From positions 1,426,001 to 1,490,000 of the forward strand of contig NC_015496.1 in assembly GCF_000212355.1 (NCBI RefSeq): a stretch of 64,000 nucleotides of DNA, in the 5' to 3' direction. The translations under genes were made by a program, and so were the position numbers. Within the stretch, counting starts at the first letter, position 1. Each line of letters opens with the position of its first letter. Shown here piece by piece: positions 1 through 64,000 of the stretch. A model generated the notes under the pieces. It was not told where the DNA came from. It saw only the letters and a program-made list of their open reading frames with translations, and searched no databases. The stretch is from Dokdonia sp. 4H-3-7-5 (lineage in GTDB: Bacteria > Bacteroidota > Bacteroidia > Flavobacteriales > Flavobacteriaceae).

Positions 1-134
1 GAATGGCTATATGGGGATGGAAAGCCTCAGAAGAAATAGGAGAAAATGTTCTCGCTTATGAGCCTATTCCAGGTAAACAAATAGGTTGCTTACCGCTAGA
101 GGAAGCAACAGGAGGAAAGACATATTCTCTATAA
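1..134 (+). CDS. C-terminal end of a gluconate 2-dehydrogenase subunit 3-like protein (partial)
   Basis: An open frame enters from the left edge (codons start at base 3) and stops at TAA 132-134, giving about 43 residues. The tail reads SEEIGENVL, then a PIPG motif, then GCLPL. This resembles the C-terminus of the small subunit of membrane gluconate 2-dehydrogenase-type oxidoreductases, where a PG...GC pattern follows a Ser-Glu-x-Gly segment. In Bacteroidetes that subunit often sits beside a GMC oxidoreductase and a hydroxypyruvate-isomerase-like gene, and the latter follows here 62 bp downstream. The family call is inferred from this short tail and its neighbour. The reading frame itself is more secure than the name. 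Confidence 0.45.
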   Translation, partial: MAIWGWKASEEIGENVLAYEPIPGKQIGCLPLEEATGGKTYSL

Positions 135-196
135 TTACTAGATGTGTAATTAATGGAATGCTATAAATGACAATGTTGCAAGAATTTTAATAAATT

Positions 197-1147
197 ATGG
201 ACAGAAGGAAATTTATACAAAAAGGAGCTCTCACGGGTTCCTTTTTAGGTTTAGGTAGTTTCGGGGTAAATGCTATGGTTAAAGGGATAGAAGATGTCTC
301 CGCTTTCGCGAAAGCGAAAAATGGAGCACATTCTTTTAATCTCAATTATGCACCACATGTAGGGATGTTTAAAGAGCTCGCTGGCGAAAATGTGATCGAT
401 CAGCTTCACTTTATGGCAGATCAAGGATTTACTGCCTTTGAAGACAATGAGATGCGCAACCGTCCTGTTTCCGAACAAAAAGCGATGGCGCTTGTCATGA
501 AAGAACGCGGAATGACCATGGGTGTTTTTGTTGCTCACAAAATACACTGGACAAAACCAAACCTAGCCAGCGGAAAACAAGAATGGCGTGATGAGTTTCT
601 GGCAGATATCAAAAGTTCTATAGAAGTTGCAAAGCGTGTAAATGCAAAATGGATGACCGTGGTGCCTGGTCACGTAGACTTGCGTCAAAATATTGATTTT
701 CAAACGGCAAATGTGGTAGAGACTTTAAAACAAGCTGCAGCGATTCTAGAACCACATGGAATTGTAATGGTGCTTGAACCATTAAATTTTAGAAATCATC
801 CAGGACTCTTTCTATCTAAGTCGCCACAAGCATACCAGATTTGTAAAGCAGTAGATAGTCCGTCATGTAAGATTCTTTTTGATATTTATCATCAGCAAAT
901 TCAAGAAGGAAACTTGATTCCTAACATAGAACAGTGTTGGGACGAGATTGCGTATTTCCAGATAGGGGATAATCCAGGGCGCAATGAGCCTACCTCTGGA
1001 GAGATTAACTATAAAAATGTATTTAAATACATTCATAGTCGTGGTTTTAAAGGAGTTTTAGGAATGGAGCATGGCAACAGTATCAAGGGGAAAGAAGGCG
1101 AGCAGCGTGTAATAGATGCGTATGTGGAGAGTGATCTCTTCTTATAA
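197..1147 (+). CDS. Tat-exported hydroxypyruvate isomerase-like TIM-barrel protein
   Basis: This 316-residue protein belongs to the xylose isomerase / AP endonuclease 2 TIM-barrel superfamily and is closest in layout to hydroxypyruvate isomerase. It opens with a twin-arginine signal (DRRKFIQKGAL, then a small-residue hydrophobic stretch to about residue 26), so the product is probably periplasmic. Metal-site segments are visible: EPLN near residue 195, the Asp and His of LFDIYH near 228, the GDNPGR loop near 258, and the Glu of GMEHG near the C-terminus. Residues 36-40 (AFAKA), just after the signal peptide in what should be a linker, are encoded by the iterated palindrome at 301. It probably acts on sugars or sugar acids together with the upstream dehydrogenase subunit. 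The substrate is not determinable. Confidence 0.8.
   Translation: MDRRKFIQKGALTGSFLGLGSFGVNAMVKGIEDVSAFAKAKNGAHSFNLNYAPHVGMFKELAGENVIDQLHFMADQGFTAFEDNEMRNRPVSEQKAMALVMKERGMTMGVFVAHKIHWTKPNLASGKQEWRDEFLADIKSSIEVAKRVNAKWMTVVPGHVDLRQNIDFQTANVVETLKQAAAILEPHGIVMVLEPLNFRNHPGLFLSKSPQAYQICKAVDSPSCKILFDIYHQQIQEGNLIPNIEQCWDEIAYFQIGDNPGRNEPTSGEINYKNVFKYIHSRGFKGVLGMEHGNSIKGKEGEQRVIDAYVESDLFL
301..316. repeat. Iterated palindrome copy 1 (exact core, in coding sequence)
   Basis: Exact GCTTTCGCGAAAGC core at 302-315, extended to CGCTTTCGCGAAAGCG. It lies in the linker after the Tat signal of the isomerase-like gene and is read in frame as AFAKA. Confidence 0.95.
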
Positions 1148-1234
1148 ATTATTTTTTAAAATAATACAATCAGAATCTCTTCGTTTGATAACGGAGTGTG
1201 TAGGATTTACTACTTTTACTCAAAACCCTAGCAG

Positions 1235-2113
1235 ATGAGTTCATCCTTTGAGAAATACCAGAAAAGACGATTGATTACCTCCTATTTTTCGGTGGTGATT
1301 AGTATTGCTTTGGTACTATTTTTACTGGGAATACTAGGATTACTAGTGCTTAACACCAAAAAAGTAGCCGACTATTTTAAGGAAACTATTGCAGTGGGTG
1401 TTTACTTTAAAGATGGAGCAAAAGATGTGGAAATGAAGCAGCTTGAGAAGTCTTTGTCGCTTGCAGAATACACGAAGTCCATACAATTTGTATCAAAAGA
1501 AGAAGCTGCCGAAGCGCATAGCGAAGCGCTAGGAGAAAACTTTGTAGATTACCTTGGAGAAAATCCACTACAAAATAGCATAGATTTATATCTTAATGCA
1601 GATTACGTGTCTGCTGAAAAAGTATCAGAAATCGCAGCAGAAATTGCTTCTAAAAACTTTGTAGAGGAAGTGACGTATGACAAGCCGTTAATCTCACTCC
1701 TTAACGACAATATTAAGAAAATGAGCCTGTGGATTCTCATTATCTCAGGGATATTCACTTTTATAGCAGTGTTGCTTATTAATAGTTCTATACGATTATC
1801 CGTATATGCTAAGCGATTTACCATAAAAACCATGCAGATGGTTGGAGCGACTAAAAAATTTATACGCAGGCCTTTCGTTTGGAAAAGTGTGCGTTTAGGG
1901 ATTATAGGAGCGCTTATAGCTATAGCAGGGATGGCTGGAGTATTGTATTATGCAAACAAGACTTTTCCTCAACTCACATTACTTGATGATCCACTTCTAC
2001 TAGGAGCACTTTTTGGAGGGGTATTTATGATGGGTATCGTGATTACTTGGTTTAGCACCTTTCTTGCAACACAACGTTTCTTAAATTTGCGCACAGACGA
2101 ATTATACTACTAG
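1235..2113 (+). CDS. ftsX: Cell division ABC-type permease FtsX
   Basis: This 292-residue protein has FtsX architecture. There is a short cytoplasmic N-terminus, TM1 at about residues 20-40, a periplasmic domain of about 120 residues, and three more TM segments (about 165-185, 220-240, 260-280). The MQMVGATKKFIRRPFVWK segment is the conserved cytoplasmic loop before TM3. FtsX pairs with the ATPase FtsE in the inner membrane to control septal peptidoglycan hydrolysis. No ftsE is adjacent, as is usual in Bacteroidetes. It starts the conserved run ftsX-DUF3098-uppP, with only 18 bp to the next gene, so co-transcription is likely. Confidence 0.93.
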   Translation: MSSSFEKYQKRRLITSYFSVVISIALVLFLLGILGLLVLNTKKVADYFKETIAVGVYFKDGAKDVEMKQLEKSLSLAEYTKSIQFVSKEEAAEAHSEALGENFVDYLGENPLQNSIDLYLNADYVSAEKVSEIAAEIASKNFVEEVTYDKPLISLLNDNIKKMSLWILIISGIFTFIAVLLINSSIRLSVYAKRFTIKTMQMVGATKKFIRRPFVWKSVRLGIIGALIAIAGMAGVLYYANKTFPQLTLLDDPLLLGALFGGVFMMGIVITWFSTFLATQRFLNLRTDELYY

Positions 2114-2131
2114 CAGTATTAAAGTATTACT

Positions 2132-2395
2132 ATGGGAGAACAAAAACGTAAAGAAGTTATTAAACAAGAAACCGAATTTATCTTTGGTAAGAAGAATTTT
2201 ACCTGGATGCTTATTGGACTTGGCGTGATTGCCTTAGGCTTTATACTAATGTCTGGTGGTGGTAGTGACGACCCTAATGTTTTTAATCCTGAGATCTACT
2301 CATGGAGACGTATACGTCTAGCACCTGCTGTGATTCTCATAGGTTTTGGTATAGAAGTATATGCGATACTACTTAACCCTAATAAAGGGAAGTAA
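2132..2395 (+). CDS. DUF3098 family membrane protein
   Basis: This small protein (87 aa) has two predicted membrane segments (about residues 24-42 and 62-80) separated by a short loop with SGGGSDDPNVFNPEIYSWRRIRLAP. The F-x-PEIYS-x-RRI-x-x-AP pattern is characteristic of DUF3098, a Bacteroidetes-restricted family of unknown function. It lies 18 bp after ftsX and 38 bp before uppP, the usual setting for this family. That suggests a role with envelope division or peptidoglycan lipid-carrier recycling, but only context supports this. Confidence 0.85.
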   Translation: MGEQKRKEVIKQETEFIFGKKNFTWMLIGLGVIALGFILMSGGGSDDPNVFNPEIYSWRRIRLAPAVILIGFGIEVYAILLNPNKGK

Positions 2396-2420
2396 CACTT
2401 GCCCCTTATAACGACAATCT

Positions 2421-2428
2421 TATCTTTG
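2421..2428 (+). promoter_or_regulatory. Bacteroidetes -7 promoter element for uppP (near-leaderless)
   Basis: TATCTTTG matches the TAnnTTTG -7 box of the Bacteroidetes primary sigma factor. A TTG lies 19 bp upstream (2399-2401), at the -33 position. Only 5 bp separate the box from the uppP ATG (2434), so the transcript would be leaderless or nearly so. Confidence 0.6.
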
Positions 2429-2433
2429 CGGTT

Positions 2434-3234
2434 ATGGATAACTTAGACGCATTAATCCTTGGTGTAATTCAAGGTCTCACAGAGTTTTTACCAGTTTCTT
2501 CTAGTGGTCATTTAGAACTAGGGAAGGCAATCCTAGGAGACACTTCTGTCCCAGAAGAAAGCTTGATGTTTACCGTTGTTGTGCACTTTGCAACGGCACT
2601 TTCTACCATCGTAGTCTTTAGAAAAGATATAGTAGACATTTTAAAAGGACTATTTTCATTCAAGTGGAATGAAGAAACAAAATTCTCTGCAAAAATTGTG
2701 TTATCTATGATTCCTGCAGTAATTGTAGGATTGTTTTTTGAAGAACAACTTGAAGCACTTTTTGGTGGAAATATTATGCTTGTAGGCTGTATGCTTCTTG
2801 TAACTGCGGTATTATTATACTTTGCAGACAGAGCAAAAGATACTCACAAAAATGTAACTTTTTCAAATGCATTTATTATTGGTGTTTCTCAAGCAGTGGC
2901 TATGATTCCTGGTATTTCTCGTAGTGGAGCGACTATATCTACCTCTGTTTTATTAGGTAATGATAAGAGCAAAGCAGCGCGTTTTTCATTTTTAATGGTG
3001 ATCCCACTTATTTTTGGGAAGATTGCAAAAGACCTTATGGATGGAGCGCTTACCTCACAAACGGGTAACGTATCTGTACTAATAATAGGCTTTGTAGCTG
3101 CCTTTGTAGCAGGACTTGTAGCTTGTACGTGGATGATTAAATTGGTTAAGAAAAGTAAACTCTCTTGGTTTGCTATTTACTGTCTCATTGTAGGAGTAAT
3201 TGCAATAGGATTTTCCATCTATAATCAAGCTTAA
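2434..3234 (+). CDS. uppP: Undecaprenyl-diphosphatase UppP (BacA)
   Basis: This integral membrane phosphatase (266 aa) dephosphorylates undecaprenyl diphosphate at the inner membrane, recycling the lipid carrier for peptidoglycan and O-antigen synthesis. Both family signatures are present: the EFLPVSSSGH motif at residues 17-26 (catalytic Glu and Ser-rich loop) and GISRSG at 160-165 with the catalytic Arg. Length and about eight hydrophobic segments fit the family. It ends the ftsX-DUF3098-uppP run and has its own strong -7 box. In many relatives truB follows directly; here an inverted lyase gene lies between. Confidence 0.96.
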   Translation: MDNLDALILGVIQGLTEFLPVSSSGHLELGKAILGDTSVPEESLMFTVVVHFATALSTIVVFRKDIVDILKGLFSFKWNEETKFSAKIVLSMIPAVIVGLFFEEQLEALFGGNIMLVGCMLLVTAVLLYFADRAKDTHKNVTFSNAFIIGVSQAVAMIPGISRSGATISTSVLLGNDKSKAARFSFLMVIPLIFGKIAKDLMDGALTSQTGNVSVLIIGFVAAFVAGLVACTWMIKLVKKSKLSWFAIYCLIVGVIAIGFSIYNQA

Positions 3235-3246
3235 TATTTTTTATCT

Positions 3247-4128
3247 CTAGTTCTCGTCTTCTGATGTAAAGTGAAACATTGAATACTGTAATTCAATAGC
3301 TTCAGTATGGTTTGCAGCTGGATTATAGATTCCAGCCTTTAGATAATATCCATTTGCAATACTATTATCGTCTATCCAGTTTGTGCCTACCTCAGGGCTG
3401 TAAGTATCATCTATGAGCGTTTGACCTCCCTGGGCTACAATAAGATGTACAACACCATTACCTTTTTCAATAATGATTTTTAAAGGCTCACTATTATAGT
3501 TTACACCATTGACAAAAGAATAAAAATCTTTATCAAATTCTGTATCACTCGAGCTTACTTCTGGATCTCTTCGTACGACAGTTTCTAGTTCATCATTGTG
3601 CAATTCAAGTCTAAAGAAAGGCTTATTAGAACTACCACCTCTATTATGAACCTGCGCAATGGTTATTCCTTCTGTAGGAATATCTAAGTATACTGCTTCA
3701 AATTCCATGCGAGATGGTGTTGTTAATGGACCTTCTGAGGATTGTTTAAACTCGGTTCTTCTTCCTTTTTCTAGTTGGCACTTCAAATTTAAAATGGCTC
3801 CGTTATTAGAAGAATAAAAATACTCGTCATCTGGCTGCCCACTTTCAAAAATGTCATCGAGATCTTCATCGTCAGTATCACAAGGGCCAGGTGTACAACC
3901 ACCCGTATTGAAACTATTTTCTATAACTAAATTTGGCTCAAATGAGAAGGCCTCGGTGTCTAGAGCATTGTCTTCATCTGTTGTACCATCGTCATCTGTT
4001 TCATCTGTGGGTGTAACTATAGGAACAGTAACTTCTACTGCATCATCAGACGATCCATCATTAGATGAGCATTGCGCGCACATTAGGCTTAAACTTACTA
4101 AAACAATAATTCTTTGTAACTGGGACAT
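3247..4128 (-). CDS. Lipoprotein, probable PL7-type alginate lyase
   Basis: The 293-residue product starts with a hydrophobic signal ending at Cys20 followed by SSNDGSSDD, as in surface lipoproteins. An acidic low-complexity linker runs to about residue 60. The C-terminal domain carries three motifs like the catalytic strands of polysaccharide lyase family 7: R124-T-E, Q159-V-H161 and YLKAGIY at 262-268. The family's usual Gln after the last Tyr is replaced by Pro, so activity is not assured. PL7 enzymes cleave alginate by beta-elimination, fitting a marine bacterium. Its stop is 12 bp from the convergent uppP stop and its start is divergent from truB. No other polysaccharide-use genes are adjacent, so this is not a classical PUL. 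Confidence 0.62.
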   Translation of the reverse strand: MSQLQRIIVLVSLSLMCAQCSSNDGSSDDAVEVTVPIVTPTDETDDDGTTDEDNALDTEAFSFEPNLVIENSFNTGGCTPGPCDTDDEDLDDIFESGQPDDEYFYSSNNGAILNLKCQLEKGRRTEFKQSSEGPLTTPSRMEFEAVYLDIPTEGITIAQVHNRGGSSNKPFFRLELHNDELETVVRRDPEVSSSDTEFDKDFYSFVNGVNYNSEPLKIIIEKGNGVVHLIVAQGGQTLIDDTYSPEVGTNWIDDNSIANGYYLKAGIYNPAANHTEAIELQYSMFHFTSEDEN

Positions 4129-4281
4129 ATCTTATTTTAAAGTATATCTCTTATTTATTACGGAGATAAGGAAGTGATTTCCTATAAAAATATATCATTA
4201 AACCACAATTAGAGTATTTTGATATCATAAAAAGCATAATAAGTTATGCGTGATATTTCTAGTTAAATAGCATTATCTTGA

Positions 4282-4289
4282 TAACTTTG
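4282..4289 (+). promoter_or_regulatory. Possible -7 promoter element for truB
   Basis: TAACTTTG matches TAnnTTTG, 40 bp upstream of the truB ATG. No clear TTG lies at the -33 position, so this rests on the -7 box alone. Confidence 0.4.
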
Positions 4290-4329
4290 CCTCCTAGTCC
4301 CTAACAAAAACTACAAAACCAAGCTGGCT

Positions 4330-5037
4330 ATGCTTACAGATCAAGATTATAAAGATGGGCAAGTACTCATTTTTGACAAACCGCTAGAGTGGACCTCATT
4401 CCAGCTGGTTAACAAAGTGCGCTGGCTTATACGTAAGAATCTTAATATAAAGAAGATAAAAGTAGGCCATGCAGGTACGTTAGATCCTTTGGCAACTGGC
4501 CTTATGATTATTTGTACGGGTAAGTTTACAAAGCGCTTACACGAGTTCGTTGGGCAAGAAAAGGAATATACGGGCACCATTGTTTTAGGTGGTACTACGC
4601 CTAGTTATGATCTTGAGACAGAAGTAGATCAAACTTTTTCTACAGAACATATTACTGATGAGGATATTTACGCTTTCGCGAAAGCGTACCAAGGAAACAT
4701 CATGCAACGCCCACCTGTATTTTCTGCACTCAAAAAGGAGGGCAAACGCTTGTATGAATTTGCACGAGCAGGAGAAGAAGTAGATATTTCTAAACGTGAG
4801 ATTAATATCTCATCTTTTGAAATCACTCGCATTGCAATGCCAGAAGTAGATTTTAAAGTGCGCTGTAGTAAAGGAACATATATTAGATCGCTAGCATTTG
4901 ATTTTGGCGAAGGACTCAAAAGTGGAGCTCATTTGAGTGCATTGAGAAGAACCAAAATAGGTAATTACAACGTAGATGATGCACAGTCTCTTGATGGATT
5001 TATAGCCGAAATTACAGCTGCATCCACAGAAGAATAA
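4330..5037 (+). CDS. truB: tRNA pseudouridine(55) synthase TruB
   Basis: The enzyme makes pseudouridine 55 in the T-loop of tRNAs. The catalytic block KVGHAGTLDPLATGL is at residues 44-58 with nucleophile Asp52. QRPPVFSALKKEGKRLYE follows near 125-142 and CSKGTYIRSLAFD near 180. At 235 aa it lacks the C-terminal PUA-type extension of longer TruB proteins, which is common in Bacteroidetes. Residues 114-120 (YAFAKAY), in the segment before the QRPP motif, are encoded by a full 18-bp copy of the iterated palindrome. So even a conserved housekeeping enzyme carries the element in frame. Confidence 0.96.
   Translation: MLTDQDYKDGQVLIFDKPLEWTSFQLVNKVRWLIRKNLNIKKIKVGHAGTLDPLATGLMIICTGKFTKRLHEFVGQEKEYTGTIVLGGTTPSYDLETEVDQTFSTEHITDEDIYAFAKAYQGNIMQRPPVFSALKKEGKRLYEFARAGEEVDISKREINISSFEITRIAMPEVDFKVRCSKGTYIRSLAFDFGEGLKSGAHLSALRRTKIGNYNVDDAQSLDGFIAEITAASTEE
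4670..4687. repeat. Iterated palindrome copy 2 (exact, 18 bp, in truB)
   Basis: ACGCTTTCGCGAAAGCGT, perfect over 18 bp, read in frame within truB as YAFAKAY. Confidence 0.96.
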
Positions 5038-5096
5038 TTTGTGAAACACTGTTATTAGGCGATTCAGCTATTTTACTTTTATTTTTTTAGTTCTTT

Positions 5097-5822
5097 ATGA
5101 AGATCTCTCATTCTGATAAGGCTTTACTAATTACCGTTACGGGGGCAAGTTTACTTGTGCTTATATTTTTCTTTCTGGGAGTAAAACCATATCAAGGAGA
5201 GATAGAGGAGTTTATAGAGATTCCTGTAATTACTGAGGAGGTAGTAGAGGAGCTTCAGGAGCAACAAGAAGATCAAGTTCAAGAGCGTCGTATTTCAAGA
5301 ACAAACCAAGCCTACAATACCGCTCAACTTAGAAAGGAAAATAGAAGCTTTGAAGATGATGACGAAATTAGAAAAGCAATAGAAGCTCAACAGCAGAATA
5401 GTGTAGAGCAACTTAATGACGACAATGAGGCTAAGCTTAAGGCGCTTCAAGAAGCTCGAGAAGGTAATCTAGAAGCAAAAAGAGAAGAGGTACAAGCGGC
5501 TATAGATGCTCGAGAAGCTGCACGTAATAAGAAAAAGAAAAGTGCTTACAGACAGAGTACGGTTTCTTACGATCTAGTAGGCCGTACTGCAATAGTTTTA
5601 CCTAATCCTGTGTATACCTGCGATGCTTACGGTAAAATAGTAGTGAATATCACCGTAAATGATAAAGGGACTATCATAGATAAGGATTATAATAAAAGTG
5701 CCTCTACAAGTTCAAACGGATGTCTCATAGATCAGGCAATGGAGTATTTAACTAGAGCTTACTTTGATAAAGGAAATAAAGCCACACAATTAGGGAGTGT
5801 GACTTTTGATTTTCAAGGGTAA
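5097..5822 (+). CDS. TonB-like energy transducer protein
   Basis: The protein (241 aa) has a cytoplasmic N-terminus, one membrane span at about residues 8-28 and an acidic region rich in Glu and Gln. A charged coiled-coil stretch with repeated EAR/AAI segments follows (about 85-150). The C-terminal domain of about 75 residues (GRTAIVLPNPVYTCDAYGKIVVNITVNDKGTI) resembles the TonB C-terminal fold. It lacks a Pro-rich periplasmic spacer; the coiled coil may take that role. Such genes commonly follow truB in Flavobacteria. The function (energising outer-membrane receptors) is a family-level inference. Its stop is 4 bp from the stop of the convergent thioredoxin-like gene. Confidence 0.7.
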   Translation: MKISHSDKALLITVTGASLLVLIFFFLGVKPYQGEIEEFIEIPVITEEVVEELQEQQEDQVQERRISRTNQAYNTAQLRKENRSFEDDDEIRKAIEAQQQNSVEQLNDDNEAKLKALQEAREGNLEAKREEVQAAIDAREAARNKKKKSAYRQSTVSYDLVGRTAIVLPNPVYTCDAYGKIVVNITVNDKGTIIDKDYNKSASTSSNGCLIDQAMEYLTRAYFDKGNKATQLGSVTFDFQG

Positions 5823-5826
5823 GAGC

Positions 5827-6441
5827 TTACTTAAGTAGTTTAAGTAAATCTTGGGCAGTTCCTTGTCCTTTGTCTTTGTTATACCACACTTGTAAATCTT
5901 CTTTAAATTCTGGAGTTAACTTACCGTGAGCTTCTTTATAATCATTGACCATTTTTGTGGCCTCAGATGGACGTGGTCCCCAGTCTGCTATCACTTCATT
6001 TGTGTCGCTATTTACAGCGATAAGTCTCGGAATAGAACGCCCTCCATTATATAAAAATTGATCCATAAGATCAAGATTCTCATCTCTAAGAATAACTTTA
6101 AATGTAATGTTAGGGTTGAGGTCTGCAAACTTTTGCATTATAGGCATCGTTTGAGCAGCGTCACCACACCAGCTCTCCGTAAGTACTAGCCAAGTTACAT
6201 CTCCTTTAAAATCTCTAATTTGTTGCTGCACATCATCAGAGAGCTTGAGCGTCTTGTCTAGACGTTTCATGCGTTTGTGATTAAGCATTGTATAGTTATG
6301 TAGCGCCTCTGTCACTTCTGGACCTGTATTAGTTCCTTCTAGGGCGTGAGTCTCTGTAAGTACTCTATAATCATGATATGAAATAGCTTGAGAGAGACCC
6401 TCTGCTATTAATTGTGTTGTTGTTTTTTCCATTGTTTCCAT
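5827..6441 (-). CDS. Thioredoxin-like protein with a single active-site cysteine
   Basis: The 204-residue cytoplasmic protein has a thioredoxin-fold core at about residues 80-175 with WLVLTESWCGDAAQTMP, followed by a strand containing RSIPRLI (cis-Pro region) and DWGPRPSEA. The position equivalent to CxxC reads WCGDA, so only the first cysteine is kept. That argues against ordinary disulfide reduction and for a peroxidase-, glutathione- or binding-type role. This form (Thioredoxin_9-like) is widespread in Flavobacteria. The start could also be the second Met, 9 bp downstream (6432). No operon partner: neighbours are convergent on one side and divergent on the other. Confidence 0.75.
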   Translation of the reverse strand: METMEKTTTQLIAEGLSQAISYHDYRVLTETHALEGTNTGPEVTEALHNYTMLNHKRMKRLDKTLKLSDDVQQQIRDFKGDVTWLVLTESWCGDAAQTMPIMQKFADLNPNITFKVILRDENLDLMDQFLYNGGRSIPRLIAVNSDTNEVIADWGPRPSEATKMVNDYKEAHGKLTPEFKEDLQVWYNKDKGQGTAQDLLKLLK

Positions 6442-6506
6442 AGCTCATATGTCGTGAGCTCTGCTACAAACTTACTATCTTTCACTTTAGAATCCCAAAT
6501 GAAGCA

Positions 6507-7076
6507 ATGATGACAAAAAATAAATGCAGTTGGTGTGTAGGTGATGATCTCTATGAAGCGTATCATGATAATGAGTGGGGTACTCCCTTGAGAGATGAGG
6601 ATTTGCTTTTTGAGTTTCTAGTATTAGAAACTTTTCAAGCGGGATTGAGTTGGATTACTATTTTAAAAAAGAGAGAAAACTTTAGGGTTGCCTTTGATAA
6701 CTTTGACTACAAGCGTATTGCAGCTTATAAAGAAGATAAAATCCAGTCATTATTGCAAGATGCCGGCATTATCAGAAATAAATTAAAAGTGCGTGGTACA
6801 GTCACAAATGCTAGGCTATATATGGAGATTCAAGAAGAGTTTGGGAGTTTTTCTAAGTATCTATGGGCTTATGTAGATAATACTCCTATCCAAAATGAGA
6901 TACAGTCATACAAAGAAGCACCAGCAAATACTCCGCTGAGTGACGCCATATCAAAAGACCTCAAAAAACGCGGATTCAAGTTTGTGGGAAGCACCATTAT
7001 CTATGCATTTATGCAAGCTATTGGTATGGTAAATGACCATGAAGTAAGTTGCTTTAGATATAACAAGGTGCAGTAG
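6507..7076 (+). CDS. tag: DNA-3-methyladenine glycosylase I
   Basis: The 189-aa base-excision repair enzyme removes 3-methyladenine from alkylated DNA. Visible Tag hallmarks are KCSWC near the N-terminus, YHDNEWGTP (residues about 19-27, with the conserved Glu and Trp), FQAGLSWITILKKRE and the C-terminal NDHEVSCFRY, which supplies zinc ligands. Two in-frame ATGs open the gene (6507 and 6510) and either may be used. The stop codon lies within a perfect hairpin shared with the convergent aat gene. Confidence 0.95.
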   Translation: MMTKNKCSWCVGDDLYEAYHDNEWGTPLRDEDLLFEFLVLETFQAGLSWITILKKRENFRVAFDNFDYKRIAAYKEDKIQSLLQDAGIIRNKLKVRGTVTNARLYMEIQEEFGSFSKYLWAYVDNTPIQNEIQSYKEAPANTPLSDAISKDLKKRGFKFVGSTIIYAFMQAIGMVNDHEVSCFRYNKVQ

Positions 7077-7102
7077 GGACGCAAGGTATTGCGTCCCTAC
7101 TG
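7071..7102. terminator. Perfect 14-bp hairpin spanning the stop codons of tag and aat
   Basis: Left arm 7071-7084, loop GGTA, right arm 7089-7102, with no mismatch. It contains the tag stop (7074-7076) and the aat stop (7097-7099) on the other strand. No T-run follows on either side, so it is either a weak bidirectional terminator or a 3'-end stabiliser. Confidence 0.7.
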
Positions 7103-7753
7103 TAGATATTCAAGAAATAAATCTCTCGGAATTTCGGCGGCACCTAGGCTCGCTAGATGGTCTGTATACATCTGGCAATCGATGAGGTGGTAATTTTCTT
7201 TTTCTAGCCTTCGCGAAAGCGTAATAAATCCCACTTTACTGGCATTGCTCATGGTTGCAAACATGCTTTCTCCACAAAATATTCCTTTCTCCTTTAGATC
7301 TATTCCATAAAGACCTCCGACTAATTTTTTATCATGCCAAACCTCAACGGAAATAGCATGACCTAGCTCGTGTAATCTGAGGTATGCATCTATAATATCA
7401 TTAGTAATCCACGTGCCATCTTGACCGTTGCGCTTAATGCGTTTACAAGCAAGTATGACTTCTAGAAAATTCTGGTTATAGGTAACTGTAAAGTGATTGT
7501 CTCGTAACACTTTTCGCATAGATTTTGATACGTGTACGTCACTAGGTTTTACTACCATACGCGGGTCTGGCGTCCACCATAAAATAGGCTGTCCCTCATT
7601 ATACCAAGGAAAAATGCCAGAATTATAAGCAAGTAATAACCAGTCTGTAGTGAGATCACCACCTACCATAAGTAACCCTTCCTCGTCTGCCAGATGGTGT
7701 TCTGGAAACCAAGGGTCATTATTCCAATGTTGATCTTCTGGGAGTAAAAGCAC
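7097..7753 (-). CDS. aat: Leucyl/phenylalanyl-tRNA--protein transferase
   Basis: The product (218 aa) transfers Leu or Phe from aminoacyl-tRNA to N-terminal Arg or Lys of proteins, marking them for ClpS/ClpAP degradation (N-end rule). Family motifs include FPWYNEGQPILWWTPDPRMV (near residues 49-68), WITNDIIDAY, GHAISVEVW, LVGGLYGI and GESMFATMSNASKVGF. A one-mismatch copy of the iterated palindrome lies near the C-terminus and is read here as TLSRRL. A TATCTTTG -7 box (7776-7783, minus strand) sits 22 bp upstream of the start. Confidence 0.95.
   Translation of the reverse strand: MLLLPEDQHWNNDPWFPEHHLADEEGLLMVGGDLTTDWLLLAYNSGIFPWYNEGQPILWWTPDPRMVVKPSDVHVSKSMRKVLRDNHFTVTYNQNFLEVILACKRIKRNGQDGTWITNDIIDAYLRLHELGHAISVEVWHDKKLVGGLYGIDLKEKGIFCGESMFATMSNASKVGFITLSRRLEKENYHLIDCQMYTDHLASLGAAEIPRDLFLEYLQ
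7207..7222. repeat. Iterated palindrome copy 3 (one mismatch, in aat)
   Basis: The 14-bp core at 7207-7220 matches except for C in place of T at 7209; the right arm runs on to GCGT. It is read on the minus strand as LSRR in aat. Confidence 0.85.
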
Positions 7754-7775
7754 GAGTATAATTAATAGCTATACA

Positions 7776-7783
7776 CAAAGATA
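7776..7783 (-). promoter_or_regulatory. -7 promoter element for aat
   Basis: On the minus strand this reads TATCTTTG, a full TAnnTTTG match, 22 bp before the aat ATG at 7753. It is squeezed between aat and the stop of the next gene. Confidence 0.5.
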
Positions 7784-7784
7784 A

Positions 7785-8150
7785 CTAGGCTTTGCTTCTA
7801 TTAAAAGTATCAATTAACTTAAAATTTCTTCTCGTATGCCACACATAGCCTATTGCAAGTGGCGTGTAAAGTGCAATAATTAAGGCGATATAGGTGATGT
7901 CTGTGAGAAAGTAGTAGGCAGAAGATAATATTACAACACCTACAATTGCAACCTCCAAAACTGCATGACGTATGCGTTTTGAGAGTTTTGCTTTGAGCTG
8001 GTTTATAGTAAAGGTGGTAGTGACCCCGCATCGGTTACATTTTTTTGAAATGCTTGCACCTATTTGTTTTGAAAGTTCAGGACGTGTGCCTGCAAGAACA
8101 TTTAAGCTCAAGTGGTTATGGCAACTTTTACAAACTCCGTATACAATCAT
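7785..8150 (-). CDS. Small zinc-ribbon membrane protein of unknown function
   Basis: I do not recognise a named family. The 121-residue product starts at MIVYGVCKSC. A longer reading frame begins at 8183 but would run into the terminator hairpin at 8176-8206, so the ATG at 8150 is preferred. The N-terminus carries CKSCH and, about 30 residues later, CNRCG, a four-cysteine zinc-ribbon pattern. It is followed by two hydrophobic spans (about residues 62-80 and 85-103) and a basic tail. A cytoplasmic metal-binding head tethered to the membrane is the likely layout. Same-strand neighbours are aat and the DUF3127 gene, the latter separated by a terminator. Confidence 0.7.
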   Translation of the reverse strand: MIVYGVCKSCHNHLSLNVLAGTRPELSKQIGASISKKCNRCGVTTTFTINQLKAKLSKRIRHAVLEVAIVGVVILSSAYYFLTDITYIALIIALYTPLAIGYVWHTRRNFKLIDTFNRSKA

Positions 8151-8175
8151 AGGTTGATAAAGGTGTAAAAATAAA

Positions 8176-8206
8176 GAACCCAAAACAAGTTAATTGTTTT
8201 GGGTTC
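8176..8206 (-). terminator. Rho-independent terminator after the DUF3127 gene
   Basis: A perfect 13-bp stem (8176-8188 with 8194-8206), 5-nt loop. On the minus strand a T-rich tract follows. It ends transcription of the DUF3127 gene before the zinc-ribbon gene. Confidence 0.85.
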
Positions 8207-8234
8207 AAATATCAATACGTTGACCTTTATCGTC

Positions 8235-8618
8235 TTAAAATGGTAGATCGTCGTGATCGTCACTATTTAAGTTTGTTGCAGGCTCAAATGAATCTGCAGG
8301 AGGCATAGGAGGAAGTGGTTGACCACCACCTGCATTTTCAGCAGATACATTCTCAATGCGCCATCCTTGGATAGAGTTAAAATACTTAGTCTCACCTTGT
8401 GGATTTACCCACTCGCGTCCTCTTAAGTTAATGCTCACTTTTACATTTTGACCAACAGCATAGTTGTTCAAAAGATCTGTTTTATCTTGTACAAACTCCA
8501 CCATAATGTGCTGTGGGTATTGCTCTTCTGTCGTTACGACAAGTTCTCTTTTTCTAAAGCCGTTGCTCCCAAATGTTTGAGTCTCACCGACCATCTTTAC
8601 TTTACCTTGTACTTCCAT
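8235..8618 (-). CDS. DUF3127 protein, OB-fold-like with an SSB-type acidic tip
   Basis: The 127-residue protein starts at MEVQGKVK. A TTG nine bases upstream is in frame, but the ATG fits the family. Residues 1-95 form a beta-rich domain (GETQTFGSNGFRKRELVV, QDKTDLLNNY, SINLRGREW) typical of DUF3127, a Bacteroidetes family likened to single-stranded DNA-binding OB folds. After a Gly/Pro-rich linker the protein ends in DDHDDLPF. This closely mirrors the acidic DDIPF-type tip that SSB proteins use to recruit repair and replication enzymes. A nucleic-acid role is plausible but unproven. Confidence 0.82.
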   Translation of the reverse strand: MEVQGKVKMVGETQTFGSNGFRKRELVVTTEEQYPQHIMVEFVQDKTDLLNNYAVGQNVKVSINLRGREWVNPQGETKYFNSIQGWRIENVSAENAGGGQPLPPMPPADSFEPATNLNSDDHDDLPF

Positions 8619-8654
8619 CGCGTTCAATTATTAGGGTGTAAATTTATGAAAATC

Positions 8655-9530
8655 CTAGCGTTTTGCGAGCAGAACTCTCCACGCATTATCCACATTTTTT
8701 TTATCTAAATATTCCTTTGCCAGTTTATGCACCGTTTCCTCACTTGCTGTGGCAAGATTTGTTCTTAAATCTTCATGTTGTGCTATAAAGTCAGAAATCT
8801 CATCTTCGGTAGGTAGCTGCTCTACATTACCTAACGTACCTAAGTCGTTACCAGTGAGTATCGTACTATTTCTTATTTCTTGAGGGATCATATCCACCCC
8901 TATGCCAGTTCTTAAAACAGGTTTAGGCACTTCAAAAAGTCCATCTTTTGCTCTACTATACCAGTTTGCACCCATACGTGAGACTTGATCTATCTTGAGA
9001 GGATCTATTGCTCCATGAGCATCTAGTACCTCCTCATCAATATGCATTTTTAAAATCTCGCAAATTACAAGATTTCCCGCGCCACCTTGATCACCTAGTG
9101 GCTTTACCTCAATTACTTTACACTCAAACTGTACAGGAGCCTCTGCAACGCAAGGAGGTTGCACCATCTCAGATGGTTTTTCAGTAAGTCCAGACTTTGT
9201 AAACTCGTTTACACCTTTTGCATAAGCCGTACTTGCAAGTGACATTTGTTGCACCATTGCATAGTTTACAATGTTTACAGTACATTCAGGTACTTCAAGT
9301 ACGTTATCTAGCGTGTGTTTTGTGGTGTTATCACGACCACTTCTAGAAGGTGAATACACAAGAATAGGAGGATTTGCCCCAAAGACATTAAAAAAGCTAA
9401 AAGGAGCAAGATTTACTTTACCATTCTTATCTACCGTACTTGCAAATGCAATAGGACGCGGTCCCACAGCACCTGTAAGGTGAGCAAATAATTGTGGAAC
9501 TGGAATTTCTTTAGGATCTATCGTGAGCAT
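8655..9530 (-). CDS. Flavin reductase family protein (FMN-binding split barrel)
   Basis: The N-terminal 190 residues match the flavin reductase-like split beta-barrel: GPRPIAFASTVDKNGKVNLAPFSFFNVFGANPPILVYSPS near the start is the FMN-binding block. The C-terminal 90 residues are helical and charged (EDEISDFIAQHEDLRTNLA...VHKLAKEYLDKKNVDNAW). Proteins of this form (about 290 aa) are common in Flavobacteria and bind flavin; the electron acceptor is unknown. The start at MLTIDPKEIPVPQ fits the family. It is 36 bp upstream of the DUF3127 gene on the same strand, so the two may be co-transcribed. Confidence 0.85.
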   Translation of the reverse strand: MLTIDPKEIPVPQLFAHLTGAVGPRPIAFASTVDKNGKVNLAPFSFFNVFGANPPILVYSPSRSGRDNTTKHTLDNVLEVPECTVNIVNYAMVQQMSLASTAYAKGVNEFTKSGLTEKPSEMVQPPCVAEAPVQFECKVIEVKPLGDQGGAGNLVICEILKMHIDEEVLDAHGAIDPLKIDQVSRMGANWYSRAKDGLFEVPKPVLRTGIGVDMIPQEIRNSTILTGNDLGTLGNVEQLPTEDEISDFIAQHEDLRTNLATASEETVHKLAKEYLDKKNVDNAWRVLLAKR

Positions 9531-9585
9531 ACATATTGATTTTAAAAGTGTATCAAAAATAGGAATTCTTTAAGGGTATTAATAA

Positions 9586-9601
9586 CGCTTTCGCGAAAGC
9601 T
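9586..9601. repeat. Iterated palindrome copy 4 (exact core, intergenic)
   Basis: Exact core at 9587-9600, between the divergent flavin reductase gene and the 39-aa peptide gene. The stretch 9602-9794 otherwise shows no gene and no convincing promoter. Confidence 0.94.
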
Positions 9602-9794
9602 TAACAACAACCTCTATAGCACTATAAGAAAAGGTGTCTAGCAGCTCTATTAATAAGTCTTTCGTGTATGCTGTTTAAGAATAACTTATTAATATAGGGG
9701 TTTACGCCCTTGTAAATTCACGCTATTATATCCCTTAGAGATCCATAAATCTGGTTCATATTTGTAATGTATTAATCACTTAAAAAAATATGTC

Positions 9795-9914
9795 ATGAAT
9801 ACAAATACGGAAGAGTGGGGACTTCTAGAAGAAATTTTTCAAGATGAGGAATTTGATGTTTCTTATTTCTCAATAGAGTTTCCAGATGGTAGCTCATATG
9901 AGTATCAAGGATAG
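9795..9914 (+). CDS. Acidic 39-aa peptide, unrecognised
   Basis: An ATG opens a 39-codon frame ending at TAG 9912-9914. The peptide starts MNTNTEEWGLLEEIFQ and ends FPDGSSYEYQG. It is strongly acidic, with no signal peptide or membrane span. A well-formed terminator lies 51 bp after the stop, so the region 9795-10003 looks like a complete short transcription unit. It resembles no family I know. It could be a small regulatory peptide or a secreted or modified precursor; nothing in the sequence decides. The next gene is the SPFH-domain protein. Confidence 0.5.
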   Translation: MNTNTEEWGLLEEIFQDEEFDVSYFSIEFPDGSSYEYQG

Positions 9915-9965
9915 ATGATAAGCCACCATACATTGTTTTGAGCTGCCTTTATATAGGCAAATAAG

Positions 9966-10003
9966 ACCTGCTATTGTTTGAGGGAACGATAGTAGGTTTT
10001 TTT
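9966..10003 (+). terminator. Rho-independent terminator after the 39-aa peptide gene
   Basis: Stem arms 9966-9974 and 9989-9997 pair over nine or more bases with one G-T pair, then a run of T's to 10003. It separates the small peptide gene from the SPFH gene. Confidence 0.8.
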
Positions 10004-10052
10004 ATACTCCTTTTTTCATAACTTTAAAACACAAAATAAAACAACACAACCT

Positions 10053-11192
10053 ATGGATATTTTCAGTAAAATTAAAGAGAAACTCAGTAATGAGTTTATA
10101 GATATTGTCGAGTGGTTAGACTATACAGATGACACCATTGCTCACCGTTTTGAGCGCTATCAAAATGAGATAAAAAATGGTGCAAAGCTTGTTGTACGTG
10201 AAGGACAGACGGCAGTGTTTGTAAATGAAGGCCAACTGGCAGATGTGTTTACACCTGGAACGTATGATCTAACAACTCAGAATTTACCAATTTTATCTAC
10301 TATTAAAGGTTGGAAATATGGCTTTAACTCTCCATTTAAAGCAGAAGTTTATTTTGTAAACACACACTTATTCACAGATGAAAAGTGGGGAACTAAAAAC
10401 CCAATTACGTTAAGTGATGATCGTTTCGGACTTGTAGAAATTCGCGCTTTTGGAACCTATGCCTTTAAAATTGCAGATGCTGGAAAGTTTATTGTAGACA
10501 TCGTAGGGACAGATAACAACTTTACAAATTTTGAGATTAATGAGCACCTCAAAAGTCTCATTGCAACAAGATTTACAGATACGGTAGGAGAAGCAAATCT
10601 TCCTATAGAGCTGTATGCTGCAAATACTTCAGAGCTTTCTGAGACGTGCCAAGAGGTAATGAAGCCAGAGTTCATGTCTGTAGGTATTTCTCTTGAGAAG
10701 TTTTACATCGAGAATGTATCGATGCCAGAAGACCTCAAGAAAGAAATATTTGAATACAGTCGTCTGGATAAAATAGATCTAGATAAACTTACTAAGTTTA
10801 AAACTGCAAAAGCTATAGAAGCTGCAGCGACAAATGAAGGTGGTACTGCAGGAGCAGGAATGGGTATGGGAATGGGCTTTGTACTTGCACAACAAATGGG
10901 CGGAATGATGTCTCCACAAATGGGCGGACAACAACAAGCACAACCACAAATGAATCAAGGTGGAATGATGCCGCCACCTATGCCAGCCGCAGTACAATAT
11001 TTTTATGCGGTAAACGGTGCGCAACAAGGACCCGTAAGTATAGATCAACTCAAGGCTTTATTTGCAAACCGCACTATCAATAAGGAGAGTCTTGTGTGGA
11101 AGCAAGGAATGGCTGCATGGACTGCATTGCAAGAGGTGGAAGAGCTTAAGTCTTTCTTAGGAGGTAACACACCGCCGCCGTTACCACAATAA
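10053..11192 (+). CDS. SPFH-domain protein with C-terminal GYF_2 domain
   Basis: The 379-residue protein has an SPFH/band-7-like domain (about 40-245) of the type often annotated as virion core protein (YdjI-like), containing GQTAVFVNEGQLADVFTPG and FGLVEIRAFGTY. A Gly/Met/Gln-rich flexible region (about 265-315, with repeated MGMG, MGG and PPPMP) follows. The C-terminal GYF_2-type domain (QYFYAVNGAQQGPVSIDQL to about 372) ends in a proline-rich tail. It has no N-terminal membrane span. GYF_2 domains bind proline-rich peptides. The next gene, 63 bp downstream, encodes a membrane-anchored zinc-ribbon protein, and the two families often co-occur. A scaffold or membrane-stress role is inferred. 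Confidence 0.8.
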   Translation: MDIFSKIKEKLSNEFIDIVEWLDYTDDTIAHRFERYQNEIKNGAKLVVREGQTAVFVNEGQLADVFTPGTYDLTTQNLPILSTIKGWKYGFNSPFKAEVYFVNTHLFTDEKWGTKNPITLSDDRFGLVEIRAFGTYAFKIADAGKFIVDIVGTDNNFTNFEINEHLKSLIATRFTDTVGEANLPIELYAANTSELSETCQEVMKPEFMSVGISLEKFYIENVSMPEDLKKEIFEYSRLDKIDLDKLTKFKTAKAIEAAATNEGGTAGAGMGMGMGFVLAQQMGGMMSPQMGGQQQAQPQMNQGGMMPPPMPAAVQYFYAVNGAQQGPVSIDQLKALFANRTINKESLVWKQGMAAWTALQEVEELKSFLGGNTPPPLPQ

Positions 11193-11255
11193 TATTGTAT
11201 AACTAAAACCTTTTGAGGTGCGTATTCCTAAATATGCACCTTTCATTATTCCTAT

Positions 11256-12359
11256 ATGGAAGAAACACCCATTCATAAAACTGAACTTAAAAAAGCCTGT
11301 ATAAATTGTGGTGCAGAGCTTAAGTATAAGCCAGGTACAACGTCTATTACCTGTGAGTACTGCGGGCATCAAGAAAAAATATCACTTGAGACCAGTAAGT
11401 TTGAAGAACTAGAGCTTTATCCTTATTTGGATAAAATGGGAGATCAAAAAAACAGCGAAGAAATCTCAATGCTTCACTGTAAAAACTGTGGGGCAAACCA
11501 GCATGTAGAAGAACATTATAAATCCCTGCATTGCGTGTATTGCAGTATGCCGCTCATACTTGAAGATATGCGAAAGGAAAACTGGATTTTGCCAGGAGCT
11601 GTATTACCATTTCAAATAGATCAGGGTGCCTCGTTTACTATTTTTAAAAAGTGGGTAAATGGGTTGTGGTGGGCTCCTAATAAATTAAAGAAAGCTTCAC
11701 TAGATCCACAATTTACAAAGGGACTGTATTTACCTTACTGGACCTTTGATGCGCAGCTTGCTGCAAACTATACGGGCCAGCGAGGGGAGTACTACTATGT
11801 GACAGAAACCTATCGAGATAGTAAAGGAAAAACGCAATCTAGACAGGTGCAAAAAACGAGATGGTATCCTGCTTCTGGCAGTGTATCTGGATTTGTAGAT
11901 GACACCTTGGTAGAAGCCTCAAAACAACGAGCAGGAAGAGTTCCTTCTAAAATTGCTAGATGGGATCTTAAAAAATTGCAACCCTTCAACAGCGGGTTTT
12001 TATCTGGTTTTGTGACAGAAAAATATACGATTCCTCTCAAAGATGGTTATGGTAAATCTCGTGATGTTGCAAAGCAAATAGCATCTACTTGGGCAGCTAG
12101 AGACATAGGAGGCGATACACAACGAGTGTCATCTATAGACATGAAGCTCGCAGAGGAGACGTTTAAACACATTTTATTACCCGTTTATGTGAGTTCATAC
12201 CGCTATAACGGTAAGGAATATAACTTTTTTGTTAATGGAGAAACGGGAGCACTCTCTGGAAAACGACCGTATTCATTCTGGAAGATTTTCTTTGCGATAC
12301 TAGCGGGTCTTATGGTGATAGGAGTTATTGTTTTGCTAGGAAATAATGGCCAGCAGTAA
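11256..12359 (+). CDS. Zinc-ribbon membrane protein partnered with the SPFH protein
   Basis: The protein (367 aa) begins with two zinc ribbons: CINCG...CEYCG (about residues 16-36) and CKNCG...CVYCS (about 74-96). A long beta-rich region with aromatic motifs (GLWWAPNKLKKASLDPQFTKG, YLPYWTFDAQL, TRWYPASGSVSGF) follows, then one C-terminal membrane span (about 340-362). Homologues are often mislabelled as PriA-like helicase because of the ribbons; no helicase motifs exist here. It lies 63 bp after the SPFH-GYF_2 gene and probably forms a two-gene unit with it. The molecular function is unknown. Confidence 0.78.
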   Translation: MEETPIHKTELKKACINCGAELKYKPGTTSITCEYCGHQEKISLETSKFEELELYPYLDKMGDQKNSEEISMLHCKNCGANQHVEEHYKSLHCVYCSMPLILEDMRKENWILPGAVLPFQIDQGASFTIFKKWVNGLWWAPNKLKKASLDPQFTKGLYLPYWTFDAQLAANYTGQRGEYYYVTETYRDSKGKTQSRQVQKTRWYPASGSVSGFVDDTLVEASKQRAGRVPSKIARWDLKKLQPFNSGFLSGFVTEKYTIPLKDGYGKSRDVAKQIASTWAARDIGGDTQRVSSIDMKLAEETFKHILLPVYVSSYRYNGKEYNFFVNGETGALSGKRPYSFWKIFFAILAGLMVIGVIVLLGNNGQQ

Positions 12360-12413
12360 TGTAGATTATTAACTAACTCATGAGCTATGTAGTCTCTGTG
12401 TCAAAAGTCAACT

Positions 12414-12764
12414 ATGGAAGATAAGCAAGATAAAAATTTAACTTGGAGTGATTTTACTAAGGTAGAAATGCGAGTAGGCACCATCTTATCTGCAGAGGTT
12501 TTTGCAGAGGCTAGAAATCCATCCTATAAAATGGTTGTGGACTTTGGTGAGCACGGTAAAAGAAAAACATCTGCACAAATCACGGAGTTGTATACGACTC
12601 AAGAACTAGTGGGAAGGCAAGTGGTTGCAGTCCTTAATTTTCCTCCTAAGCAAATTGCAACAATGATGAGTGAGTGTCTCGTTTTGGGAGGGTTGGGAAA
12701 TGAGAAGGATGTTATTTTAATAGCTCCAGATAGAGAAGTAGCAAATGGCACGCAAATAGGTTAA
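12414..12764 (+). CDS. csaA: CsaA-type tRNA-binding-domain protein
   Basis: The 116-residue protein consists of one OB-fold tRNA-binding domain. It contains FTKVEMRVGTILSAEVF, the NPSYKM segment (pocket region), FGEHGKRKTSAQITELYT, VVAVLNFPPKQIA and the final SECLVLGG. This is the CsaA family, reported as a chaperone/export-related and tRNA-binding protein. It stands alone between the zinc-ribbon gene and osmC, with palindrome copy 5 downstream. Confidence 0.88.
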   Translation: MEDKQDKNLTWSDFTKVEMRVGTILSAEVFAEARNPSYKMVVDFGEHGKRKTSAQITELYTTQELVGRQVVAVLNFPPKQIATMMSECLVLGGLGNEKDVILIAPDREVANGTQIG

Positions 12765-12853
12765 TGACTTTCAACTTCCTCAAAACAAGTGTAGACTATG
12801 AGTTGAGGTCATTATAAAGCTTTGTTAAAGATGATGTTATATGTTGTTAATAC

Positions 12854-12869
12854 CGCTTTCGCGAAAGCG
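12854..12869. repeat. Iterated palindrome copy 5 (exact, intergenic)
   Basis: CGCTTTCGCGAAAGCG between csaA and the OsmC gene (same direction), 89 bp after the csaA stop and 72 bp before the OsmC start. Confidence 0.95.
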
Positions 12870-12941
12870 TAATCTAATTACTTTTACTTCATATTAATAA
12901 CAGCGATGAAGACATGTTCTTGTCGTTTTAAATTACCATTT

Positions 12942-13358
12942 ATGAAATTTACAAGGAAAGCAAGCGCTCATTGGGCAGGAAGTGGAAAGGAAGGTAAAGG
13001 ATCAATATCAACAGAAAGTACTGTATTAGATAAAGCACAATATGCATTTGGGACAAGATTTGAAGATGGAGTAGGGACTAACCCAGAAGAGCTTATAGGT
13101 GCTGCACATTCCGGTTGTTATACAATGCAATTGAGTTTCTTGTTAAATGAAGAAGATTTTGTTGCAGATAGTCTTGACACAGATGCTCACGTAACTTTTG
13201 AAGATGGCGAAATCACCACCATCAAGTTAGTAACCAAAGGTAAAGTGCCAAATATTTCAAAAGAGAAATTTGAAGAGATTGCTCAAAAAGCAAAGGAAGT
13301 ATGCCCACTGTCTAAACTTATGAAAGCAGAAATCACATTAGACGCCACATTATTATAG
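12942..13358 (+). CDS. OsmC/Ohr family peroxiredoxin
   Basis: The protein (138 aa) detoxifies organic hydroperoxides with a pair of reactive cysteines. Both are present: the first in GAAHSGCYTMQLS (about residue 59), the second in KEVCPLSKL (about 120). The start MKFTRKASAHWAG is typical. An upstream in-frame ATG (12906) would add 12 atypical residues and is rejected. A strong terminator follows. The family tolerates several substrates, so whether it is OsmC or Ohr in the strict sense is open. Confidence 0.88.
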   Translation: MKFTRKASAHWAGSGKEGKGSISTESTVLDKAQYAFGTRFEDGVGTNPEELIGAAHSGCYTMQLSFLLNEEDFVADSLDTDAHVTFEDGEITTIKLVTKGKVPNISKEKFEEIAQKAKEVCPLSKLMKAEITLDATLL

Positions 13359-13380
13359 TAAATAGCTTTTTATAAAATGA

Positions 13381-13418
13381 AAGTCCGCTATGAAATGTAT
13401 CATAGCGGACTTTTTTTT
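13381..13418 (+). terminator. Rho-independent terminator after osmC
   Basis: A perfect 13-bp stem (13381-13393 with 13400-13412), 6-nt loop, then a run of eight T's. It lies between the convergent OsmC and HhH-like genes. Confidence 0.92.
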
Positions 13419-13435
13419 ATGGAATACTGTGTTAC

Positions 13436-14119
13436 TTACGCCTTACCATAATCATGCTCATCTTGCCATTTTTTGAGCTCTGCCCATTTTCCTAGTGCTG
13501 CCATTTCTGCTTGCATAGGCCATGTCCCTGGACGATGTATTTCATAGCGTTTTCCACCAGAATTAAGTACTTCCTGGCACTTCTCTACAGAAGTGCTTGC
13601 TAGTGCTGCCCAAGTTTTAATATCATGATTATGAAATAGCTCTGAGATTTTTGGTCCTATGCCCTCTACGATGGTGAGGTCATTCTCTCTTACTTTTTTC
13701 TTCCCGTAGGCACCTTTTGCAACTGCTGCATCAAACGGTACGCCTATAATACCTGTAGATGGTGATGGTTCACTAGTATTTGTATTTTCAATAACTGTTT
13801 TACTTGTAGCTGCCCCTGCCGCAAATGAACTTGCGATGCTCGCGGTACTAGTTGCCGCCAAGGGAGCTTTTTTTGCTAGACTAAGCTTAGACTCACTTGA
13901 AGCTAAATCTGCCTCTAAGGATGTAGTTTTACGAGTACACGCATCTAGATCTGCTTGTAGTGACGTTGTTTTGCGTTTGCAAGCATCAAGATCTGCGCTG
14001 TAGTCTATTGTTTTATTATTACTACTGCCAAAAAGGCGACCCAATAAATATCCTAAAATACCGCAGATGACACCCGCGATGAGTGGCCATATCCAGCAAG
14101 CTATGTTTGAAAAATCCAT
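13436..14119 (-). CDS. Membrane-anchored coiled-coil protein with a HhH-like C-terminal domain
   Basis: The 227-residue protein has an N-terminal membrane span (about 8-30), then a short coiled coil built of two 14-residue repeats (residues 42-55 and 56-69) that differ at two positions. A low-complexity Ala/Ser/Thr linker follows, then a C-terminal domain with DLTIVEGIGPKISELFHNHDIKTWAALA. That is a helix-hairpin-helix-type segment as seen in L21-like/DUF4332-like proteins, followed by a Trp-rich tail. HhH segments usually bind DNA or RNA, yet here the domain sits on a membrane anchor. It is 21 bp downstream of the OmpA-like gene on the same strand, so the two form an operon. Confidence 0.75.
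   Translation of the reverse strand: MDFSNIACWIWPLIAGVICGILGYLLGRLFGSSNNKTIDYSADLDACKRKTTSLQADLDACTRKTTSLEADLASSESKLSLAKKAPLAATSTASIASSFAAGAATSKTVIENTNTSEPSPSTGIIGVPFDAAVAKGAYGKKKVRENDLTIVEGIGPKISELFHNHDIKTWAALASTSVEKCQEVLNSGGKRYEIHRPGTWPMQAEMAALGKWAELKKWQDEHDYGKA
13913..13996 (-). repeat. Two tandem 42-bp units encoding a coiled-coil repeat
   Basis: Two consecutive 14-residue (two-heptad) units with the shared pattern ADLDAC-x-RKTTSL, differing at two residues. Both keep a cysteine at the same place, which could form inter-chain disulfides. Confidence 0.85.
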
Positions 14120-14140
14120 AATTATTTTGTTTTTGGTCTG

Positions 14141-15061
14141 TTAGTTTAGTGTGATGACTGCGCGTCTGTTTTTATTGTGTCCTTCCTCAGTATCATTTGT
14201 TTCAATAGGGCTACGCTCTCCTTTTGAAACTGTTTTGATTTTTGATTCCGGAATACCGTTGTTTGCAAGGTATGCCTTTGCAAACTCTGCTCTTTCTAAT
14301 CCTAATCTATCGTTAGTTGTGAGGCTACCTTGACTGTCTGTGTGTCCTTCAACAGTGATGGTTGCACCTTCTTTTTTATCAAGATAACAGCTTATGTCTC
14401 CTATTTGTAAGCGTTTTTTCTCGCTTAGTGTTACAGAGGCTTCTCCATAATTGAAGTACAATACTAGTGGGTCTGCTCTTAGGCTATTCTCTATGTCTTG
14501 TAGTGCCGTATTAGTAGCATCAAGATCTCCATTTGCCTGGTTAAAAATCCTGTATTCTATAGGGCCTTTGTAAACGTTGCCATCAGAAACTATTGATGCG
14601 CGTAGCTCTCCGTATGTGTTAATACGGCTGGAGGGAATTCCTTGATCAACAAAATAGTTTTTTACCGAATTTGATCTAGCAAGTCCAAGATCTGCAAATG
14701 CTGAGGTGTTTTTTTCTCCACTATCATAATATCCTGTGATATCTATCATCTTATCTTCATTACCGGCAGTCTCAAAATATGTTTTGAATTGATTTACACC
14801 ATCTGTAACTTCTCCAGAGATAGGAGGTAGTATTGAAAATGATGAAGTGTTGAAGTTAAAATTGTCGTTGCTAGTAAAAGCAAATTTCCCATCGGGCCCT
14901 TTAAGATTAAAGGCCATTGAGGTTGCTACTTCTGGGGTAGCTACTGCAGGAGGATTGTTAATAGTTGTTTCTCTTTGATTGTTTTGTGAATCACTACTTT
15001 GAGTAGTGTTACAACAAAAAATCCATGCGAGAATCATACAAATAACAATCGTAAGCAGCAT
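14141..15061 (-). CDS. OmpA-family protein with two OmpA-like domains
   Basis: The protein (306 aa) opens with a hydrophobic segment (residues 1-17) ending in FCC, either a signal anchor or an unusual lipoprotein signal. Residues about 75-175 look like a diverged OmpA-C domain (MIDITGYYDSGEKN...LGLARSNSVKNYFVDQGIPSSRINTYGE). Residues about 195-306 are a canonical one: FNYGEASVTLSEKK, EGHTDSQGS, NDRLGLERAEFAKAYL and NKNRRAVI, with the peptidoglycan-binding Asp and Arg positions kept. It probably links the envelope to peptidoglycan. It forms an operon with the HhH-like membrane protein downstream. The region 15062-15296 upstream shows no gene and no clear promoter. Confidence 0.85.
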   Translation of the reverse strand: MLLTIVICMILAWIFCCNTTQSSDSQNNQRETTINNPPAVATPEVATSMAFNLKGPDGKFAFTSNDNFNFNTSSFSILPPISGEVTDGVNQFKTYFETAGNEDKMIDITGYYDSGEKNTSAFADLGLARSNSVKNYFVDQGIPSSRINTYGELRASIVSDGNVYKGPIEYRIFNQANGDLDATNTALQDIENSLRADPLVLYFNYGEASVTLSEKKRLQIGDISCYLDKKEGATITVEGHTDSQGSLTTNDRLGLERAEFAKAYLANNGIPESKIKTVSKGERSPIETNDTEEGHNKNRRAVITLN

Positions 15062-15296
15062 ACCTAGAAGGTATCACATTTTCTTACTCATTTGGTTGTT
15101 TTTTAGGTGGTTACTGTTTCTTAAAGTTAGTTAAAATATTAACACTTACAACTTTTGAGCTTTGATATTCAGTAGATTATGTATTTGCTCGATGATTTTA
15201 AGAGATTAATCGAATAAAAATTATCAATTTCTAACGCAAGACGTAGGTTTTATACTGTTTTACTCATATTGAGAAGAGTGGGTTTGATGTGTTCAA

Positions 15297-15311
15297 ATTT
15301 TCGCGAAAGCG
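15297..15311. repeat. Iterated palindrome copy 6 (two mismatches, intergenic)
   Basis: The core position 15297-15310 has two changes in the left arm; TTTCGCGAAAGCG is intact. It lies a few bases beyond the T-run of the minus-strand terminator of the aldehyde dehydrogenase gene. Confidence 0.75.
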
Positions 15312-15314
15312 CAT

Positions 15315-15350
15315 AAAAAAACCGCTTCCTTATTATGGGAAACGGTTTTT
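15315..15350 (-). terminator. Rho-independent terminator after amaB
   Basis: Arms 15318-15329 and 15338-15349 pair with one C-A mismatch; on the minus strand T's follow the stem. Palindrome copy 6 begins immediately after. Confidence 0.82.
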
Positions 15351-15385
15351 GAGAACGTTATTCTTTATCTTAAAGAGATAGTCTC

Positions 15386-16939
15386 CTATAAGTCAAATTT
15401 AATTCCTTGGGCAAGTGGAAGCTCTGTCGTGTAATTAATAGTGTTAGTCTGTCTTCTCATATATACTTTCCAAGCATCTGATCCAGACTCGCGGCCTCCT
15501 CCAGTGTCTTTCTCACCTCCAAAGGCTCCACCTATCTCTGCACCAGAAGTACCTATGTTTACGTTTGCAATACCACAATCTGATCCTGCAACGCTTAAGA
15601 AGCGCTCTGCCTCGCGAAGATTGTTTGTCATAATAGCAGACGAAAGTCCTTGTGCAACGCCGTTTTGAAGCTCTAAAGCATCCATTACATCACCTTTGTA
15701 TTTTAATAAGTATAATACAGGAGCAAAAGTCTCGTGTTGTACAATCTCATAATCATTACTAGCCTCTGCAATCGCTGGCTTTACGTAGCAACCGCTCTCA
15801 TAACCTTCTCCACTAAGAACTCCACCTTCTACAATAAGGTTACCACCTTCTGCAACCACACGTTCTAGTGCGCTGTTGTAATTGGCAACTGCATCCGTAT
15901 CGATAAGTGGTCCTACGTGATTATTTTCATCAAGAGGATTACCTATGCGTAACTGTCCATATGCTTTTACTACGGCGTCTTTTACTTTATCATACATACT
16001 CTCATGTATAATAAGACGTCTAGTAGATGTACAGCGTTGTCCAGCAGTTCCTACAGCACCAAAAACGGCACCGATTACTGTCATTTTAATATCTGCGTCT
16101 GGAGTTACAATGATTGCATTATTTCCCCCTAGTTCGAGTAGTGATGTTCCTAGACGTTCTCCTACCGTAGCAGACACCTTTTTACCCATACGAGTAGAAC
16201 CGGTAGCAGAAATAAGAGGGACACGCTTATCTGTAGTCATCATCTCACCTACTTTGTAATCTCCGTTTATAAGGCAAGAGATACCTTCTGGCATATCGTT
16301 AGCTTTAAGAACCTCTGCAATAATGTTTTGACAAGCAACACCACAAAGCGGTGTTTTTTCTGATGGTTTCCATACACAAACATCTCCACAAACCCAAGCA
16401 AGCGCTGTGTTCCAAGCCCAAACAGCTACCGGAAAATTAAATGCCGAAATGATACCTACCACACCTAGCGGGTGGTACTGCTCATACATTCTGTGACCAG
16501 GACGTTCTGAGTGCATTGTAAGACCGTGTAACTGTCGAGAAAGACCTACTGCAAAGTCACAGATGTCTATCATCTCTTGTACTTCACCTAGTCCTTCTTG
16601 ATATGATTTACCCATCTCATAAGAAACGAGTTTACCTAATGGCTCTTTTACCTCACGAAGTTTATTTCCAAACTGACGTACCATCTCTCCTCTTGCTGGA
16701 GCTGGCATGGTTCTAAAGTCTTTAAACGCTGCAGTTGCAGAGGTCATTACTTTCTCGTAATCTTCCTTTGTGGTAGTTTTTACTTTACCTATTAATTGTC
16801 CATCTACTGGAGAATAAGACTCGATAATGTCTCCATTACCAAAACTTTTTTGACCTGTAGAGGTTCCTTCATTTATATCGGAAATGCCAAGTATTTTAAG
16901 CGCTTCGTCCATTCCAAAATCTTTTGCTACTGTGCTCAT
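15386..16939 (-). CDS. amaB: L-aminoadipate-semialdehyde dehydrogenase (ALDH7 type)
   Basis: The 517-residue aldehyde dehydrogenase has the full NAD-dependent core: SAFNFPVAVWAWN, KPSEKTPLCG, SATGSTRMGK (nucleotide loop), LELGGNNA with the general-base Glu, and AGQRCTSTRR with catalytic Cys. The strings EQYHPLGVVG, GGNNAIIV and the C-terminal ALPLAQG-like tail fit ALDH7/AmaB, which oxidises aminoadipate semialdehyde (piperideine-6-carboxylate) in lysine catabolism. The neighbouring gene upstream is 3-hydroxyanthranilate dioxygenase, so two amino-acid breakdown enzymes are adjacent. The gap of 184 bp suggests separate promoters. Confidence 0.9.
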   Translation of the reverse strand: MSTVAKDFGMDEALKILGISDINEGTSTGQKSFGNGDIIESYSPVDGQLIGKVKTTTKEDYEKVMTSATAAFKDFRTMPAPARGEMVRQFGNKLREVKEPLGKLVSYEMGKSYQEGLGEVQEMIDICDFAVGLSRQLHGLTMHSERPGHRMYEQYHPLGVVGIISAFNFPVAVWAWNTALAWVCGDVCVWKPSEKTPLCGVACQNIIAEVLKANDMPEGISCLINGDYKVGEMMTTDKRVPLISATGSTRMGKKVSATVGERLGTSLLELGGNNAIIVTPDADIKMTVIGAVFGAVGTAGQRCTSTRRLIIHESMYDKVKDAVVKAYGQLRIGNPLDENNHVGPLIDTDAVANYNSALERVVAEGGNLIVEGGVLSGEGYESGCYVKPAIAEASNDYEIVQHETFAPVLYLLKYKGDVMDALELQNGVAQGLSSAIMTNNLREAERFLSVAGSDCGIANVNIGTSGAEIGGAFGGEKDTGGGRESGSDAWKVYMRRQTNTINYTTELPLAQGIKFDL

Positions 16940-17123
16940 AGTTTTTTGAATTATTGAGTGAAGAAAACATACATAGCGATCTTACCCAATGATTAATAAT
17001 TTCTTTAATATACACCTGCTGCAATGGCGGTGTTGTTCTGAGTCAAATCTAAGGATAATTCAAAGGCTTCCATAAAAAAGGGCGTGTTATTAAACACACC
17101 CTAAAAATTATTCTATTTTTTTA

Positions 17124-17660
17124 TTAATCCGTAGTAAATCGCTCATCTACTTCCATGACAGTTCCACAGTTATTACAAGTTCTATGTTCTTTGCTTCCAT
17201 AGAAATCTTTAAAATGACCTAAAAAGTCTTTTTCTATATTATGAAGCTTAAAGAATACTTCATATAATTTATGATTACAATTATCGCAGTACCATAATAA
17301 ACCATCCTTACCATCAAGGTCTACTCTCTTGCGTTCTATCACGAGACCTATCGAGTTTTCATGCCTCACGGGTGAGTGTGGTACTCCAGCGGGGTGTAAA
17401 TACATATCACCAGGACCTAGATGCATAGTGCGCTTTACTCCTTCATCTTGCACGTGTACTTCAATAGTACCTTCTATCTGAAAAAATAGTTCTTCGGTCT
17501 CATTGTAGTGGTAGTCCTTACGAGCATTTGGGCCACCTACAATCATTACGATATAATCACCAGCTTCTTTGTATAAGTTCTTATTTCCCACGGGTGGTTT
17601 GAGGAGATCTCTGTTTTCCTCAATCCACTTGTTTAAATTAAACGGTTGTTGAATTGCCAT
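17124..17660 (-). CDS. nbaC: 3-hydroxyanthranilate 3,4-dioxygenase
   Basis: A cupin dioxygenase (178 aa) of the kynurenine pathway, it opens the ring of 3-hydroxyanthranilate toward quinolinate/NAD or catabolism. Counting from MAIQQPF, the iron ligands fall at His51, Glu57 and His95 and the second (rubredoxin-like) metal site at Cys125, Cys128, Cys162 and Cys165. These are the same positions as in the well-studied Cupriavidus enzyme, which supports this start. A longer frame reaching 17726 would add 22 residues that merely translate palindrome copy 7, so it is rejected. Confidence 0.95.
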   Translation of the reverse strand: MAIQQPFNLNKWIEENRDLLKPPVGNKNLYKEAGDYIVMIVGGPNARKDYHYNETEELFFQIEGTIEVHVQDEGVKRTMHLGPGDMYLHPAGVPHSPVRHENSIGLVIERKRVDLDGKDGLLWYCDNCNHKLYEVFFKLHNIEKDFLGHFKDFYGSKEHRTCNNCGTVMEVDERFTTD

Positions 17661-17698
17661 AATATTATTCTTTGTATAAAAATACAATTTATAGAAGT

Positions 17699-17716
17699 AC
17701 GCTTTCGCGAAAGCGT
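17699..17716. repeat. Iterated palindrome copy 7 (exact 18 bp, intergenic)
   Basis: ACGCTTTCGCGAAAGCGT, directly after the T-run of the minus-strand terminator of the CAP lipoprotein gene and 38 bp upstream of the nbaC start. It could wrongly be translated as an N-terminal extension of nbaC. Confidence 0.96.
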
Positions 17717-17753
17717 AAAAAAACAACCCCGTCTACTGTTGCAAACGGGGTTG
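17717..17753 (-). terminator. Rho-independent terminator after the CAP lipoprotein gene
   Basis: A 9-bp GC-rich stem (17724-17732 with 17745-17753), 12-nt loop, and seven T's on the minus strand, abutting palindrome copy 7. Confidence 0.88.
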
Positions 17754-17782
17754 ATAATCAAAATTGATTTGGGGGTATCTTC

Positions 17783-18277
17783 TTATCTTATAAATAGTTG
17801 TGTATAGTATGGTATTCCAGTCTCTGTCAATACAATACCTATTCCTGTATGTGTGTAATCTCCCTCTATAGCTTGCTTGTGCGCAGGACTGTTAAGCCAT
17901 CCTTCTAGAACTGACTCTGCATCTCTAAAACCGTAAGCAACATTTTCACTCACCATGTCTGCCCCATTTTCTTGCAATATAGCTGCGCGCTCGTAAAAGT
18001 TATCGTGACTAGCAGCATTTTGCGCTACCATGTAACTAGAGTGTCCTACTGCAAGATTTTCTGAATCTGTATGCCACTGCAGTGCATTAAGACCTAAAGT
18101 TGCCCTATAATCGTTAAGTACATCAAGTACCTCTTCGGCAAGCTCAATGTTATTTTCTACTTCAATAGTAGTTTCTAAATTTGCAAGAGTATCTATCTCT
18201 GTAGATTCTTCGCTGGTGCACGCGCTTAGGAGGCACAACGCAACTAGTGCGTAAAAAGTTTGGCTAATCAATTTCAT
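17783..18277 (-). CDS. CAP (SCP/PR-1-like) domain lipoprotein
   Basis: The 164-residue protein begins with a lipoprotein signal with lipobox LLSAC (Cys20). A CAP domain follows: LNDYRATLGLNALQW, LAVGHSSYMV, SHDNFYERAA, SENVAYGF, and a C-terminal segment with SPAHKQAIEG and HTGIGIV. The two conserved His and the Glu of the CAP cavity are present. Bacterial CAP lipoproteins are secreted and of uncertain role; lipid binding or protease-like functions are proposed for relatives. It is a single gene with its own terminator. Confidence 0.88.
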   Translation of the reverse strand: MKLISQTFYALVALCLLSACTSEESTEIDTLANLETTIEVENNIELAEEVLDVLNDYRATLGLNALQWHTDSENLAVGHSSYMVAQNAASHDNFYERAAILQENGADMVSENVAYGFRDAESVLEGWLNSPAHKQAIEGDYTHTGIGIVLTETGIPYYTQLFIR

Positions 18278-18338
18278 AATTTGGGGTTATGAGTTTATTA
18301 TGGCTGCAAGATATAATTATTTTGCACTTAAACGTATA

Positions 18339-18370
18339 TTTTGTGTATTTAATCGATGAAATACACAAAA
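18339..18370. promoter_or_regulatory. 32-bp near-perfect palindrome, candidate operator
   Basis: Arms 18339-18350 and 18359-18370 are fully complementary around an ATCGAT centre, with a single mismatch pair at 18351/18358. The half TGTGTATTTCATCGAT recurs at 18405-18420, just upstream of the isoaspartyl peptidase gene. The region is shared by two divergent genes, so a regulator binding here could act on either. Confidence 0.5.
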
Positions 18371-18404
18371 AAAGTTGATTTGTAAGAAATTTCAAAGAAA
18401 TTAC

Positions 18405-18420
18405 TGTGTATTTCATCGAT
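18405..18420 (+). promoter_or_regulatory. Second half-site of the candidate operator
   Basis: TGTGTATTTCATCGAT equals the inverted right half of the palindrome at 18339-18370, except that the 3'-most base pair of the inner arm falls outside the match. The downstream arm is missing. It sits 73 bp before the peptidase ATG. Confidence 0.45.
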
Positions 18421-18493
18421 GTTTTTGAAAAATCCAGTTCGTTTTAAAGTTTCTTTCTCCTTATATTTAGACACTTACAAAATCGTAATCTTT

Positions 18494-19564
18494 ATGAAAA
18501 AATTAGTTTTTAGTATTATTTCATGTTTTTTAATCATGTCTTGCGACATGCCAGTTAAAAAAGAAAATTCTAAAGAGGTTGAAAATACTATCCCCGCAGA
18601 TCAAAAATTTGGTCTTGTTATACATGGAGGAGCAGGTACTATTCTTAAAAAGAATATGACAGATTCACTAGAAAAAGCATATCGTCTTAAGCTAGAGGAA
18701 GCTACAAAAGCTGGTCATAAAATTCTAGCCAATGGTGGAACTAGTATGGAAGCCGTGACAGCAGCTATAAATATTATGGAGGACAGTCCATTATTTAATG
18801 CAGGAAAAGGTGCTGTTTTTACACATGATGGTACAAATGAGCTTGACGCAAGTGTAATGGATGGTAAGACGCTTAATGCGGGAGCCATCTCTGGAGTAAC
18901 AACAGTAAAAAATCCTATTGATCTTGCAGTAGCTGTTATGGATAAATCTGAGCATGTGATGTTAAGCGCAAAAGGAGCAGAGCAATTTGCACAAGAGCAA
19001 GGATTAGAAATTGTAGACCCTTCTTATTTCTATACAGAAAGACGCTTCCAATCTTTACAGAAAATAATAGATAAAGAAAAAACACAGCTCGACCACGATG
19101 ATGATAAGAAGGTGGCATTTATGGATCCTTATATAAAGGACAGTAAATTTGGAACCGTAGGTTGTGCGGCGTTAGATAAGCATGGTAACCTAGCTGCGGG
19201 AACTTCTACAGGAGGAATGACTAATAAACGTTACAACCGTATAGGTGATGCTCCTATTATAGGTTCTGGTACGTATGCAAATAATGCTACGTGCGCAGTA
19301 AGTAGTACAGGATGGGGAGAATTTTTTATACGAGCACAGGTGGCTCATGATATCTCAGCAATGATGGAATATAAAGGAGTAACGCTACAAGAAGCTGCTA
19401 GCGAAGTTATCCAGAAGAAAGTTCCAGCTTTAGGCGGCGATGGAGGTATTGTAGCGATAGACAAAGACGGTAACGTTGCGATGGAATTCAACACTGCAGG
19501 AATGTACCGTGCTCATATGAATGCTACCGGAGATCTAGACATTAAGATTTATAAGAATAATTAA
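18494..19564 (+). CDS. Isoaspartyl peptidase / L-asparaginase family lipoprotein
   Basis: An N-terminal nucleophile hydrolase (356 aa). The chosen start MKKLVFSIIS gives a lipoprotein signal ending in IMSC; an upstream in-frame ATG (18419) would add 25 residues and spoil the signal. HGGAGTI opens the mature domain. The autocleavage site is FGTVGCAAL with nucleophile Thr221. GTSTGGMTNKR and GSGTYANN form the active-site cleft. Such enzymes remove isoaspartyl residues or hydrolyse Asn-containing peptides, here outside the cytoplasm. The upstream region holds the candidate operator palindrome. Confidence 0.92.
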   Translation: MKKLVFSIISCFLIMSCDMPVKKENSKEVENTIPADQKFGLVIHGGAGTILKKNMTDSLEKAYRLKLEEATKAGHKILANGGTSMEAVTAAINIMEDSPLFNAGKGAVFTHDGTNELDASVMDGKTLNAGAISGVTTVKNPIDLAVAVMDKSEHVMLSAKGAEQFAQEQGLEIVDPSYFYTERRFQSLQKIIDKEKTQLDHDDDKKVAFMDPYIKDSKFGTVGCAALDKHGNLAAGTSTGGMTNKRYNRIGDAPIIGSGTYANNATCAVSSTGWGEFFIRAQVAHDISAMMEYKGVTLQEAASEVIQKKVPALGGDGGIVAIDKDGNVAMEFNTAGMYRAHMNATGDLDIKIYKNN

Positions 19565-19623
19565 AGAGCATTAACCTCATAATATGAACAACTGGGCTTT
19601 GAGCTCAAGTATCTAGCAAGTAT

Positions 19624-19971
19624 ATGGAAAGAGCTTGTCCCGAGTGTGGAGATAAAATCATAGGTCGTGCAGATAAAAAATTCTGTAGTGACTCATGCCG
19701 TAATTCGCACAACAATAATCAAAATAAGGACTCAAAAAATATCATGCGTAATACTAATAATGTGTTGCGTAAGAATTATCGCATCTTAGAGCGTCTCAAT
19801 CCAGAAGATAAAACGAGAACAACCAAGTCTAAGCTCAATACAGCTGGATTTGACTTCAATCTATTTACAAGTATCTATACTACAAAAGCTGGCACGGTGT
19901 ATTACTTTGTGTATGATCAAGGGTACTTACCGCTTGAAGGTGATTTTTATGCGCTTGTGAAGCGTGCATAA
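19624..19971 (+). CDS. Small zinc-finger protein (DUF2116-like)
   Basis: The protein (115 aa) starts with a four-cysteine finger, CPECGDKIIGRADKKFCSDSC (residues 5-25), like the DUF2116 Zn-ribbon. A polar Asn-rich spacer follows, then a conserved C-terminal domain (NNVLRKNYRILERLNPEDKT, TTAGFDFNLFTSIYTTKAG-like, YYFVYDQGYLPLE). No membrane or signal segment is seen. It is common in Flavobacteria and its function is unknown; nucleic-acid binding is possible. It lies 59 bp after the peptidase gene and 30 bp before the acetyltransferase, so the last two may be co-transcribed. Confidence 0.8.
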   Translation: MERACPECGDKIIGRADKKFCSDSCRNSHNNNQNKDSKNIMRNTNNVLRKNYRILERLNPEDKTRTTKSKLNTAGFDFNLFTSIYTTKAGTVYYFVYDQGYLPLEGDFYALVKRA

Positions 19972-20001
19972 AACTGAAGCGGATTTAATTCTAAATTAAT
20001 T

Positions 20002-20529
20002 ATGACCTACCATATAGAAACAGAACACCTCATTTTACGCGAGGTTCGTATAGAAGATACGGGAAACATGTATCGACTAGATAGCAATCCAATAGTACAT
20101 GAATATTTAGGCAAAAACCCTATTACATGTATGGGAAAGGCGCGAACATCTATAGATTATATACGTATGCAATATGAAACCTACGGTATAGGACGCTGGG
20201 CAGCGATAGAGAAAAGTAGTGGAGACTGGATAGGGTGGACGGGACTCAAATATAACTTTGAAAAAGAAATGAATGGCCACACTAATTTTTATGATATAGG
20301 ATATCGTTTTATGCCTGAGTATTGGTGTAAAGGCTATGCAACCGAATCTTCAATTGCGGCAAGAGATTACTTTTTTGAACATTTTCCAAACACAAAACTC
20401 TGCGGCATGGCAGAGTTAGGTAATAAAGCTTCTTGCAGAGTACTTGAGAAGATAGGCCTCGAGGGCAAGAATAATTTTATATATGAAGCTCAGCAAGTAG
20501 AACTTGCTTGGTTTGAAAAAATGCCATAA
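20002..20529 (+). CDS. GNAT family N-acetyltransferase
   Basis: The 175-residue protein is of the RimJ/RimL-like GNAT type: TEHLILREVRIEDTGNMYRLDSNP at the N-terminus, GRWAAIEKSSGDWIGWTGLKY, then IGYRFMPEYWCKGYATESS, which is the acetyl-CoA binding motif A (usually R/QxxGxG/A; here WCKGYAT). ASCRVLEKIGL follows. The substrate cannot be told. Its stop is 4 bp from the stop of the convergent CBS gene. Confidence 0.9.
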   Translation: MTYHIETEHLILREVRIEDTGNMYRLDSNPIVHEYLGKNPITCMGKARTSIDYIRMQYETYGIGRWAAIEKSSGDWIGWTGLKYNFEKEMNGHTNFYDIGYRFMPEYWCKGYATESSIAARDYFFEHFPNTKLCGMAELGNKASCRVLEKIGLEGKNNFIYEAQQVELAWFEKMP

Positions 20530-20533
20530 CAGC

Positions 20534-20998
20534 TTATTTCCAAGTTTGACCGTTGAGAGCTAGCGCAGCTTTAAGAACATCTTTTTGGCTTATTTGTCCT
20601 ACGAGCTTGCCATTTTCTACAATAGGGAAACGCCTGTGTTTTGACTCTAGAAATTTATTTGCCGCATCAAAAACATTCATATTACCGTCTATTGTATCCA
20701 CATTAGTCACCATGTGATTAGACACCTTCATATTATCCATAGGCATATTGTAGTAACGACTTTCAGAAATTTGCTTCATACAGTCACCTTCAGAGATAAT
20801 ACCTAGTAGTTCGTTATTTTCATTAACCACGGGACCACCAGAAATCTTGTGTTTAATTAAGTTGTTCATCACTTCAAGCACCGATTGGTCAGGAGAAAAA
20901 GTAATGAGCTTTCGGCTCATGTAATCACTTACTTTAATATCTGTAGCGCTGCTTTTGGTGTCCTTTGCGCGCTTACCCATAAAACTTTTAATTGCCAT
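20534..20998 (-). CDS. Tandem CBS-domain protein
   Basis: The protein (154 aa) is made almost entirely of two CBS motifs: one from about residue 22 (VSDYMSRKLITFSPDQSVLEVMNNLIKHKISGGPVV) and a second from about 90 (VSNHMVTNVDTIDGNMNVFDAANKFLESKHRRFPIV). CBS pairs bind adenosine nucleotides and regulate partners. No catalytic domain is fused, and no obvious partner gene is adjacent. Confidence 0.9.
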   Translation of the reverse strand: MAIKSFMGKRAKDTKSSATDIKVSDYMSRKLITFSPDQSVLEVMNNLIKHKISGGPVVNENNELLGIISEGDCMKQISESRYYNMPMDNMKVSNHMVTNVDTIDGNMNVFDAANKFLESKHRRFPIVENGKLVGQISQKDVLKAALALNGQTWK

Positions 20999-21053
20999 AA
21001 CTTGCTGATTTTGTTCTCTTAAAGTTAGTGATTTAATTTTAATCTTTGAGGTT

Positions 21054-21071
21054 ACGCTTTCGCGAAAGCGT
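21054..21071. repeat. Iterated palindrome copy 8 (exact 18 bp, intergenic)
   Basis: ACGCTTTCGCGAAAGCGT between the divergent CBS-domain and M28 peptidase genes. Confidence 0.96.
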
Positions 21072-21127
21072 ACTCAAGCTCATAAATTCGTATTTTACAA
21101 GCACCAAACCAAAAGATTGCCTTCTCA

Positions 21128-23497
21128 ATGAAACGTTTATCCCATATTATTTCATTTATTCTAGTGTTGTTTTTAGTATTTGTGAGCTTTTACTCACTCA
21201 TGCCTAAGACTATAGGTGATAAAGAAACTCCGCTTACAGAATTTTCTACGGCAAGAGCATTATCACATTTAAAAGTAATCTCGGCAAAGCCGCATTTTGT
21301 GGGTACAGCGGCACATACAGAAGTGCAGCAATATATTGTGCAAGAACTTCGCAAGCTTGGTCTAGAGCCTCAAGTACAAGAAGGTTTTGTAAATGAAGAA
21401 TGGAATGGGTACAGTAATCTTACAAAGCCTCAAAATATCCTAGCGCGCATAAAAGGAAGTGGTGATGGTAAGGCACTATTACTTATGTCACATTATGATA
21501 GTGCGCCACACAGTGCATCTCATGGCGCAAGTGACGCAGGTTCTGGTGTGGTAACTATACTAGAAAGTGTACGAGCTTACCTTGCAAGCGGAGTCACTCC
21601 TGTAAATGATATCATAATCTGCATCACAGACGCCGAAGAAATTGGCCTAGATGGCGCTCAGCTTTTTGTAGATGAACATCCATGGGCAAAAGACGTGGGA
21701 CTTGCCCTCAACTTTGAAGCACGTGGTAGTGGTGGTCCTTCTAATATGATTGTAGAGACTAATCACGGTAATAAAAATCTCATTAATGGATTTATGGAAG
21801 CAGGAGTGGAGTATCCCGTAGGGACTTCATTAATGTATAGTATTTACAAAATGTTGCCTAATGATACGGACTCGACTGTCTTAAGAGAAGATGGTGATAT
21901 TGATGGGTTTTTCTTTGCATTTATAGATGATCATTTTGACTATCATACGGTAAATGACACTTTTGAAAACTTGGATCGCAAGACACTAGAGCACCAAGGA
22001 ACTTACTTAATGCCATTACTCAAGTACTTTGCAGCTACAGACCTTACCAATATAAAGTCTGATGAAGATTATGTGTACTTTGATGCCGCTGTGGCAAACT
22101 TTGTTGCATATCCATTTTCTTGGATCTGGCCTATGGTAGCAATTGCAATTGTTCTGTTTATAGCATTGCTAGTTTATGGATTTAAAAAGGAACAATTGAG
22201 GAGAAAATATGTCGCTAGAGGTTTCAGAACTTTCTTCCTTACATTAATCTTAGGAGGAGGGCTTTTTTACCTATTGTGGGAGTTATTAAAGTATGTATAT
22301 CCTAGTTATGAAGACATGTTGCCTGTTTTTATTTATAATGGTCACTGGTATATTATTGCCTTTGCCTTATTAGGTTTTAGTCTATGTATGGGTATGTATC
22401 ATAGGCTTACCGTGGCACAAAACACGGCAAGTAATATGGTAGCTCCACTCACTATGTGGCTCATCATTAATATACTCGTTGCAGTTTATTTAAAAGGCGC
22501 TGCCTTTTTTATCATTCCTGTATATTTTGGATTAATTGCTTTTTATGTGCTTATAGCGCAGCGTAAGCCTAGTGTGTTGTTACTTGTCTTACTGTGTGCT
22601 CCAGCTATATTTTTATTAGCTCCTCTAGTACAGTTCTTTCCTGTAGGTTTAGGACCAGATATGCTCTATGCGAGTGTAATCTTTTTGATACTCCTTTTTG
22701 GACTAGTATTGCCAGTATTTGGTTTATATAGAAACAAGAAGTTCTTAGCATATTTGAGTTTGCTAGGAGCGCTCGTTTGTTTTGGGATTGCACACATGAA
22801 CTCAGATGCTGCCGTAGATCGTCAAGCACCTAATAGTCTTATTTATTATCAAAATACAGATACAAATCGAGCATACTGGGCAACATATAATAAGTCGCTT
22901 GATGACTGGACCAAAGGATACCTAGGCGAAAACCCAGAACAAGCTACTATGTACATTGGTAATGCTGCAGGTAGTAAATACAATACTCCATATACCTATG
23001 CAAAGGAAACTGCTGTAATCGATTTACCAGAAAGTACGGTGCAGCTAGATAAAGACACGCTGGTAGATGGGTTGAGGTATATCACACTTACAGTCACACC
23101 TAATCGTACTGTGCATCAAATGCGTATGTACACAGCTATAGAAACTCCTTTACAGCATATCTCTTGGAACGGCGTTGCTGTAAAAGCAGATAGTACTGAG
23201 ACGCTTTATAAGAAACGAGGTAGTAAAGGTATTTTAAGTTATTACAGAGGGAAAAATGACAAGCTGGAGTTTAAATTTGCCGTGCCAGAAGGTGTAAATC
23301 CTAAATTTACACTCAAGGAGTTCTCGTACGATTTATTAGAAAACCCAAAATTTACAGTTTCGGCGAGACCTAATACTACGATGCCAAAACCATTTGTACC
23401 TAACGATGCTATCATAGTAGAGCGTACGATTGATATTGCTGAGTACGCTTTCGCGAAAGCGAAAAAAGATACTATCAACACTGGTGTAGAAGAGTAA
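21128..23497 (+). CDS. M28-family membrane metallopeptidase
   Basis: The large membrane peptidase (789 aa) has an N-terminal span (about 7-25), a zinc peptidase domain to about residue 310, about nine hydrophobic spans (330-570) and a C-terminal beta-rich extracytoplasmic domain. Zinc and catalytic motifs are visible: LLLMSHYDSAP with the first His/Asp, HGASDAGSGV, ITDAEEIGLDG with the catalytic Glu pair, and FDYHTVNDT with the last His. The layout resembles ER-type M28 aminopeptidases. Near the C-terminus, palindrome copy 9 is read in frame as YAFAKAKK, adding a Lys-rich tail. It probably degrades peptides in the periplasm. Confidence 0.88.
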   Translation: MKRLSHIISFILVLFLVFVSFYSLMPKTIGDKETPLTEFSTARALSHLKVISAKPHFVGTAAHTEVQQYIVQELRKLGLEPQVQEGFVNEEWNGYSNLTKPQNILARIKGSGDGKALLLMSHYDSAPHSASHGASDAGSGVVTILESVRAYLASGVTPVNDIIICITDAEEIGLDGAQLFVDEHPWAKDVGLALNFEARGSGGPSNMIVETNHGNKNLINGFMEAGVEYPVGTSLMYSIYKMLPNDTDSTVLREDGDIDGFFFAFIDDHFDYHTVNDTFENLDRKTLEHQGTYLMPLLKYFAATDLTNIKSDEDYVYFDAAVANFVAYPFSWIWPMVAIAIVLFIALLVYGFKKEQLRRKYVARGFRTFFLTLILGGGLFYLLWELLKYVYPSYEDMLPVFIYNGHWYIIAFALLGFSLCMGMYHRLTVAQNTASNMVAPLTMWLIINILVAVYLKGAAFFIIPVYFGLIAFYVLIAQRKPSVLLLVLLCAPAIFLLAPLVQFFPVGLGPDMLYASVIFLILLFGLVLPVFGLYRNKKFLAYLSLLGALVCFGIAHMNSDAAVDRQAPNSLIYYQNTDTNRAYWATYNKSLDDWTKGYLGENPEQATMYIGNAAGSKYNTPYTYAKETAVIDLPESTVQLDKDTLVDGLRYITLTVTPNRTVHQMRMYTAIETPLQHISWNGVAVKADSTETLYKKRGSKGILSYYRGKNDKLEFKFAVPEGVNPKFTLKEFSYDLLENPKFTVSARPNTTMPKPFVPNDAIIVERTIDIAEYAFAKAKKDTINTGVEE
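23446..23461. repeat. Iterated palindrome copy 9 (exact, in M28 peptidase)
   Basis: CGCTTTCGCGAAAGCG, read in frame as AFAKA near the C-terminal tail of the M28 peptidase. Confidence 0.95.
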
Positions 23498-23587
23498 TGT
23501 AATTCTCGATAAGAGTATAGAAGCAACTAATTATTATAGCTGCTGCCGAAGATTTAAACGAAAACCCTAGTTATTGCTAGAAAATAA

Positions 23588-24391
23588 ATGAATAAAAAAA
23601 TTACAATTGCTGGTTTAGGATGGCTTGGTAAAGCACTTGCCTCGAGGCTCCAGCTTATGGGGTACACGGTAAAAGGAAGTGTGACAGATGCAGAAAAAGC
23701 AAAAGACCTTACAAGAAGTAATATCCTTGCATATCCAGTAGTAATAGCAGAAAGTGGTGTCTCAGGCTTAGTAGAAACTTTTCTTGCAGATACAGATGTG
23801 CTACTCATTATGATACCGCCAGGCTTGAGAAAGAACACAGGTGCAAACTACGCTCTCAAAATGGCGCATTTTCTACATCTGATTGAACGGTCTGAGGTTA
23901 AAAAAGTGATTCTTATAAGTAGTACCTCTGTCTATGATGATGCACAAGGTAAGGTGACAGAGAAAGATGCACCACAACCCGATACAAATGCGGCTAAGCA
24001 GTTATATGATGTAGAGCAAATATTCTTTAACACCCCTGCTTTTGAGACAACGGTTGTTCGTTTTGGAGGATTGTTTGGTGGTAGTAGAAACCCTGTGAAA
24101 TTTCTTGCTGGACGAAAGGGATTAACTAATGGTGATGCTCCAGTTAATATGATACATCGCGATGACTGCATCGGGATTTTGACAGCGATAATCAAGAAAG
24201 ATGCCTTTGGTCACATTATAAATGCGGTGTCTCCTAATCATCCTACAAAAAAAGAATATTACACAAAGCAGGCTATTGAGTTGGGTCTCGAGCCGCCAGA
24301 ATATAGTCAAGAAGATTCCTTATCCTTTAAGCAGATAGATAGTATTACGGTTGATAGTGTTTTAAATTACGAGTTTACGGTGCACCTTTAA
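23588..24391 (+). CDS. NAD(P)-binding epimerase-like protein (extended SDR, YeeZ-like)
   Basis: The Rossmann-fold protein (267 aa) has the dinucleotide motif as GLGWLGKALA at residues 8-17. That is GxGxxG, rather than the GxxGxxG of classical epimerases. Further on are LISSTSVYDDAQG and VVRFGGLFGGSRNPVKFLAGRKG, as in atypical extended SDRs such as YeeZ. The catalytic YxxxK is degraded to AAKQLYDVEQ, where Tyr is present but Lys is not in register. It may act as a nucleotide-sensing protein rather than an enzyme. It stands alone, convergent with the M13 peptidase. Confidence 0.8.
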   Translation: MNKKITIAGLGWLGKALASRLQLMGYTVKGSVTDAEKAKDLTRSNILAYPVVIAESGVSGLVETFLADTDVLLIMIPPGLRKNTGANYALKMAHFLHLIERSEVKKVILISSTSVYDDAQGKVTEKDAPQPDTNAAKQLYDVEQIFFNTPAFETTVVRFGGLFGGSRNPVKFLAGRKGLTNGDAPVNMIHRDDCIGILTAIIKKDAFGHIINAVSPNHPTKKEYYTKQAIELGLEPPEYSQEDSLSFKQIDSITVDSVLNYEFTVHL

Positions 24392-24410
24392 TAACGAAAG
24401 TAATACGCAT

Positions 24411-24440
24411 AAAAAAACCGCCTCGATTGAGGCGGTTTTA
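24411..24440. terminator. Bidirectional rho-independent terminator (SDR / M13 peptidase)
   Basis: An 11-bp stem (24414-24424 with 24429-24439), GATT loop, A-run before and T-run after, so it can act for both convergent genes. Palindrome copy 10 follows at once. Confidence 0.9.
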
Positions 24441-24455
24441 GTTTTCGCGAAAGCG
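24441..24455. repeat. Iterated palindrome copy 10 (one mismatch, intergenic)
   Basis: GTTTTCGCGAAAGC, one change from the core, placed directly after the terminator. Only 994 bp from copy 9, it is the single close pair in the window. Confidence 0.85.
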
Positions 24456-24466
24456 AATATATTATA

Positions 24467-26527
24467 TTACCAAATACGAACTCTCTTCTCAGGAGCTAGG
24501 TAATTTGCATCTCCTTCTTTAATGTCAAAAGCTTCGTAGAAAGCATCAACATTTAATAAAGGCTGTACCGCACGTACCATTCCTGGAGAGTGCGGGTCTG
24601 TTTTTACTTGTGTTCTTAATGCTTCATCACGGCTCTTTGTTCTCCATACTGTTGCCCAAGACATGAAGAAACGTTGCTCAGGAGTAAACCCGTCAATGTT
24701 TTCTGGACGTCCGTTTTCTGCATAGTACTTCTGTAATCCATCATATGCTCCAAGTACACCACCTAGGTCTCCTATGTTTTCACCTAGCGTGAATTTTCCA
24801 TTTACGTAAACGCTATCAAGTACCTCTACAGCACTGTACTGCTCTGCGAGTGCATTACCACGAGTTGTAAATGCTTCAAGATCTTCGGCAGTCCACCAGT
24901 TTTTTAGGTTTCCATCTGCGTCAAAACGTGATCCGCTATCATCAAAAGCGTGAGAGATTTCGTGACCTATAACAGCTCCAATTCCTCCATAATTTACAGC
25001 CTCATCTGCTGTGTAGTTGTAAAATGGTGGTTGTAGTATTGCTGCTGGAAATACAATCTCATTGTTAAGTGGATTGAAGTAAGCATTAACAGTCTGAGGA
25101 GACATTCCCCACTTAGACTTATCTACTGGCTCACCTATTTCATCAAAGTTTTTGAGTTGGCCCCATTTTCCAACTGCAGTCATATTTTCAAAGTACGTCT
25201 TATCTGCAGCTACATCCATTGTAGAGTAATCTTCCCACTTGTCTGGATATGCAATCTTAACGGTAAATTTATCAAGCTTTTCGATAGCCTTTTCTTTAGT
25301 CTCTGCACCCATCCAGTCTAATTTTTGGATACGAGCTTTGTAAGCATCAATAACATTTGCAATCATTGTTTCTGCTTTTGCTTTTGCCTCTGGTGGAAAC
25401 TTAGCATCTACATATAACTGCCCTAGCGCTTCTCCTACAGAGCCATTTACTGTTGCTAGTGCGCGCTCATCTGCTGGGCGTTGTTTTTTTGCACCGCTTA
25501 AGTATTTACTGTAAAACTCCCAATTTGCAGTTTCTATTTCTGTACTCAATCTTCCTGCAGAACTATTAAATGTATCCCAACGTACGAGCGTTTTGATATC
25601 TTCTATAGAAGTTTTTTTAAGGAATGTGTCTAAAGCTTCTGTGTACTTTAATTGTGTGACAAGAAGCGTGTCAAAATCCTTCTTAATACCAAGATCTGCA
25701 ATCATCTTTTTAAGATCTATAGATGTGAGCATCTCGTCTGCCTGAGCGACAGAACGTGGGTTGTTAAAGTTACGAGCATCACGGCTCTCTACTTTATCTA
25801 ATCTTGGAGTCGCTAGCGCAGTTTCCATTGCGAGGATTTTATCGGCAGCGGCATTTGCTTCTGCTTCAGAGTCTCCTAGCATTTGAAGCATGCGTGAGAT
25901 ATGTTTTACATATTCTTCACGAATTTCTTTAGACTTCCCGTCTTCTAGAATGTAATAGTCACGATCTGGAAGACCAAGGCCATTTGCCCCTAAATACACG
26001 GTATTCATAGAGCTATCATTAAGATCTGCTCCAGCTCCTATGCTTAAAAAAGGTGATGATACAGCAGGATTAGTAGCTAGTACTGTCTGTAGTTCATTTA
26101 AGTTAGTTACACTAGCAATTGCATCTAATGCAGGTTGTAAAGGTGTAATCCCTGCCTTATTACGCGCTATGGTATCAAGTTTGGTGTTGTAAATCGCAAG
26201 CGCTTTTGCTTGGTCTGTTTCAGCAGTGTATGTTCCGCTTTTTTCGGCTTCTGCAAGTATTTCTAAAACATCTGCATCTGTAGCTTTGCGTAGTACAGAA
26301 AATCCACCCCAACTAGTGCGGTCATCTGGAATTTCAGTGTTTTTCATCCAAGATCCATTTACATAATTGTAAAAATCTTGATTAGGAGCAACCGTAGTAT
26401 CCATATTCTCTAGTACAATACCAGGGATTTTTTCAACTTGAGCTGTCTCTTTTGTTTCTTCTGTCTTACAGCTTACAAGCGTAAGAGCACAAGTAGCCAC
26501 AATTGCAGCCGATTTATAGAGTTTCAT
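24467..26527 (-). CDS. M13-family (neprilysin-like) zinc metallopeptidase lipoprotein
   Basis: The 686-residue protein has a lipoprotein signal (lipobox LVSC, Cys20). It has the M13 layout: an N-terminal helical domain with NYVNGSWMKNTEIP, then the catalytic domain with INAYFNP-like NAYFNPLNNEIVFPAAIL, VIGHEISHAFDDSG (HExxH near residue 520), ENIGDLGGVLGAYDG (third zinc ligand Glu and Asp) and the final RVRIW. It is a PepO-type oligopeptidase on the periplasmic side. It is a single gene with a shared terminator. Confidence 0.95.
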   Translation of the reverse strand: MKLYKSAAIVATCALTLVSCKTEETKETAQVEKIPGIVLENMDTTVAPNQDFYNYVNGSWMKNTEIPDDRTSWGGFSVLRKATDADVLEILAEAEKSGTYTAETDQAKALAIYNTKLDTIARNKAGITPLQPALDAIASVTNLNELQTVLATNPAVSSPFLSIGAGADLNDSSMNTVYLGANGLGLPDRDYYILEDGKSKEIREEYVKHISRMLQMLGDSEAEANAAADKILAMETALATPRLDKVESRDARNFNNPRSVAQADEMLTSIDLKKMIADLGIKKDFDTLLVTQLKYTEALDTFLKKTSIEDIKTLVRWDTFNSSAGRLSTEIETANWEFYSKYLSGAKKQRPADERALATVNGSVGEALGQLYVDAKFPPEAKAKAETMIANVIDAYKARIQKLDWMGAETKEKAIEKLDKFTVKIAYPDKWEDYSTMDVAADKTYFENMTAVGKWGQLKNFDEIGEPVDKSKWGMSPQTVNAYFNPLNNEIVFPAAILQPPFYNYTADEAVNYGGIGAVIGHEISHAFDDSGSRFDADGNLKNWWTAEDLEAFTTRGNALAEQYSAVEVLDSVYVNGKFTLGENIGDLGGVLGAYDGLQKYYAENGRPENIDGFTPEQRFFMSWATVWRTKSRDEALRTQVKTDPHSPGMVRAVQPLLNVDAFYEAFDIKEGDANYLAPEKRVRIW

Positions 26528-26594
26528 AGAGTAACGTTATTAGGTTATTTTGAATAGGACGAAATTAAATTTTAAATGTTACATAAGCAATCAA

Positions 26595-26625
26595 AAAAGC
26601 CCTCTGAGAAGAGGGCTTTTGCAAT
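26595..26625 (-). terminator. Rho-independent terminator after the T9SS protein gene
   Basis: An 11-bp stem (26595-26605 with 26610-26620), GAGA loop. On the minus strand T's follow the stem, directly after the stop at 26625. Confidence 0.9.
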
Positions 26626-29600
26626 TATTTCAAAATTAATTTTTGAGTTATTTGTTGTTTGTCAGTGTTTAGTTTAATGAGATATAAACCTGAAGCAAAT
26701 GTGCTCATGTCAAGTGGGTAATTACTTGACCCTTGAGGCATATTAAACCTTTTAATAACAGACTTACCTAATAAATCAAATACCTCTATGGATAATGAAG
26801 ATTCTGCAGGCCATTGTATATTGAAAATAGCAGTAGATGGATTCGGGTAGATACTTAGTCCTTCTAAAACAGTATCGTCAAGAGAAAGTTGTCCAGCACC
26901 TATTTGAAAGTCATCTATTACAACACCTTCTTCGGTTACGGCTTGATCAGAATGAAATACAAATCTAAAAATCATACTAGTTTCTGACGCAAAAGCACTC
27001 AAATCATAACTATAGTCATTAAATGATGCACTAGTTCCTGTCCATTGTGCTCCTGGGCAATTATTACAATTGTTTCCTGGAAGAGTATCACTATTGTACC
27101 AGTTAGGGTCGTTAGAGGTACCTAATATGTCCCACGTAGTTCCATCATCAACAGTATATTCAACATACATTATGTCCCAGTCAAGTTCTAATTCAAAAGC
27201 CATCTTAAAGCTAAGTTCTTTCACTTCTAATGATGAAATGTCATAGCATTTAGTAGTTAGGTATTCTTTAACATTATTACTGTATTCTCCATTTAGATTA
27301 GTTGCATAGGCATTCTCTCCAGATACAGCTTGATTTAATAACGTTCCGTTAGGAATTCCTCTCTGCCATGTTTGCCCCGAAGTATCGCAAGCAATATTGC
27401 CATTTTCAGAAAGTACAAGCAGCGCACTATCCCCTGTTTCAAAATCATTTATTGTATCTATTTCACCTATTTCATTGATAGCTATCGAAGTTCTTTTCTC
27501 ATTATTACCTTCTACTTGATCTCCATCAGTTGTTATTTGAGCTATTAATTCATAGGTTCCTACAGATAGACCTAATACTGGTAACTCTACAGTAGTTTCT
27601 TCTTGAGAAGCAAGGTTTCCTGTCCATTGCATAGTGTTTTGAATACCTCCTGCTTCATAAGTTATAGTTGCTTCCGTTATGGAAGAGGTTCCATTATTTC
27701 TGAATGTTATTTCTGTAGGATTTTCTCCGCAGGATATCACTTGATTGTTTAGGGGTACTAAAGATGTTGCTGCAAGGTCTGACGATAACGGCTGAGTATC
27801 AATATCTGTTTGCCATATACCTCGTCCATAAGTTCCTGCTGTAAGCACTCCATTGAACTCATTTACATCTAAGTCGCGTACTGCTGTATTAGGTAATCCA
27901 TTGTCAAATCTTTCCCAATCATTAGTGATATCATCATATTTCCAAACGCCAAGCGCGGTTCCTAAAAACAGTGGATTGTCAGAATGGTTGCTTTGATGTT
28001 TGATAACTAACTTAGGCACTCCTGGTAGAGAACCTGTAATATCATTTACAGTAATGGCATTATCTGCTATTGTTGCTTCATATACTTTACCAGCTGTCCC
28101 TCCCGTAACTATATATAGCGTATTACTATCTCCATACTTCACTTCTAATGACGAAATATCTTCAGGAAATGATCTCAAAACAGTGAAGTCTGCACCTCTA
28201 TTTGAACTTTTATATAAAGCTCCATTAACAGTTACATACATAATAGAAGCGTCGTTAGGATCCGTTTCTAATAGGTCTATACGTGAGCCAAATGACAATG
28301 ATTTTTGTACCCAAGAATTAGAGCAAAAATCAAGTTCATAAACTCTAGTGTAACCTGCATATAGCCTCTTGTCCTTAGCAAAAGCTAGGGGTGTTATCCA
28401 GTTTCCAGTCTCCGGTGATGCAAACGATCCAGAAAGCGAAGCACCTCCGTCATTTGAAAAATAAGGCCCACCTCCAGATTGTATGAAGCCATATACTTTA
28501 GATGGATCATTTGGGTCATAAATATTCTCCATACCATCTGCGCCATAATAGTTTTGCCACATACCATTTTTACGTGCGTAGCCACCATTATCTTGGAGTC
28601 CTCCAGAAATAATAGAAGCATCTTCTGGCGCTACATCAATTCTATAAAACTGTCCAATAGCTAATCCATCGGTGTGGCTAGAAAAATTTACACCCCCATC
28701 ATTAGAACTATAAAAACCTCCATCACTTCCGCAATATAAAGTTCCATTGATGAATCTTAAATTATGAATATCAGCATGGGTGTAAGAAGGTGTATTTGGA
28801 GCATTCCAATTATTTAATTTTGTAAAACTTACACCACCATTTGTAGACTTCCATACATTAAGCACTCCTGTGTAAATCTCATTTTCATCGGTATCTGATA
28901 CTGCAAACGCAAAGTCAAACCATGCTTGAGTACTTTCAAAAATATCCTCACTACCAGCAAATTTTTGAGTAAAAGAATCTCCGCTGTTTGATGATTTGTA
29001 AATATTACCAGCACCAAAAGAGTTGTCAGACCTAAACACGTATAGTACCTCAGGATTAGCAGGAGTAACATCCATAACTAACCTAGCTGCACCAGTAATA
29101 AAACCAGCAGATATATTTGACCAAGTGTCTCCACCATCAACTGTTCTATAAACTCTAGATGCATCTGCCGCATATAAAACATCTGAGCTTCCAGGTTTAA
29201 CTTTTAAGTCGTCAAAGTTTCCGCTAAGGACGTTATCCCAATTTGTACCACTATCTACAGTCTTGTAAATACCATTACTTGTAGCAACCCATAATGTTTT
29301 ACTATCTGCAGGGTCAAAGTAAATCTCATTCATAGAAGTAGGAGAGTTATTCTCATTAAGACCTGTAGTATTCCAAGTGTCTCCTCCATCCGTAGATTTC
29401 ATAACGCCTATACTTGTCGAGTCTCCAGCATCATCATCTCCAGTAGCAATGTAAATGATATTAGTATCGGTAGGATCGATAGCAATACCAGACACCCCTA
29501 TTTGAGGAAGTTGATCTGTAAGTGGTGTCCAAGAAGTTCCAGCATCTGTAGATTTCCAAATTCCTCCTGCAGGCGTTCCTACAAAAAGTATATCTGGATT

Positions 29601-30020
29601 TGTAGGATCTACTGCAAATGCATTAACACGTCCTTGACCAGCAGACCAAGATCCTGTATTAGTGTGTGTAAGTGGTCCTATATTTTTCCAATCACTGTCA
29701 TCAACTTGCGTTGATTTTGATTGGCTATTAATTTCTTGCCATACATCCCAAAGTTGTTTTTGTGACATGACAGTACCATCGTTGTTTAAATAGTTGGCAT
29801 AAAGAGATTCCCACCTTTTAAAAGGTTTAAAGCCACTTCCTTTGGTTGTTTCATCCTTGCCTTCCCAGTAAGATTCAAATGAATCCACAATTTCTTGAAA
29901 AGTAGGCTCTGTGCTTTTATTAGAATCATTAAACGGCGCCATCCATGGTGCAGTAGAGCCTATTTGAGCATTGGTCAGTAACGTGACCATACATAATGTT
30001 AATAGTAGTAGTTTTTTCAT
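26625..30020 (-). CDS. T9SS-secreted BNR-repeat (sortilin/VPS10-like) protein
   Basis: The 1131-residue protein has a signal peptide ending NAQ. From about residue 100 there are many BNR/Asp-box repeats of the S-x-DGG-x-TW type (WKSTDAGTSW, MKSTDGGDTW, YRTVDGGDTW and others), a beta-propeller like VPS10/sortilin and glycosyl-hydrolase-fold proteins. A CARDB-like beta domain follows (about 760-850), then a jelly-roll-type segment. The C-terminus starting at IYPNPS is a type A T9SS sorting domain. It is exported by type IX secretion and attached to the surface. No catalytic residues can be assigned, so adhesion or peptide binding is more likely than hydrolysis. Confidence 0.88.
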   Translation of the reverse strand: MKKLLLLTLCMVTLLTNAQIGSTAPWMAPFNDSNKSTEPTFQEIVDSFESYWEGKDETTKGSGFKPFKRWESLYANYLNNDGTVMSQKQLWDVWQEINSQSKSTQVDDSDWKNIGPLTHTNTGSWSAGQGRVNAFAVDPTNPDILFVGTPAGGIWKSTDAGTSWTPLTDQLPQIGVSGIAIDPTDTNIIYIATGDDDAGDSTSIGVMKSTDGGDTWNTTGLNENNSPTSMNEIYFDPADSKTLWVATSNGIYKTVDSGTNWDNVLSGNFDDLKVKPGSSDVLYAADASRVYRTVDGGDTWSNISAGFITGAARLVMDVTPANPEVLYVFRSDNSFGAGNIYKSSNSGDSFTQKFAGSEDIFESTQAWFDFAFAVSDTDENEIYTGVLNVWKSTNGGVSFTKLNNWNAPNTPSYTHADIHNLRFINGTLYCGSDGGFYSSNDGGVNFSSHTDGLAIGQFYRIDVAPEDASIISGGLQDNGGYARKNGMWQNYYGADGMENIYDPNDPSKVYGFIQSGGGPYFSNDGGASLSGSFASPETGNWITPLAFAKDKRLYAGYTRVYELDFCSNSWVQKSLSFGSRIDLLETDPNDASIMYVTVNGALYKSSNRGADFTVLRSFPEDISSLEVKYGDSNTLYIVTGGTAGKVYEATIADNAITVNDITGSLPGVPKLVIKHQSNHSDNPLFLGTALGVWKYDDITNDWERFDNGLPNTAVRDLDVNEFNGVLTAGTYGRGIWQTDIDTQPLSSDLAATSLVPLNNQVISCGENPTEITFRNNGTSSITEATITYEAGGIQNTMQWTGNLASQEETTVELPVLGLSVGTYELIAQITTDGDQVEGNNEKRTSIAINEIGEIDTINDFETGDSALLVLSENGNIACDTSGQTWQRGIPNGTLLNQAVSGENAYATNLNGEYSNNVKEYLTTKCYDISSLEVKELSFKMAFELELDWDIMYVEYTVDDGTTWDILGTSNDPNWYNSDTLPGNNCNNCPGAQWTGTSASFNDYSYDLSAFASETSMIFRFVFHSDQAVTEEGVVIDDFQIGAGQLSLDDTVLEGLSIYPNPSTAIFNIQWPAESSLSIEVFDLLGKSVIKRFNMPQGSSNYPLDMSTFASGLYLIKLNTDKQQITQKLILK

Positions 30021-30039
30021 AGTTTATTTGATTAAATAT

Positions 30040-30047
30040 CAAATATA
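30040..30047 (-). promoter_or_regulatory. -7 promoter element for the T9SS BNR protein gene
   Basis: TATATTTG on the minus strand, 19 bp before the ATG at 30020; full TAnnTTTG match. Confidence 0.55.
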
Positions 30048-30136
30048 ATGTGCAATGCTATTATTGCGTAATTATATTAATATAAAATACTAAAAAACTG
30101 TGAAAAAATTTATAAATATACTCTTATGTTAAGGTT

Positions 30137-30640
30137 TTAAAATTTATTAGAGATACTCTTTATGTAATTAGTATCCCATTGCTTTTTAAGAGCAGTAAGT
30201 GCTGCTACATTTTCATTTGGAACGGCGATGGATAATACATAATGCTTTACTTTCCATTTACCATCTACTTTTTGAACAATACCAGAACCTCTACATACAC
30301 CCATTTGAGTACTTAATAGCTCATCAAACCATGCTAATTTCGCGCTATTGTTTGAAACATAGATGTTTCGTTCTATTGTGGTAAAACTCCATGCTCTACC
30401 AGCATCAAAATGAGGTTTTGCATATAACTTAAATTGCTGAACATTCCAGTTTTCTGTAGCGTCGGTTCCAACAAAAACGGCGTCGTCTGTCATTAATTCA
30501 AAATATGCTTCAAAATCTGCATCTCCTGCTGCTTTATGCCATAAATCAAGTGAGACTTTTACATCATCTTTTACAAGGGAGGTGTTTTGACCGTACGTTG
30601 TGCCTGCAATTATTGAAAAAAATATAAATAAGATTTTCAT
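30137..30640 (-). CDS. Exported NTF2-like (SnoaL/DUF4440-type) protein
   Basis: The protein (167 aa) starts at MKILFIFFSIIAGTTYGQ, a signal peptide; an upstream start (30688) would overlap the preceding gene and mask the signal. The mature part has NTF2-fold features: LWHKAAGDADFEAYFELMTDDAVFVGTDATENWNV and WKVKHYVLSIAVPNEN. Its ATG follows the stop of the lipoprotein gene by one base, so translation is probably coupled. The function is unknown; this fold binds small ligands. Confidence 0.85.
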   Translation of the reverse strand: MKILFIFFSIIAGTTYGQNTSLVKDDVKVSLDLWHKAAGDADFEAYFELMTDDAVFVGTDATENWNVQQFKLYAKPHFDAGRAWSFTTIERNIYVSNNSAKLAWFDELLSTQMGVCRGSGIVQKVDGKWKVKHYVLSIAVPNENVAALTALKKQWDTNYIKSISNKF

Positions 30641-30641
30641 T

Positions 30642-31241
30642 TTAGTTAAGTGTTTGCTCGTCTGCCTTTTGACTAGCAGCCTGTTCATTTTCTTGTTTTA
30701 TCTCCTCTAGTAAATCTTTAAAACTAGTATTAAAAAGTTCGTTGAGTTGTAAATTGAGATCTTGGTATGCATTAAAAAGTTCGCCTGTTTTCTTAGAGAT
30801 TTCTTCTGGGACAAGAGTGTTCAAGTGTGCGCTATTCTGCAAGGTTTTAACTTTTGTTTCTATAGCAACAAGGCGTGCATTTACCGCTTTAGTCTGTACT
30901 GCTTCTGGAGTGACTGGTGCTACAGCCTCTTCTGCTTCTTCTAATCGAATATAAAGCGCATCTAAACCAATTAGTTGTTTGCGTAATTCTCCAAGTGTAT
31001 TTGTATGAAGGCTGTCTATAGACGAAGAAAGGTCATTATAAAAGGACCAGTTTTTCACCCCTTCTCGTGCTTGTGCTGTAAGTCTTATACTAGCTTTTAA
31101 ATTTTTTGGAGTAGGAAGCTGTATGGTGTCATTTCCCACTAATGTTACAGTCTCTTTTGGTTTTTGAGAAGCTTTTTTTTGACTACACGAGGCGGTAAAA
31201 ATAATTGATATAATAATTAAAATAGGAAGTAACTGTTTCAT
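30642..31241 (-). CDS. Lipoprotein with coiled coil, unknown function
   Basis: I do not recognise a family. The 199-residue product has a lipoprotein signal with lipobox TASC (Cys19). Then comes a Lys-rich stretch, a short beta-like segment (VTLVGNDTIQLPTPKNL) and a long helical region. The helical part contains two coiled-coil stretches (about 95-150 and 155-190) rich in Leu and Glu. It is translationally coupled with the NTF2-like gene and probably forms an envelope unit with it. A TACTTTTG -7 box lies 23 bp upstream. Confidence 0.75.
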   Translation of the reverse strand: MKQLLPILIIISIIFTASCSQKKASQKPKETVTLVGNDTIQLPTPKNLKASIRLTAQAREGVKNWSFYNDLSSSIDSLHTNTLGELRKQLIGLDALYIRLEEAEEAVAPVTPEAVQTKAVNARLVAIETKVKTLQNSAHLNTLVPEEISKKTGELFNAYQDLNLQLNELFNTSFKDLLEEIKQENEQAASQKADEQTLN

Positions 31242-31264
31242 AAAATCTTATACTGAGTGCTTAA

Positions 31265-31272
31265 CAAAAGTA
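31265..31272 (-). promoter_or_regulatory. -7 promoter element for the lipoprotein/NTF2-like operon
   Basis: TACTTTTG on the minus strand, 23 bp before the ATG at 31241. It lies back to back with the plus-strand box at 31307. Confidence 0.5.
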
Positions 31273-31306
31273 GGGTAATTGGTTATACACGCGCAATATT
31301 TATGAT

Positions 31307-31314
31307 TAAGTTTG
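31307..31314 (+). promoter_or_regulatory. -7 promoter element for threonine dehydrogenase
   Basis: TAAGTTTG, full TAnnTTTG match. The expected transcription start would fall inside or next to palindrome copy 11 (31318-31335), placing the palindrome in the 5' leader. Confidence 0.5.
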
Positions 31315-31317
31315 CAA

Positions 31318-31335
31318 ACGCTTTCGCGAAAGCGT
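31318..31335. repeat. Iterated palindrome copy 11 (exact 18 bp, 5' leader)
   Basis: ACGCTTTCGCGAAAGCGT, four bases after the -7 box and 18 bp before the threonine dehydrogenase ATG. Confidence 0.96.
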
Positions 31336-31353
31336 AACACTAAAATACACAAT

Positions 31354-32304
31354 ATGAAATCTAGAATACTCATCATAGGGGCTTGCGGCCAGATAGGAAC
31401 GGAGCTTACCATCACTTTACGCAATAGGTTTGGTGCAGATAAGGTTGTAGCCAGTGACATCAGAGAAGGAAATGAAGAGCTTATGAGTGAGGGGCACTTT
31501 GAGCTGCTGGATGCTACAGACTTTGCAGCGGTAGAAGACGTGATTTTTAGATATAAAATTGATACAGTTTATTTAATGGCGGCTATGTTATCTGCAATTG
31601 CAGAGCGTTTTCCTGCCAAAGCTTGGCATCTTAATATGACTTCGCTATTCCATATCTTGAACTTGGCAAAGGATAAGAAGGTAAAGAAAGTATTTTGGCC
31701 ATCTAGTATTGCTGTTTTTGGAGATACTACTCCTTCAGAAAATACTCCCCAACTTACGGTTATGGAACCATCAACCGTGTATGGAATATCAAAACAAACT
31801 GGGGAACGCTGGTGTGAGTATTATCACAAAAAATATGGCGTAGATGTGAGAAGCATACGCTATCCAGGACTTATAAGTTATACAACAGAACCTGGTGGAG
31901 GAACTACAGATTATGCAGTAGATATATACCACAGAGCACTTAAACATGGTAACTACCGTTGTTTCTTGCAGGAGGGAACAGTGTTACCTATGATGTATAT
32001 GGAGGATGCAATTAGAGCAACTATAGATATCATGGATGCTCCTAAAAAGGATGTAAAAATACGCTCATCATATAATCTTGCAGGAGTAAGCTTTGCGCCA
32101 GAAGATGTAGCTCAAAGTATTCAAAAAGTAATTCCTGAGTTTGAAATCGAATATGAACCAGATTTTAGACAAGCCATTGCAGACTCTTGGCCGGGATCCA
32201 TAGATGATAGTGAAGCGAGAAAGGATTGGGGATGGGGACATAAATTTGACCTTGATGCCATCACTAAAATCATGCTTGATAATCTCAAATTACAATATAG
32301 GTAA
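31354..32304 (+). CDS. L-threonine 3-dehydrogenase, SDR/epimerase type
   Basis: The extended SDR (316 aa) oxidises threonine to 2-amino-3-ketobutyrate using NAD. Visible motifs are GACGQIG near residue 9 (dinucleotide loop), [26 protein letters not shown], and catalytic YGISK (Tyr and Lys) followed by [11 protein letters not shown]. These are the signature strings of SDR-type threonine dehydrogenases known from Flavobacterium. The start at 31354 is chosen because the longer frame from 31312 would translate the promoter and palindrome copy 11. Confidence 0.93.
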
Positions 32305-32312
32305 GCCATATT

Positions 32313-32444
32313 TTGAAAAAACAGCACCTTCCTACAAAAGTATGTCCCGTTTGTGAAAGACCCTTTGCATGGCGAAAGAAGTGGGAGAAAAACTGGAATG
32401 AAGTAATTTATTGCAGTGAACGATGTAGAAGAAATAAAAATTAA
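32313..32444 (+). CDS. DUF2256 mini-protein with a TTG start
   Basis: The small protein (43 aa) reads [17 protein letters not shown] then a WRKKWEKNW segment, and ends [10 protein letters not shown]. The paired CPVC and CSERC cysteines and the WRKKWEKNW core are the DUF2256 signature. No ATG is available; TTG at 32313 gives the family's usual N-terminus (an ATT codon lies directly before it). The TAA overlaps the ATG of the next gene by one base (TAATG), so translation of arfB is coupled to it. It probably binds zinc. The function is unknown. Confidence 0.85.
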
Positions 32445-32845
32445 TGAATAAGGAGCTACTACTTACCGAACTTACATTTAAGGCAACGAGAAGTAGCGGC
32501 CCTGGAGGACAGCATGCAAATAAAACAAGTTCAAGAGTAGAGTTATCTTGGGCTATGTATGAATCTGCTGCAGTAACAGAGGTAGAGCTTGAGTTACTCA
32601 AAGAAAAACTTGCTCATAGGGTTACAAAAGAAGGGGTGTTGCTGCTCGCTTCTCAAACCTCACGTAGTCAGCACAAAAACAAAGAGGACGTGATAAAACG
32701 TCTGTTTGCACTGCTAGAGGTAGCTGTACAAAGACCTAAGATTAGAATAAAGAAACGCCCTTCTAAGATGGCAAAGCTTAAACGCCTTAACGCTAAAAAA
32801 GTGCAATCTGAAAAGAAAGCAAACAGACGCAAACCGTCGTATTAA
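32444..32845 (+). CDS. arfB: Alternative ribosome-rescue factor ArfB (peptidyl-tRNA hydrolase)
   Basis: The release-factor-like protein (133 aa) rescues ribosomes stalled without a stop codon. The catalytic GGQ lies in SSGPGGQHANKTSSRVEL (GGQ at about residues 20-22). The C-terminal 35 residues are a basic tail rich in Lys and Arg (KIRIKKRPSKMAKLKRLNAK) that enters the empty mRNA channel. The codon-recognition domains of true release factors are missing, as expected. It is coupled to the DUF2256 mini-gene by a one-base overlap. Confidence 0.95.
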   Translation: MNKELLLTELTFKATRSSGPGGQHANKTSSRVELSWAMYESAAVTEVELELLKEKLAHRVTKEGVLLLASQTSRSQHKNKEDVIKRLFALLEVAVQRPKIRIKKRPSKMAKLKRLNAKKVQSEKKANRRKPSY

Positions 32846-32883
32846 TTGACATTCGGTTTACTATAGAAGAATATAGAGTAATG

Positions 32884-32925
32884 AAAAAAGCCATCAAGAG
32901 TTACAACTCGTGATGGCTTTTTTTA
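32884..32925. terminator. Bidirectional terminator between arfB and azurin
   Basis: A long stem from 32887 to 32920 with one A-G mismatch and an ACA loop, A-run before and T-run after. It serves both convergent genes. Confidence 0.88.
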
Positions 32926-32943
32926 ATTTACATGTGGTGTGAT

Positions 32944-33450
32944 TTACTCCACAATAAACTTTCCTTTCATTAATCCAGAGTGTCCAGGGAAACTACAGAT
33001 AAAGTCATAAGTCCCAGCTGCTGGAGCAGTAAATGTTACAGAGGTAGTCTGGCCACCACCTATCATTTTTGTGTGTGCTATAATCTGGTCTTCATTTGCA
33101 ATCCAGTCTTTTGCTTCACCAGCGGTAGCTGCTGCTGCCGAAAATTCTGGTATTGACGTACCTTGTTTAAGCAATACAAAGTTGTGTCCCATAACTTTAA
33201 TCCCTATTTTTCCAGTATGGCGAAAGGTAAGAGTTACTTCTTGTCCAGCCTTTGCCTTAAGCTCGCTCTTGTCATATTTCATGAGGTCATTACCTGCAAG
33301 TGCTAGATTTACAGTGTTCTCATCTGCTTTTGTAGCAGCTTTTTTTGATCCTATTTTTACAGCCTCTTTAGTTTCTTTTTTTTCTCCTTCACCACAACTT
33401 ACCATTATAGTAGCAAGTGCAATCACTGCTAGAAATCCTTTAATTCTCAT
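32944..33450 (-). CDS. Azurin-like blue copper lipoprotein
   Basis: The 168-aa protein has a lipoprotein signal (lipobox MVSC, Cys19), a Lys/Glu-rich linker, then a cupredoxin domain. Copper ligands are His89 (MGHNFVLL), Cys152, His157 and Met161 (ICSFPGHSGLMKG). This is azurin spacing: Cys-x4-His-x3-Met. It is an envelope electron carrier, presumably feeding a cytochrome oxidase or peroxidase. Partners are not in this window. Confidence 0.95.
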   Translation of the reverse strand: MRIKGFLAVIALATIMVSCGEGEKKETKEAVKIGSKKAATKADENTVNLALAGNDLMKYDKSELKAKAGQEVTLTFRHTGKIGIKVMGHNFVLLKQGTSIPEFSAAAATAGEAKDWIANEDQIIAHTKMIGGGQTTSVTFTAPAAGTYDFICSFPGHSGLMKGKFIVE

Positions 33451-33497
33451 AATTTATAGTTTTGTTTATTAATATAAAGATAACTAACGCTTACTTT

Positions 33498-34472
33498 TTA
33501 CTCCATATTTTTTTGAAAAAACTCTAGCGTACGCAGTTCATTATAGTAAAATTCTCCTTTCATATAGAATCCTACATGACCTCCATGGTCTGGCATTTCT
33601 AAGTGTATAATATTAGAGTTTTTTGCCTGTGCTATAGGATAGCAATCACCGTGAAGAAAGCTATCATTCTTTGCATTGAGAATAAGGGTAGGTACAGTAA
33701 TCTTATCAAGGTAGTCAAAGCTGCTTGCTCGAGCATAATAATCAAGAGCATCCTCAAAGCCATGTGCCGGTGCGGTATACAAATCGTCAAAACGTTTTAA
33801 GCTATTGATTTTTTTATATTCTTCCTTATTCATCTTATCAGGAAACTGTTGCATCTTCTTGCGATACTTAGCTCTAAGGTGTACTAAAAATGATGTGCGA
33901 TAAATGATATTTTCCCTTTTTGTAAGTTGTTCAAGAGAAGCTTTAAGATCTGCTGGAACACCTATGCAAGCAGCACATGTCACTTGTGAAGGGATATCAT
34001 CTTGTTCTCCTAGATACTTGAGCACGGCATTGCCTCCTAGACTTACTCCATATAGGTTAATATGGCTATAACCCTTAGTAACAAGAGCGTTTACTACAAA
34101 CCTAATATCGCCGGTATCGCCGCTGTGGTATGATCTATACAATCTATTCTGGCTACCACTGCACCCTCTAAAGTTTATAGCAGCCACATCATAACCATGA
34201 TTGCTCAACAACTTTGCGGTGCCTAGTATGTATGGTCGCTGTGCGTCTCCCTCAAGTCCATGTAGCAATACTGCAACTTTTTTAATGTTGTCTCCCTGTG
34301 GTGTTGCGGCTAGTGTCCAGTCTATATCTATATAATCCCTATCTGGAAGTTCCATACGCTCACGAGTTTGCGTGATCCCCTTTACACGTCTAATCTTTGC
34401 AGAATAAATGGTGGAGAAATGTGGATCTTTAAAAAGTCCGCTTGCGCGAAAACGTGAGGGTACAATGGGCAT
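33498..34472 (-). CDS. YheT-family alpha/beta hydrolase
   Basis: The 324-residue hydrolase has YheT features: VAVLLHGLEGDAQRPYI (oxyanion region), AAINFRGCSGSQNRLYRSYHSGDTGDI, the nucleophile elbow GVSLGGN, Asp in LNAKNDSFL and His in MPDHGGHVGFY. The family has likely esterase activity, with the physiological substrate unknown. The N-terminal PHFSTIYSAKIRRV segment also fits YheT. It is divergent from the TetR gene, with palindrome copy 12 in between. Confidence 0.92.
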   Translation of the reverse strand: MPIVPSRFRASGLFKDPHFSTIYSAKIRRVKGITQTRERMELPDRDYIDIDWTLAATPQGDNIKKVAVLLHGLEGDAQRPYILGTAKLLSNHGYDVAAINFRGCSGSQNRLYRSYHSGDTGDIRFVVNALVTKGYSHINLYGVSLGGNAVLKYLGEQDDIPSQVTCAACIGVPADLKASLEQLTKRENIIYRTSFLVHLRAKYRKKMQQFPDKMNKEEYKKINSLKRFDDLYTAPAHGFEDALDYYARASSFDYLDKITVPTLILNAKNDSFLHGDCYPIAQAKNSNIIHLEMPDHGGHVGFYMKGEFYYNELRTLEFFQKNME

Positions 34473-34535
34473 TATGTAAGGTGGTGTACTATTAGTAAAA
34501 GACTATTAAGAGATTATAAAAATAGGTACAATTAA

Positions 34536-34551
34536 GCTTTCGCGAAAGCGT
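34536..34551. repeat. Iterated palindrome copy 12 (exact core, intergenic)
   Basis: GCTTTCGCGAAAGCGT between the divergent YheT and TetR genes, 94 bp before the TetR start. Confidence 0.95.
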
Positions 34552-34644
34552 AATAATCAAAGCTATAGAAAGTAGTTTTATTTAATGTTTTTTTTTGTGA
34601 AACAAACATTCCAATTATATTTATCAAGATTATAACCTCACAAA

Positions 34645-35235
34645 ATGCCTAGAACCGAAGATTTTGATAGAGAAATTGTACTAGCAAAAGCAAGAGATTT
34701 GTTTTGGCGAAAAGGATATAACGGTACGAGTATGAGTAATCTTGTAGAAGTTACGGGACTTAATAGGTCGAGTATATACAATTCGTTTGGCAATAAAAAA
34801 GCCATTTATAAAACCTTATTAATACAGTACCAAGAAGAAAATGAAAAGATTTGTACAAATGCTTTAGTACGAGCATCTAATCCGCTAGAGGGAATTCGTT
34901 TTGTATTTGAAAATTTTATAGACGAGATTGAAAAAGATACGCAAGGAAGAGGTTGCTTTAGTATAAATTGTAAAGTGGAGCTTAGTAGGGAGGACGAGTC
35001 AATAAGAGATTATCTCGAGAAGATGCAAGATCACAGAATAGAGTTTTTTAAAGGCTTAGTGCAAGAAGGACAAGACGCACAACTCATAAACACAAAGCAG
35101 TCTGCATCACAGTATGCTTATTTTCTATTCTGCACTTTTCAAGGAATACGTACTACAGGAATGTTTTTGAGAAATCGCGATATTTTACAGCAAATTGTAC
35201 AGAACGCGCTTAGGGTATTGCGTCCGGATTCTTAA
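34645..35235 (+). CDS. TetR/AcrR-family transcriptional regulator
   Basis: The protein (196 aa) has an N-terminal helix-turn-helix: ARDLFWRKGYNGTSMSNLVEVTGLNRSSIYNSFGNKKAIYKTLL (about residues 12-55), the TetR signature. The C-terminal helical ligand domain contains GRGCFSINCKVELS and is of the type with TetR_C_11/16-like fold. The thioesterase gene follows 93 bp downstream in the same direction; whether it is a target is inference only. Confidence 0.93.
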   Translation: MPRTEDFDREIVLAKARDLFWRKGYNGTSMSNLVEVTGLNRSSIYNSFGNKKAIYKTLLIQYQEENEKICTNALVRASNPLEGIRFVFENFIDEIEKDTQGRGCFSINCKVELSREDESIRDYLEKMQDHRIEFFKGLVQEGQDAQLINTKQSASQYAYFLFCTFQGIRTTGMFLRNRDILQQIVQNALRVLRPDS

Positions 35236-35328
35236 CCTATTCTTAAGGTGATATAAGATTTTGAAATTGTAATTTTACAAACTAAACAGCACTAACTATA
35301 GCGCATAAGCGCATTAAATAATTATAAT

Positions 35329-35802
35329 ATGTACACGAAGGAATTTGACATACGATGGAGTGATATAGATGCAAATCGTCATCTAGCAAACTCTGCATAT
35401 GTAAATTTTATGTCTCATACTCGTATGGGCTATATGATTGAGAATGGACTAAGTCAACGAGAAATGGTAACTCATAATATAGGCCCAGTAATTTTTCACG
35501 AGCAGTTGTTCTTCTTTAAAGAAGCTTTTCAAGGCAAGCCTATTACCGTAACGTTTGAACTAGGTGGGGCTAGTGAAGATGGTATGTTCTTCAAGTTTGT
35601 ACACAATTTTTATGATTACAAAGGTAGAAACCTAGCTCGCGGAAGCATGATGGGAGCTTGGATTGATCTTACTACACGTAAAACCATCGGACTACCAGAA
35701 GCATTAACGCCTATGCTCGAAAATGCACCAAAAACACCAGACTTTAAAGTCCTTACTAAGGAAGACATGCGCTCACATGGGCAAATGCCTATAGATAAGT
35801 AA
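35329..35802 (+). CDS. Acyl-CoA thioesterase, hot-dog fold
   Basis: The 157-residue protein belongs to the 4HBT/YbgC-like family. FDIRWSDIDANRHLANSAYVNFMSHTRMGYM carries the catalytic Asp (WSDID-x-NRH-x-NSAY) of the type seen in thioesterases. The rest supplies the long helix and beta-sheet of a hot-dog monomer. It likely hydrolyses acyl-CoA esters in the cytoplasm; chain length is not predictable. A strong terminator follows. Confidence 0.88.
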   Translation: MYTKEFDIRWSDIDANRHLANSAYVNFMSHTRMGYMIENGLSQREMVTHNIGPVIFHEQLFFFKEAFQGKPITVTFELGGASEDGMFFKFVHNFYDYKGRNLARGSMMGAWIDLTTRKTIGLPEALTPMLENAPKTPDFKVLTKEDMRSHGQMPIDK

Positions 35803-35819
35803 TAGCAGGCATAATAATG

Positions 35820-35868
35820 AAATCCCGGGTATACAATGTACAAACGCATTATAAACCCGGGATTTTTT
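35820..35868. terminator. Rho-independent terminator after the thioesterase gene
   Basis: An 11-bp stem with a CCCGGG core (35820-35830 with 35855-35865), a 24-nt loop and a T-run. It is convergent with the SnoaL-like gene and may serve both. Confidence 0.85.
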
Positions 35869-35870
35869 AT

Positions 35871-36239
35871 TTATTGTCCAGGCATATCATAGAAAAACTG
35901 CTCCTGTACAATTTTTCCATCTTTTACTTGATATACGGCAAGCTCAGATGTTTGTGAACGCTGCTGACTAGGTTTATGTGTAGTATCCATATCAAAACGC
36001 ACAGAAAACCAATTATCTGCTACTGTAGGCTCGCTTGCTTTACTGCTGTGTACTTCAAAAGTGTTTTCCCACCATTCTCCTTTCTTTGCAACTTCTTGCA
36101 TTCCTTCTGCACGCGCGTTTTCTGCCCAAGCTGGTTCTAAACTTACAATATTAGGGCTGTATAATTCCTTATAGCAACGTTCATAATTCCCTTCATTACA
36201 CCAGCTCACTAAATTATTTGCAATTTCATTAGTTTTCAT
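35871..36239 (-). CDS. SnoaL-like (NTF2-fold) cytoplasmic protein
   Basis: The protein (122 aa) has SnoaL/NTF2-fold features: IANNLVSWCNEGNYERCYKELYSPNIVSLEP, GMQEVAKKGEWWENTF and the C-terminal strands ELAVYQVKDGKIVQEQFFYD. It has no signal peptide. Related proteins are ligand-binding or isomerase-like, and this one's role is unknown. The 285 bp upstream hold only an AT-rich palindrome (36320-36350). Confidence 0.85.
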   Translation of the reverse strand: MKTNEIANNLVSWCNEGNYERCYKELYSPNIVSLEPAWAENARAEGMQEVAKKGEWWENTFEVHSSKASEPTVADNWFSVRFDMDTTHKPSQQRSQTSELAVYQVKDGKIVQEQFFYDMPGQ

Positions 36240-36319
36240 AAGTATTTGATTTTAAGTTGTTAGCAATAAATGTAGTGAAGTTTTTTTTAGAAATATGTGT
36301 ACTAATTATGTTAATTTTA

Positions 36320-36350
36320 AAATAAGTGTTAAAAATTTTAACACTTATTT
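36320..36350. repeat. 31-bp AT-rich perfect palindrome
   Basis: Arms 36320-36334 and 36336-36350 are fully complementary around a single central A. It lies 80 bp upstream of the SnoaL-like start and 175 bp after the FemAB-like stop, on the minus strand of both. It could be an operator or a 3'-end hairpin; a T-run follows neither arm clearly. Confidence 0.6.
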
Positions 36351-36524
36351 ACTATATTTAGCAATATCTAGTTTACAAAAACATAGTTGTGAGGGGAGTT
36401 TGCTGAGATTTTGACGGAGGTCAAACCTATAGAAGCTTAATTTAACTTTTCAATATTAGTGTAGATTGATAACGATCACTTAATAAAATATAATAATATT
36501 TACGCTTAGTACATGCTACCGAAT

Positions 36525-37655
36525 TTAATTTTTAAATGGATTATGCTGTTTATATTCCGTCATTTTAATCTGGCGTATAAATGGTTTAAAAAACATATTT
36601 GCTACAGTACGACGGTGTTTTATATAACACCTTAAGTGCTCTGGTATTGCTCCTAGAGTACTTTTGATTTCAGATGCAGTTCTACCTAAGTTAATGTCTT
36701 TCACCCCTAGTAAAAGACCTAATCGAATATAATCGTTTAACATTCTTGGGTAGATGGCATCTGTTTTATTTGTAGTATAATCAATCCCCACATAATGAGC
36801 ACTGAGCTGTTCGTTATGTAAAAAAGCGGTTGAAAATCCTACTATTTCCCCTTTCTTACTATAGGTGCTAATGATTACATTTTCGGGAAACCGCTCTTTA
36901 AGTAATGCGTAGGTTTCAATGTCAATAAAAGCAGTGTTAAACAAGGCTTTCTCTGCAACATCTAGATATAAGGATTTAAGTTTTTCTTTATGGGTTCTTA
37001 TTTCGTTTGCGGTAAGTGAAGTCTTTACAAGAGCGTTACTAGACGAGTCTGCCTTATTAACTTTTATACGGTATTTTGATTTTAAAGAGCCTTTATATTC
37101 CTCAAAATTTTTCCAAGTAACATGTATGTGCATGTTAGGTTCGACGGCAAATGATTGAAAGTGCTGTTTTTCTACTACACTTGCAGCGGTGTCTTGTGTG
37201 GCATTAAAGTCTTTTAAAAAACAAACACTTGACTTAGTGGTTTTTTGTAGTGTTTTAAGCTTTCGCGAAAGCGTATTATATATACGTCTCCTATCTATTC
37301 CTTTTTTGATCCACATTCCATACTCACCGCTTAGGAAAACGTTTCCACAAACTAGAATGTGCGTTTTTTTATTGCTTAGGTAGCATTGTACAGATTTGGC
37401 TAGTTTTTGATAGTAGGGAAGATTGCTCGGTGCGCCTTCAAGAGAGACACGTACCCGCTGGAGAATAGCAATAGCGATAGGTTGCTCTTTACTCGTGAAA
37501 ACCAAATATCGATAATCTATCGTGCTATTTGCCTCTTCAAAAGAAGCCAAAAATAGTTTTGAAAAGTAAAAGGTTTGATCACAACCTAACTCTATGAAGG
37601 TCGTGTCAGGGATGTCGTTTATAGTAAAGTACTCTTGAGTGATGATTTTAGGCAA
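36525..37655 (-). CDS. FemAB/BioF2-like acyltransferase family protein
   Basis: The 376-residue protein has two GNAT-like halves as in FemAB and related peptidoglycan-recognition transferases: RVRVSLEGAPSNLPYYQKLAK near 70-90 and a second domain with KSLYLDVAEKALFNTAFIDIETYALLKERFPEN and HYVGIDYTTNKTDAIYPRMLNDYIRLGLLLGVKDINLGRTASEIKSTLGA. The latter resembles GNAT acetyl-CoA regions of this type. Palindrome copy 13 is read as TLSRKLKT in the middle. It overlaps the downstream-strand EamA gene by 8 bp, so the two are co-transcribed. The substrate is unknown. Confidence 0.78.
   Translation of the reverse strand: MPKIITQEYFTINDIPDTTFIELGCDQTFYFSKLFLASFEEANSTIDYRYLVFTSKEQPIAIAILQRVRVSLEGAPSNLPYYQKLAKSVQCYLSNKKTHILVCGNVFLSGEYGMWIKKGIDRRRIYNTLSRKLKTLQKTTKSSVCFLKDFNATQDTAASVVEKQHFQSFAVEPNMHIHVTWKNFEEYKGSLKSKYRIKVNKADSSSNALVKTSLTANEIRTHKEKLKSLYLDVAEKALFNTAFIDIETYALLKERFPENVIISTYSKKGEIVGFSTAFLHNEQLSAHYVGIDYTTNKTDAIYPRMLNDYIRLGLLLGVKDINLGRTASEIKSTLGAIPEHLRCYIKHRRTVANMFFKPFIRQIKMTEYKQHNPFKN
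37259..37274. repeat. Iterated palindrome copy 13 (exact core, in FemAB-like gene)
   Basis: Core 37259-37272 inside the FemAB-like gene, read on the minus strand in the LSRK frame rather than the AFAKA frame. Confidence 0.95.
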
Positions 37656-38541
37656 TTGCTTTTTTTCGTTTAGTACTTAAATATACACCTAAGAAAATAA
37701 GTGCAGCAGCAACAATCCTAATAGTAGTAAGCGTATCTGCACCCAAGATAATAGCTACTATGGTTGCAATAAGAGGTTGCAGGTATATAAATGCACCTAT
37801 GGTAGATGGTTTAAGCTGTTTTAAAGCAAACACATTAAAAAGATAGGTAAGATAGGTCGTACCAACTACCACAAAAGCCATAACTCCTATGACATTAGGA
37901 GGTAAAGTACTCCATGATACTTCCAGAAATTGCGGAAGTCCGATAGGGGCGTTTGTAAATACCGCAATAAGGAAAAACCATTTCATTAAAGTAATAGACG
38001 AGTACTTTGCAGTGAGTGGTTTTACTAGAATTAAATAAACAGAGTATGCGGTAGCATTAATCATAAAGAGCATGTTACCTAGCGTAATGTTAGGGGCATT
38101 TTCTTGTGTTTTTGCACCAAAAAGAATTAAAACCAAGGCGCCTACAAGGCCTATAGCAATACCAGAACCTTTAAGCCAAGTGATCTTTTCCTTTAAAAAT
38201 ATAGCAGAAAGCACAAGCAATATGACGGGAGATAGTGTGATTACCACACTACTATTTATGGGAGTAGATAATTGCAAACCTTTAAAAAACATCAGCATGT
38301 TTATGGTCATCCCAAAGAGTGCGCAAAGTAGCATACGCCACCAGTCTTTACGTTCTATCTTTTCTGAAGGAAAAAATAAACTTGTAATCCAGAATAGAAC
38401 CGCTGCTCCTAGAACCCTAAGCATAATAAATCCATATGCCTGGATATTGGTAGGCATCAAATCCTTTGCTAGCGTGTGATTAATACCGTAAATAAAACTA
38501 GCGCCAAAGGCTGCAAGAAAGGCGAGATGACGCTTGCTCAT
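37648..38541 (-). CDS. EamA/DMT-superfamily transporter
   Basis: The protein (297 aa) has ten predicted membrane spans and two EamA repeats: AAFGASFIYGINHTLAKDLMP at the start and GAFIYLQPLIATIVAIILGADTL in the second half. It is a typical DMT exporter or metabolite permease of the inner membrane with unknown substrate. Its stop overlaps the following FemAB-like gene by 8 bp, and the ArsC-like gene precedes it by 6 bp, so ArsC-like, EamA and FemAB-like form one operon. Confidence 0.92.
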   Translation of the reverse strand: MSKRHLAFLAAFGASFIYGINHTLAKDLMPTNIQAYGFIMLRVLGAAVLFWITSLFFPSEKIERKDWWRMLLCALFGMTINMLMFFKGLQLSTPINSSVVITLSPVILLVLSAIFLKEKITWLKGSGIAIGLVGALVLILFGAKTQENAPNITLGNMLFMINATAYSVYLILVKPLTAKYSSITLMKWFFLIAVFTNAPIGLPQFLEVSWSTLPPNVIGVMAFVVVGTTYLTYLFNVFALKQLKPSTIGAFIYLQPLIATIVAIILGADTLTTIRIVAAALIFLGVYLSTKRKKAIA

Positions 38542-38547
38542 AGTTTT

Positions 38548-38901
38548 TTATTTTGCAAATGCTTCAACCGCAGCAGCCACTACTTTTTTGCTGTTTCCCA
38601 CAAATATTGCATCATTTACAATCATTACAGGTCGTTTTAAAAATGTGTAGTGCTCTAGAATGAGATTTTTATAATCCTCTTCAGATAGTGTCTGTTCATT
38701 AAGACCGCGTTTACGATACAATTGTGCTCGCTTACTGAAAAGAGCTTCATAAGACCCTTCCATTTCTTTCATCTCTTCTACTTGAGATAACGTCATAGGC
38801 TCAGATTTAATGTCTTGCATAATGACATCATCACTAGGATTAATTTCAGAAATAATGCGCTGGCAAGTATTACAGGTAGAGAGGTGGTAGATTTTCTTCA
38901 A
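38548..38901 (-). CDS. ArsC/Spx-like thioredoxin-fold reductase
   Basis: The 117-residue protein is of the arsenate-reductase (ArsC/YffB) family: KIYHLSTCNTCQRIISEI at residues 3-20 carries CxxC (Cys10, Cys13), RAQLYRKRGLNEQTLSEEDYKNLILEHYTFLKRPVMIV has the conserved Arg and Pro segment, and FVGNSKKVV ends the fold. Without arsenic genes nearby it may act in other thiol chemistry. It is first in the minus-strand run with the EamA and FemAB-like genes. Confidence 0.88.
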   Translation of the reverse strand: MKKIYHLSTCNTCQRIISEINPSDDVIMQDIKSEPMTLSQVEEMKEMEGSYEALFSKRAQLYRKRGLNEQTLSEEDYKNLILEHYTFLKRPVMIVNDAIFVGNSKKVVAAAVEAFAK

Positions 38902-38985
38902 AATAAGGTGGTGTATTTCAATTACATTATAAAAATACCGCCTATCTCTACCAAAATGGATTATTTTTAGAAAAAATTAAACCTA

Positions 38986-39450
38986 ATGGAATACACCTTT
39001 GATATTTGTCTAAAAAACCGTCATCTTCTAGAGCGATTTATTAAGAGTCATACACTTGAAGAACTTAATAAAATACCTGATGGCTTTAATAATAATATTA
39101 TCTGGAATATAGGTCATAGTATAGCTACACAACAGCTTCTTACTTATGGACTTTCTGGTCTCACACCGTCTGTATCTATGGAGTTTATTAATAGCTACAA
39201 GAAGGGAACAAAGCCAGAAAGAGATGTAACCCAGGAGGAAGTATGTCTCATGCACGAGATGCTCTTTGATACGCTTAAGACACTTCAAAGAGATTATAAG
39301 GCGGGTATTTTTAAAGACTTTAAAGAATATACGCTTTCTACCACAGGCGGAACATTGTCAAAAGTAGAGCATGGGCTTGATTTTAATAATTTTCATGAAG
39401 GATTACACCTAGGTTGTATTATCCAACTATCGAAACTCGTTAAAGATTAA
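38986..39450 (+). CDS. DinB-like helical-bundle protein
   Basis: The protein (154 aa) is a DinB/DUF664-like four-helix bundle: RHLLERFIKSHTLEELNKIPDGFNNNIIWNIGHSIATQQLL at the N-terminus, with a typical metal-site His in NIGHS, and LDFNNFHEGLHLGCIIQLSKLV near the end with two more His. These proteins bind divalent metal, and some act as thiol transferases. The role is unknown here. It overlaps the convergent DUF3298 gene by 11 bp. Confidence 0.88.
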   Translation: MEYTFDICLKNRHLLERFIKSHTLEELNKIPDGFNNNIIWNIGHSIATQQLLTYGLSGLTPSVSMEFINSYKKGTKPERDVTQEEVCLMHEMLFDTLKTLQRDYKAGIFKDFKEYTLSTTGGTLSKVEHGLDFNNFHEGLHLGCIIQLSKLVKD

Positions 39451-40162
39451 GGTAATCTTGAGAAAGCTCCCATGGGATTGTAATCTGCTTGTTCTCCATA
39501 TTAAATGAGGATACACCCATATCATTATAAATAAGAACAATACCTTCTTCGGTAAATCCTACTTCTTTTAGGTAGCTATCGGGAAGGTTTGATGGGGTGA
39601 CGTGAAATGTTTCTTGCGGATATTCTTTTTCAAATTGCGCTTTCGCGAAAGCGTAAAAATCATCATCGAGCAATTCATCATCACTATATTCTTCTCCAGT
39701 TTGTGGATTGATATTAAGATACATTTCGTTGTCAAAACCACTCGCACCACCCATAAATTGATATGAATAAAATACTATAGATAGTAAGTTGTTAGAACCA
39801 AATGATATCGCAGAATCTATAGTGATTTCATGAGCGTCCGAAAGTTCTGTCGTTTCCGGATATGATATTTGTGAGTTGTTAATATAGAGTTCAATGGCAT
39901 CATTGATAGAGTTAGGTAAACTTTCTGTCTCGTTATACAGTGTGTTTATTGTAGAAGTTTGAATCCAGTTATTTACAGTGATAGCAGCTTCTTCTGGTGT
40001 TTCCATATTGAGAATTGATAATGCAATTTCTGGACATGGCTGGCTATTACAAATAGCAAAATCTTTTGTAGAATAGCTATCTGTGGTAGCTGTATAGGTT
40101 ATTGTCTTTTCGCAGCTTATAAAAAGTAAGATTACAAGTATGGAAGGAAGCAGTTTTTTCAT
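39440..40162 (-). CDS. DUF3298-type lipoprotein
   Basis: The 240-residue product has a lipoprotein signal (lipobox FISC, Cys17). The fold matches RsiV-like DUF4163/DUF3298 proteins: QFMGGASGFDNEMYLNINPQTGEEYSDDELLDDDF and the C-terminal TEEGIVLIYNDMGVSSFNMENKQITIPW. Related domains sit in anti-sigma or lysozyme-inhibitor proteins. Palindrome copy 14 is read in frame as YAFAKAQ between the two halves of the domain. Its 3' end overlaps the DinB gene. Confidence 0.82.
   Translation of the reverse strand: MKKLLPSILVILLFISCEKTITYTATTDSYSTKDFAICNSQPCPEIALSILNMETPEEAAITVNNWIQTSTINTLYNETESLPNSINDAIELYINNSQISYPETTELSDAHEITIDSAISFGSNNLLSIVFYSYQFMGGASGFDNEMYLNINPQTGEEYSDDELLDDDFYAFAKAQFEKEYPQETFHVTPSNLPDSYLKEVGFTEEGIVLIYNDMGVSSFNMENKQITIPWELSQDYLNL
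39638..39653. repeat. Iterated palindrome copy 14 (exact, in DUF3298 gene)
   Basis: CGCTTTCGCGAAAGCG, read on the minus strand as AFAKA inside the DUF3298 lipoprotein gene. Confidence 0.95.
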
Positions 40163-40352
40163 GCAATAAAGGTAGTTGATATGCTTTCAAATTAAAAGGG
40201 ACGTATGCAAGGAGATTGCAATGCCGCAACTTGAGCATTATATTATGTTTTGATTTCCTTATTGGAATAATAGCTTGTTGCGAGTTGTCGTATTTTTATA
40301 AACACATTTACTCAGGTGATGAGAGTTCGTATTACTATAAAATAACTAATAA

Positions 40353-41495
40353 ATGAAATTTAATACTAAGACAATACATGGTAAACAGCATCCAGATAAG
40401 GCTTATGGATCTGTAATGCCTCCTATATATCAAACTTCTACTTATGCACAATCTACGCCAGGTGGTCATAAGGGATATGAGTATAGTCGCTCTGCAAACC
40501 CAACGCGTCACGCACTTGAGCAGTCGCTTGCAAGTATAGAGAATGGAGAATACGGAATCGCTTTTGCATCTGGACTGGCTGCAATAGATGCGATAATAAA
40601 GTTACTTAAGCCGGGTGATGAGGTGGTGTCAACAAGTGATCTTTATGGTGGTACGTATCGGCTTTTTACTAAGATATTTGAAAGTTTTGGTATTAAGTTC
40701 CACTTTATAGGAATGCAAGATGTCAAGAATATAGAAACATATATTAATGAAAAAACAAAGCTCATTTGGGTAGAAACGCCTACGAACCCGATGATGAGTA
40801 TTATTGATATTGAGGCAGTTTCATCAATATCAAAAAAGTATAAGATCCTGTTTGCGGTAGATAACACTTTTGCAACTCCTTATTTACAACTACCCCTTGA
40901 TTTAGGTGCCGATATTGTGATGCATAGTGCCACAAAGTATTTAGGAGGTCATAGCGATCTGGTTATGGGTGCTCTTGTTGTAAAGAATAAGGAGCTAGCA
41001 GATAGATTATACTTTATACAAAATGCAAGTGGTGCCATAAGTGGGCCTCAAGATAGCTTTCTGGCATTGCGTGGTATAAAGACATTACACGTCCGAATGC
41101 AAAGACACTGTGAAAATGGTAAGGCTGTTGCTCACTATCTTAAGTCTCATCCTATGGTTGATAAAGTATACTGGCCTGGCTTTGAAGATCACCCTAATCA
41201 TCATATTGCCAAAAGACAGATGAAAGACTATGGAGCTATGATTTCATTTACTACTAAGCAAGATTCGCTAGCGGGTGCTGTAAGCTTTGCGGAAAAGCTA
41301 CAAATTTTTACCCTCGCCGAAAGTCTAGGAGGTGTGGAGTCACTTGCGGGTCATCCTGCTTCAATGACGCATGGTTCCATCCCTAAAGATGACCGAGAAA
41401 AACTTGGAATTAAAGATTCTTTAGTGAGATTGAGTGTAGGTATTGAAGATGAAGAAGACCTGATAGCAGATCTTAAACAGGCACTAGAAAACTAA
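40353..41495 (+). CDS. metB: Cystathionine gamma-synthase / PLP-dependent trans-sulfuration enzyme
   Basis: The enzyme (380 aa) belongs to the Cys/Met-metabolism PLP family. KTIHGKQHPDKAYGSVMPPIYQTSTYAQ, YEYSRSANPTRHALEQSLASIE and the PLP lysine in VMHSATKYLGGHSDLVMG are diagnostic, as is ESLGGVESLAGHPASMTH. The family includes cystathionine gamma-synthase and gamma-lyase, which are hard to tell apart by motif; synthase is the commoner annotation. The 190-bp upstream leader shows no SAM riboswitch that I could recognise. A strong terminator follows. Confidence 0.85.
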   Translation: MKFNTKTIHGKQHPDKAYGSVMPPIYQTSTYAQSTPGGHKGYEYSRSANPTRHALEQSLASIENGEYGIAFASGLAAIDAIIKLLKPGDEVVSTSDLYGGTYRLFTKIFESFGIKFHFIGMQDVKNIETYINEKTKLIWVETPTNPMMSIIDIEAVSSISKKYKILFAVDNTFATPYLQLPLDLGADIVMHSATKYLGGHSDLVMGALVVKNKELADRLYFIQNASGAISGPQDSFLALRGIKTLHVRMQRHCENGKAVAHYLKSHPMVDKVYWPGFEDHPNHHIAKRQMKDYGAMISFTTKQDSLAGAVSFAEKLQIFTLAESLGGVESLAGHPASMTHGSIPKDDREKLGIKDSLVRLSVGIEDEEDLIADLKQALEN

Positions 41496-41506
41496 CTTCT
41501 GTAAAT

Positions 41507-41543
41507 ACAAAAGCGACTTTAAAAATTTTAAAGTCGCTTTTGT
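41507..41543. terminator. Bidirectional terminator between metB and the beta-barrel gene
   Basis: A perfect 18-bp stem (41507-41524 with 41526-41543) around one central base, with T's and A's at the flanks for both directions. Confidence 0.85.
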
Positions 41544-41562
41544 GCTTTTTCTTTTTGATATT

Positions 41563-42405
41563 TTAATCCAGATAATAAATATAACCTACATTCATCCAGA
41601 ATATCCAATCATTAACTTTGTTTACAGGTCTTGGATCTGGGTTAAGACCATCTACCCAGTTAGAACCATAGTAATGCCATCTTAAGTCTAAATTAAGATC
41701 GCTGAGGACGCCTAATTTATATCGTGTTCCTATACTTCCGGTAATTGCCCATGTTGTACCAGGTCGAGTGTCAATTCCCGTCCCAAATTCACCATCACCT
41801 ACATTAAAACCTTCAATTATAGCTGGTCCCGTGTCAAAAGGATCTGGAGTAAATGGATTAAGTACTTGTCCAAAAATGTTTCCGTCTGTGCGCAAATTAG
41901 TAGTTGCACTAGGGTTATAAGAAACAAAGTGAGCACCTAAACTTACATAGGGAGCAAACTTAAAAGCACCAGCTGCAAAGTCTCGTATGCTGAGTGGGTA
42001 ATATTCTAATTGAGATCCTATTTCTATAACACTAGTTTTTCCTTCATGATTTCGTAATCTCAAGCCGCCAAAATCGTTATCATCTGCTTCTGGACCAAAA
42101 TTATTGAGTGCTGTAAAATGGTAGTCTATCTCATTACGAACTTTAAAATGATCATTAAAATACGTGTATCGGGAGTAGCAATTACAATCTGCTTGGTAAG
42201 AGAAATTCAGGTAATGAACGAGGCCAATCCCAAATCCCGTATTCCCTATATTTGTTTCTTGATTTCCGCGTTCACCATAATCAGCTTGAAATGCCACAGG
42301 CCCCACTATAACGCCAAGCTCATGCGAAAATCCAAATTGAGCATTTAAGCTCTGATGTACCATCATAAAAGATAGCAATGCCAATAGTAGGTACTTGGCT
42401 TTCAT
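41563..42405 (-). CDS. Outer-membrane beta-barrel protein (THC0290_0291 family)
   Basis: The 280-residue protein has a signal peptide ending NAQ. The rest is amphipathic beta strands: GFSHELGVIVGPVAFQADYGERGNQETNIGNTGFGIGLVHYLNF, YSRYTYFNDHFKVRNE, and a C-terminal INDWIFWMNVGYIYYLD-like strand with a terminal aromatic residue. This is the pattern of the Bacteroidetes THC0290_0291 family of putative porin-like barrels. The start at 42405 is favoured because the longer frame (42453) begins upstream of the -7 box at 42428. The substrate is unknown. Confidence 0.8.
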   Translation of the reverse strand: MKAKYLLLALLSFMMVHQSLNAQFGFSHELGVIVGPVAFQADYGERGNQETNIGNTGFGIGLVHYLNFSYQADCNCYSRYTYFNDHFKVRNEIDYHFTALNNFGPEADDNDFGGLRLRNHEGKTSVIEIGSQLEYYPLSIRDFAAGAFKFAPYVSLGAHFVSYNPSATTNLRTDGNIFGQVLNPFTPDPFDTGPAIIEGFNVGDGEFGTGIDTRPGTTWAITGSIGTRYKLGVLSDLNLDLRWHYYGSNWVDGLNPDPRPVNKVNDWIFWMNVGYIYYLD

Positions 42406-42427
42406 AAAGTAGGTCATTTGAGTGTGA

Positions 42428-42435
42428 CAAATATA
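42428..42435 (-). promoter_or_regulatory. -7 promoter element for the beta-barrel gene
   Basis: TATATTTG on the minus strand, 22 bp before the ATG at 42405; full TAnnTTTG match. Confidence 0.5.
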
Positions 42436-42557
42436 TACAATTATGTCAAACACCGAAATTTCTAAATATATTCTCCATTTTATGTAGGTTTAATCCTACT
42501 TATTGATTTGTTCATTACGATATTCTAAAAAATATGCGCATAAAATCACGGATACCG

Positions 42558-42565
42558 TATATTTG
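42558..42565 (+). promoter_or_regulatory. -7 promoter element for gdhA
   Basis: TATATTTG, 51 bp before the gdhA ATG. No TTG at the -33 position. Confidence 0.45.
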
Positions 42566-42607
42566 TATTCAGTAAAAATTGATTTGTAAAATACATTCTC
42601 ACAATAG

Positions 42608-43960
<1,353 letters not shown>

Positions 43961-43981
43961 TTACTACTTTATATAATTTTT

Positions 43982-44009
43982 AAAAGGGTAGCTTGGGCTG
44001 CCCTTTTTT
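43982..44009 (+). terminator. Rho-independent terminator after gdhA
   Basis: Stem 43982-43992 with 43997-44007, one G-T pair, then T's. Palindrome copy 15 starts five bases later. Confidence 0.88.
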
Positions 44010-44013
44010 GTTG

Positions 44014-44029
44014 CGCTTTCGCGAAAGCG
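44014..44029. repeat. Iterated palindrome copy 15 (exact, after gdhA terminator)
   Basis: CGCTTTCGCGAAAGCG, directly downstream of the gdhA terminator. Confidence 0.96.
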
Positions 44030-44093
44030 TACCCTACATAAAGTCGTATTGATATATGCAAATGCCTCATTTCAATTCACAGTGCAATAATTG

Positions 44094-44101
44094 TACATTT
44101 G
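44094..44101 (+). promoter_or_regulatory. -7 promoter element for porZ-recO
   Basis: TACATTTG, 29 bp before the GTG start of the porZ-like gene; full TAnnTTTG match. Confidence 0.5.
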
Positions 44102-44130
44102 ATCGTTTTAATAAATAAGATTTTATTGCT

Positions 44131-46410
44131 GTGAATATACGTTTTCTTTTTATAGTATTCTTGGTTTCATCTATTACGATGGCACAAGATTTTTCTGAGG
44201 ATTGGACAGCTCATTTTTCTTATAATCAAACCGTAGGTATCACCTCTGGGAATGACAAGGTGTATGTGGCATCTGAGAATGCGGTTTTTATTTATAATAC
44301 ACTAGATGGTACTACCACAAACCGAACTACGGTAAATGGTCTTTCTGGTAATTTAATCTCTTCTATATATTATAGTAAGAGTTTTGACACGCTTTTCGTG
44401 GGTTATGAAAATGGAGTGATAGATGTTATTGTGGGAAACACTTTTGATGTACTTACGGTTGTAGATATTTTTAATAAACCAGCTATCCCACCAGATCGCA
44501 AGCGTATCAACCACTTTGAAGAATATAACGGGTTTGTTTATATAGCTTCAGGTTTTGGGGTGTCACTTTATGATGTAGAGAGACTTGAGTTTGATGACTC
44601 CTATTTTATTGGTAATAATGGAGGACTTTTAGATATAGGTAGTACTGCGGTTCTAGAACCATATATTTATGCGGCAACTACAGATGGCGGACTGCGTAGG
44701 GCACTCGTAGCAAACGATAATCTTATAGATTTTAATAACTGGGAGACAACTAGAAATGGCGCTTTTGAGAAGATTATAGAATTTGACAATAACCTTTACT
44801 TACAAGAGGATAATAGTCTTTTAGCCTCATCTAATGGGTTAGATTTTTCTGCTTTTCAAAATTTTCAAACTTCCATTATAGATTTACAATCTAGTGCAGA
44901 GAATATTATAGTCACACTTAACGCTGGTGTTTTTTTATATGATGTAACTGGCATCCAAGTCCAAAATTACGGAGCTATAGAAGATTTTATCCCTAGATAT
45001 ACCACTGCAATTATGGAAGATGGCGCTGTGTTTATTGGTACTTTAGGGTCTGGTGTTGCTCTCTTTGATATCACAACACCGGGAGAAATAACCCGTTTAT
45101 TGCCTAATGGACCTTTAGAGAATGCTCATTTTGACCTAGCAGCAAGCGCAGGTTCTGTGTGGTCTGTTTTTGGTGATTATACGGTATCATACAATCCATT
45201 CCCACTTAAAAGACAAGGAATAAGTCGTTATTCTGAAGCAGAGGGATGGAGTTTTATACCGCAGGAAGATTTCTTTGGAGCTAGTAATTTTGTACATATT
45301 GCTATTAATGATCAAGATCCGTCTCGATTATATGCTAGCTCTTTTAATGGAGGACTTGTGGAGATTATAGATGAAACTCCAAGTATTCTCTATGATGAAA
45401 ATAATAGTCCGCTTTTACCAGTTGCCACTACGACAAATGATGTGAGAGTAAACGGAGGAGCATTTGATAATGAAGGAAACTTCTGGGTGACTAATGCACG
45501 TTCTGTACTAGGCTTACAAAGGGTTTCTTCTAGCGGACAGTTTACTCCGTTTAATACAGAAGAGATTCTTGCTGGTGAAGATGCAAACCTAGATGCAGTT
45601 GCTATTACCCCAGATGGTAATATTTTTGTGGGAACAGATAGAAGAGGTGTTATTGCTTTTAATCCAGGTACAAATACGTTTGCTCGTCTAGCAGGTGAGG
45701 ATGGGGCTGGAAACCTTCCCATAGATGATATACGATCACTAGCTGTAGATAGAAACGGAGCACTCTGGATAGGCACAAGATTAGGTTTGCGAGTGCTATT
45801 TGGACCTTCACAACTATTTGAAAATCTTCAGGCAAGTGCAAATGCTATCATAATATTACAAGATGGTATTGCTCAAGAGCTACTTAATGATCAGGTAGTA
45901 ACAGATATTATTGTAGATGGCGCAAATAATAAGTGGCTTGCCACTGCAGATTCAGGTGTGTTTTATGTGAGTCCTAATGGTCAAGAAACTATTTTTCATT
46001 TTACTACAGATAACTCACCACTTCCTTCAAATACAGTGCAATCTGTAGCAATTGATCCAGAAACCGGTAGTGTGTACTTTGGTACGATAAGAGGTATGGT
46101 AGCTTTTGACGGCTCCTCCACCGCACCAGCCGAAGATCTTGAAGAAGTGCTCGTGTACCCAAACCCCGTAAGGCCTGGATTTAACGGTAATGTGCGTATA
46201 GAAGGGCTTACTGCAAATACTAATGTGAAGATTACAGATTTAGTTGGTAATCTTGTCTATGAAGAAAATACCACGGGTGGAAGCATTGAGTGGGATACTA
46301 CTGCTTTTGGGCGACATAAGGTTGCTTCTGGAGTATACCTCATTATTATTACGGGACCTCCAGAAGAGTTGCGAGAAACTACCATTGAGAAAGTTATGAT
46401 CATTAGATAA
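44131..46410 (+). CDS. porZ: PorZ-like T9SS component with a C-terminal sorting domain
   Basis: The 759-residue protein starts with GTG (a signal peptide ending TMAQ supports this). Two beta-propeller-like halves follow (ITSGNDKVYVASENAVFIYNTLDG, GSVWSVFGDYTVSYNPFPLKR, DIRSLAVDRNGALWIGTRLGLRV). The C-terminus, from VYPNPVRPG, is a T9SS sorting-domain-type beta sandwich. This is the PorZ layout, the surface protein that helps deliver anionic lipopolysaccharide to T9SS cargo. Its stop overlaps the recO start by one base (TAATG). porZ-recO linkage is common in Bacteroidetes. Confidence 0.87.
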   Translation: MNIRFLFIVFLVSSITMAQDFSEDWTAHFSYNQTVGITSGNDKVYVASENAVFIYNTLDGTTTNRTTVNGLSGNLISSIYYSKSFDTLFVGYENGVIDVIVGNTFDVLTVVDIFNKPAIPPDRKRINHFEEYNGFVYIASGFGVSLYDVERLEFDDSYFIGNNGGLLDIGSTAVLEPYIYAATTDGGLRRALVANDNLIDFNNWETTRNGAFEKIIEFDNNLYLQEDNSLLASSNGLDFSAFQNFQTSIIDLQSSAENIIVTLNAGVFLYDVTGIQVQNYGAIEDFIPRYTTAIMEDGAVFIGTLGSGVALFDITTPGEITRLLPNGPLENAHFDLAASAGSVWSVFGDYTVSYNPFPLKRQGISRYSEAEGWSFIPQEDFFGASNFVHIAINDQDPSRLYASSFNGGLVEIIDETPSILYDENNSPLLPVATTTNDVRVNGGAFDNEGNFWVTNARSVLGLQRVSSSGQFTPFNTEEILAGEDANLDAVAITPDGNIFVGTDRRGVIAFNPGTNTFARLAGEDGAGNLPIDDIRSLAVDRNGALWIGTRLGLRVLFGPSQLFENLQASANAIIILQDGIAQELLNDQVVTDIIVDGANNKWLATADSGVFYVSPNGQETIFHFTTDNSPLPSNTVQSVAIDPETGSVYFGTIRGMVAFDGSSTAPAEDLEEVLVYPNPVRPGFNGNVRIEGLTANTNVKITDLVGNLVYEENTTGGSIEWDTTAFGRHKVASGVYLIIITGPPEELRETTIEKVMIIR

Positions 46411-47129
46411 TGCTAGTAAAAACTGAAGCCATTGTATTTTCTGCACTCAAATATGGAGAAGCAGATCTCATTGTAAAAGCCTTTACAAAAAGTAGCGGAC
46501 TCAAATCTTACCTTATTAGAGGAGTTTTAAAATCAAAGAAGGGTAAGCTTCGTGTTGCCATGTTCCAGCCGCTCACACATTTAGAGATTGAAGCAAATCA
46601 TAAGGATAAGGGAACTTTAGAAAGTATACGCGAGGCAAAAGTGGTCACGCATTACACAAGTTTACATACGGAAGTGGCAAAAAGTGCCATTGTTTTTTTT
46701 ATTGCAGATGTACTTAGATCTTCTGTGCAAGAGGAAGAAGAAAACGTACCTCTCTTTGATTTTATAGTGAACGCTAGCTTATGGCTAGATTTAAATAATA
46801 CGATTGCAAATTTTCATTTATTATTTCTTTTGAAGTTAAGCAGCTATTTAGGTTTTTATCCTGATGACTCAGAGGTTCAGCATGAGTACTTTAACTTGAT
46901 GGACGGGATGTTTGAAAATGCAGAGACAAGTATTTACTGTCGTTCTGGACAGGATATTGAGTTGTTAAAGTTATTCTTGGGCACAAATTTTGATGCACTA
47001 GTTTCTATCAAACTAAACCAAAAACAGCGCACCTCTTTTCTCAACATGCTATTACAGTATTATGAGTTACATTTACACGGTTTTAAAAAACCTAGATCAC
47101 TAGCGGTGCTCAATTCAATTTTTAGCTAA
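46410..47129 (+). CDS. recO: DNA repair protein RecO
   Basis: The protein (239 aa) has the RecO layout: an N-terminal OB fold (VKTEAIVFSALKYGEADLIVKAFTKSSGLKSYLIRGVLKSKKGKLR...FQPLTHLEIEA) and a C-terminal helical domain. The zinc-cysteine cluster of many RecO proteins is not evident (only one Cys, in SIYCRSGQ), as in Bacteroidetes forms. RecO loads RecA with RecR during gap repair. Its start overlaps the porZ stop by one base, so translation is coupled; the TonB receptor follows after one base. Confidence 0.92.
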   Translation: MLVKTEAIVFSALKYGEADLIVKAFTKSSGLKSYLIRGVLKSKKGKLRVAMFQPLTHLEIEANHKDKGTLESIREAKVVTHYTSLHTEVAKSAIVFFIADVLRSSVQEEEENVPLFDFIVNASLWLDLNNTIANFHLLFLLKLSSYLGFYPDDSEVQHEYFNLMDGMFENAETSIYCRSGQDIELLKLFLGTNFDALVSIKLNQKQRTSFLNMLLQYYELHLHGFKKPRSLAVLNSIFS

Positions 47130-47130
47130 A

Positions 47131-49542
47131 ATGCGCATACTTTTTACCCTACTCTTATTTGTAGTTGTCTCTGTACAAGCTCAAAAAATAACGGTGCTTG
47201 ATGTAGATACGCGCGAACCTATAATAGGAGTTGCTATTTTTAATAAAGATAAAAGTAAAAGTGCCCTCACAGATTTTGATGGGCGAGCAGATGTGACCGC
47301 TTTCGCGAAAGCGGAAATCCTTTATTTTCAAGAAGTCGCACATAAAGATGCGCAATACAGCAAAGCGGAAATAATAGCGCTTTCTAATAGAATCTTCTTG
47401 AAGCAGAAGGATAATCAGCTTACGGAAATTGTGCTCTCTGCTAGCAAATTTGCACAAAGCCGAAAGAACGTTCCACAAAAGATAGTAGGAATCTCATCTG
47501 AAGATATACAGCGCGCAAACCCACAAACAGCAGCAGATTTGCTACAAGCAAGTGGCTCTGTATTTGTGCAAAAAAGTCAGCAAGGTGGAGGTAGTCCTTT
47601 AATAAGAGGATTCTCTACAAATAGGTTACTCATTACCCTAGATGGTGTGCGTTTTAATACCGCAATCTTTAGAGGAGGAAACGTACAGAATGTAATCTCA
47701 ATAGATCCATTTACTATAGATCGTACAGAGGTTCTACTAGGTCCAGGATCTGTAATTTATGGTAGTGATGCTGTGGGTGGAGTGATGAACTTTTATACAA
47801 AGCAACCTAAGCTTTCATTTACAGAAACTAATGTGGTTACAGGCACTGCAGTTGCTCGTGTAAATACTGCAAATAATGAAAAGACAGGACATTTTGATAT
47901 AAATATAGGGAAGCGCAACTGGTCTTTTCTTACTAGTGCAAGCTACTCAGATTATGATGACCAGCGTCAAGGGAAGCATGGTCCAGATGATTATTTACGC
48001 ACTGATTTTGTAAAAATTATAGACGGCGTTGATACCGCCGTGGTTAATGATGATCCTTTAATACAAGAAGGTTCTGCCTTTAACTCATTAAACTTAATGC
48101 AAAAAGTGCGTTTTAGGCCTAACGATACTTGGGATTTTAACTTAGGTCTTATTTATGCTACTACATCAGATTATGATCGTTATGATAGATTAACGAGAAA
48201 AAGAGATGGAGAGTTTAGAGCAGCAGAGTGGTTTTATGGGCCACAGCAATGGTTTATGACTAACCTCCAGATTGATAAAGAAGGTTATGGTAGTTTTTAC
48301 AATCGAGCAAGAGCAACCATTACGTATCAGAACTCTAAAGAGAGTAGAAATGACCGTGATTTTGGCGGAACAGATTTTTTTGAAACTGACGAGAATGTAG
48401 ATGCGTTCTCTGTAGGTTTAGACTTTACAAAAAATCTAAAATCAAAACGTAATAAAGTCTTTTATGGGCTAGAGTATGTGCACAATAAAGTAGGATCTAA
48501 TGGTCAAGTAACAGATATCACTACGGGAACTATAAGTAATCAAGCTTCTCGCTATCCAGACGGATCTACATGGCAATCTCTAGCAGCTTATGGAAGCATA
48601 CAATTAGAACTTACAGAGAAGACACGCCTGCAATCTGGCCTGCGTTATAACCACATACTACTTGCAGCCGATTTTTCTGATAACAATGAGTTTTTTGCAC
48701 TGCCTTTTGATAAAGCAGATTTAAGTACTGGGAACCTTACAGGAAGTATAGGTGTAACTCATGAGGTTTCTAAGACTGTAAGCCTCAAAGCAAATCTAGG
48801 AACAGCGTTTAGAGCGCCTAACATCGATGATGTAGGTAAGATATTTGATAGCGAGCCAGGATCTGTGGTAGTGCCTAATCCTAATCTTAAATCTGAGTAT
48901 GCTTACAATGGCGAACTAGGATTTAACTTCATTTTTTCTAACGCACTAAGGCTGGATGTAAACGGTTATTACACCTTGCTGGAGAATGCCTTAGTACGTC
49001 GTGATTTTGATCTTGATGGCGTAACAGAGATATCTTATCAGGGAGAGTTAAGTAACGTGCAAGCAATACAGAATGCCTCAAAAGCTGAGGTTTATGGTAT
49101 AGAAATAGGTGCAGATGCAAAACTTTCTAAAACCCTGAAACTTACAGGGCAGTTCAATTATACGAGTGGTGTAGAACAAGATGAAGATGGTAGTTACATT
49201 CCGTTTAGGCACGTGGCGCCGCTTTTTGGTAATAACCATTTAATATGGACTAGTAATAAATGGACGCTAGATGCTTCGGTGGCTTATAGTGGCTCTTTTG
49301 ATTTTGATGAACTTGCTCCTAGTCAACAAAGTAACTCACACCTTTATGCACTAGACGGAGATGGTAATCCTTACTCGCCTAGCTGGTATGAACTTAGTTT
49401 AGGTAGCCGTTATGTGCTTTCAGATAGTTGGTCTTTTACTGCAAATCTTGATAATATTACAGACCAGCGATACCGTACATATTCATCTGGTATAGCTGCT
49501 GCGGGAAGAAATTTAATACTTGCGGCGACTTATAATTTTTAA
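47131..49542 (+). CDS. TonB-dependent outer-membrane receptor
   Basis: The 803-residue receptor has a signal peptide ending VQA. A CarboxypepD_reg-like domain (about 20-85) follows, then a plug domain with ASKFAQSRKNVPQKIVGISSEDIQRANPQTAADLLQASGSVFVQKSQQGGGSPLIRGFSTNRLLITLDGVRFN, and a long beta barrel ending in an aromatic residue (LAATYNF). Such receptors import metal chelates or vitamins. DGVRFN and RGFSTNR are plug features shared with haem/vitamin-type receptors, but the substrate is undecided. Palindrome copy 16 is read as TAFAKAE in the N-terminal domain. It starts one base after the recO stop. Confidence 0.92.
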   Translation: MRILFTLLLFVVVSVQAQKITVLDVDTREPIIGVAIFNKDKSKSALTDFDGRADVTAFAKAEILYFQEVAHKDAQYSKAEIIALSNRIFLKQKDNQLTEIVLSASKFAQSRKNVPQKIVGISSEDIQRANPQTAADLLQASGSVFVQKSQQGGGSPLIRGFSTNRLLITLDGVRFNTAIFRGGNVQNVISIDPFTIDRTEVLLGPGSVIYGSDAVGGVMNFYTKQPKLSFTETNVVTGTAVARVNTANNEKTGHFDINIGKRNWSFLTSASYSDYDDQRQGKHGPDDYLRTDFVKIIDGVDTAVVNDDPLIQEGSAFNSLNLMQKVRFRPNDTWDFNLGLIYATTSDYDRYDRLTRKRDGEFRAAEWFYGPQQWFMTNLQIDKEGYGSFYNRARATITYQNSKESRNDRDFGGTDFFETDENVDAFSVGLDFTKNLKSKRNKVFYGLEYVHNKVGSNGQVTDITTGTISNQASRYPDGSTWQSLAAYGSIQLELTEKTRLQSGLRYNHILLAADFSDNNEFFALPFDKADLSTGNLTGSIGVTHEVSKTVSLKANLGTAFRAPNIDDVGKIFDSEPGSVVVPNPNLKSEYAYNGELGFNFIFSNALRLDVNGYYTLLENALVRRDFDLDGVTEISYQGELSNVQAIQNASKAEVYGIEIGADAKLSKTLKLTGQFNYTSGVEQDEDGSYIPFRHVAPLFGNNHLIWTSNKWTLDASVAYSGSFDFDELAPSQQSNSHLYALDGDGNPYSPSWYELSLGSRYVLSDSWSFTANLDNITDQRYRTYSSGIAAAGRNLILAATYNF
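47298..47313. repeat. Iterated palindrome copy 16 (exact, in TonB receptor)
   Basis: CGCTTTCGCGAAAGCG, read as AFAKA in the N-terminal domain of the receptor. Confidence 0.95.
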
Positions 49543-49546
49543 AGTT

Positions 49547-49564
49547 ACGCTTTCGCGAAAGCGT
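49547..49564. repeat. Iterated palindrome copy 17 (exact 18 bp, intergenic)
   Basis: ACGCTTTCGCGAAAGCGT, five bases after the receptor stop and between convergent genes; no separate terminator, so the palindrome itself may end transcription. Confidence 0.96.
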
Positions 49565-49592
49565 ACCAAACAGCAATAATTCAACGAGCTTA

Positions 49593-50267
49593 CTACTTGC
49601 TTTTTCCTCCTACTATAATTACAATCTCACCTTTAGGAGGTTTGTTTGTATAATGGGCAAGTACTTCTGTGGCAGTCCCGCGCACGGTTTCCTCATGTAA
49701 TTTTGTAATCTCTCGAGAGACAGAAACCGGACGGTCTGCACCAAAATACTCTATAAAGTGACCTAGTGTTTTTATGAGCTTATGAGGTGATTCATAAATG
49801 ATCATCGTGCGCGTTTCTTCTTGAAGTGCTAGAAAGCGAGTTTGGCGCCCTTTCTTTACAGGAAGAAATCCCTCAAAAATAAATTTATCATTAGGGAAGC
49901 CACTATTTACAAGCGCAGGTACAAATGCTGTTGCACCTGGTAAACAGTCTACCTCTATGCCCGCCTCAACGCAAGCACGTGTAAGTAAAAAACCAGGGTC
50001 AGAGATGGCGGGAGTTCCTGCGTCACTTATACACGCAATTACCTCACCTGCTTGAATACGCTTAACAATGGTATCCACTGTCTGGTGTTCATTATGCATG
50101 TGATGGCTCATCATCTGCGTGCCTATTTCATAGTACTTAAGTAGCTTACCACTCGTGCGAGTGTCTTCGGCTAGAATAAGATCTGCTTCCTTAAGTATGC
50201 GAATAGCACGGAAGGTCATATCTTCAAGATTACCAATGGGTGTAGGAACTAAGTAGAGTTTTGACAT
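49593..50267 (-). CDS. rsmI: 16S rRNA (cytidine(1402)-2'-O)-methyltransferase
   Basis: The methyltransferase (224 aa) has tetrapyrrole-methylase fold motifs: LYLVPTPIGNLEDMTFRAIRILKEADLILAEDTRTS, VACISDAGTPAISDPGFLLTRACVEAGIEVDCLPG and FEGFLP...YESPHKLIKTL. It modifies ribosomal decoding-site C1402. A TAACTTTG -7 box sits four bases before the ATG, so its transcript is leaderless or nearly so. Confidence 0.96.
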   Translation of the reverse strand: MSKLYLVPTPIGNLEDMTFRAIRILKEADLILAEDTRTSGKLLKYYEIGTQMMSHHMHNEHQTVDTIVKRIQAGEVIACISDAGTPAISDPGFLLTRACVEAGIEVDCLPGATAFVPALVNSGFPNDKFIFEGFLPVKKGRQTRFLALQEETRTMIIYESPHKLIKTLGHFIEYFGADRPVSVSREITKLHEETVRGTATEVLAHYTNKPPKGEIVIIVGGKSK

Positions 50268-50271
50268 GCCG

Positions 50272-50279
50272 CAAAGTTA
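50272..50279 (-). promoter_or_regulatory. -7 promoter element for rsmI (near-leaderless)
   Basis: TAACTTTG on the minus strand, four bases before the rsmI ATG at 50267. Confidence 0.5.
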
Positions 50280-50308
50280 GTGATTAATGATAGTTTGTAG
50301 ATGTAAAA

Positions 50309-50671
50309 CTAGCGATACATAGGTCTTACTTCTTTGCCAAAAAAGTAAGAAGCAAGAAGTAGTACTAATGCAACAAGCGTCAAAGTAATATCATGATCTG
50401 CCTTGTAGTGTGCGGCAGCTGCGAGTACTACGTCAAAAAATATTCCAGCATAAGCCCACTCTGTAAGCCACGGAATACCTCTCCATAATAACATAAGGAT
50501 TGCGCAAATTTTTAATACTGCTAGTGGTACCACAACATATATAGGATAATCTAGAGCTTTAAAAAAACCTTCAACCATCTCAGTGTTTCTAAAATACATT
50601 TGAGCCGAGTAGAGCATGATAGCGCAAATGCCTATTGTGGTAATCCAGTAAATAATACGTGGTACTTTCAT
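50309..50671 (-). CDS. DoxX-like membrane protein
   Basis: The protein (120 aa) has four predicted membrane spans and DoxX-like features: RIIYWITTIGICAIMLYSAQMYF, LDYPIYVVVPLAVLKICAILMLLW and a C-terminal span ending YFFGKEV. DoxX-family proteins are inner membrane, some linked to quinone or thiol redox. It stands alone; the region 50672-50801 upstream shows no gene. Confidence 0.85.
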   Translation of the reverse strand: MKVPRIIYWITTIGICAIMLYSAQMYFRNTEMVEGFFKALDYPIYVVVPLAVLKICAILMLLWRGIPWLTEWAYAGIFFDVVLAAAAHYKADHDITLTLVALVLLLASYFFGKEVRPMYR

Positions 50672-50801
50672 AGAGTAATTGCGTTGTTTTTAGAGTTGAA
50701 AGATGCCGTTTTGCGCATTTTGTCGCAATTCTTAATCAAAACTTATTATGTTTTACTATAATCTGTCGTCAACTACTTCATTTACGAGTAGTGTGAAATT
50801 T

Positions 50802-51647
50802 TTATGAATACCTTCCTTCCACAATCTCTAGAAAGCGTGTTTCTTGTACTTCTTTTCCTTCCCAATTATTATAATCAGGTTTTACCATTTGGGAGATAAA
50901 AGTGCGAGCTTCTACTGCAGAGCCAAAGGTTTCTAGTTGACTTAATACTCTATTGTAATCTGAGGTACTTCCGGCAAATAGATGTTTTATAAAGGAGAGT
51001 TTATCGTTGAGTCCAATTTTTAAACCAGTTTTCAAACGATCATTAAGGTTTTTTGGCTTATCATCTGCCACTTCTTGACTAGTGATTTCTTTACGTTCGA
51101 AAATGGGCATTTGTCCGAATTCATTTCCTATTTCAAAACTATCTGCTTTGCCAACAGCTGGCTGAGGTGGTATAATTGCGTCTATCACCTTATCAATATC
51201 TGCAGCCTCAGGAGTCATTTCTGGCCACATGTCTTTAATTTTTTCAATCACAGGCTCATGTACGGGCTCATCGTCATCATTATATTGCGTGCCATCTGGT
51301 CTGTGGTGATCATCTGTTCCTTTTGCTTCGGCGTATCTCGCTTGATTGTCTGCTAGTATTTCGGCAGGCGTTCTTGTAGGAGACGGAGTAGGAGTTTGGG
51401 TTTCTAGATCTGCTGGTGACGGTTTCTTTGCTGGTGCAAGTTCCTCATCTACCATTACTTCCTCTAGTTCTCTAAGTCCCAAGGTAGGTTTTCCTGCATT
51501 TTCGAGCTGTTCTGCATAAGCAAGAACAGTAAGCTTTTCATGCAGTTTTCTAGTTGTATCTGCCAGTTGTTTATAATCTGCATCGTCACGTAGTTGTAGG
51601 ATTTTATGAGCTATGCTTACGAGTTCTGCCTTGATAGTTTTCTTCAT
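50802..51647 (-). CDS. Conserved cytoplasmic protein of unknown function (Flavobacteria)
   Basis: I recognise no named family. The 281-residue protein has three parts: an N-terminal helical region (IAHKILQLRDDADYKQLADTTRKLHEKLTVLAYAEQLENAG), a disordered acidic and Pro/Thr-rich middle (about 70-165, with PTPSPTRTP), and a C-terminal helical domain (about 200-281) containing LNDRLKTGLKIGLNDKLSFIKHLFAGSTSDYNRVLSQLETF. The C-terminal part is the most conserved-looking. It lies divergent from tdk and downstream of a region without other genes. No signal or membrane span is seen. Confidence 0.75.
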   Translation of the reverse strand: MKKTIKAELVSIAHKILQLRDDADYKQLADTTRKLHEKLTVLAYAEQLENAGKPTLGLRELEEVMVDEELAPAKKPSPADLETQTPTPSPTRTPAEILADNQARYAEAKGTDDHHRPDGTQYNDDDEPVHEPVIEKIKDMWPEMTPEAADIDKVIDAIIPPQPAVGKADSFEIGNEFGQMPIFERKEITSQEVADDKPKNLNDRLKTGLKIGLNDKLSFIKHLFAGSTSDYNRVLSQLETFGSAVEARTFISQMVKPDYNNWEGKEVQETRFLEIVEGRYS

Positions 51648-51760
51648 AACTTTGAGATATGTGGAGTGGTTTCAACGTAATTTTGATACATTTACCTCTG
51701 CCTTAATCATTGGGATTAATAAAACGGAATTATTGCCGTTTTGGTCTAGAAAAGTACAAA

Positions 51761-52420
51761 ATGTTTCTCGAAAATACAGTAAATCATAAAGAGCAATTTG
51801 GCTGGATTGAAGTCATTTGTGGATCTATGTTCTCTGGTAAAACAGAAGAACTCATCCGCAGGCTCAAACGCGCGCAGTTTGCAAAACAAAAAGTTGAGAT
51901 TTTTAAACCTGCTGTAGACACGCGCTACGATGAAGAAATGGTGGTCTCACATGATGCAAATGAAATACGTTCTACACCAGTTCCTGCAGCTGCAAATATT
52001 CCTATGCTAGCAGATGGATGTGATGTGGTGGGGATTGATGAGGCACAATTTTTTGACGATGAGATTGTACAGGTTTGCAATGATCTGGCAAATCGCGGCA
52101 TACGAGTAATAGTTGCTGGTCTTGATATGGATTTTAAAGGAAACCCTTTTGGCCCTATGCCTAATCTAATGGCAACGGCAGAGTATGTTACTAAGGTTCA
52201 TGCAGTTTGTACTCGTACAGGTAACCTGGCTCAATATAGCTATAGAAAAGCACAAAGCGAGGATATCGTGATGCTAGGTGAGACAGAAGAGTATGAACCA
52301 CTCTCACGTGCTGCATACTATAAAGCTATGTTGCGTGACAGATTACGTAAGATGGATGTAGAAACTCCCGAAGAAATCACAACAAGTAACGCAAGGCAAA
52401 CCCCTCAAGATCCTAACTAA
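51761..52420 (+). CDS. tdk: Thymidine kinase (type II), with degraded zinc lasso
   Basis: The kinase (219 aa) has [19 protein letters not shown] (P-loop, residues 21-39), [36 protein letters not shown] (with the catalytic Glu in DEAQ), and the C-terminal lasso. The lasso's usual CxxCG...CxxC zinc site reads [15 protein letters not shown] and later [15 protein letters not shown], so only one Cys remains. Bacteroidetes enzymes commonly show this. The start at 51761 fits the family; a longer frame from 51710 would add 17 unlikely residues. Its stop overlaps the alr ATG by one base. Confidence 0.93.
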
Positions 52421-53517
52421 TGGCAATAACACGCTTAGAAATAGATCTAGCTGCCTTACGTCATAACTATTCTTATTTAAGAAAAAAGGTAGCGCCTTCT
52501 GTAAAGATGATGGCAGTAGTAAAAGCCTTTGGATACGGGAGTGATGCTGGAGCTGTGGCTCAAGAACTAGAAATGCTAGGAGTAGATTATTTTGCTGTGG
52601 CATACGTTTCAGAAGGTATTGCGCTTAGAGATGCTGGCATAACAACACCTATTTTAGTATTACATCCGCAGCCAGATACGTTTGATGAGCTTATAGAGCG
52701 ATGCCTTGAGCCTAGTATTTATAGTATTAGAATGATGGAGTTATTTACAGCTTTTGCAAAAGGCAAAGGGCAAGAAAATTACCCTATTCATTTAAAGTTT
52801 AACACAGGACTCAATAGACTAGGCTTCTTAAATACTGACGTATCATGGATTCTTGACCGCTTGCGCGAAAATGTGAGTGTAAAAGTAGCATCTCTCTTCT
52901 CACATCTTGTAGCTAGTGAAGATCCTGCCGAAGAAGAATTTACTTTAAATCAAATACTTCAATTTACAAATATCTCCAAGGAACTTCTACAAGCGTTAGA
53001 TTATGTGCCATTCATGCACATGACTAATACCTCTGGAGTTATTAACTATCATAGAGCCCATTTTGATTGCGTGCGTATAGGCATAGGGCTTTACGGTTAC
53101 GGTAATAGTAAAGAGGATACAAAAAAATTAAAACCAGTAGCTAGATTAAAATCTGTAATCTCACAGATCCATCATATTAAGCCTGGCCAGAGTATAGGAT
53201 ACAATCGAGCATACAAAGCAACTGAAGAAATTGTTACCGCTACATTGCCTATTGGTCATGCAGACGGCATCTCTAGATCGCTCGGAAATGGTGTAGGGTA
53301 TGTGATGATCGCGGGACAAAAGGCGCCCATTGTAGGTAACGTTTGTATGGATATGCTAATGGTCGATATCACGGGTATAAGCTGTAAAGAGGGAGATGAT
53401 GTGGAGGTTTTTGGAGAAACTACAAGTGCCGAAACACTGGCAGGAGAGATGCAGTCTATTTCATACGAACTCTTAACAGCCATCGGTCAACGGGTAAAAC
53501 GTGTCATTCTTCGATAA
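52420..53517 (+). CDS. alr: Alanine racemase
   Basis: The PLP enzyme (365 aa) makes D-alanine for peptidoglycan. The PLP lysine is Lys35 in MMAVVKAFGYGSDAG; this wording (KAFGYG rather than KANAYGHG) is the Bacteroidetes form. Catalytic Tyr is in SIGYNRAYKA. PIGHADGISR and GNVCMDMLMVD are the C-terminal active-site strands. It overlaps tdk by one base (TAATG), so both are translated together. mscL follows 83 bp downstream. Confidence 0.96.
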   Translation: MAITRLEIDLAALRHNYSYLRKKVAPSVKMMAVVKAFGYGSDAGAVAQELEMLGVDYFAVAYVSEGIALRDAGITTPILVLHPQPDTFDELIERCLEPSIYSIRMMELFTAFAKGKGQENYPIHLKFNTGLNRLGFLNTDVSWILDRLRENVSVKVASLFSHLVASEDPAEEEFTLNQILQFTNISKELLQALDYVPFMHMTNTSGVINYHRAHFDCVRIGIGLYGYGNSKEDTKKLKPVARLKSVISQIHHIKPGQSIGYNRAYKATEEIVTATLPIGHADGISRSLGNGVGYVMIAGQKAPIVGNVCMDMLMVDITGISCKEGDDVEVFGETTSAETLAGEMQSISYELLTAIGQRVKRVILR

Positions 53518-53600
53518 AGTGTGTTTCTTAAACTTTTGTTAAGCAATTTGCGAAAATTAGTTACCTTAGATTCATATTAACCTAAAAAACAGACTAAACG

Positions 53601-54005
53601 ATGTTAAAAGAATTTAAGGATTTCATTATGACGGGTAACGTCATTGATCTTGCAATAGCAGTGATACTTGCTGGAGCGATTGGACTAGTAGTAAAAGGAT
53701 TTGTAGGAGATATTATGATGCCTATTGTAGGTCATTTTGCTGGAGGTGTTGATTTTGCTGATTTAAAAGTGGTACTAGATGAAGCGGTAATGGTAGATGG
53801 TGCTGTAGTAACACCTGAAAATGCAATTATGTACGGTAGCTGGATTAATGCAATCATTAACTTGATCATTGTTGGTTTTGTGCTTTTCATTATTGTAAAA
53901 GCTTATAACAAAACTAAGAAGCCTGTTGTAGAAGAAGTAGCAGCAGATCCAGGACCATCTGAAATCGATTTGCTAAAAGAAATCAGAGATTCTCTTAAAA
54001 AATAA
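53601..54005 (+). CDS. mscL: Large-conductance mechanosensitive channel MscL
   Basis: The channel (134 aa) opens under membrane tension to release solutes during hypo-osmotic shock. The N-terminal MLKEFKDFIMTGNVIDLAIAVILAGAIGLVVKGFVGDIMMPIVG is the signature first transmembrane helix (amphipathic N-helix plus Gly-rich pore helix). A periplasmic loop, the second span (WINAIINLIIVGFVLFIIVKAYN) and a cytoplasmic helix follow. It has its own terminator. Confidence 0.96.
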   Translation: MLKEFKDFIMTGNVIDLAIAVILAGAIGLVVKGFVGDIMMPIVGHFAGGVDFADLKVVLDEAVMVDGAVVTPENAIMYGSWINAIINLIIVGFVLFIIVKAYNKTKKPVVEEVAADPGPSEIDLLKEIRDSLKK

Positions 54006-54043
54006 TTACTCGTAGCTACCGCTACACTATTATATTCTAACTC

Positions 54044-54080
54044 AAACCACCTTGTTAATCTAGCAGGGTGGTTTTTTTAT
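54044..54080 (+). terminator. Rho-independent terminator after mscL
   Basis: An 11-bp stem (54044-54054 with 54064-54074, one G-T pair), then eight T's. Confidence 0.88.
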
Positions 54081-54163
54081 GTATTTAAAACAAAGTTTAA
54101 TGTATTGTTATATATCTAACTAACTTTTAAGCATTCAACGGCTTATAAATCGTTAATGCGTGC

Positions 54164-54171
54164 TAACTTTG
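54164..54171 (+). promoter_or_regulatory. -7 promoter element for asd
   Basis: TAACTTTG, 64 bp before the asd ATG; a degenerate palindrome (54184) lies 12 bases further downstream in the leader. Confidence 0.45.
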
Positions 54172-54183
54172 AAGTTCTATAAA

Positions 54184-54198
54184 GTTTTCGCAAAAGCG
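54184..54198. repeat. Iterated palindrome copy 18 (two mismatches, asd leader)
   Basis: GTTTTCGCAAAAGC differs from the core at two positions. It keeps the expected spacing to its neighbours, so it looks like a decayed member. Confidence 0.65.
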
Positions 54199-54235
54199 AA
54201 GCGCATTTTTTAAACAACCTCTTTAAAACGATACT

Positions 54236-55225
54236 ATGAAAGTAGCGGTAGTAGGAGCCACCGGGATGGTAGGCCAAGTGATGTTAAAAGTTCTTGCAGA
54301 ACGTAATTTCCCAATTACAGAGTTAATCCCTGTAGCTTCAGAGCGCTCTGTAGGTAAAAAAGTTACTTATAAAGATAAGGAGTACACGATTCACTCTATG
54401 GAAGATGCCATTGCAGCAAAGCCGCAAATAGCAATCTTTTCTGCTGGAGGAGACACCTCAAAAGAGTTTGCTCCTAAGTTTGCAGAGGTGGGAACAACCG
54501 TGATAGACAACAGCTCTGCATGGAGAATGGACCCTACTAAGAAACTTATTGTTCCAGAAATTAACGCAACTTCTCTTACTAAGGAAGATAAGATTATTGC
54601 AAATCCTAACTGCTCTACGATACAAATGGTTCTTGCAATGTCACCATTACATAGAGACTATGGCATTAAAAGATTAGTAATCTCTACCTACCAATCTATT
54701 ACAGGTACTGGAGTAAAAGCGGTGCAGCAATTAGAAAATGAATATATTGGTGAGAAGGGAGAAATGGCTTATCCTTACCCTATACACCGTAATGCAATAC
54801 CGGCTTGTGACGTTTTTGATGATAACGGTTACACTAAAGAAGAGTTGAAGCTTGTAAATGAAACTCAGAAAATTTTAAATGATCGATCTATTGCGGTAAC
54901 TGCAACAGCAGTGCGTATTCCAGTGGTAGGTGGTCATAGTGAATCTGTAAATGTAGAATTGCGTGCGCCTTTTGAAGAGAAGGATGTTCGTAAGGTTCTT
55001 AATGAAACTTCTGGAGTAACCGTACAAGATAATCCGGATACAAATACATACCCTATGCCTATTTATGCAGAAGGTAAGGATGATGTTTTTGTAGGTAGAA
55101 TACGTCGTGATTACTCACAAGAGAACACGCTTAATATGTGGATTGTATCAGACAACTTACGTAAAGGTGCTGCAACAAATGCGGTACAGATAGGAGAATA
55201 TCTAGTAGCTAATGGCTTAGTGTAA
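54236..55225 (+). CDS. asd: Aspartate-semialdehyde dehydrogenase
   Basis: The enzyme (329 aa) reduces aspartyl phosphate to aspartate semialdehyde, the branch point to lysine/diaminopimelate, threonine and methionine. VAVVGATGMVGQVM is the NADP fold motif and Cys126 in NPNCSTIQM is the catalytic thiol. GGHSESVNVEL contains the active-site His segment. It lies between mscL and the CAT-like gene with a terminator after it, so it is a single unit. Confidence 0.96.
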   Translation: MKVAVVGATGMVGQVMLKVLAERNFPITELIPVASERSVGKKVTYKDKEYTIHSMEDAIAAKPQIAIFSAGGDTSKEFAPKFAEVGTTVIDNSSAWRMDPTKKLIVPEINATSLTKEDKIIANPNCSTIQMVLAMSPLHRDYGIKRLVISTYQSITGTGVKAVQQLENEYIGEKGEMAYPYPIHRNAIPACDVFDDNGYTKEELKLVNETQKILNDRSIAVTATAVRIPVVGGHSESVNVELRAPFEEKDVRKVLNETSGVTVQDNPDTNTYPMPIYAEGKDDVFVGRIRRDYSQENTLNMWIVSDNLRKGAATNAVQIGEYLVANGLV

Positions 55226-55262
55226 CTCCTATACTATTAAAAATATCTTTATTTAGTACTAT

Positions 55263-55291
55263 AAAAAGTCCCTCCCCGTGAGGGACTTTTT
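55263..55291 (+). terminator. Rho-independent terminator after asd
   Basis: A perfect 12-bp stem (55263-55274 with 55280-55291), 5-nt loop. The stem's T-run runs into the -7 box of the next gene. Confidence 0.9.
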
Positions 55292-55298
55292 ATATTTG
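55291..55298 (+). promoter_or_regulatory. -7 promoter element for the CAT-like gene
   Basis: TATATTTG overlaps the end of the asd terminator. It also overlaps the GTG at 55298, ruling that out as a start codon. Confidence 0.6.
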
Positions 55299-55315
55299 TG
55301 CAAAACACAACTACT

Positions 55316-55948
55316 TTGAATAAAATAGATATCTCTACCTGGAAGCGCCGTGCACATTTTGAGTTTTTCTCACAATTTGAGGAGCCTTATTTCGGGATCA
55401 CTTGGCAAGTAGATATGACGCTCGCAAAGCAGCATGCAAAAGAGCAAGGAGTATCATTATTTATCTATTATCTCCACAAGTCGCTAGAAGCTGCGATGGC
55501 TATTGAGAATTTTAAATATCGCATTACATCTGATAATGAGGTGATTTTATTAGATACTATAAGCGCTAGTGCGACGCTCATGAGAGATAATGAAACCTTT
55601 GGTTTTAGTTATATTCCATATGATGCAGATATAACGGTTTTCACAAAGTCTGTGCAGAGTGAGGTGGAGCGCATTAAAAACTCAGACGACCTTTTTCCGC
55701 CGATTAATACAGATGATGTGATGCATTGCTCTGCAATACCGTGGATGGATTTTTCATCTATTACGCACTCACGACTCTTTAAGGCAAAGGATAGCGTTCC
55801 GAAAATCTCTTACGGGCAGATTACAGAAAAATCATCGGGCACCTTTACAATGCCCGTTGCACTATACGTGCATCATGGCCTCATAGATGGTTTACATGTA
55901 TCTCGATATAAGGATATGTTTCAGCAACTTCTAGATGGTAAAGAGTAG
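55316..55948 (+). CDS. CAT-like acetyltransferase (TTG start)
   Basis: The 210-residue protein has the chloramphenicol acetyltransferase fold: STWKRRAHFEFFSQFEEPYFGITWQVDMT at the N-terminus and the catalytic His in LYVHHGLIDGLHVSRY (HHxxxDG, near the C-terminus). A GTG at 55298 opens a longer frame but lies inside the -7 box, so TTG at 55316 (LNKIDISTW) is chosen and fits the family start. Whether chloramphenicol is a substrate is unknown; many chromosomal homologues are not resistance enzymes. It is followed by a DoxX-like gene after 58 bp. Confidence 0.82.
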   Translation: MNKIDISTWKRRAHFEFFSQFEEPYFGITWQVDMTLAKQHAKEQGVSLFIYYLHKSLEAAMAIENFKYRITSDNEVILLDTISASATLMRDNETFGFSYIPYDADITVFTKSVQSEVERIKNSDDLFPPINTDDVMHCSAIPWMDFSSITHSRLFKAKDSVPKISYGQITEKSSGTFTMPVALYVHHGLIDGLHVSRYKDMFQQLLDGKE

Positions 55949-56006
55949 GTCTTTGTAATTAAGTGCTTTGTCTATCGTCTAAGGTTGTAATTAAAAAACA
56001 ACCATA

Positions 56007-56384
56007 ATGAAATTAGTACACACAATTATTCGCATAGGGCTAGGCTTAATGCTTCTTGTCTTTGGACTCAATAAATTTTTCTGGTTTATGCCAGATTTTG
56101 AATTTGGAGATAATGTAGGCGCAGCAAATCTTTTTCAAGCATTTACAGATAGTGGTTACATGTGGCCGTTAGTAGGAGGACTAGAGGTGATTGTAGGACT
56201 TCTCTTTATAACAAAGAAGATTTTTCCTGTGGCGTTACTCGCATTAATTCCTATTTCTGTAAATATTGTTCTTTTCCACGCAGTACTTGATCCGCCTAAC
56301 ATTATGCCTGCACTTTTGGTAGCAGTTCTCAATGGGTATTTTATATATCGTAATTGGAATAATTACAGACATTTGTTTTCTTAG
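56007..56384 (+). CDS. DoxX-like membrane protein
   Basis: The protein (125 aa) has four membrane spans: [25 protein letters not shown], a second with [39 protein letters not shown] and [14 protein letters not shown]. The FGLNKF motif is typical of this DoxX subgroup. It is an inner-membrane protein of unknown function. It lies 58 bp after the CAT-like gene and may share its promoter. A terminator and palindrome copy 19 follow. Confidence 0.86.
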
Positions 56385-56405
56385 AAAATGCTTAGCACTA
56401 TATTT

Positions 56406-56432
56406 AACCCGCTCTTTTGAGTGGGTTTTTTT
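56406..56432 (+). terminator. Rho-independent terminator after the DoxX-like gene
   Basis: A 9-bp stem (56406-56414 with 56419-56427, one G-T pair), TTTT loop and a T-run; palindrome copy 19 follows three bases later. Confidence 0.85.
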
Positions 56433-56434
56433 AT

Positions 56435-56450
56435 GCTTTCGCGAAAGCGT
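56435..56450. repeat. Iterated palindrome copy 19 (exact core, after terminator)
   Basis: GCTTTCGCGAAAGCGT immediately after the terminator and 43 bp upstream of the prolyl oligopeptidase start. Confidence 0.95.
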
Positions 56451-56493
56451 AATAACCCGTATCTTGAATACGCAATCAAACACAACCCGTATT

Positions 56494-58662
56494 ATGAAAA
56501 AATTGATTCTTCTCGCTCTTGCTACAACCGCTATTATAAGCTGTGATGATACGCCGGCGACACCAAAAAACACTATTGCTGTGAACTATACCGAAACTAA
56601 AAAAGTAGATACTGTAGACACCTATTTTGGCACAGAAGTACAAGATCCTTACCGATGGCTGGAGGATGATCGTAGTGAGGAGACGATGGATTGGGTTATA
56701 CGTGAGAACAATACCACCCAAGACTACTTAAAGAATATTCCCTTTCGTGAGGAGCTCAAGGAGCGTTTATCCACTTTGTGGAATTATGAAAAAGTAGGTT
56801 CGCCATTTAAAGAAGGTGATTATACGTACTTCTATAAAAACGACGGACTTCAAAATCAATATGTTATTTATCGTTATAAAACTGGTGAAGATCCAAGTAC
56901 TGCATCTGTATTTCTAGACCCAAATACCTTTGCAGAGGATGGTACTATCTCTTTAGGAGGAGCAAGCTTCTCTGAAGATGGGTCTATACTAGCCTACGCT
57001 ATTTCTGAAGGAGGAAGTGACTGGCGTAAGATTCTTGTAATGGATACAGAGAAAAAAGAAATTATAGAAGACACGCTGGTTGATGTAAAATTCTCTGGAA
57101 TGTCTTGGTATAAAAATGAAGGTTTTTACTACTCTAGTTATGATAAGCCTAAGGGCAGCGAATTATCGGCAAAGACGGATCAGCACAAATTGTACTATCA
57201 TAAGTTGGGTACAGCACAGGCTACAGATAAGCTAATATTTGGCGGTACAGCAGCAGAGAAGCATAGATATGTAGGTGGTGGAGTTACAGAGGATAACCGC
57301 TATTTGCTAGTAAGTGCGCGCAACTCGACTTCTGGAGGAAAGATGTTTATGAAAGACCTTACAAAGCCAGCTAGTGATTTTGTAACTGTATTAGATCACG
57401 AAGATTCTGATAGTTATGTGATGGAAAATATAGGGAGCAAGCTTTTTATAGCAACTAATCTTGATGCGCCTAATATGCGTGTAGTAACGGTAGATGCATC
57501 AAACCCTACTCCAGAAAACTGGGTAGATTTTATACCAGAAACAGAAAACGTATTAAGTCCAAGTACAGGAGGAGGTTCTTTCTTTGCTAGTTATATGGTG
57601 GATGCAGTTTCAAAAGTAAAACAGTATGATTATGAAGGTAAGCTTGTACGTGATGTTGAACTTCCGGGAGTAGGTACTGTAGGAGGTTTTGGAGCAGAGA
57701 AAGATGAGAAGGAGCTATACTTTAGCTTCTCAAATTATAAGACGCCAGGTAGTATTTATAAATATGACATCGCATCTGGAACTTCTGAGCTGTTTATCAA
57801 ACCAGACATCGATTTTAATCCGGAAGCTTATGAGAGCAAGCAAGTGTTTTATAGCTCAAAAGATGGTACAAAAGTACCGATGATTATCACGTATAAAAAA
57901 GGAACAGAGCTTAATGGCAAGAACCCTACTATCCTTTATGCTTATGGAGGGTTTAATATAAGCCTTACACCTAGCTTTAGCATTGCAAATGCGGTATGGA
58001 TGGAACAAGGAGGAGTATATGCAGTGCCTAACTTACGTGGCGGTGGTGAGTATGGTAAAAAATGGCATGATGCAGGAACTAAAATGCAAAAGCAAAACGT
58101 TTTTGATGATTTTATTGCAGCAGCAGAGTATCTAATTGATAATAAATATACCTCAAAAGAATACTTAGCAATACGCGGTGGTTCTAACGGAGGTTTACTT
58201 GTAGGGGCTACAATGACACAACGTCCAGATCTTATGCAGGTAGCATTACCAGCGGTAGGAGTAATGGATATGTTGCGTTACCACACCTTTACAGCAGGTG
58301 CGGGATGGGCTTATGATTATGGTACTGCAGAAGATAGCAAAGAGATGTTTGACTATCTTAAAGGATACTCGCCAGTTCATAACGTAAAAGCCGGAACATC
58401 ATATCCAGCAACTATGGTAACTACGGGAGATCATGATGATCGTGTAGTGCCAGCGCATTCATTTAAGTTTGCTGCAGAGCTTCAAGAAAAACAAGCAGGA
58501 GATGCCCCAGTACTTATACGTATTGAGACAGACGCTGGTCACGGTGCTGGTACGCCGGTAGCAAAAACCATAGAGCAGTATGCAGATATCTTTGGCTTCA
58601 CATTATACAATATGGGCTACGAGGTACTACCAGAAAAGGTAGGCAACGTGATGAAGAAGTAA
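56494..58662 (+). CDS. Prolyl oligopeptidase (S9A) lipoprotein
   Basis: The 722-residue peptidase has a lipoprotein signal (lipobox IISC, Cys18). Residues about 75-420 form the beta-propeller gate. The catalytic domain has [24 protein letters not shown], nucleophile Ser564 in [11 protein letters not shown], Asp near 650 ([12 protein letters not shown]) and His near 683 (DAGHGAG). It cuts after Pro in short peptides, in the envelope. The start at 56494 is chosen; a longer frame from 56332 would translate the terminator and palindrome copy 19. Confidence 0.95.
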
Positions 58663-58689
58663 GTAGCATAATTAGAATTAAACAGATTG

Positions 58690-59691
58690 ATGATGAGCAA
58701 ACCCACATTTGGCGTAATAGGAGGAGGTAGCTGGGCAACAGCGATTGTAAAGATGCTCTGTGAGAATCTTGACACCGTAGGTTGGTATATGCGTAGCAGC
58801 TATGCTTTAGAACATATAAAGCGTGAGCAGCATAACCCTAGTTATTTAAGTTCTGTCGAGTTTAAACCAGAGCAGCTTATGCTGAGCAATGATATTAATG
58901 AGATTGTAGCATACTCAGATTATGTAATTTTTGCCGTTCCCTCTGCTTTTATAGGAGGTGAGCTTAAGAATCTTACGGTGTCGCTAAAAGATAAAGTCAT
59001 AGTCTCTGCCATAAAAGGGATTATGCCTGAGAGTGGTAAGCTCGTTGGCTCTCATTTTAATGAAGAGCACAATGTTGCTATTGAGGATATAGCGGTTATA
59101 GCAGGACCTTGTCATGCAGAAGAGGTTGCGCTAGAGCGACTTTCATACCTCACGATTGCATGTGCCGAAAAGGAAAATGCAAAAGTAATTGCAAAGCACT
59201 TGTCGAGTGATTACATAAAATGTACCACGAGTGATGATATTATAGGGATTGAATATGCAGCTACACTCAAAAATATCTATGCCATTGCAGCAGGTATTGC
59301 GCACGGTTTAGGTTATGGAGATAACTTTCAGGCGTTATTAATGAGTAATGCCATACGTGAGATAAAACGCTATGTAAAACGTGCCCACAAGATGAAGCGT
59401 GACATTAATGGCTCTGCTTATTTAGGAGATTTACTGGTGACGGGATATTCTGTTTTTAGTAGAAATAGAATGTTTGGTAATATGATAGGGAAGGGCTACA
59501 CGGTAAAGAGTGCACAGATGGAAATGTCCATGGTAGCCGAAGGTTACTATGCTGCCAAAAGCGCTCTAGAACTCAATGAATCACGTGATAAAAAAGCACG
59601 TGTGCCTATTATAGAAGCGGTACACAGTATTCTTTATAAGGGGAAAGATCCAAAGAAGGTATTTAGTAAACTCACTGAAAAGCTTAACTAA
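58690..59691 (+). CDS. gpsA: NAD(P)-dependent glycerol-3-phosphate dehydrogenase
   Basis: The 333-residue enzyme makes sn-glycerol-3-phosphate for phospholipids. FGVIGGGSWATAIVKML is the NAD motif. VISAIKGIMPESG, AGPCHAEEVALERLSYLTIA, and YAATLKNIYAIAAGIAHGLGYGDN (with the catalytic Lys) are the GpsA signatures, and SRNRMFGNMIGKG is the C-terminal block. Two ATGs (58690 and 58693) follow an in-frame TTG at 58687; either ATG fits. A terminator and palindrome copy 20 follow. Confidence 0.96.
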   Translation: MMSKPTFGVIGGGSWATAIVKMLCENLDTVGWYMRSSYALEHIKREQHNPSYLSSVEFKPEQLMLSNDINEIVAYSDYVIFAVPSAFIGGELKNLTVSLKDKVIVSAIKGIMPESGKLVGSHFNEEHNVAIEDIAVIAGPCHAEEVALERLSYLTIACAEKENAKVIAKHLSSDYIKCTTSDDIIGIEYAATLKNIYAIAAGIAHGLGYGDNFQALLMSNAIREIKRYVKRAHKMKRDINGSAYLGDLLVTGYSVFSRNRMFGNMIGKGYTVKSAQMEMSMVAEGYYAAKSALELNESRDKKARVPIIEAVHSILYKGKDPKKVFSKLTEKLN

Positions 59692-59720
59692 AAAAAAGCA
59701 TCCATTAAGGATGCTTTTTT
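59692..59720 (+). terminator. Rho-independent terminator after gpsA
   Basis: The stem GCATCC/GGATGC (59698-59703 with 59709-59714) is extended by A-T pairs, with a T-run to 59720. Confidence 0.9.
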
Positions 59721-59740
59721 AATTGAAATATATTTTGATT

Positions 59741-59758
59741 ACGCTTTCGCGAAAGCGT
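59741..59758. repeat. Iterated palindrome copy 20 (exact 18 bp, intergenic)
   Basis: ACGCTTTCGCGAAAGCGT, 20 bp beyond the gpsA terminator and just before the stop of the convergent gene. Confidence 0.96.
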
Positions 59759-59764
59759 AATAAC

Positions 59765-60160
59765 CTACACTGCTAGTACACCATCCTTACCCATTACAGG
59801 TACTTTAACCGTATTGTCTTCTTTTATTGAGTTTGCTGGAAACTCAAAGCGTCTTTCATACATTTTATTGTCTAGAAAATAAGTGACAGAGTAGAAGTTG
59901 TCTAGTGTAAAGATATCTTCTTGCATGAATTCAATCTTAGCAAAACCCTTAGCAGGAAGTAGCTTGATTGTGTGACGCATGTGCGTAGTCATTTGCTTCT
60001 CATTATAGCCTTGCACGGTAAGAAGTACCATTTCAAGAGGCTCAAGATTATCGTTAACGATATAAGCATTCCAATCTTCTGTTTTAAATTCCTCGTGTAG
60101 CTCTTTTACAGCAGCTACGTAGACGTTTTTAACTTCGGGTATGATAATGTCTTTACGCAT
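59765..60160 (-). CDS. Conserved protein of unknown function, next to pheS
   Basis: I recognise no named domain. The 131-residue protein is compact and probably beta-rich, with alternating hydrophobic strands (EMVLLTVQGYNEKQMTTHMRHTIKLLPAKGFAKIEFM, FYSVTYFLDNKMYERRFEFPANS). It has no signal or membrane span. It lies 86 bp downstream of pheS on the same strand. Database names that call this type a phenylalanyl-tRNA synthetase subunit probably come from that neighbourhood, since no synthetase motif is visible here. Confidence 0.75.
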   Translation of the reverse strand: MRKDIIIPEVKNVYVAAVKELHEEFKTEDWNAYIVNDNLEPLEMVLLTVQGYNEKQMTTHMRHTIKLLPAKGFAKIEFMQEDIFTLDNFYSVTYFLDNKMYERRFEFPANSIKEDNTVKVPVMGKDGVLAV

Positions 60161-60246
60161 ATTTATAATCTGGTCAGGCGCAGTAATGACCTATTTAGTT
60201 AAGAAATAATTTACCTCTCTACTGCGCTCGAGGGGACAGTGTGACT

Positions 60247-61263
60247 CTAAAAAGCAGATTTAAACTGCTCTAAGAAACGAGCATCGTTCTCACTAAGCAT
60301 TCTAATGTCTGAGATTTGGTGTAATAATAATGCAATACGATCTATTCCCATCCCAAATGCAAAACCACTGTACTCTTTTGAGTCAATACCGCAGTTTTCA
60401 AGAACATTAGGATCTACCATACCACAGCCCATAATCTCGAGCCATCCGGTTCCTTTAGTCATTTTATAGTCTGTCTCTGTCTCAAGACCCCAGTATACAT
60501 CAACTTCGGCACTAGGCTCTGTAAATGGGAAGTATGATGGACGTAAGCGTATTTTACTTTTACCAAACATTTCTGTTGTAAAGTGTTGCAGCGTCTGTTT
60601 AAGATCTGCAAAAGAGACGTCTTTGTCTATGTATAATCCTTCTACTTGGTGGAAGAAACAGTGTGAACGACCGCTTATAGCCTCATTACGATATACACGA
60701 CCAGGAGAGATCGTACGTATAGGTGGCTTGTTATTTTCCATATATCTCACCTGTACAGATGAGGTGTGAGTACGTAGTAATACGTCTGGATCTGTTTGTA
60801 TAAAAAATGTATCCTGCATATCACGAGCTGGGTGATATTCTGGAAGGTTTAAGGCAGTAAAGTTATGCCAGTCATCTTCTATTTCTGGACCCTCAGAAAC
60901 GTTGAATCCTATACGAGAGAAAATATCAATAATCTGATTTTTTACAATAGAGATAGGGTGGCGTGCTCCTATTTCAATAGGTTCACCTGGGCGTGATAAA
61001 TCACCAGTAGCCGTAGCCTCTTCTGCTCCTTCTAGTTTTTCTTTAAGCTCGTTTACCTTTTCAAGGGCACTTGCTTTAAGTGTATTAATTACCTGTCCAT
61101 ACTCGCGCTTCATCTCATTAGGCACGTTACGGAAGTCTGCCATAAAATCATTCACAAGTCCTTTCTTTCCAGAATACTTGATTCTGAATGCTTCAACCTC
61201 TTCTAAAGTTTCGGCTTTAAAGGCCTTTACTTTTTCAATGTGTTCTTTGATTTTATCTAACAT
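60247..61263 (-). CDS. pheS: Phenylalanyl-tRNA synthetase alpha subunit
   Basis: The 338-residue subunit of the alpha2beta2 class II synthetase has an N-terminal coiled coil (about 1-85). The catalytic core carries HPISIVKNQIIDIFSRIGFNVSEGPEIEDDWHNFTALNLPEYHPARDMQDTFFI, TSSVQVRYM, RVYRNEAISGRSHCFFHQVEGLYIDKDVSF (motif 2) and FAFGMGIDRIALL (motif 3). pheT is not adjacent. A TAAATTTG -7 box (61296-61303, minus) lies 32 bp upstream of the start. Confidence 0.97.
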   Translation of the reverse strand: MLDKIKEHIEKVKAFKAETLEEVEAFRIKYSGKKGLVNDFMADFRNVPNEMKREYGQVINTLKASALEKVNELKEKLEGAEEATATGDLSRPGEPIEIGARHPISIVKNQIIDIFSRIGFNVSEGPEIEDDWHNFTALNLPEYHPARDMQDTFFIQTDPDVLLRTHTSSVQVRYMENNKPPIRTISPGRVYRNEAISGRSHCFFHQVEGLYIDKDVSFADLKQTLQHFTTEMFGKSKIRLRPSYFPFTEPSAEVDVYWGLETETDYKMTKGTGWLEIMGCGMVDPNVLENCGIDSKEYSGFAFGMGIDRIALLLHQISDIRMLSENDARFLEQFKSAF

Positions 61264-61295
61264 AATACGTCTTTTTACCCTCTAAAAGGAAATGG

Positions 61296-61303
61296 CAAAT
61301 TTA
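61296..61303 (-). promoter_or_regulatory. -7 promoter element for pheS
   Basis: TAAATTTG on the minus strand, full TAnnTTTG match, 32 bp before the ATG at 61263. Confidence 0.45.
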
Positions 61304-61380
61304 AGAATAAAATTGGGGTGTAGCAGTATAACAAAGCCGTAAAAGCAGTAAGATTATATAGTCGCTACCGTGTTTAGTTT

Positions 61381-61743
61381 TTAAGAGATTAAGCCTTTTT
61401 CAAGAAAGTATTGTACAATCGCATCTTTCATGAGTATTTGTTGCTCACCAGCCTTAAGTGGTGGCAGTGCTTCTAGCACTTTATAGTGAGGCCATCCTTC
61501 AGGATCATCATAATCATATTGATAATACCCAAATGGTTCAAGTAAACGACAGATGGCAATATGCATCAAGTTCATTTTCTCGTCTTTTTTAAAAGTTTTA
61601 TCTAGCTGTCCTAATTCTTGTATACCTATGAGGTAGATAATGCTATCTAAATCCATAGCGCCTTTATCACCATCTGCAAAACGGGTAGATAGTTTATCAA
61701 CTACCGCCGCATATCGTTCTTTGAGTTGTTCGTCTCTAGCCAT
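61381..61743 (-). CDS. Conserved hypothetical protein (Flavobacteria)
   Basis: I recognise no family name. The protein (120 aa) is soluble and mainly helical: RDEQLKERYAAVVDKLSTRFADGDKGAMDLDSIIYLIGIQELGQ and LMHIAICRLLEPFGYYQYDYDDPEGWPHYK, then a C-terminal helix (MKDAIVQYFLEKGLIS). Acidic aromatic stretches (YYQYDYDDPEGWPHY) stand out. It lies upstream of pheS on the same strand with a 117-bp gap, so a shared transcript is possible. Confidence 0.78.
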   Translation of the reverse strand: MARDEQLKERYAAVVDKLSTRFADGDKGAMDLDSIIYLIGIQELGQLDKTFKKDEKMNLMHIAICRLLEPFGYYQYDYDDPEGWPHYKVLEALPPLKAGEQQILMKDAIVQYFLEKGLIS

Positions 61744-61885
61744 ATATTTCTCTTCTGTACGTGAATTTCTTCTCGCGGTTAAGCTTCAATAGGTGAAAGC
61801 TTTTGGGTAATGCCATGAAATAGCATCTATACCAATTTTAAGCTGCAAAAATACCACCATTAACTGAAATTACTATCTTTAGCGC

Positions 61886-62440
61886 ATGAACACTATTGAC
61901 ATCATTTTTGGTATTATTTTAATACTAGGCGCTATTCAAGGATTGCGCAAGGGATTATTTGTAGAGCTAGCATCTCTTGTAGGGCTTGTTGCTGGAATTT
62001 ACGGAGCCATCCACTTTTCTCATTACGTAGGGGACTGGCTTGTAGAAAAAACAGCGTGGAGTGAGCAAATTATAAATCTTACTGCCTTTGCTGCGACCTT
62101 TATCATTATTGTACTTGTGGTCTCTCTAGCGGGAAAATTACTTACCAAAGTGGCAAATTTTGCGATGCTTGGCATTGTAAACAAGATAGTAGGAGCAGCC
62201 TTTGCAGTACTTAAATTTGCTTTCTTAATTAGCGTAGTACTCATGTTTATAGATGCTGCAGACCGTCAAATATCATTTATAGGTGACGATAAAAAAGAGC
62301 AATCGGTGTTATATCCCATCATTCAACCTTTGGCACCTGCACTTCTTCCTTCTATTCTCAAAAAAGCAAAGGATGAAGATATCTACAACCCAGATAAAGA
62401 AGAAGAGCCGACTGAAACAGACGACTCTTCTAATATTTAA
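61886..62440 (+). CDS. CvpA-family membrane protein
   Basis: The 184-residue protein has the CvpA layout: four membrane spans in the first 130 residues starting TIDIIFGIILILGAIQGLRKGLFVELASLVGLVAGIYGAIHF, with the typical GLRKGLF motif. An acidic cytoplasmic tail (NPDKEEEPTETDDSS) follows. CvpA-type proteins are inner-membrane, linked to colicin V production and envelope homeostasis. A TATCTTTA box (one mismatch to TAnnTTTG) lies four bases before the ATG, again a near-leaderless arrangement. Confidence 0.9.
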   Translation: MNTIDIIFGIILILGAIQGLRKGLFVELASLVGLVAGIYGAIHFSHYVGDWLVEKTAWSEQIINLTAFAATFIIIVLVVSLAGKLLTKVANFAMLGIVNKIVGAAFAVLKFAFLISVVLMFIDAADRQISFIGDDKKEQSVLYPIIQPLAPALLPSILKKAKDEDIYNPDKEEEPTETDDSSNI

Positions 62441-62454
62441 AAATGTAGATGGTT

Positions 62455-62472
62455 ACGCTTTCGCGAAAGCGT
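62455..62472. repeat. Iterated palindrome copy 21 (exact 18 bp, intergenic)
   Basis: ACGCTTTCGCGAAAGCGT between the convergent cvpA-like and SulP genes, 14 bp after the cvpA stop; no other terminator is seen there. Confidence 0.96.
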
Positions 62473-62494
62473 AATTACACCCTACACCATCTAT

Positions 62495-64000
62495 TTAATA
62501 TCTATCTTTTACTTGCTTGTTAAGGGAGTTGATACACGCTTCAAAAGTATCGTAAACTTCTGTTTCTGGAATTAACTCAGGGATAATTTTAATACGTTCT
62601 AGCATATATTTAGGCTGTTTCCTTAAGCCTACAATATGCACATTAATTCCGCCTTGGTTAAGTTGGAGAATCGTGTCTTCTATTGCATATACACCAGACT
62701 GATCTACATAAGGCACACGCCCCATACGCAAGATGACGTCTGACGCAGTAGCAGGTATCTGCTTCGTAAGTGCAGAAAATTCGCTAGTATACCCAAAAAA
62801 TAACGGACCACGAAGGTGTTTTATAAATACCTCCTCTTTAAGGTGATCTGGAAAAATAAGTTCGTCACTCCATAAAACCTTATTCTTTTCGGCGGCGCGT
62901 AGGTCAAAAACTTTAGACTGTCTAGAGGTAAAGTCACCCATTTTTTTCATAAACACAAGGCACGATAGCACAAGCCCAATTCCTACTGCTGCCACTAGGT
63001 CCCACACTACAGATAGCACGAGTACCACAAGCATTATAATAACTTCAGAACTTAGTTTTATAGGTCCCACCTTTAAATCTTTAGGAAGATTAGGGATCGC
63101 TTTAAGCCCTTTGTAATCCATCACCCCTATACCTACGGTAATAAGTATACCTGCAAGTACTGCTGCCGGTATTTGTGAAGCGATAGGACCTAGGGCTAGG
63201 AGTATGAAAAGGAGTAATACACCAGCAATCATTCCTGATAATTTGGTTTTACCACCAGAGTTAATATTTACTACCGTTCTTATCGTTGCTCCAGCACCAG
63301 GTATTCCTCCAAAAAATGAAGCGATAGAGTTACCTATACCTTGACCTATAAGTTCTTTGTTAGGCTTGTGTCTAGTTTTTGTCATATTATCTGCTACTAC
63401 AGAGGTGAGGAGTGAGTCTATTGCTCCTAGAAATGAAAGTGACAGTGCAGTAAGGATATATGGCGATATAATGCTAAACTCAAAATCTGTAATTATGGAA
63501 AGCTTAGGCACTGGAAATCCGCTAGGAATTTCTTGAATAGCTCTGTATTCAAAGGGTGCAAAATAGGCTACTCCTGACACGACCAATAGTGCAACAAGTG
63601 TACTAGGCACTGCGGTTGTAATGCGTTTAAAGCCATAAATAATAAATATGGTAGCAAGTGCAAGAGCTAGCTCTATCCAGTTTATGTTTTGTATTGCGCG
63701 TCCCATTACCTTAAAGGTGCCAACTACTCCAGATGATGATGCTTTTGCAAGCGTTACCGCTTCTTTGTATACATCGGTATCGTCTGTAAGTTTTGCTCTA
63801 CGTATAGTTTCTTCAAAGTTTTCTAAAACTAGGAGGCCTTCGCCTGCCTCATCTTGTAAAATCTTATCTAGAACAATCTCTTGCGCTTGCGGTTTGAAAC
63901 TATCTACATAACTCTCATCTTGATTAGGATAATAACCCACTGCAGGCAAAAGCTGTGTAATAAGAATCATAACGCCTATAGCGGTCATAAAACCAGAAAC
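62495..64000 (-). CDS. SulP-family anion permease, 5'-truncated by the window edge
   Basis: The 3' part (about 500 residues) of a SulP transporter is present. The frame remains open through the last bases (upstream codons read VSGF before MTAIG), so the start lies outside the window. The membrane domain includes GQGIGNSIASFFGGIPGAGATIRTVVNINSGGKTKLSGM, the SulP signature. The cytoplasmic C-terminus is a STAS domain (RMGRVPYVDQSGVYAIEDTILQLNQGGINVHIVGLRKQ). The family carries sulfate, bicarbonate or other anions; the substrate cannot be told here. Confidence 0.93.
   Translation of the reverse strand, partial: VSGFMTAIGVMILITQLLPAVGYYPNQDESYVDSFKPQAQEIVLDKILQDEAGEGLLVLENFEETIRRAKLTDDTDVYKEAVTLAKASSSGVVGTFKVMGRAIQNINWIELALALATIFIIYGFKRITTAVPSTLVALLVVSGVAYFAPFEYRAIQEIPSGFPVPKLSIITDFEFSIISPYILTALSLSFLGAIDSLLTSVVADNMTKTRHKPNKELIGQGIGNSIASFFGGIPGAGATIRTVVNINSGGKTKLSGMIAGVLLLFILLALGPIASQIPAAVLAGILITVGIGVMDYKGLKAIPNLPKDLKVGPIKLSSEVIIMLVVLVLSVVWDLVAAVGIGLVLSCLVFMKKMGDFTSRQSKVFDLRAAEKNKVLWSDELIFPDHLKEEVFIKHLRGPLFFGYTSEFSALTKQIPATASDVILRMGRVPYVDQSGVYAIEDTILQLNQGGINVHIVGLRKQPKYMLERIKIIPELIPETEVYDTFEACINSLNKQVKDRY

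What the first reader, a model, noticed from the sequence alone, without database searches (positions are those of the whole stretch)
301..62472. Highly iterated GCTTTCGCGAAAGC palindrome
Directly seen: the 14-bp core occurs 17 times exactly (often as 18-bp ACGCTTTCGCGAAAGCGT) plus 4 copies with one or two changes. A given 14-mer is expected about 0.0002 times in 64 kb, so this is massively over-represented. Roughly two thirds of copies are intergenic although intergenic DNA is only about a tenth of the window. At about one per 3 kb, a 3-Mb genome would hold on the order of 1000 copies. Established parallels are the cyanobacterial HIP1 palindrome and the uptake sequences of Haemophilus and Neisseria. 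This motif matches neither. Possible roles: nucleoid-protein or chromosome-partition site, DNA-uptake or recombination mark, orphan methyltransferase or restriction-related site (it contains TCGCGA), or a mobile REP-like unit.
Basis: partly seen in the sequence, partly recalled or inferred. Interest (0 to 1): 0.88.

Follow-up and report, generated by a model that had tools for sequence, protein, structure and literature searches.

The report
Evenly spaced genome-wide palindrome in Dokdonia
A marine bacterium and its close relatives carry hundreds to about a thousand nearly unchanging copies of one mirror-image DNA word, spread at unusually even intervals over the chromosome, which looks like an address mark for an unknown machine that recognises the cell's own DNA.

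Summary
GCTTTCGCGAAAGC occurs 17 times exactly in the window and 757 times in the 3.39-Mb Dokdonia genome (reversed control 0); its core TTTCGCGAAA occurs 1012 times (control 10). The full signal is symmetric, TTACGCTTTCGCGAAAGCGTAA, with G-poor outward flanks to about 25 bp from the centre. Where a copy aligns with a relative, the 14-mer differs at 2 of 508 bases (10 more gapped), while DNA 41-100 bp away differs at 764 of 4254. Copies lie in genes and in every kind of intergenic space and avoid each other (gaps under 500 bp: 7 seen, 40.5 expected). Among 299 family genomes it is common only in Dokdonia and two unnamed genera; named Nonlabens contigs carry it too. Some phage contigs and an island in a motif-poor genome also carry it. 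26 related genomes instead repeat a non-palindromic word, CTTCGGAAA. The pattern resembles DNA-uptake-sequence dialects, but the word is a palindrome, the pilus/secretion ATPase is missing in 5 of 8 rich genomes, and no reader was found. A chromosome-organising site is the main rival. My searches found no published description.

The parts
302..315 (.). exact 14-mer, inside ORF 197-1147(+)
   Evidence: core kept in G004, G006, G001
4672..4685 (.). exact 14-mer, inside ORF 4330-5037(+)
   Evidence: kept in G004, G006, G001
7207..7220 (.). decayed copy (1 mismatch); intact at the same place in G004, G006 and G001
9587..9600 (.). exact 14-mer, divergent intergenic
   Evidence: kept in G004, G006, G001
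12855..12868 (.). exact 14-mer, tandem intergenic
   Evidence: kept in G004, G006, G007; not aligned in G001
15297..15310 (.). one-armed copy (core intact, 2 mismatches), intergenic
   Evidence: core kept in G004, changed in G006, not aligned in G001
17701..17714. exact 14-mer, tandem intergenic by my gene caller (inside ORF 17124-17726 with a TTG start)
   Evidence: kept in G004, G006, G001
21056..21069 (.). exact 14-mer, divergent intergenic
   Evidence: kept in G004, G006, G001
23447..23460. exact 14-mer, inside the 3' end of a long ORF (21128-23497)
   Evidence: kept in G004, G006; not aligned in G001
24441..24454 (.). near copy with intact core, convergent intergenic
   Evidence: core kept in G004 and G006, altered with gaps in G001
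31320..31333 (.). exact 14-mer, divergent intergenic by my gene caller
   Evidence: kept in G004, G006, G001
34440..34453 (.). 2-mismatch match without the core; possibly chance
34536..34549 (.). exact 14-mer, divergent intergenic
   Evidence: kept in G004, G006; not aligned in G001
37259..37272 (.). exact 14-mer, in coding sequence
   Evidence: kept in G004, G006, G001
39639..39652 (.). exact 14-mer, in coding sequence
   Evidence: kept in G004, G006, G001 and G007
44015..44028 (.). exact 14-mer, tandem intergenic upstream of porZ
   Evidence: kept in G004, G006, G001, G007
47299..47312 (.). exact 14-mer, inside a TonB-dependent receptor gene (47131-49542)
   Evidence: kept in G004, G006, G001, G007
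49549..49562 (.). exact 14-mer, convergent intergenic
   Evidence: kept in G004, G001, G007; not aligned in G006
54184..54197 (.). decayed copy (2 mismatches); the core is intact in G004, G006 and G001
56435..56448. exact 14-mer; tandem intergenic by my gene caller, inside the longest ORF 56332-58662
   Evidence: kept in G004, G006, G001
59743..59756 (.). exact 14-mer, convergent intergenic
   Evidence: kept in G004, G001; not aligned in G006
62457..62470 (.). exact 14-mer, convergent intergenic
   Evidence: kept in G004, G006, G001, G007

Best explanation
A lineage-specific self-DNA mark. Shown: about 1000 copies of a two-fold-symmetric word, strongly conserved where they align, spaced evenly, present on the chromosome, on some phage contigs and on an island in another genus, and limited to a few genera, while related genera repeat a different word. 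Inferred: a two-fold-symmetric protein reads it as double-stranded DNA over about 50 bp (strict 10-14 bp core, then TTA/TAA, then a G-poor tract on each side), and each copy lets the DNA around it be accepted as self in DNA exchange (uptake in natural transformation, or a step of recombination right after). It would work like the uptake sequences of Neisseriaceae and Pasteurellaceae, including 'dialects', but with a palindromic signal and without a pilus-type ATPase in most of the genomes tested. Copies would be kept because DNA carrying them is exchanged and repaired more often; a second copy within about 1 kb adds little and is lost.
For: 757 exact copies / 1012 cores in the genome. The 18 genomes of the genus that were searched, own included, have 369-905 exact copies. 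Where a copy aligns, the 14-mer is nearly invariant: 3 of 504 bases differ in 36 close comparisons, 2 of 508 (10 more gapped) in 37 mid-distance ones, against 414 of 4257 and 764 of 4254 at 41-100 bp. Spacing CV 0.60 against 0.97 for class-matched random placing. Copies both in coding (118 of 254 cores) and non-coding DNA. 26 of 299 family genomes (my tally) have at least 150 copies of CTTCGGAAA at 3 times or more its reversed control, and at most 26 palindrome cores; the 5 palindrome-rich genomes of that draw have 2-39 CTTCGGAAA. In G093 a stretch from about 32 to 119 kb of one contig, with a large serine recombinase, carries 21 cores and only 2 copies of the host's own word, the pattern that PMC7371117 (passages) uses to trace ICEs between uptake-sequence dialects. 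ComEC in 40 of 40 genomes tested. Passages of PMC2397512: Neisseria uptake sequences are on average 97% identical against about 85% background, with spacing that matches conversion fragments. Riemerella columbina, which that paper places in Flavobacteriaceae, prefers its own DNA (PMC7965970, sections 16 and 19).
Against: No PF00437 (T2SSE) match above cut-off in 5 of 8 palindrome-rich genomes: G000, G001, G003, G207, G027. Known uptake sequences are not palindromes and, in that author's view, not as evenly spaced as chromosome-compacting sequences would be (PMC1939737 passages); the strong evenness here therefore favours the rival. Ten viral contigs that I chose for their matches carry 2-5 cores each, which uptake does not obviously require. 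CTTCGGAAA is spaced at random in G295 and G093, unlike the palindrome, so the two words may not be one system. ComEC is in all 40 genomes tested, so it does not discriminate. Turnover exists: of 25 cores in the G004 stretch 4 are changed and 2 not aligned in the window, of 21 in G006 2 and 2, of 25 in G001 5 and 6. No competence of Dokdonia is shown in anything I saw, and no receptor was found.
Confidence: 0.38

Rival explanations
1. Chromosome-organising site: a dimeric DNA-binding protein of this clade binds about 1000 evenly spaced palindromes and folds, anchors or segregates the chromosome; resident phages and integrated elements carry sites so that they leave no gap.
For: Dyad symmetry with independent arms and symmetric flanks; over-even spacing with mutual avoidance; all genomic contexts; copies on viral contigs and on an island; strong conservation.
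Against: No reader found; one ParB only in each of 8 palindrome-rich genomes, its helix-turn-helix alike by eye in rich and poor genomes; no significant trend with distance from the skew switch (Spearman -0.22, p 0.17, 39 stretches); known site-specific bacterial nucleoid proteins have far fewer sites (recalled).
Confidence: 0.32
2. Recombination or repair hotspot that works like Chi but from both sides because it is a palindrome; the T/G-rich stretch 5' of the site on each strand would become the RecA-coated tail.
For: One core per 3.35 kb, similar to Chi in E. coli (recalled); T/G-rich 5' and A/C-rich 3' flanks on both strands; evenness fits selection for distance to the nearest site; two isolated Nonlabens phages annotated with their own ERF recombination protein have no core.
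Against: Known Chi sites are 5-8 nt and not palindromic (recalled); a strict 14-mer plus about 50-bp footprint is too long. The possibly related CTTCGGAAA shows no bias to the G-rich strand (45 against 49; 21 of 115 sites in stretches of weak skew set aside).
Confidence: 0.12
3. HIP1-like palindrome kept through an orphan methyltransferase or a restriction system acting on TCGCGA.
For: Contains TCGCGA; highly iterated palindromes in cyanobacteria track methyltransferases (PMC4390886 passages).
Against: The constraint covers 14 bp and more, while only 61 of 315 TCGCGA sites in 844 kb lie outside the 10-mer core; even spacing is not expected of a methylation site.
Confidence: 0.06
4. Transcription terminators, operators or another regulatory site.
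For: Density is highest between convergent genes, 1.49 per kb.
Against: 32 cores between divergent genes and 118 in coding sequence; outward flanks are A-rich rather than T-rich, so there is no U tract; arms are not complementary beyond the core; even spacing.
Confidence: 0.05
5. REP/MITE-like mobile unit spread by insertion.
For: High copy number; one orthologous place differs by a 12-bp gap with small gaps beside it.
Against: No repeat beyond about 25 bp of the centre; of the aligned places where one partner lacks the core, most differ by substitutions, 2 by gaps.
Confidence: 0.02

Closest known systems
DNA uptake sequences (DUS) of Neisseriaceae / USS of Pasteurellaceae
   Same: About 1000-2000 copies; strict 9-12 bp core with softer flanks; conservation above background; copies in and between genes; lineage-specific dialects; foreign-dialect islands (passages)
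   Different: This word is a perfect palindrome with symmetric flanks; no pilus/secretion ATPase in 5 of 8 rich genomes; also on viral contigs; uptake not shown
HIP1 (GCGATCGC) of cyanobacteria
   Same: Highly iterated palindrome of unsettled function, limited to one lineage
   Different: Longer (14-22 bp), rarer than the 500-2500 per Mb that PMC4390886 gives for high-frequency HIPs, over-evenly spaced, no sign that an inner 6-mer is the target
Noc/parS/SlmA/matS-type chromosome sites
   Same: Palindromic sites for dimeric proteins; parS and Noc sites are also TTTC...GAAA palindromes (recalled)
   Different: Many more copies (recalled for the known ones), spread over the whole chromosome; ParB tested and not the likely reader
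Chi sites
   Same: Similar density in E. coli (recalled); would benefit any replicon repaired by recombination
   Different: Palindromic, much longer

Membership tests
DNA uptake sequence (DUS/USS) | DNA carrying the word is taken up preferentially | not testable with these tools
   needs an uptake assay
DNA uptake sequence (DUS/USS) | massive over-representation in one lineage | tested here: met
DNA uptake sequence (DUS/USS) | conservation above background at orthologous places | tested here: met
   (sites chosen for an intact core in one partner)
DNA uptake sequence (DUS/USS) | type IV pilus or related uptake machine in the host | tested here: not met
   PF00437 over cut-off in 3 of 8 palindrome-rich genomes only; ComEC 40 of 40
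DNA uptake sequence (DUS/USS) | related lineages use variant words (dialects) | tested here: inconclusive
   CTTCGGAAA in 26 of 299 genomes, exclusive of the palindrome, but random spacing and only loose sequence similarity
HIP1-type palindrome | GCGATCGC sequence | tested here: not met
   different sequence
HIP1-type palindrome | cognate orphan methyltransferase | not tested
   no methyltransferase survey of the genome was run
ParB/Noc-type site | a ParB-family paralogue reads it | tested here: not met
   one ParB in each of 8 palindrome-rich genomes; helix-turn-helix alike by eye in rich and poor genomes
REP/MITE | a larger mobile unit with insertion polymorphism | tested here: not met
Restriction/methylation site | constraint limited to the short recognition site | tested here: not met
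   14-mer and flanks constrained; methylation itself not testable here
Intrinsic terminator | hairpin followed by a T tract at gene ends | tested here: not met
   A-rich outward flanks, divergent and coding copies
Chi site | protects DNA from, or redirects, the cell's RecBCD/AddAB-type enzyme | not testable with these tools
   needs a recombination assay; the enzymes were not searched for

The most novel reading that the evidence does not exclude
Marine Flavobacteriaceae run an undescribed self-DNA recognition system, outside the two proteobacterial families known for uptake sequences, with at least two mutually exclusive dialects (palindromic GCTTTCGCGAAAGC and asymmetric CTTCGGAAA), read by an unknown protein and largely independent of type IV pili; resident phages and integrated elements adopt the mark of their host.
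Probability: 0.27. Interest if true: 0.92.

Novelty: new variant of a known kind. Interest (0 to 1): 0.78.

Why it matters
A palindrome of about 1000 copies that is kept base for base while its surroundings drift implies a cellular machine that must find these sites. If it is an uptake mark, it would be the first outside Neisseriaceae and Pasteurellaceae as far as the papers seen here go, and could explain self-preference in a phylum without an obvious uptake pilus. If it is an architectural mark, it would be, as far as I recall, the densest site-specific chromosome-organising system known in bacteria. Either way it hints at the host of origin of phages and integrated elements, and a DNA pull-down can find its reader.

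Tried and rejected
Exact-string searches of the paper library found nothing for the palindrome or for CTTCGGAAA/TTTCCGAAG; Dokdonia + palindrom gave 5 papers that look unrelated in the listing. The hairpin/cruciform idea was tested through arm complementarity and failed beyond the core. The pilus/secretion ATPase as a marker of the trait failed (over cut-off in 3 of 8 rich and 5 of 22 other genomes; all 30 have weaker sub-cut-off matches). No parS-like 16-mer with two or fewer mismatches was found in the 844-kb sample or in the 18 parB loci of about 3.3 kb, so the parS of these genomes stays unknown. GCGAAAAGCG in G270 was a tandem repeat, not a dispersed word. The 14-mer in viral contigs: of 132 scored sites 4 have a flank score above 8 and the median is -7.0, against a mean of 5.5 for own sites, so many are probably chance hits in other viruses. 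The PorZ tree left out 3 rows and held 3 short ones because my script cut those reading frames badly; its rows outside the genus are the best matches to the window's PorZ, and its root and the place of genus g11 are uncertain. My working guess that g11 is Nonlabens was not borne out by a comparison with named loci. A PorZ search of the phage collection gave no match.
Full report
What it is and where. The window is bases 1426001-1490000 of a single-contig genome of 3,389,993 bp. The 14-mer occurs 17 times exactly in the window with 5 near copies and 757 times in the genome, reversed control 0. The core TTTCGCGAAA occurs 1012 times, control 10.

The full signal. I took 39 evenly spread 20-kb stretches plus the window, 844,000 bases of which 7,500 are masked. 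They hold 254 cores, 195 of them perfect 14-mers; 25 places match the 14-mer with exactly one mismatch, 17 of them at the two outer bases of an arm, and 49 each with two and three. The symmetric consensus is TTACGCTTTCGCGAAAGCGTAA. From about 11 to 25 bp on each side the outward strand is G-poor (6-9% against 14-18% farther out) and A/C-rich, in coding and non-coding copies alike. The two arms do not match each other beyond chance, so the flanks are not selected to pair into a longer hairpin. This is what a two-fold-symmetric DNA-binding protein with a footprint of about 50 bp would leave; that protein is inferred, not found.

Where copies lie. With a simple gene caller of my own (654 genes), 118 of 254 cores are in coding sequence (0.17 per kb), 71 in tandem (0.83), 32 in divergent (0.78) and 28 in convergent gaps (1.49 per kb), and 5 at stretch ends. 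In coding sequence 71 of 118 are in one frame, which for the 14-mer reads Ala-Phe-Ala-Lys. Density shows no significant trend with distance from the skew switch near 1.3 Mb (Spearman -0.22, p 0.17, 39 stretches; 7.1 cores per stretch in the 9 nearest, 5.5 in the 10 farthest).

Spacing. 214 gaps have a coefficient of variation of 0.60. In 2000 random placings that keep each stretch's coding and non-coding numbers the mean is 0.97 and the lowest 0.79. Gaps under 500 bp: 7 against a mean of 40.5 (lowest 22); under 1000 bp: 21 against 66.7 (lowest 48). Copies avoid each other.

Conservation. From the window outwards, G004 keeps 19 of 19 cores; G006 16 of 19 (1 changed, 2 not aligned); G001 14 of 19 (1 changed with gaps, 4 not aligned); the shorter G007 stretch 6, with 13 not aligned. 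The other way round, of 25 cores in the G004 stretch the window keeps 19 (4 changed, 2 not aligned), of 21 in G006 17 (one of them aligned to another place; 2 changed, 2 not aligned), of 25 in G001 14 (5 changed, 6 not aligned). Over the 14-mer 3 of 504 bases differ in 36 close comparisons and 2 of 508 (10 more gapped) in 37 mid-distance ones, against 414 of 4257 and 764 of 4254 at 41-100 bp. These sites were chosen for an intact core in one partner, so losses count on one side only, and the mid-distance pairs share one genome. At 11-25 bp 19 of 88 changes involve G in the close set and 45 of 182 in the mid set, against 288 of 750 and 584 of 1451 at 41-150 bp. The window's near copies at 7207 and 54184 have the core intact at the same places in G004, G006 and G001 and differ from it there by one base; at two other places where G004 has a core the window differs by several bases.

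Taxonomic range. The 18 genus genomes searched, own included, have 369-905 exact copies. In 299 family genomes the core is high only in G000, G003 (g1), G027, G258 (g11) and G207 (g191), 559-1107 copies; all others have 0-34. Named Nonlabens contigs also carry the 18-mer, as do one contig each of a Muricauda, a Flavobacteriaceae MAG, a Cytophagaceae MAG and an Aureimonas; the last has unrelated flanks. g11 and g191 are unnamed, and a comparison with named loci did not identify them. In a PorZ tree Dokdonia groups with G207 and with G161 (support 99/94), which has only 34 cores; g11 is separate on a long branch, so one gain with a loss or several gains are all possible.

Mobile DNA. Ten viral contigs that I picked for their matches hold 2-5 cores each, 39 in about 262 kb; two of them may be relatives of each other by the spacing of their cores. 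Of ten proteins from five such contigs 7 match phage families, among them a transposase and a baseplate hub, both on one contig. Two isolated Nonlabens phages (lytic by recall) have no core and no TCGCGA in 35.7 and 35.0 kb. In G093, 23 of 26 cores lie on one contig, 21 of them between 32 and 119 kb. Proteins of that stretch match metal-efflux families, an Eco57I-type methylase, a strawberry-notch-like helicase, a large serine recombinase and FtsZ; no conjugation gene was looked for, and its ends are not mapped. The host's own word CTTCGGAAA occurs 12 times in the first 30 kb, only at 43118 and 47505 within 31-119 kb, and again from 120947.

A second word. Looking for other repeated words in 40-60 kb each of motif-poor relatives turned up CTTCGGAAA. 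Over the 299 genomes, 26 by my tally have at least 150 copies and at least 3 times the reversed control (1166 against 93 in G295, 817 against 58 in G093); the five palindrome-rich genomes have 2-39, below their own controls, but many genomes with neither word are also below control. It shows no bias to the G-rich strand (45 against 49; 21 of 115 sites in stretches of weak skew set aside) and lies in T-rich, C-poor context. Its spacing is random in G295 and G093, unlike the palindrome. GCTT-CG-GAAA and GCTTT-CGC-GAAA look alike; that they are dialects of one system is a guess.

Reader and machine. PF02195 finds one ParB in each of 8 palindrome-rich genomes and one or two in 10 others, with a helix-turn-helix that looks alike by eye. 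PF00437 passes its cut-off in 8 of 30 genomes: 3 of 8 palindrome-rich ones and 5 of 22 others. ComEC (PF03772) is in 40 of 40. No reader was found.

Reading. The closest parallel is the uptake-sequence class. Passages of PMC2397512 report on average 97% identity of Neisseria sequences against about 85% background, spacing that matches conversion fragments, and depletion in recently acquired DNA. Passages of PMC7371117 trace integrated elements by foreign dialects, a pattern like that of G093 here. [quoted passage not shown] the last point favours the rival here. PMC7811141 (passages) says that species of two families show strong sequence preference among those tested; PMC3630211 was seen only in a search listing. 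Sections 16 and 19 of PMC7965970 report self-DNA preference in Riemerella columbina; its list of repeated words of up to 10 bases is A/T-rich and no function is assigned. Against the uptake reading stand the palindrome, the missing ATPase and the viral copies, so a chromosome-organising site stays close behind. HIP1 (PMC4390886, passages) is similar only in being an iterated palindrome. As recalled knowledge, GCGAAAGC, which each strand contains, forms an unusually stable DNA mini-hairpin; I did not test this.

Verdict. The function is open, with a self-DNA mark slightly ahead of a chromosome-organising site. That no paper describes it rests in an open-access library only.

Noticed in passing
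family-wide; e.g. G295, G080, G029, G093: A non-palindromic 9-mer CTTCGGAAA is over-represented up to 14-fold against its reversed control in 26 of 299 Flavobacteriaceae genomes, none of them rich in the palindrome.
   Followed up: partly
G093 contig C3, about 32-119 kb (L392-L396): Island with metal-efflux genes, Eco57I-type methylase, strawberry-notch-like helicase and large serine recombinase near ftsZ, carrying the Dokdonia-type palindrome in a host that uses another word.
   Followed up: partly
viral contigs G315-G324: Viral contigs, one with a transposase and a baseplate hub, carry the palindrome at roughly one per 6-7 kb.
   Followed up: partly
L450:13291-13342: Tandem array of a 7-base unit (GCGAAAA) in G270.
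   Followed up: no
L444 or L445 (G222): 11 copies of GACTCACGACTC-type 12-mers in 40 kb, probably a tandem repeat.
   Followed up: no
own 844-kb sample: A second 14-base palindrome, CCTCTTCGAAGAGG, occurs 3 times.
   Followed up: no
G161: Relative of G207 in the PorZ tree with neither word in clear excess (34 palindrome cores against control 21; 95 CTTCGGAAA against control 115): a possible loss or pre-gain case.
   Followed up: no
parB loci L420-L437: No parS of the common TGTTTCACGTGAAACA type (recalled) within two mismatches in the roughly 3.3 kb around parB in any of 18 genomes.
   Followed up: no
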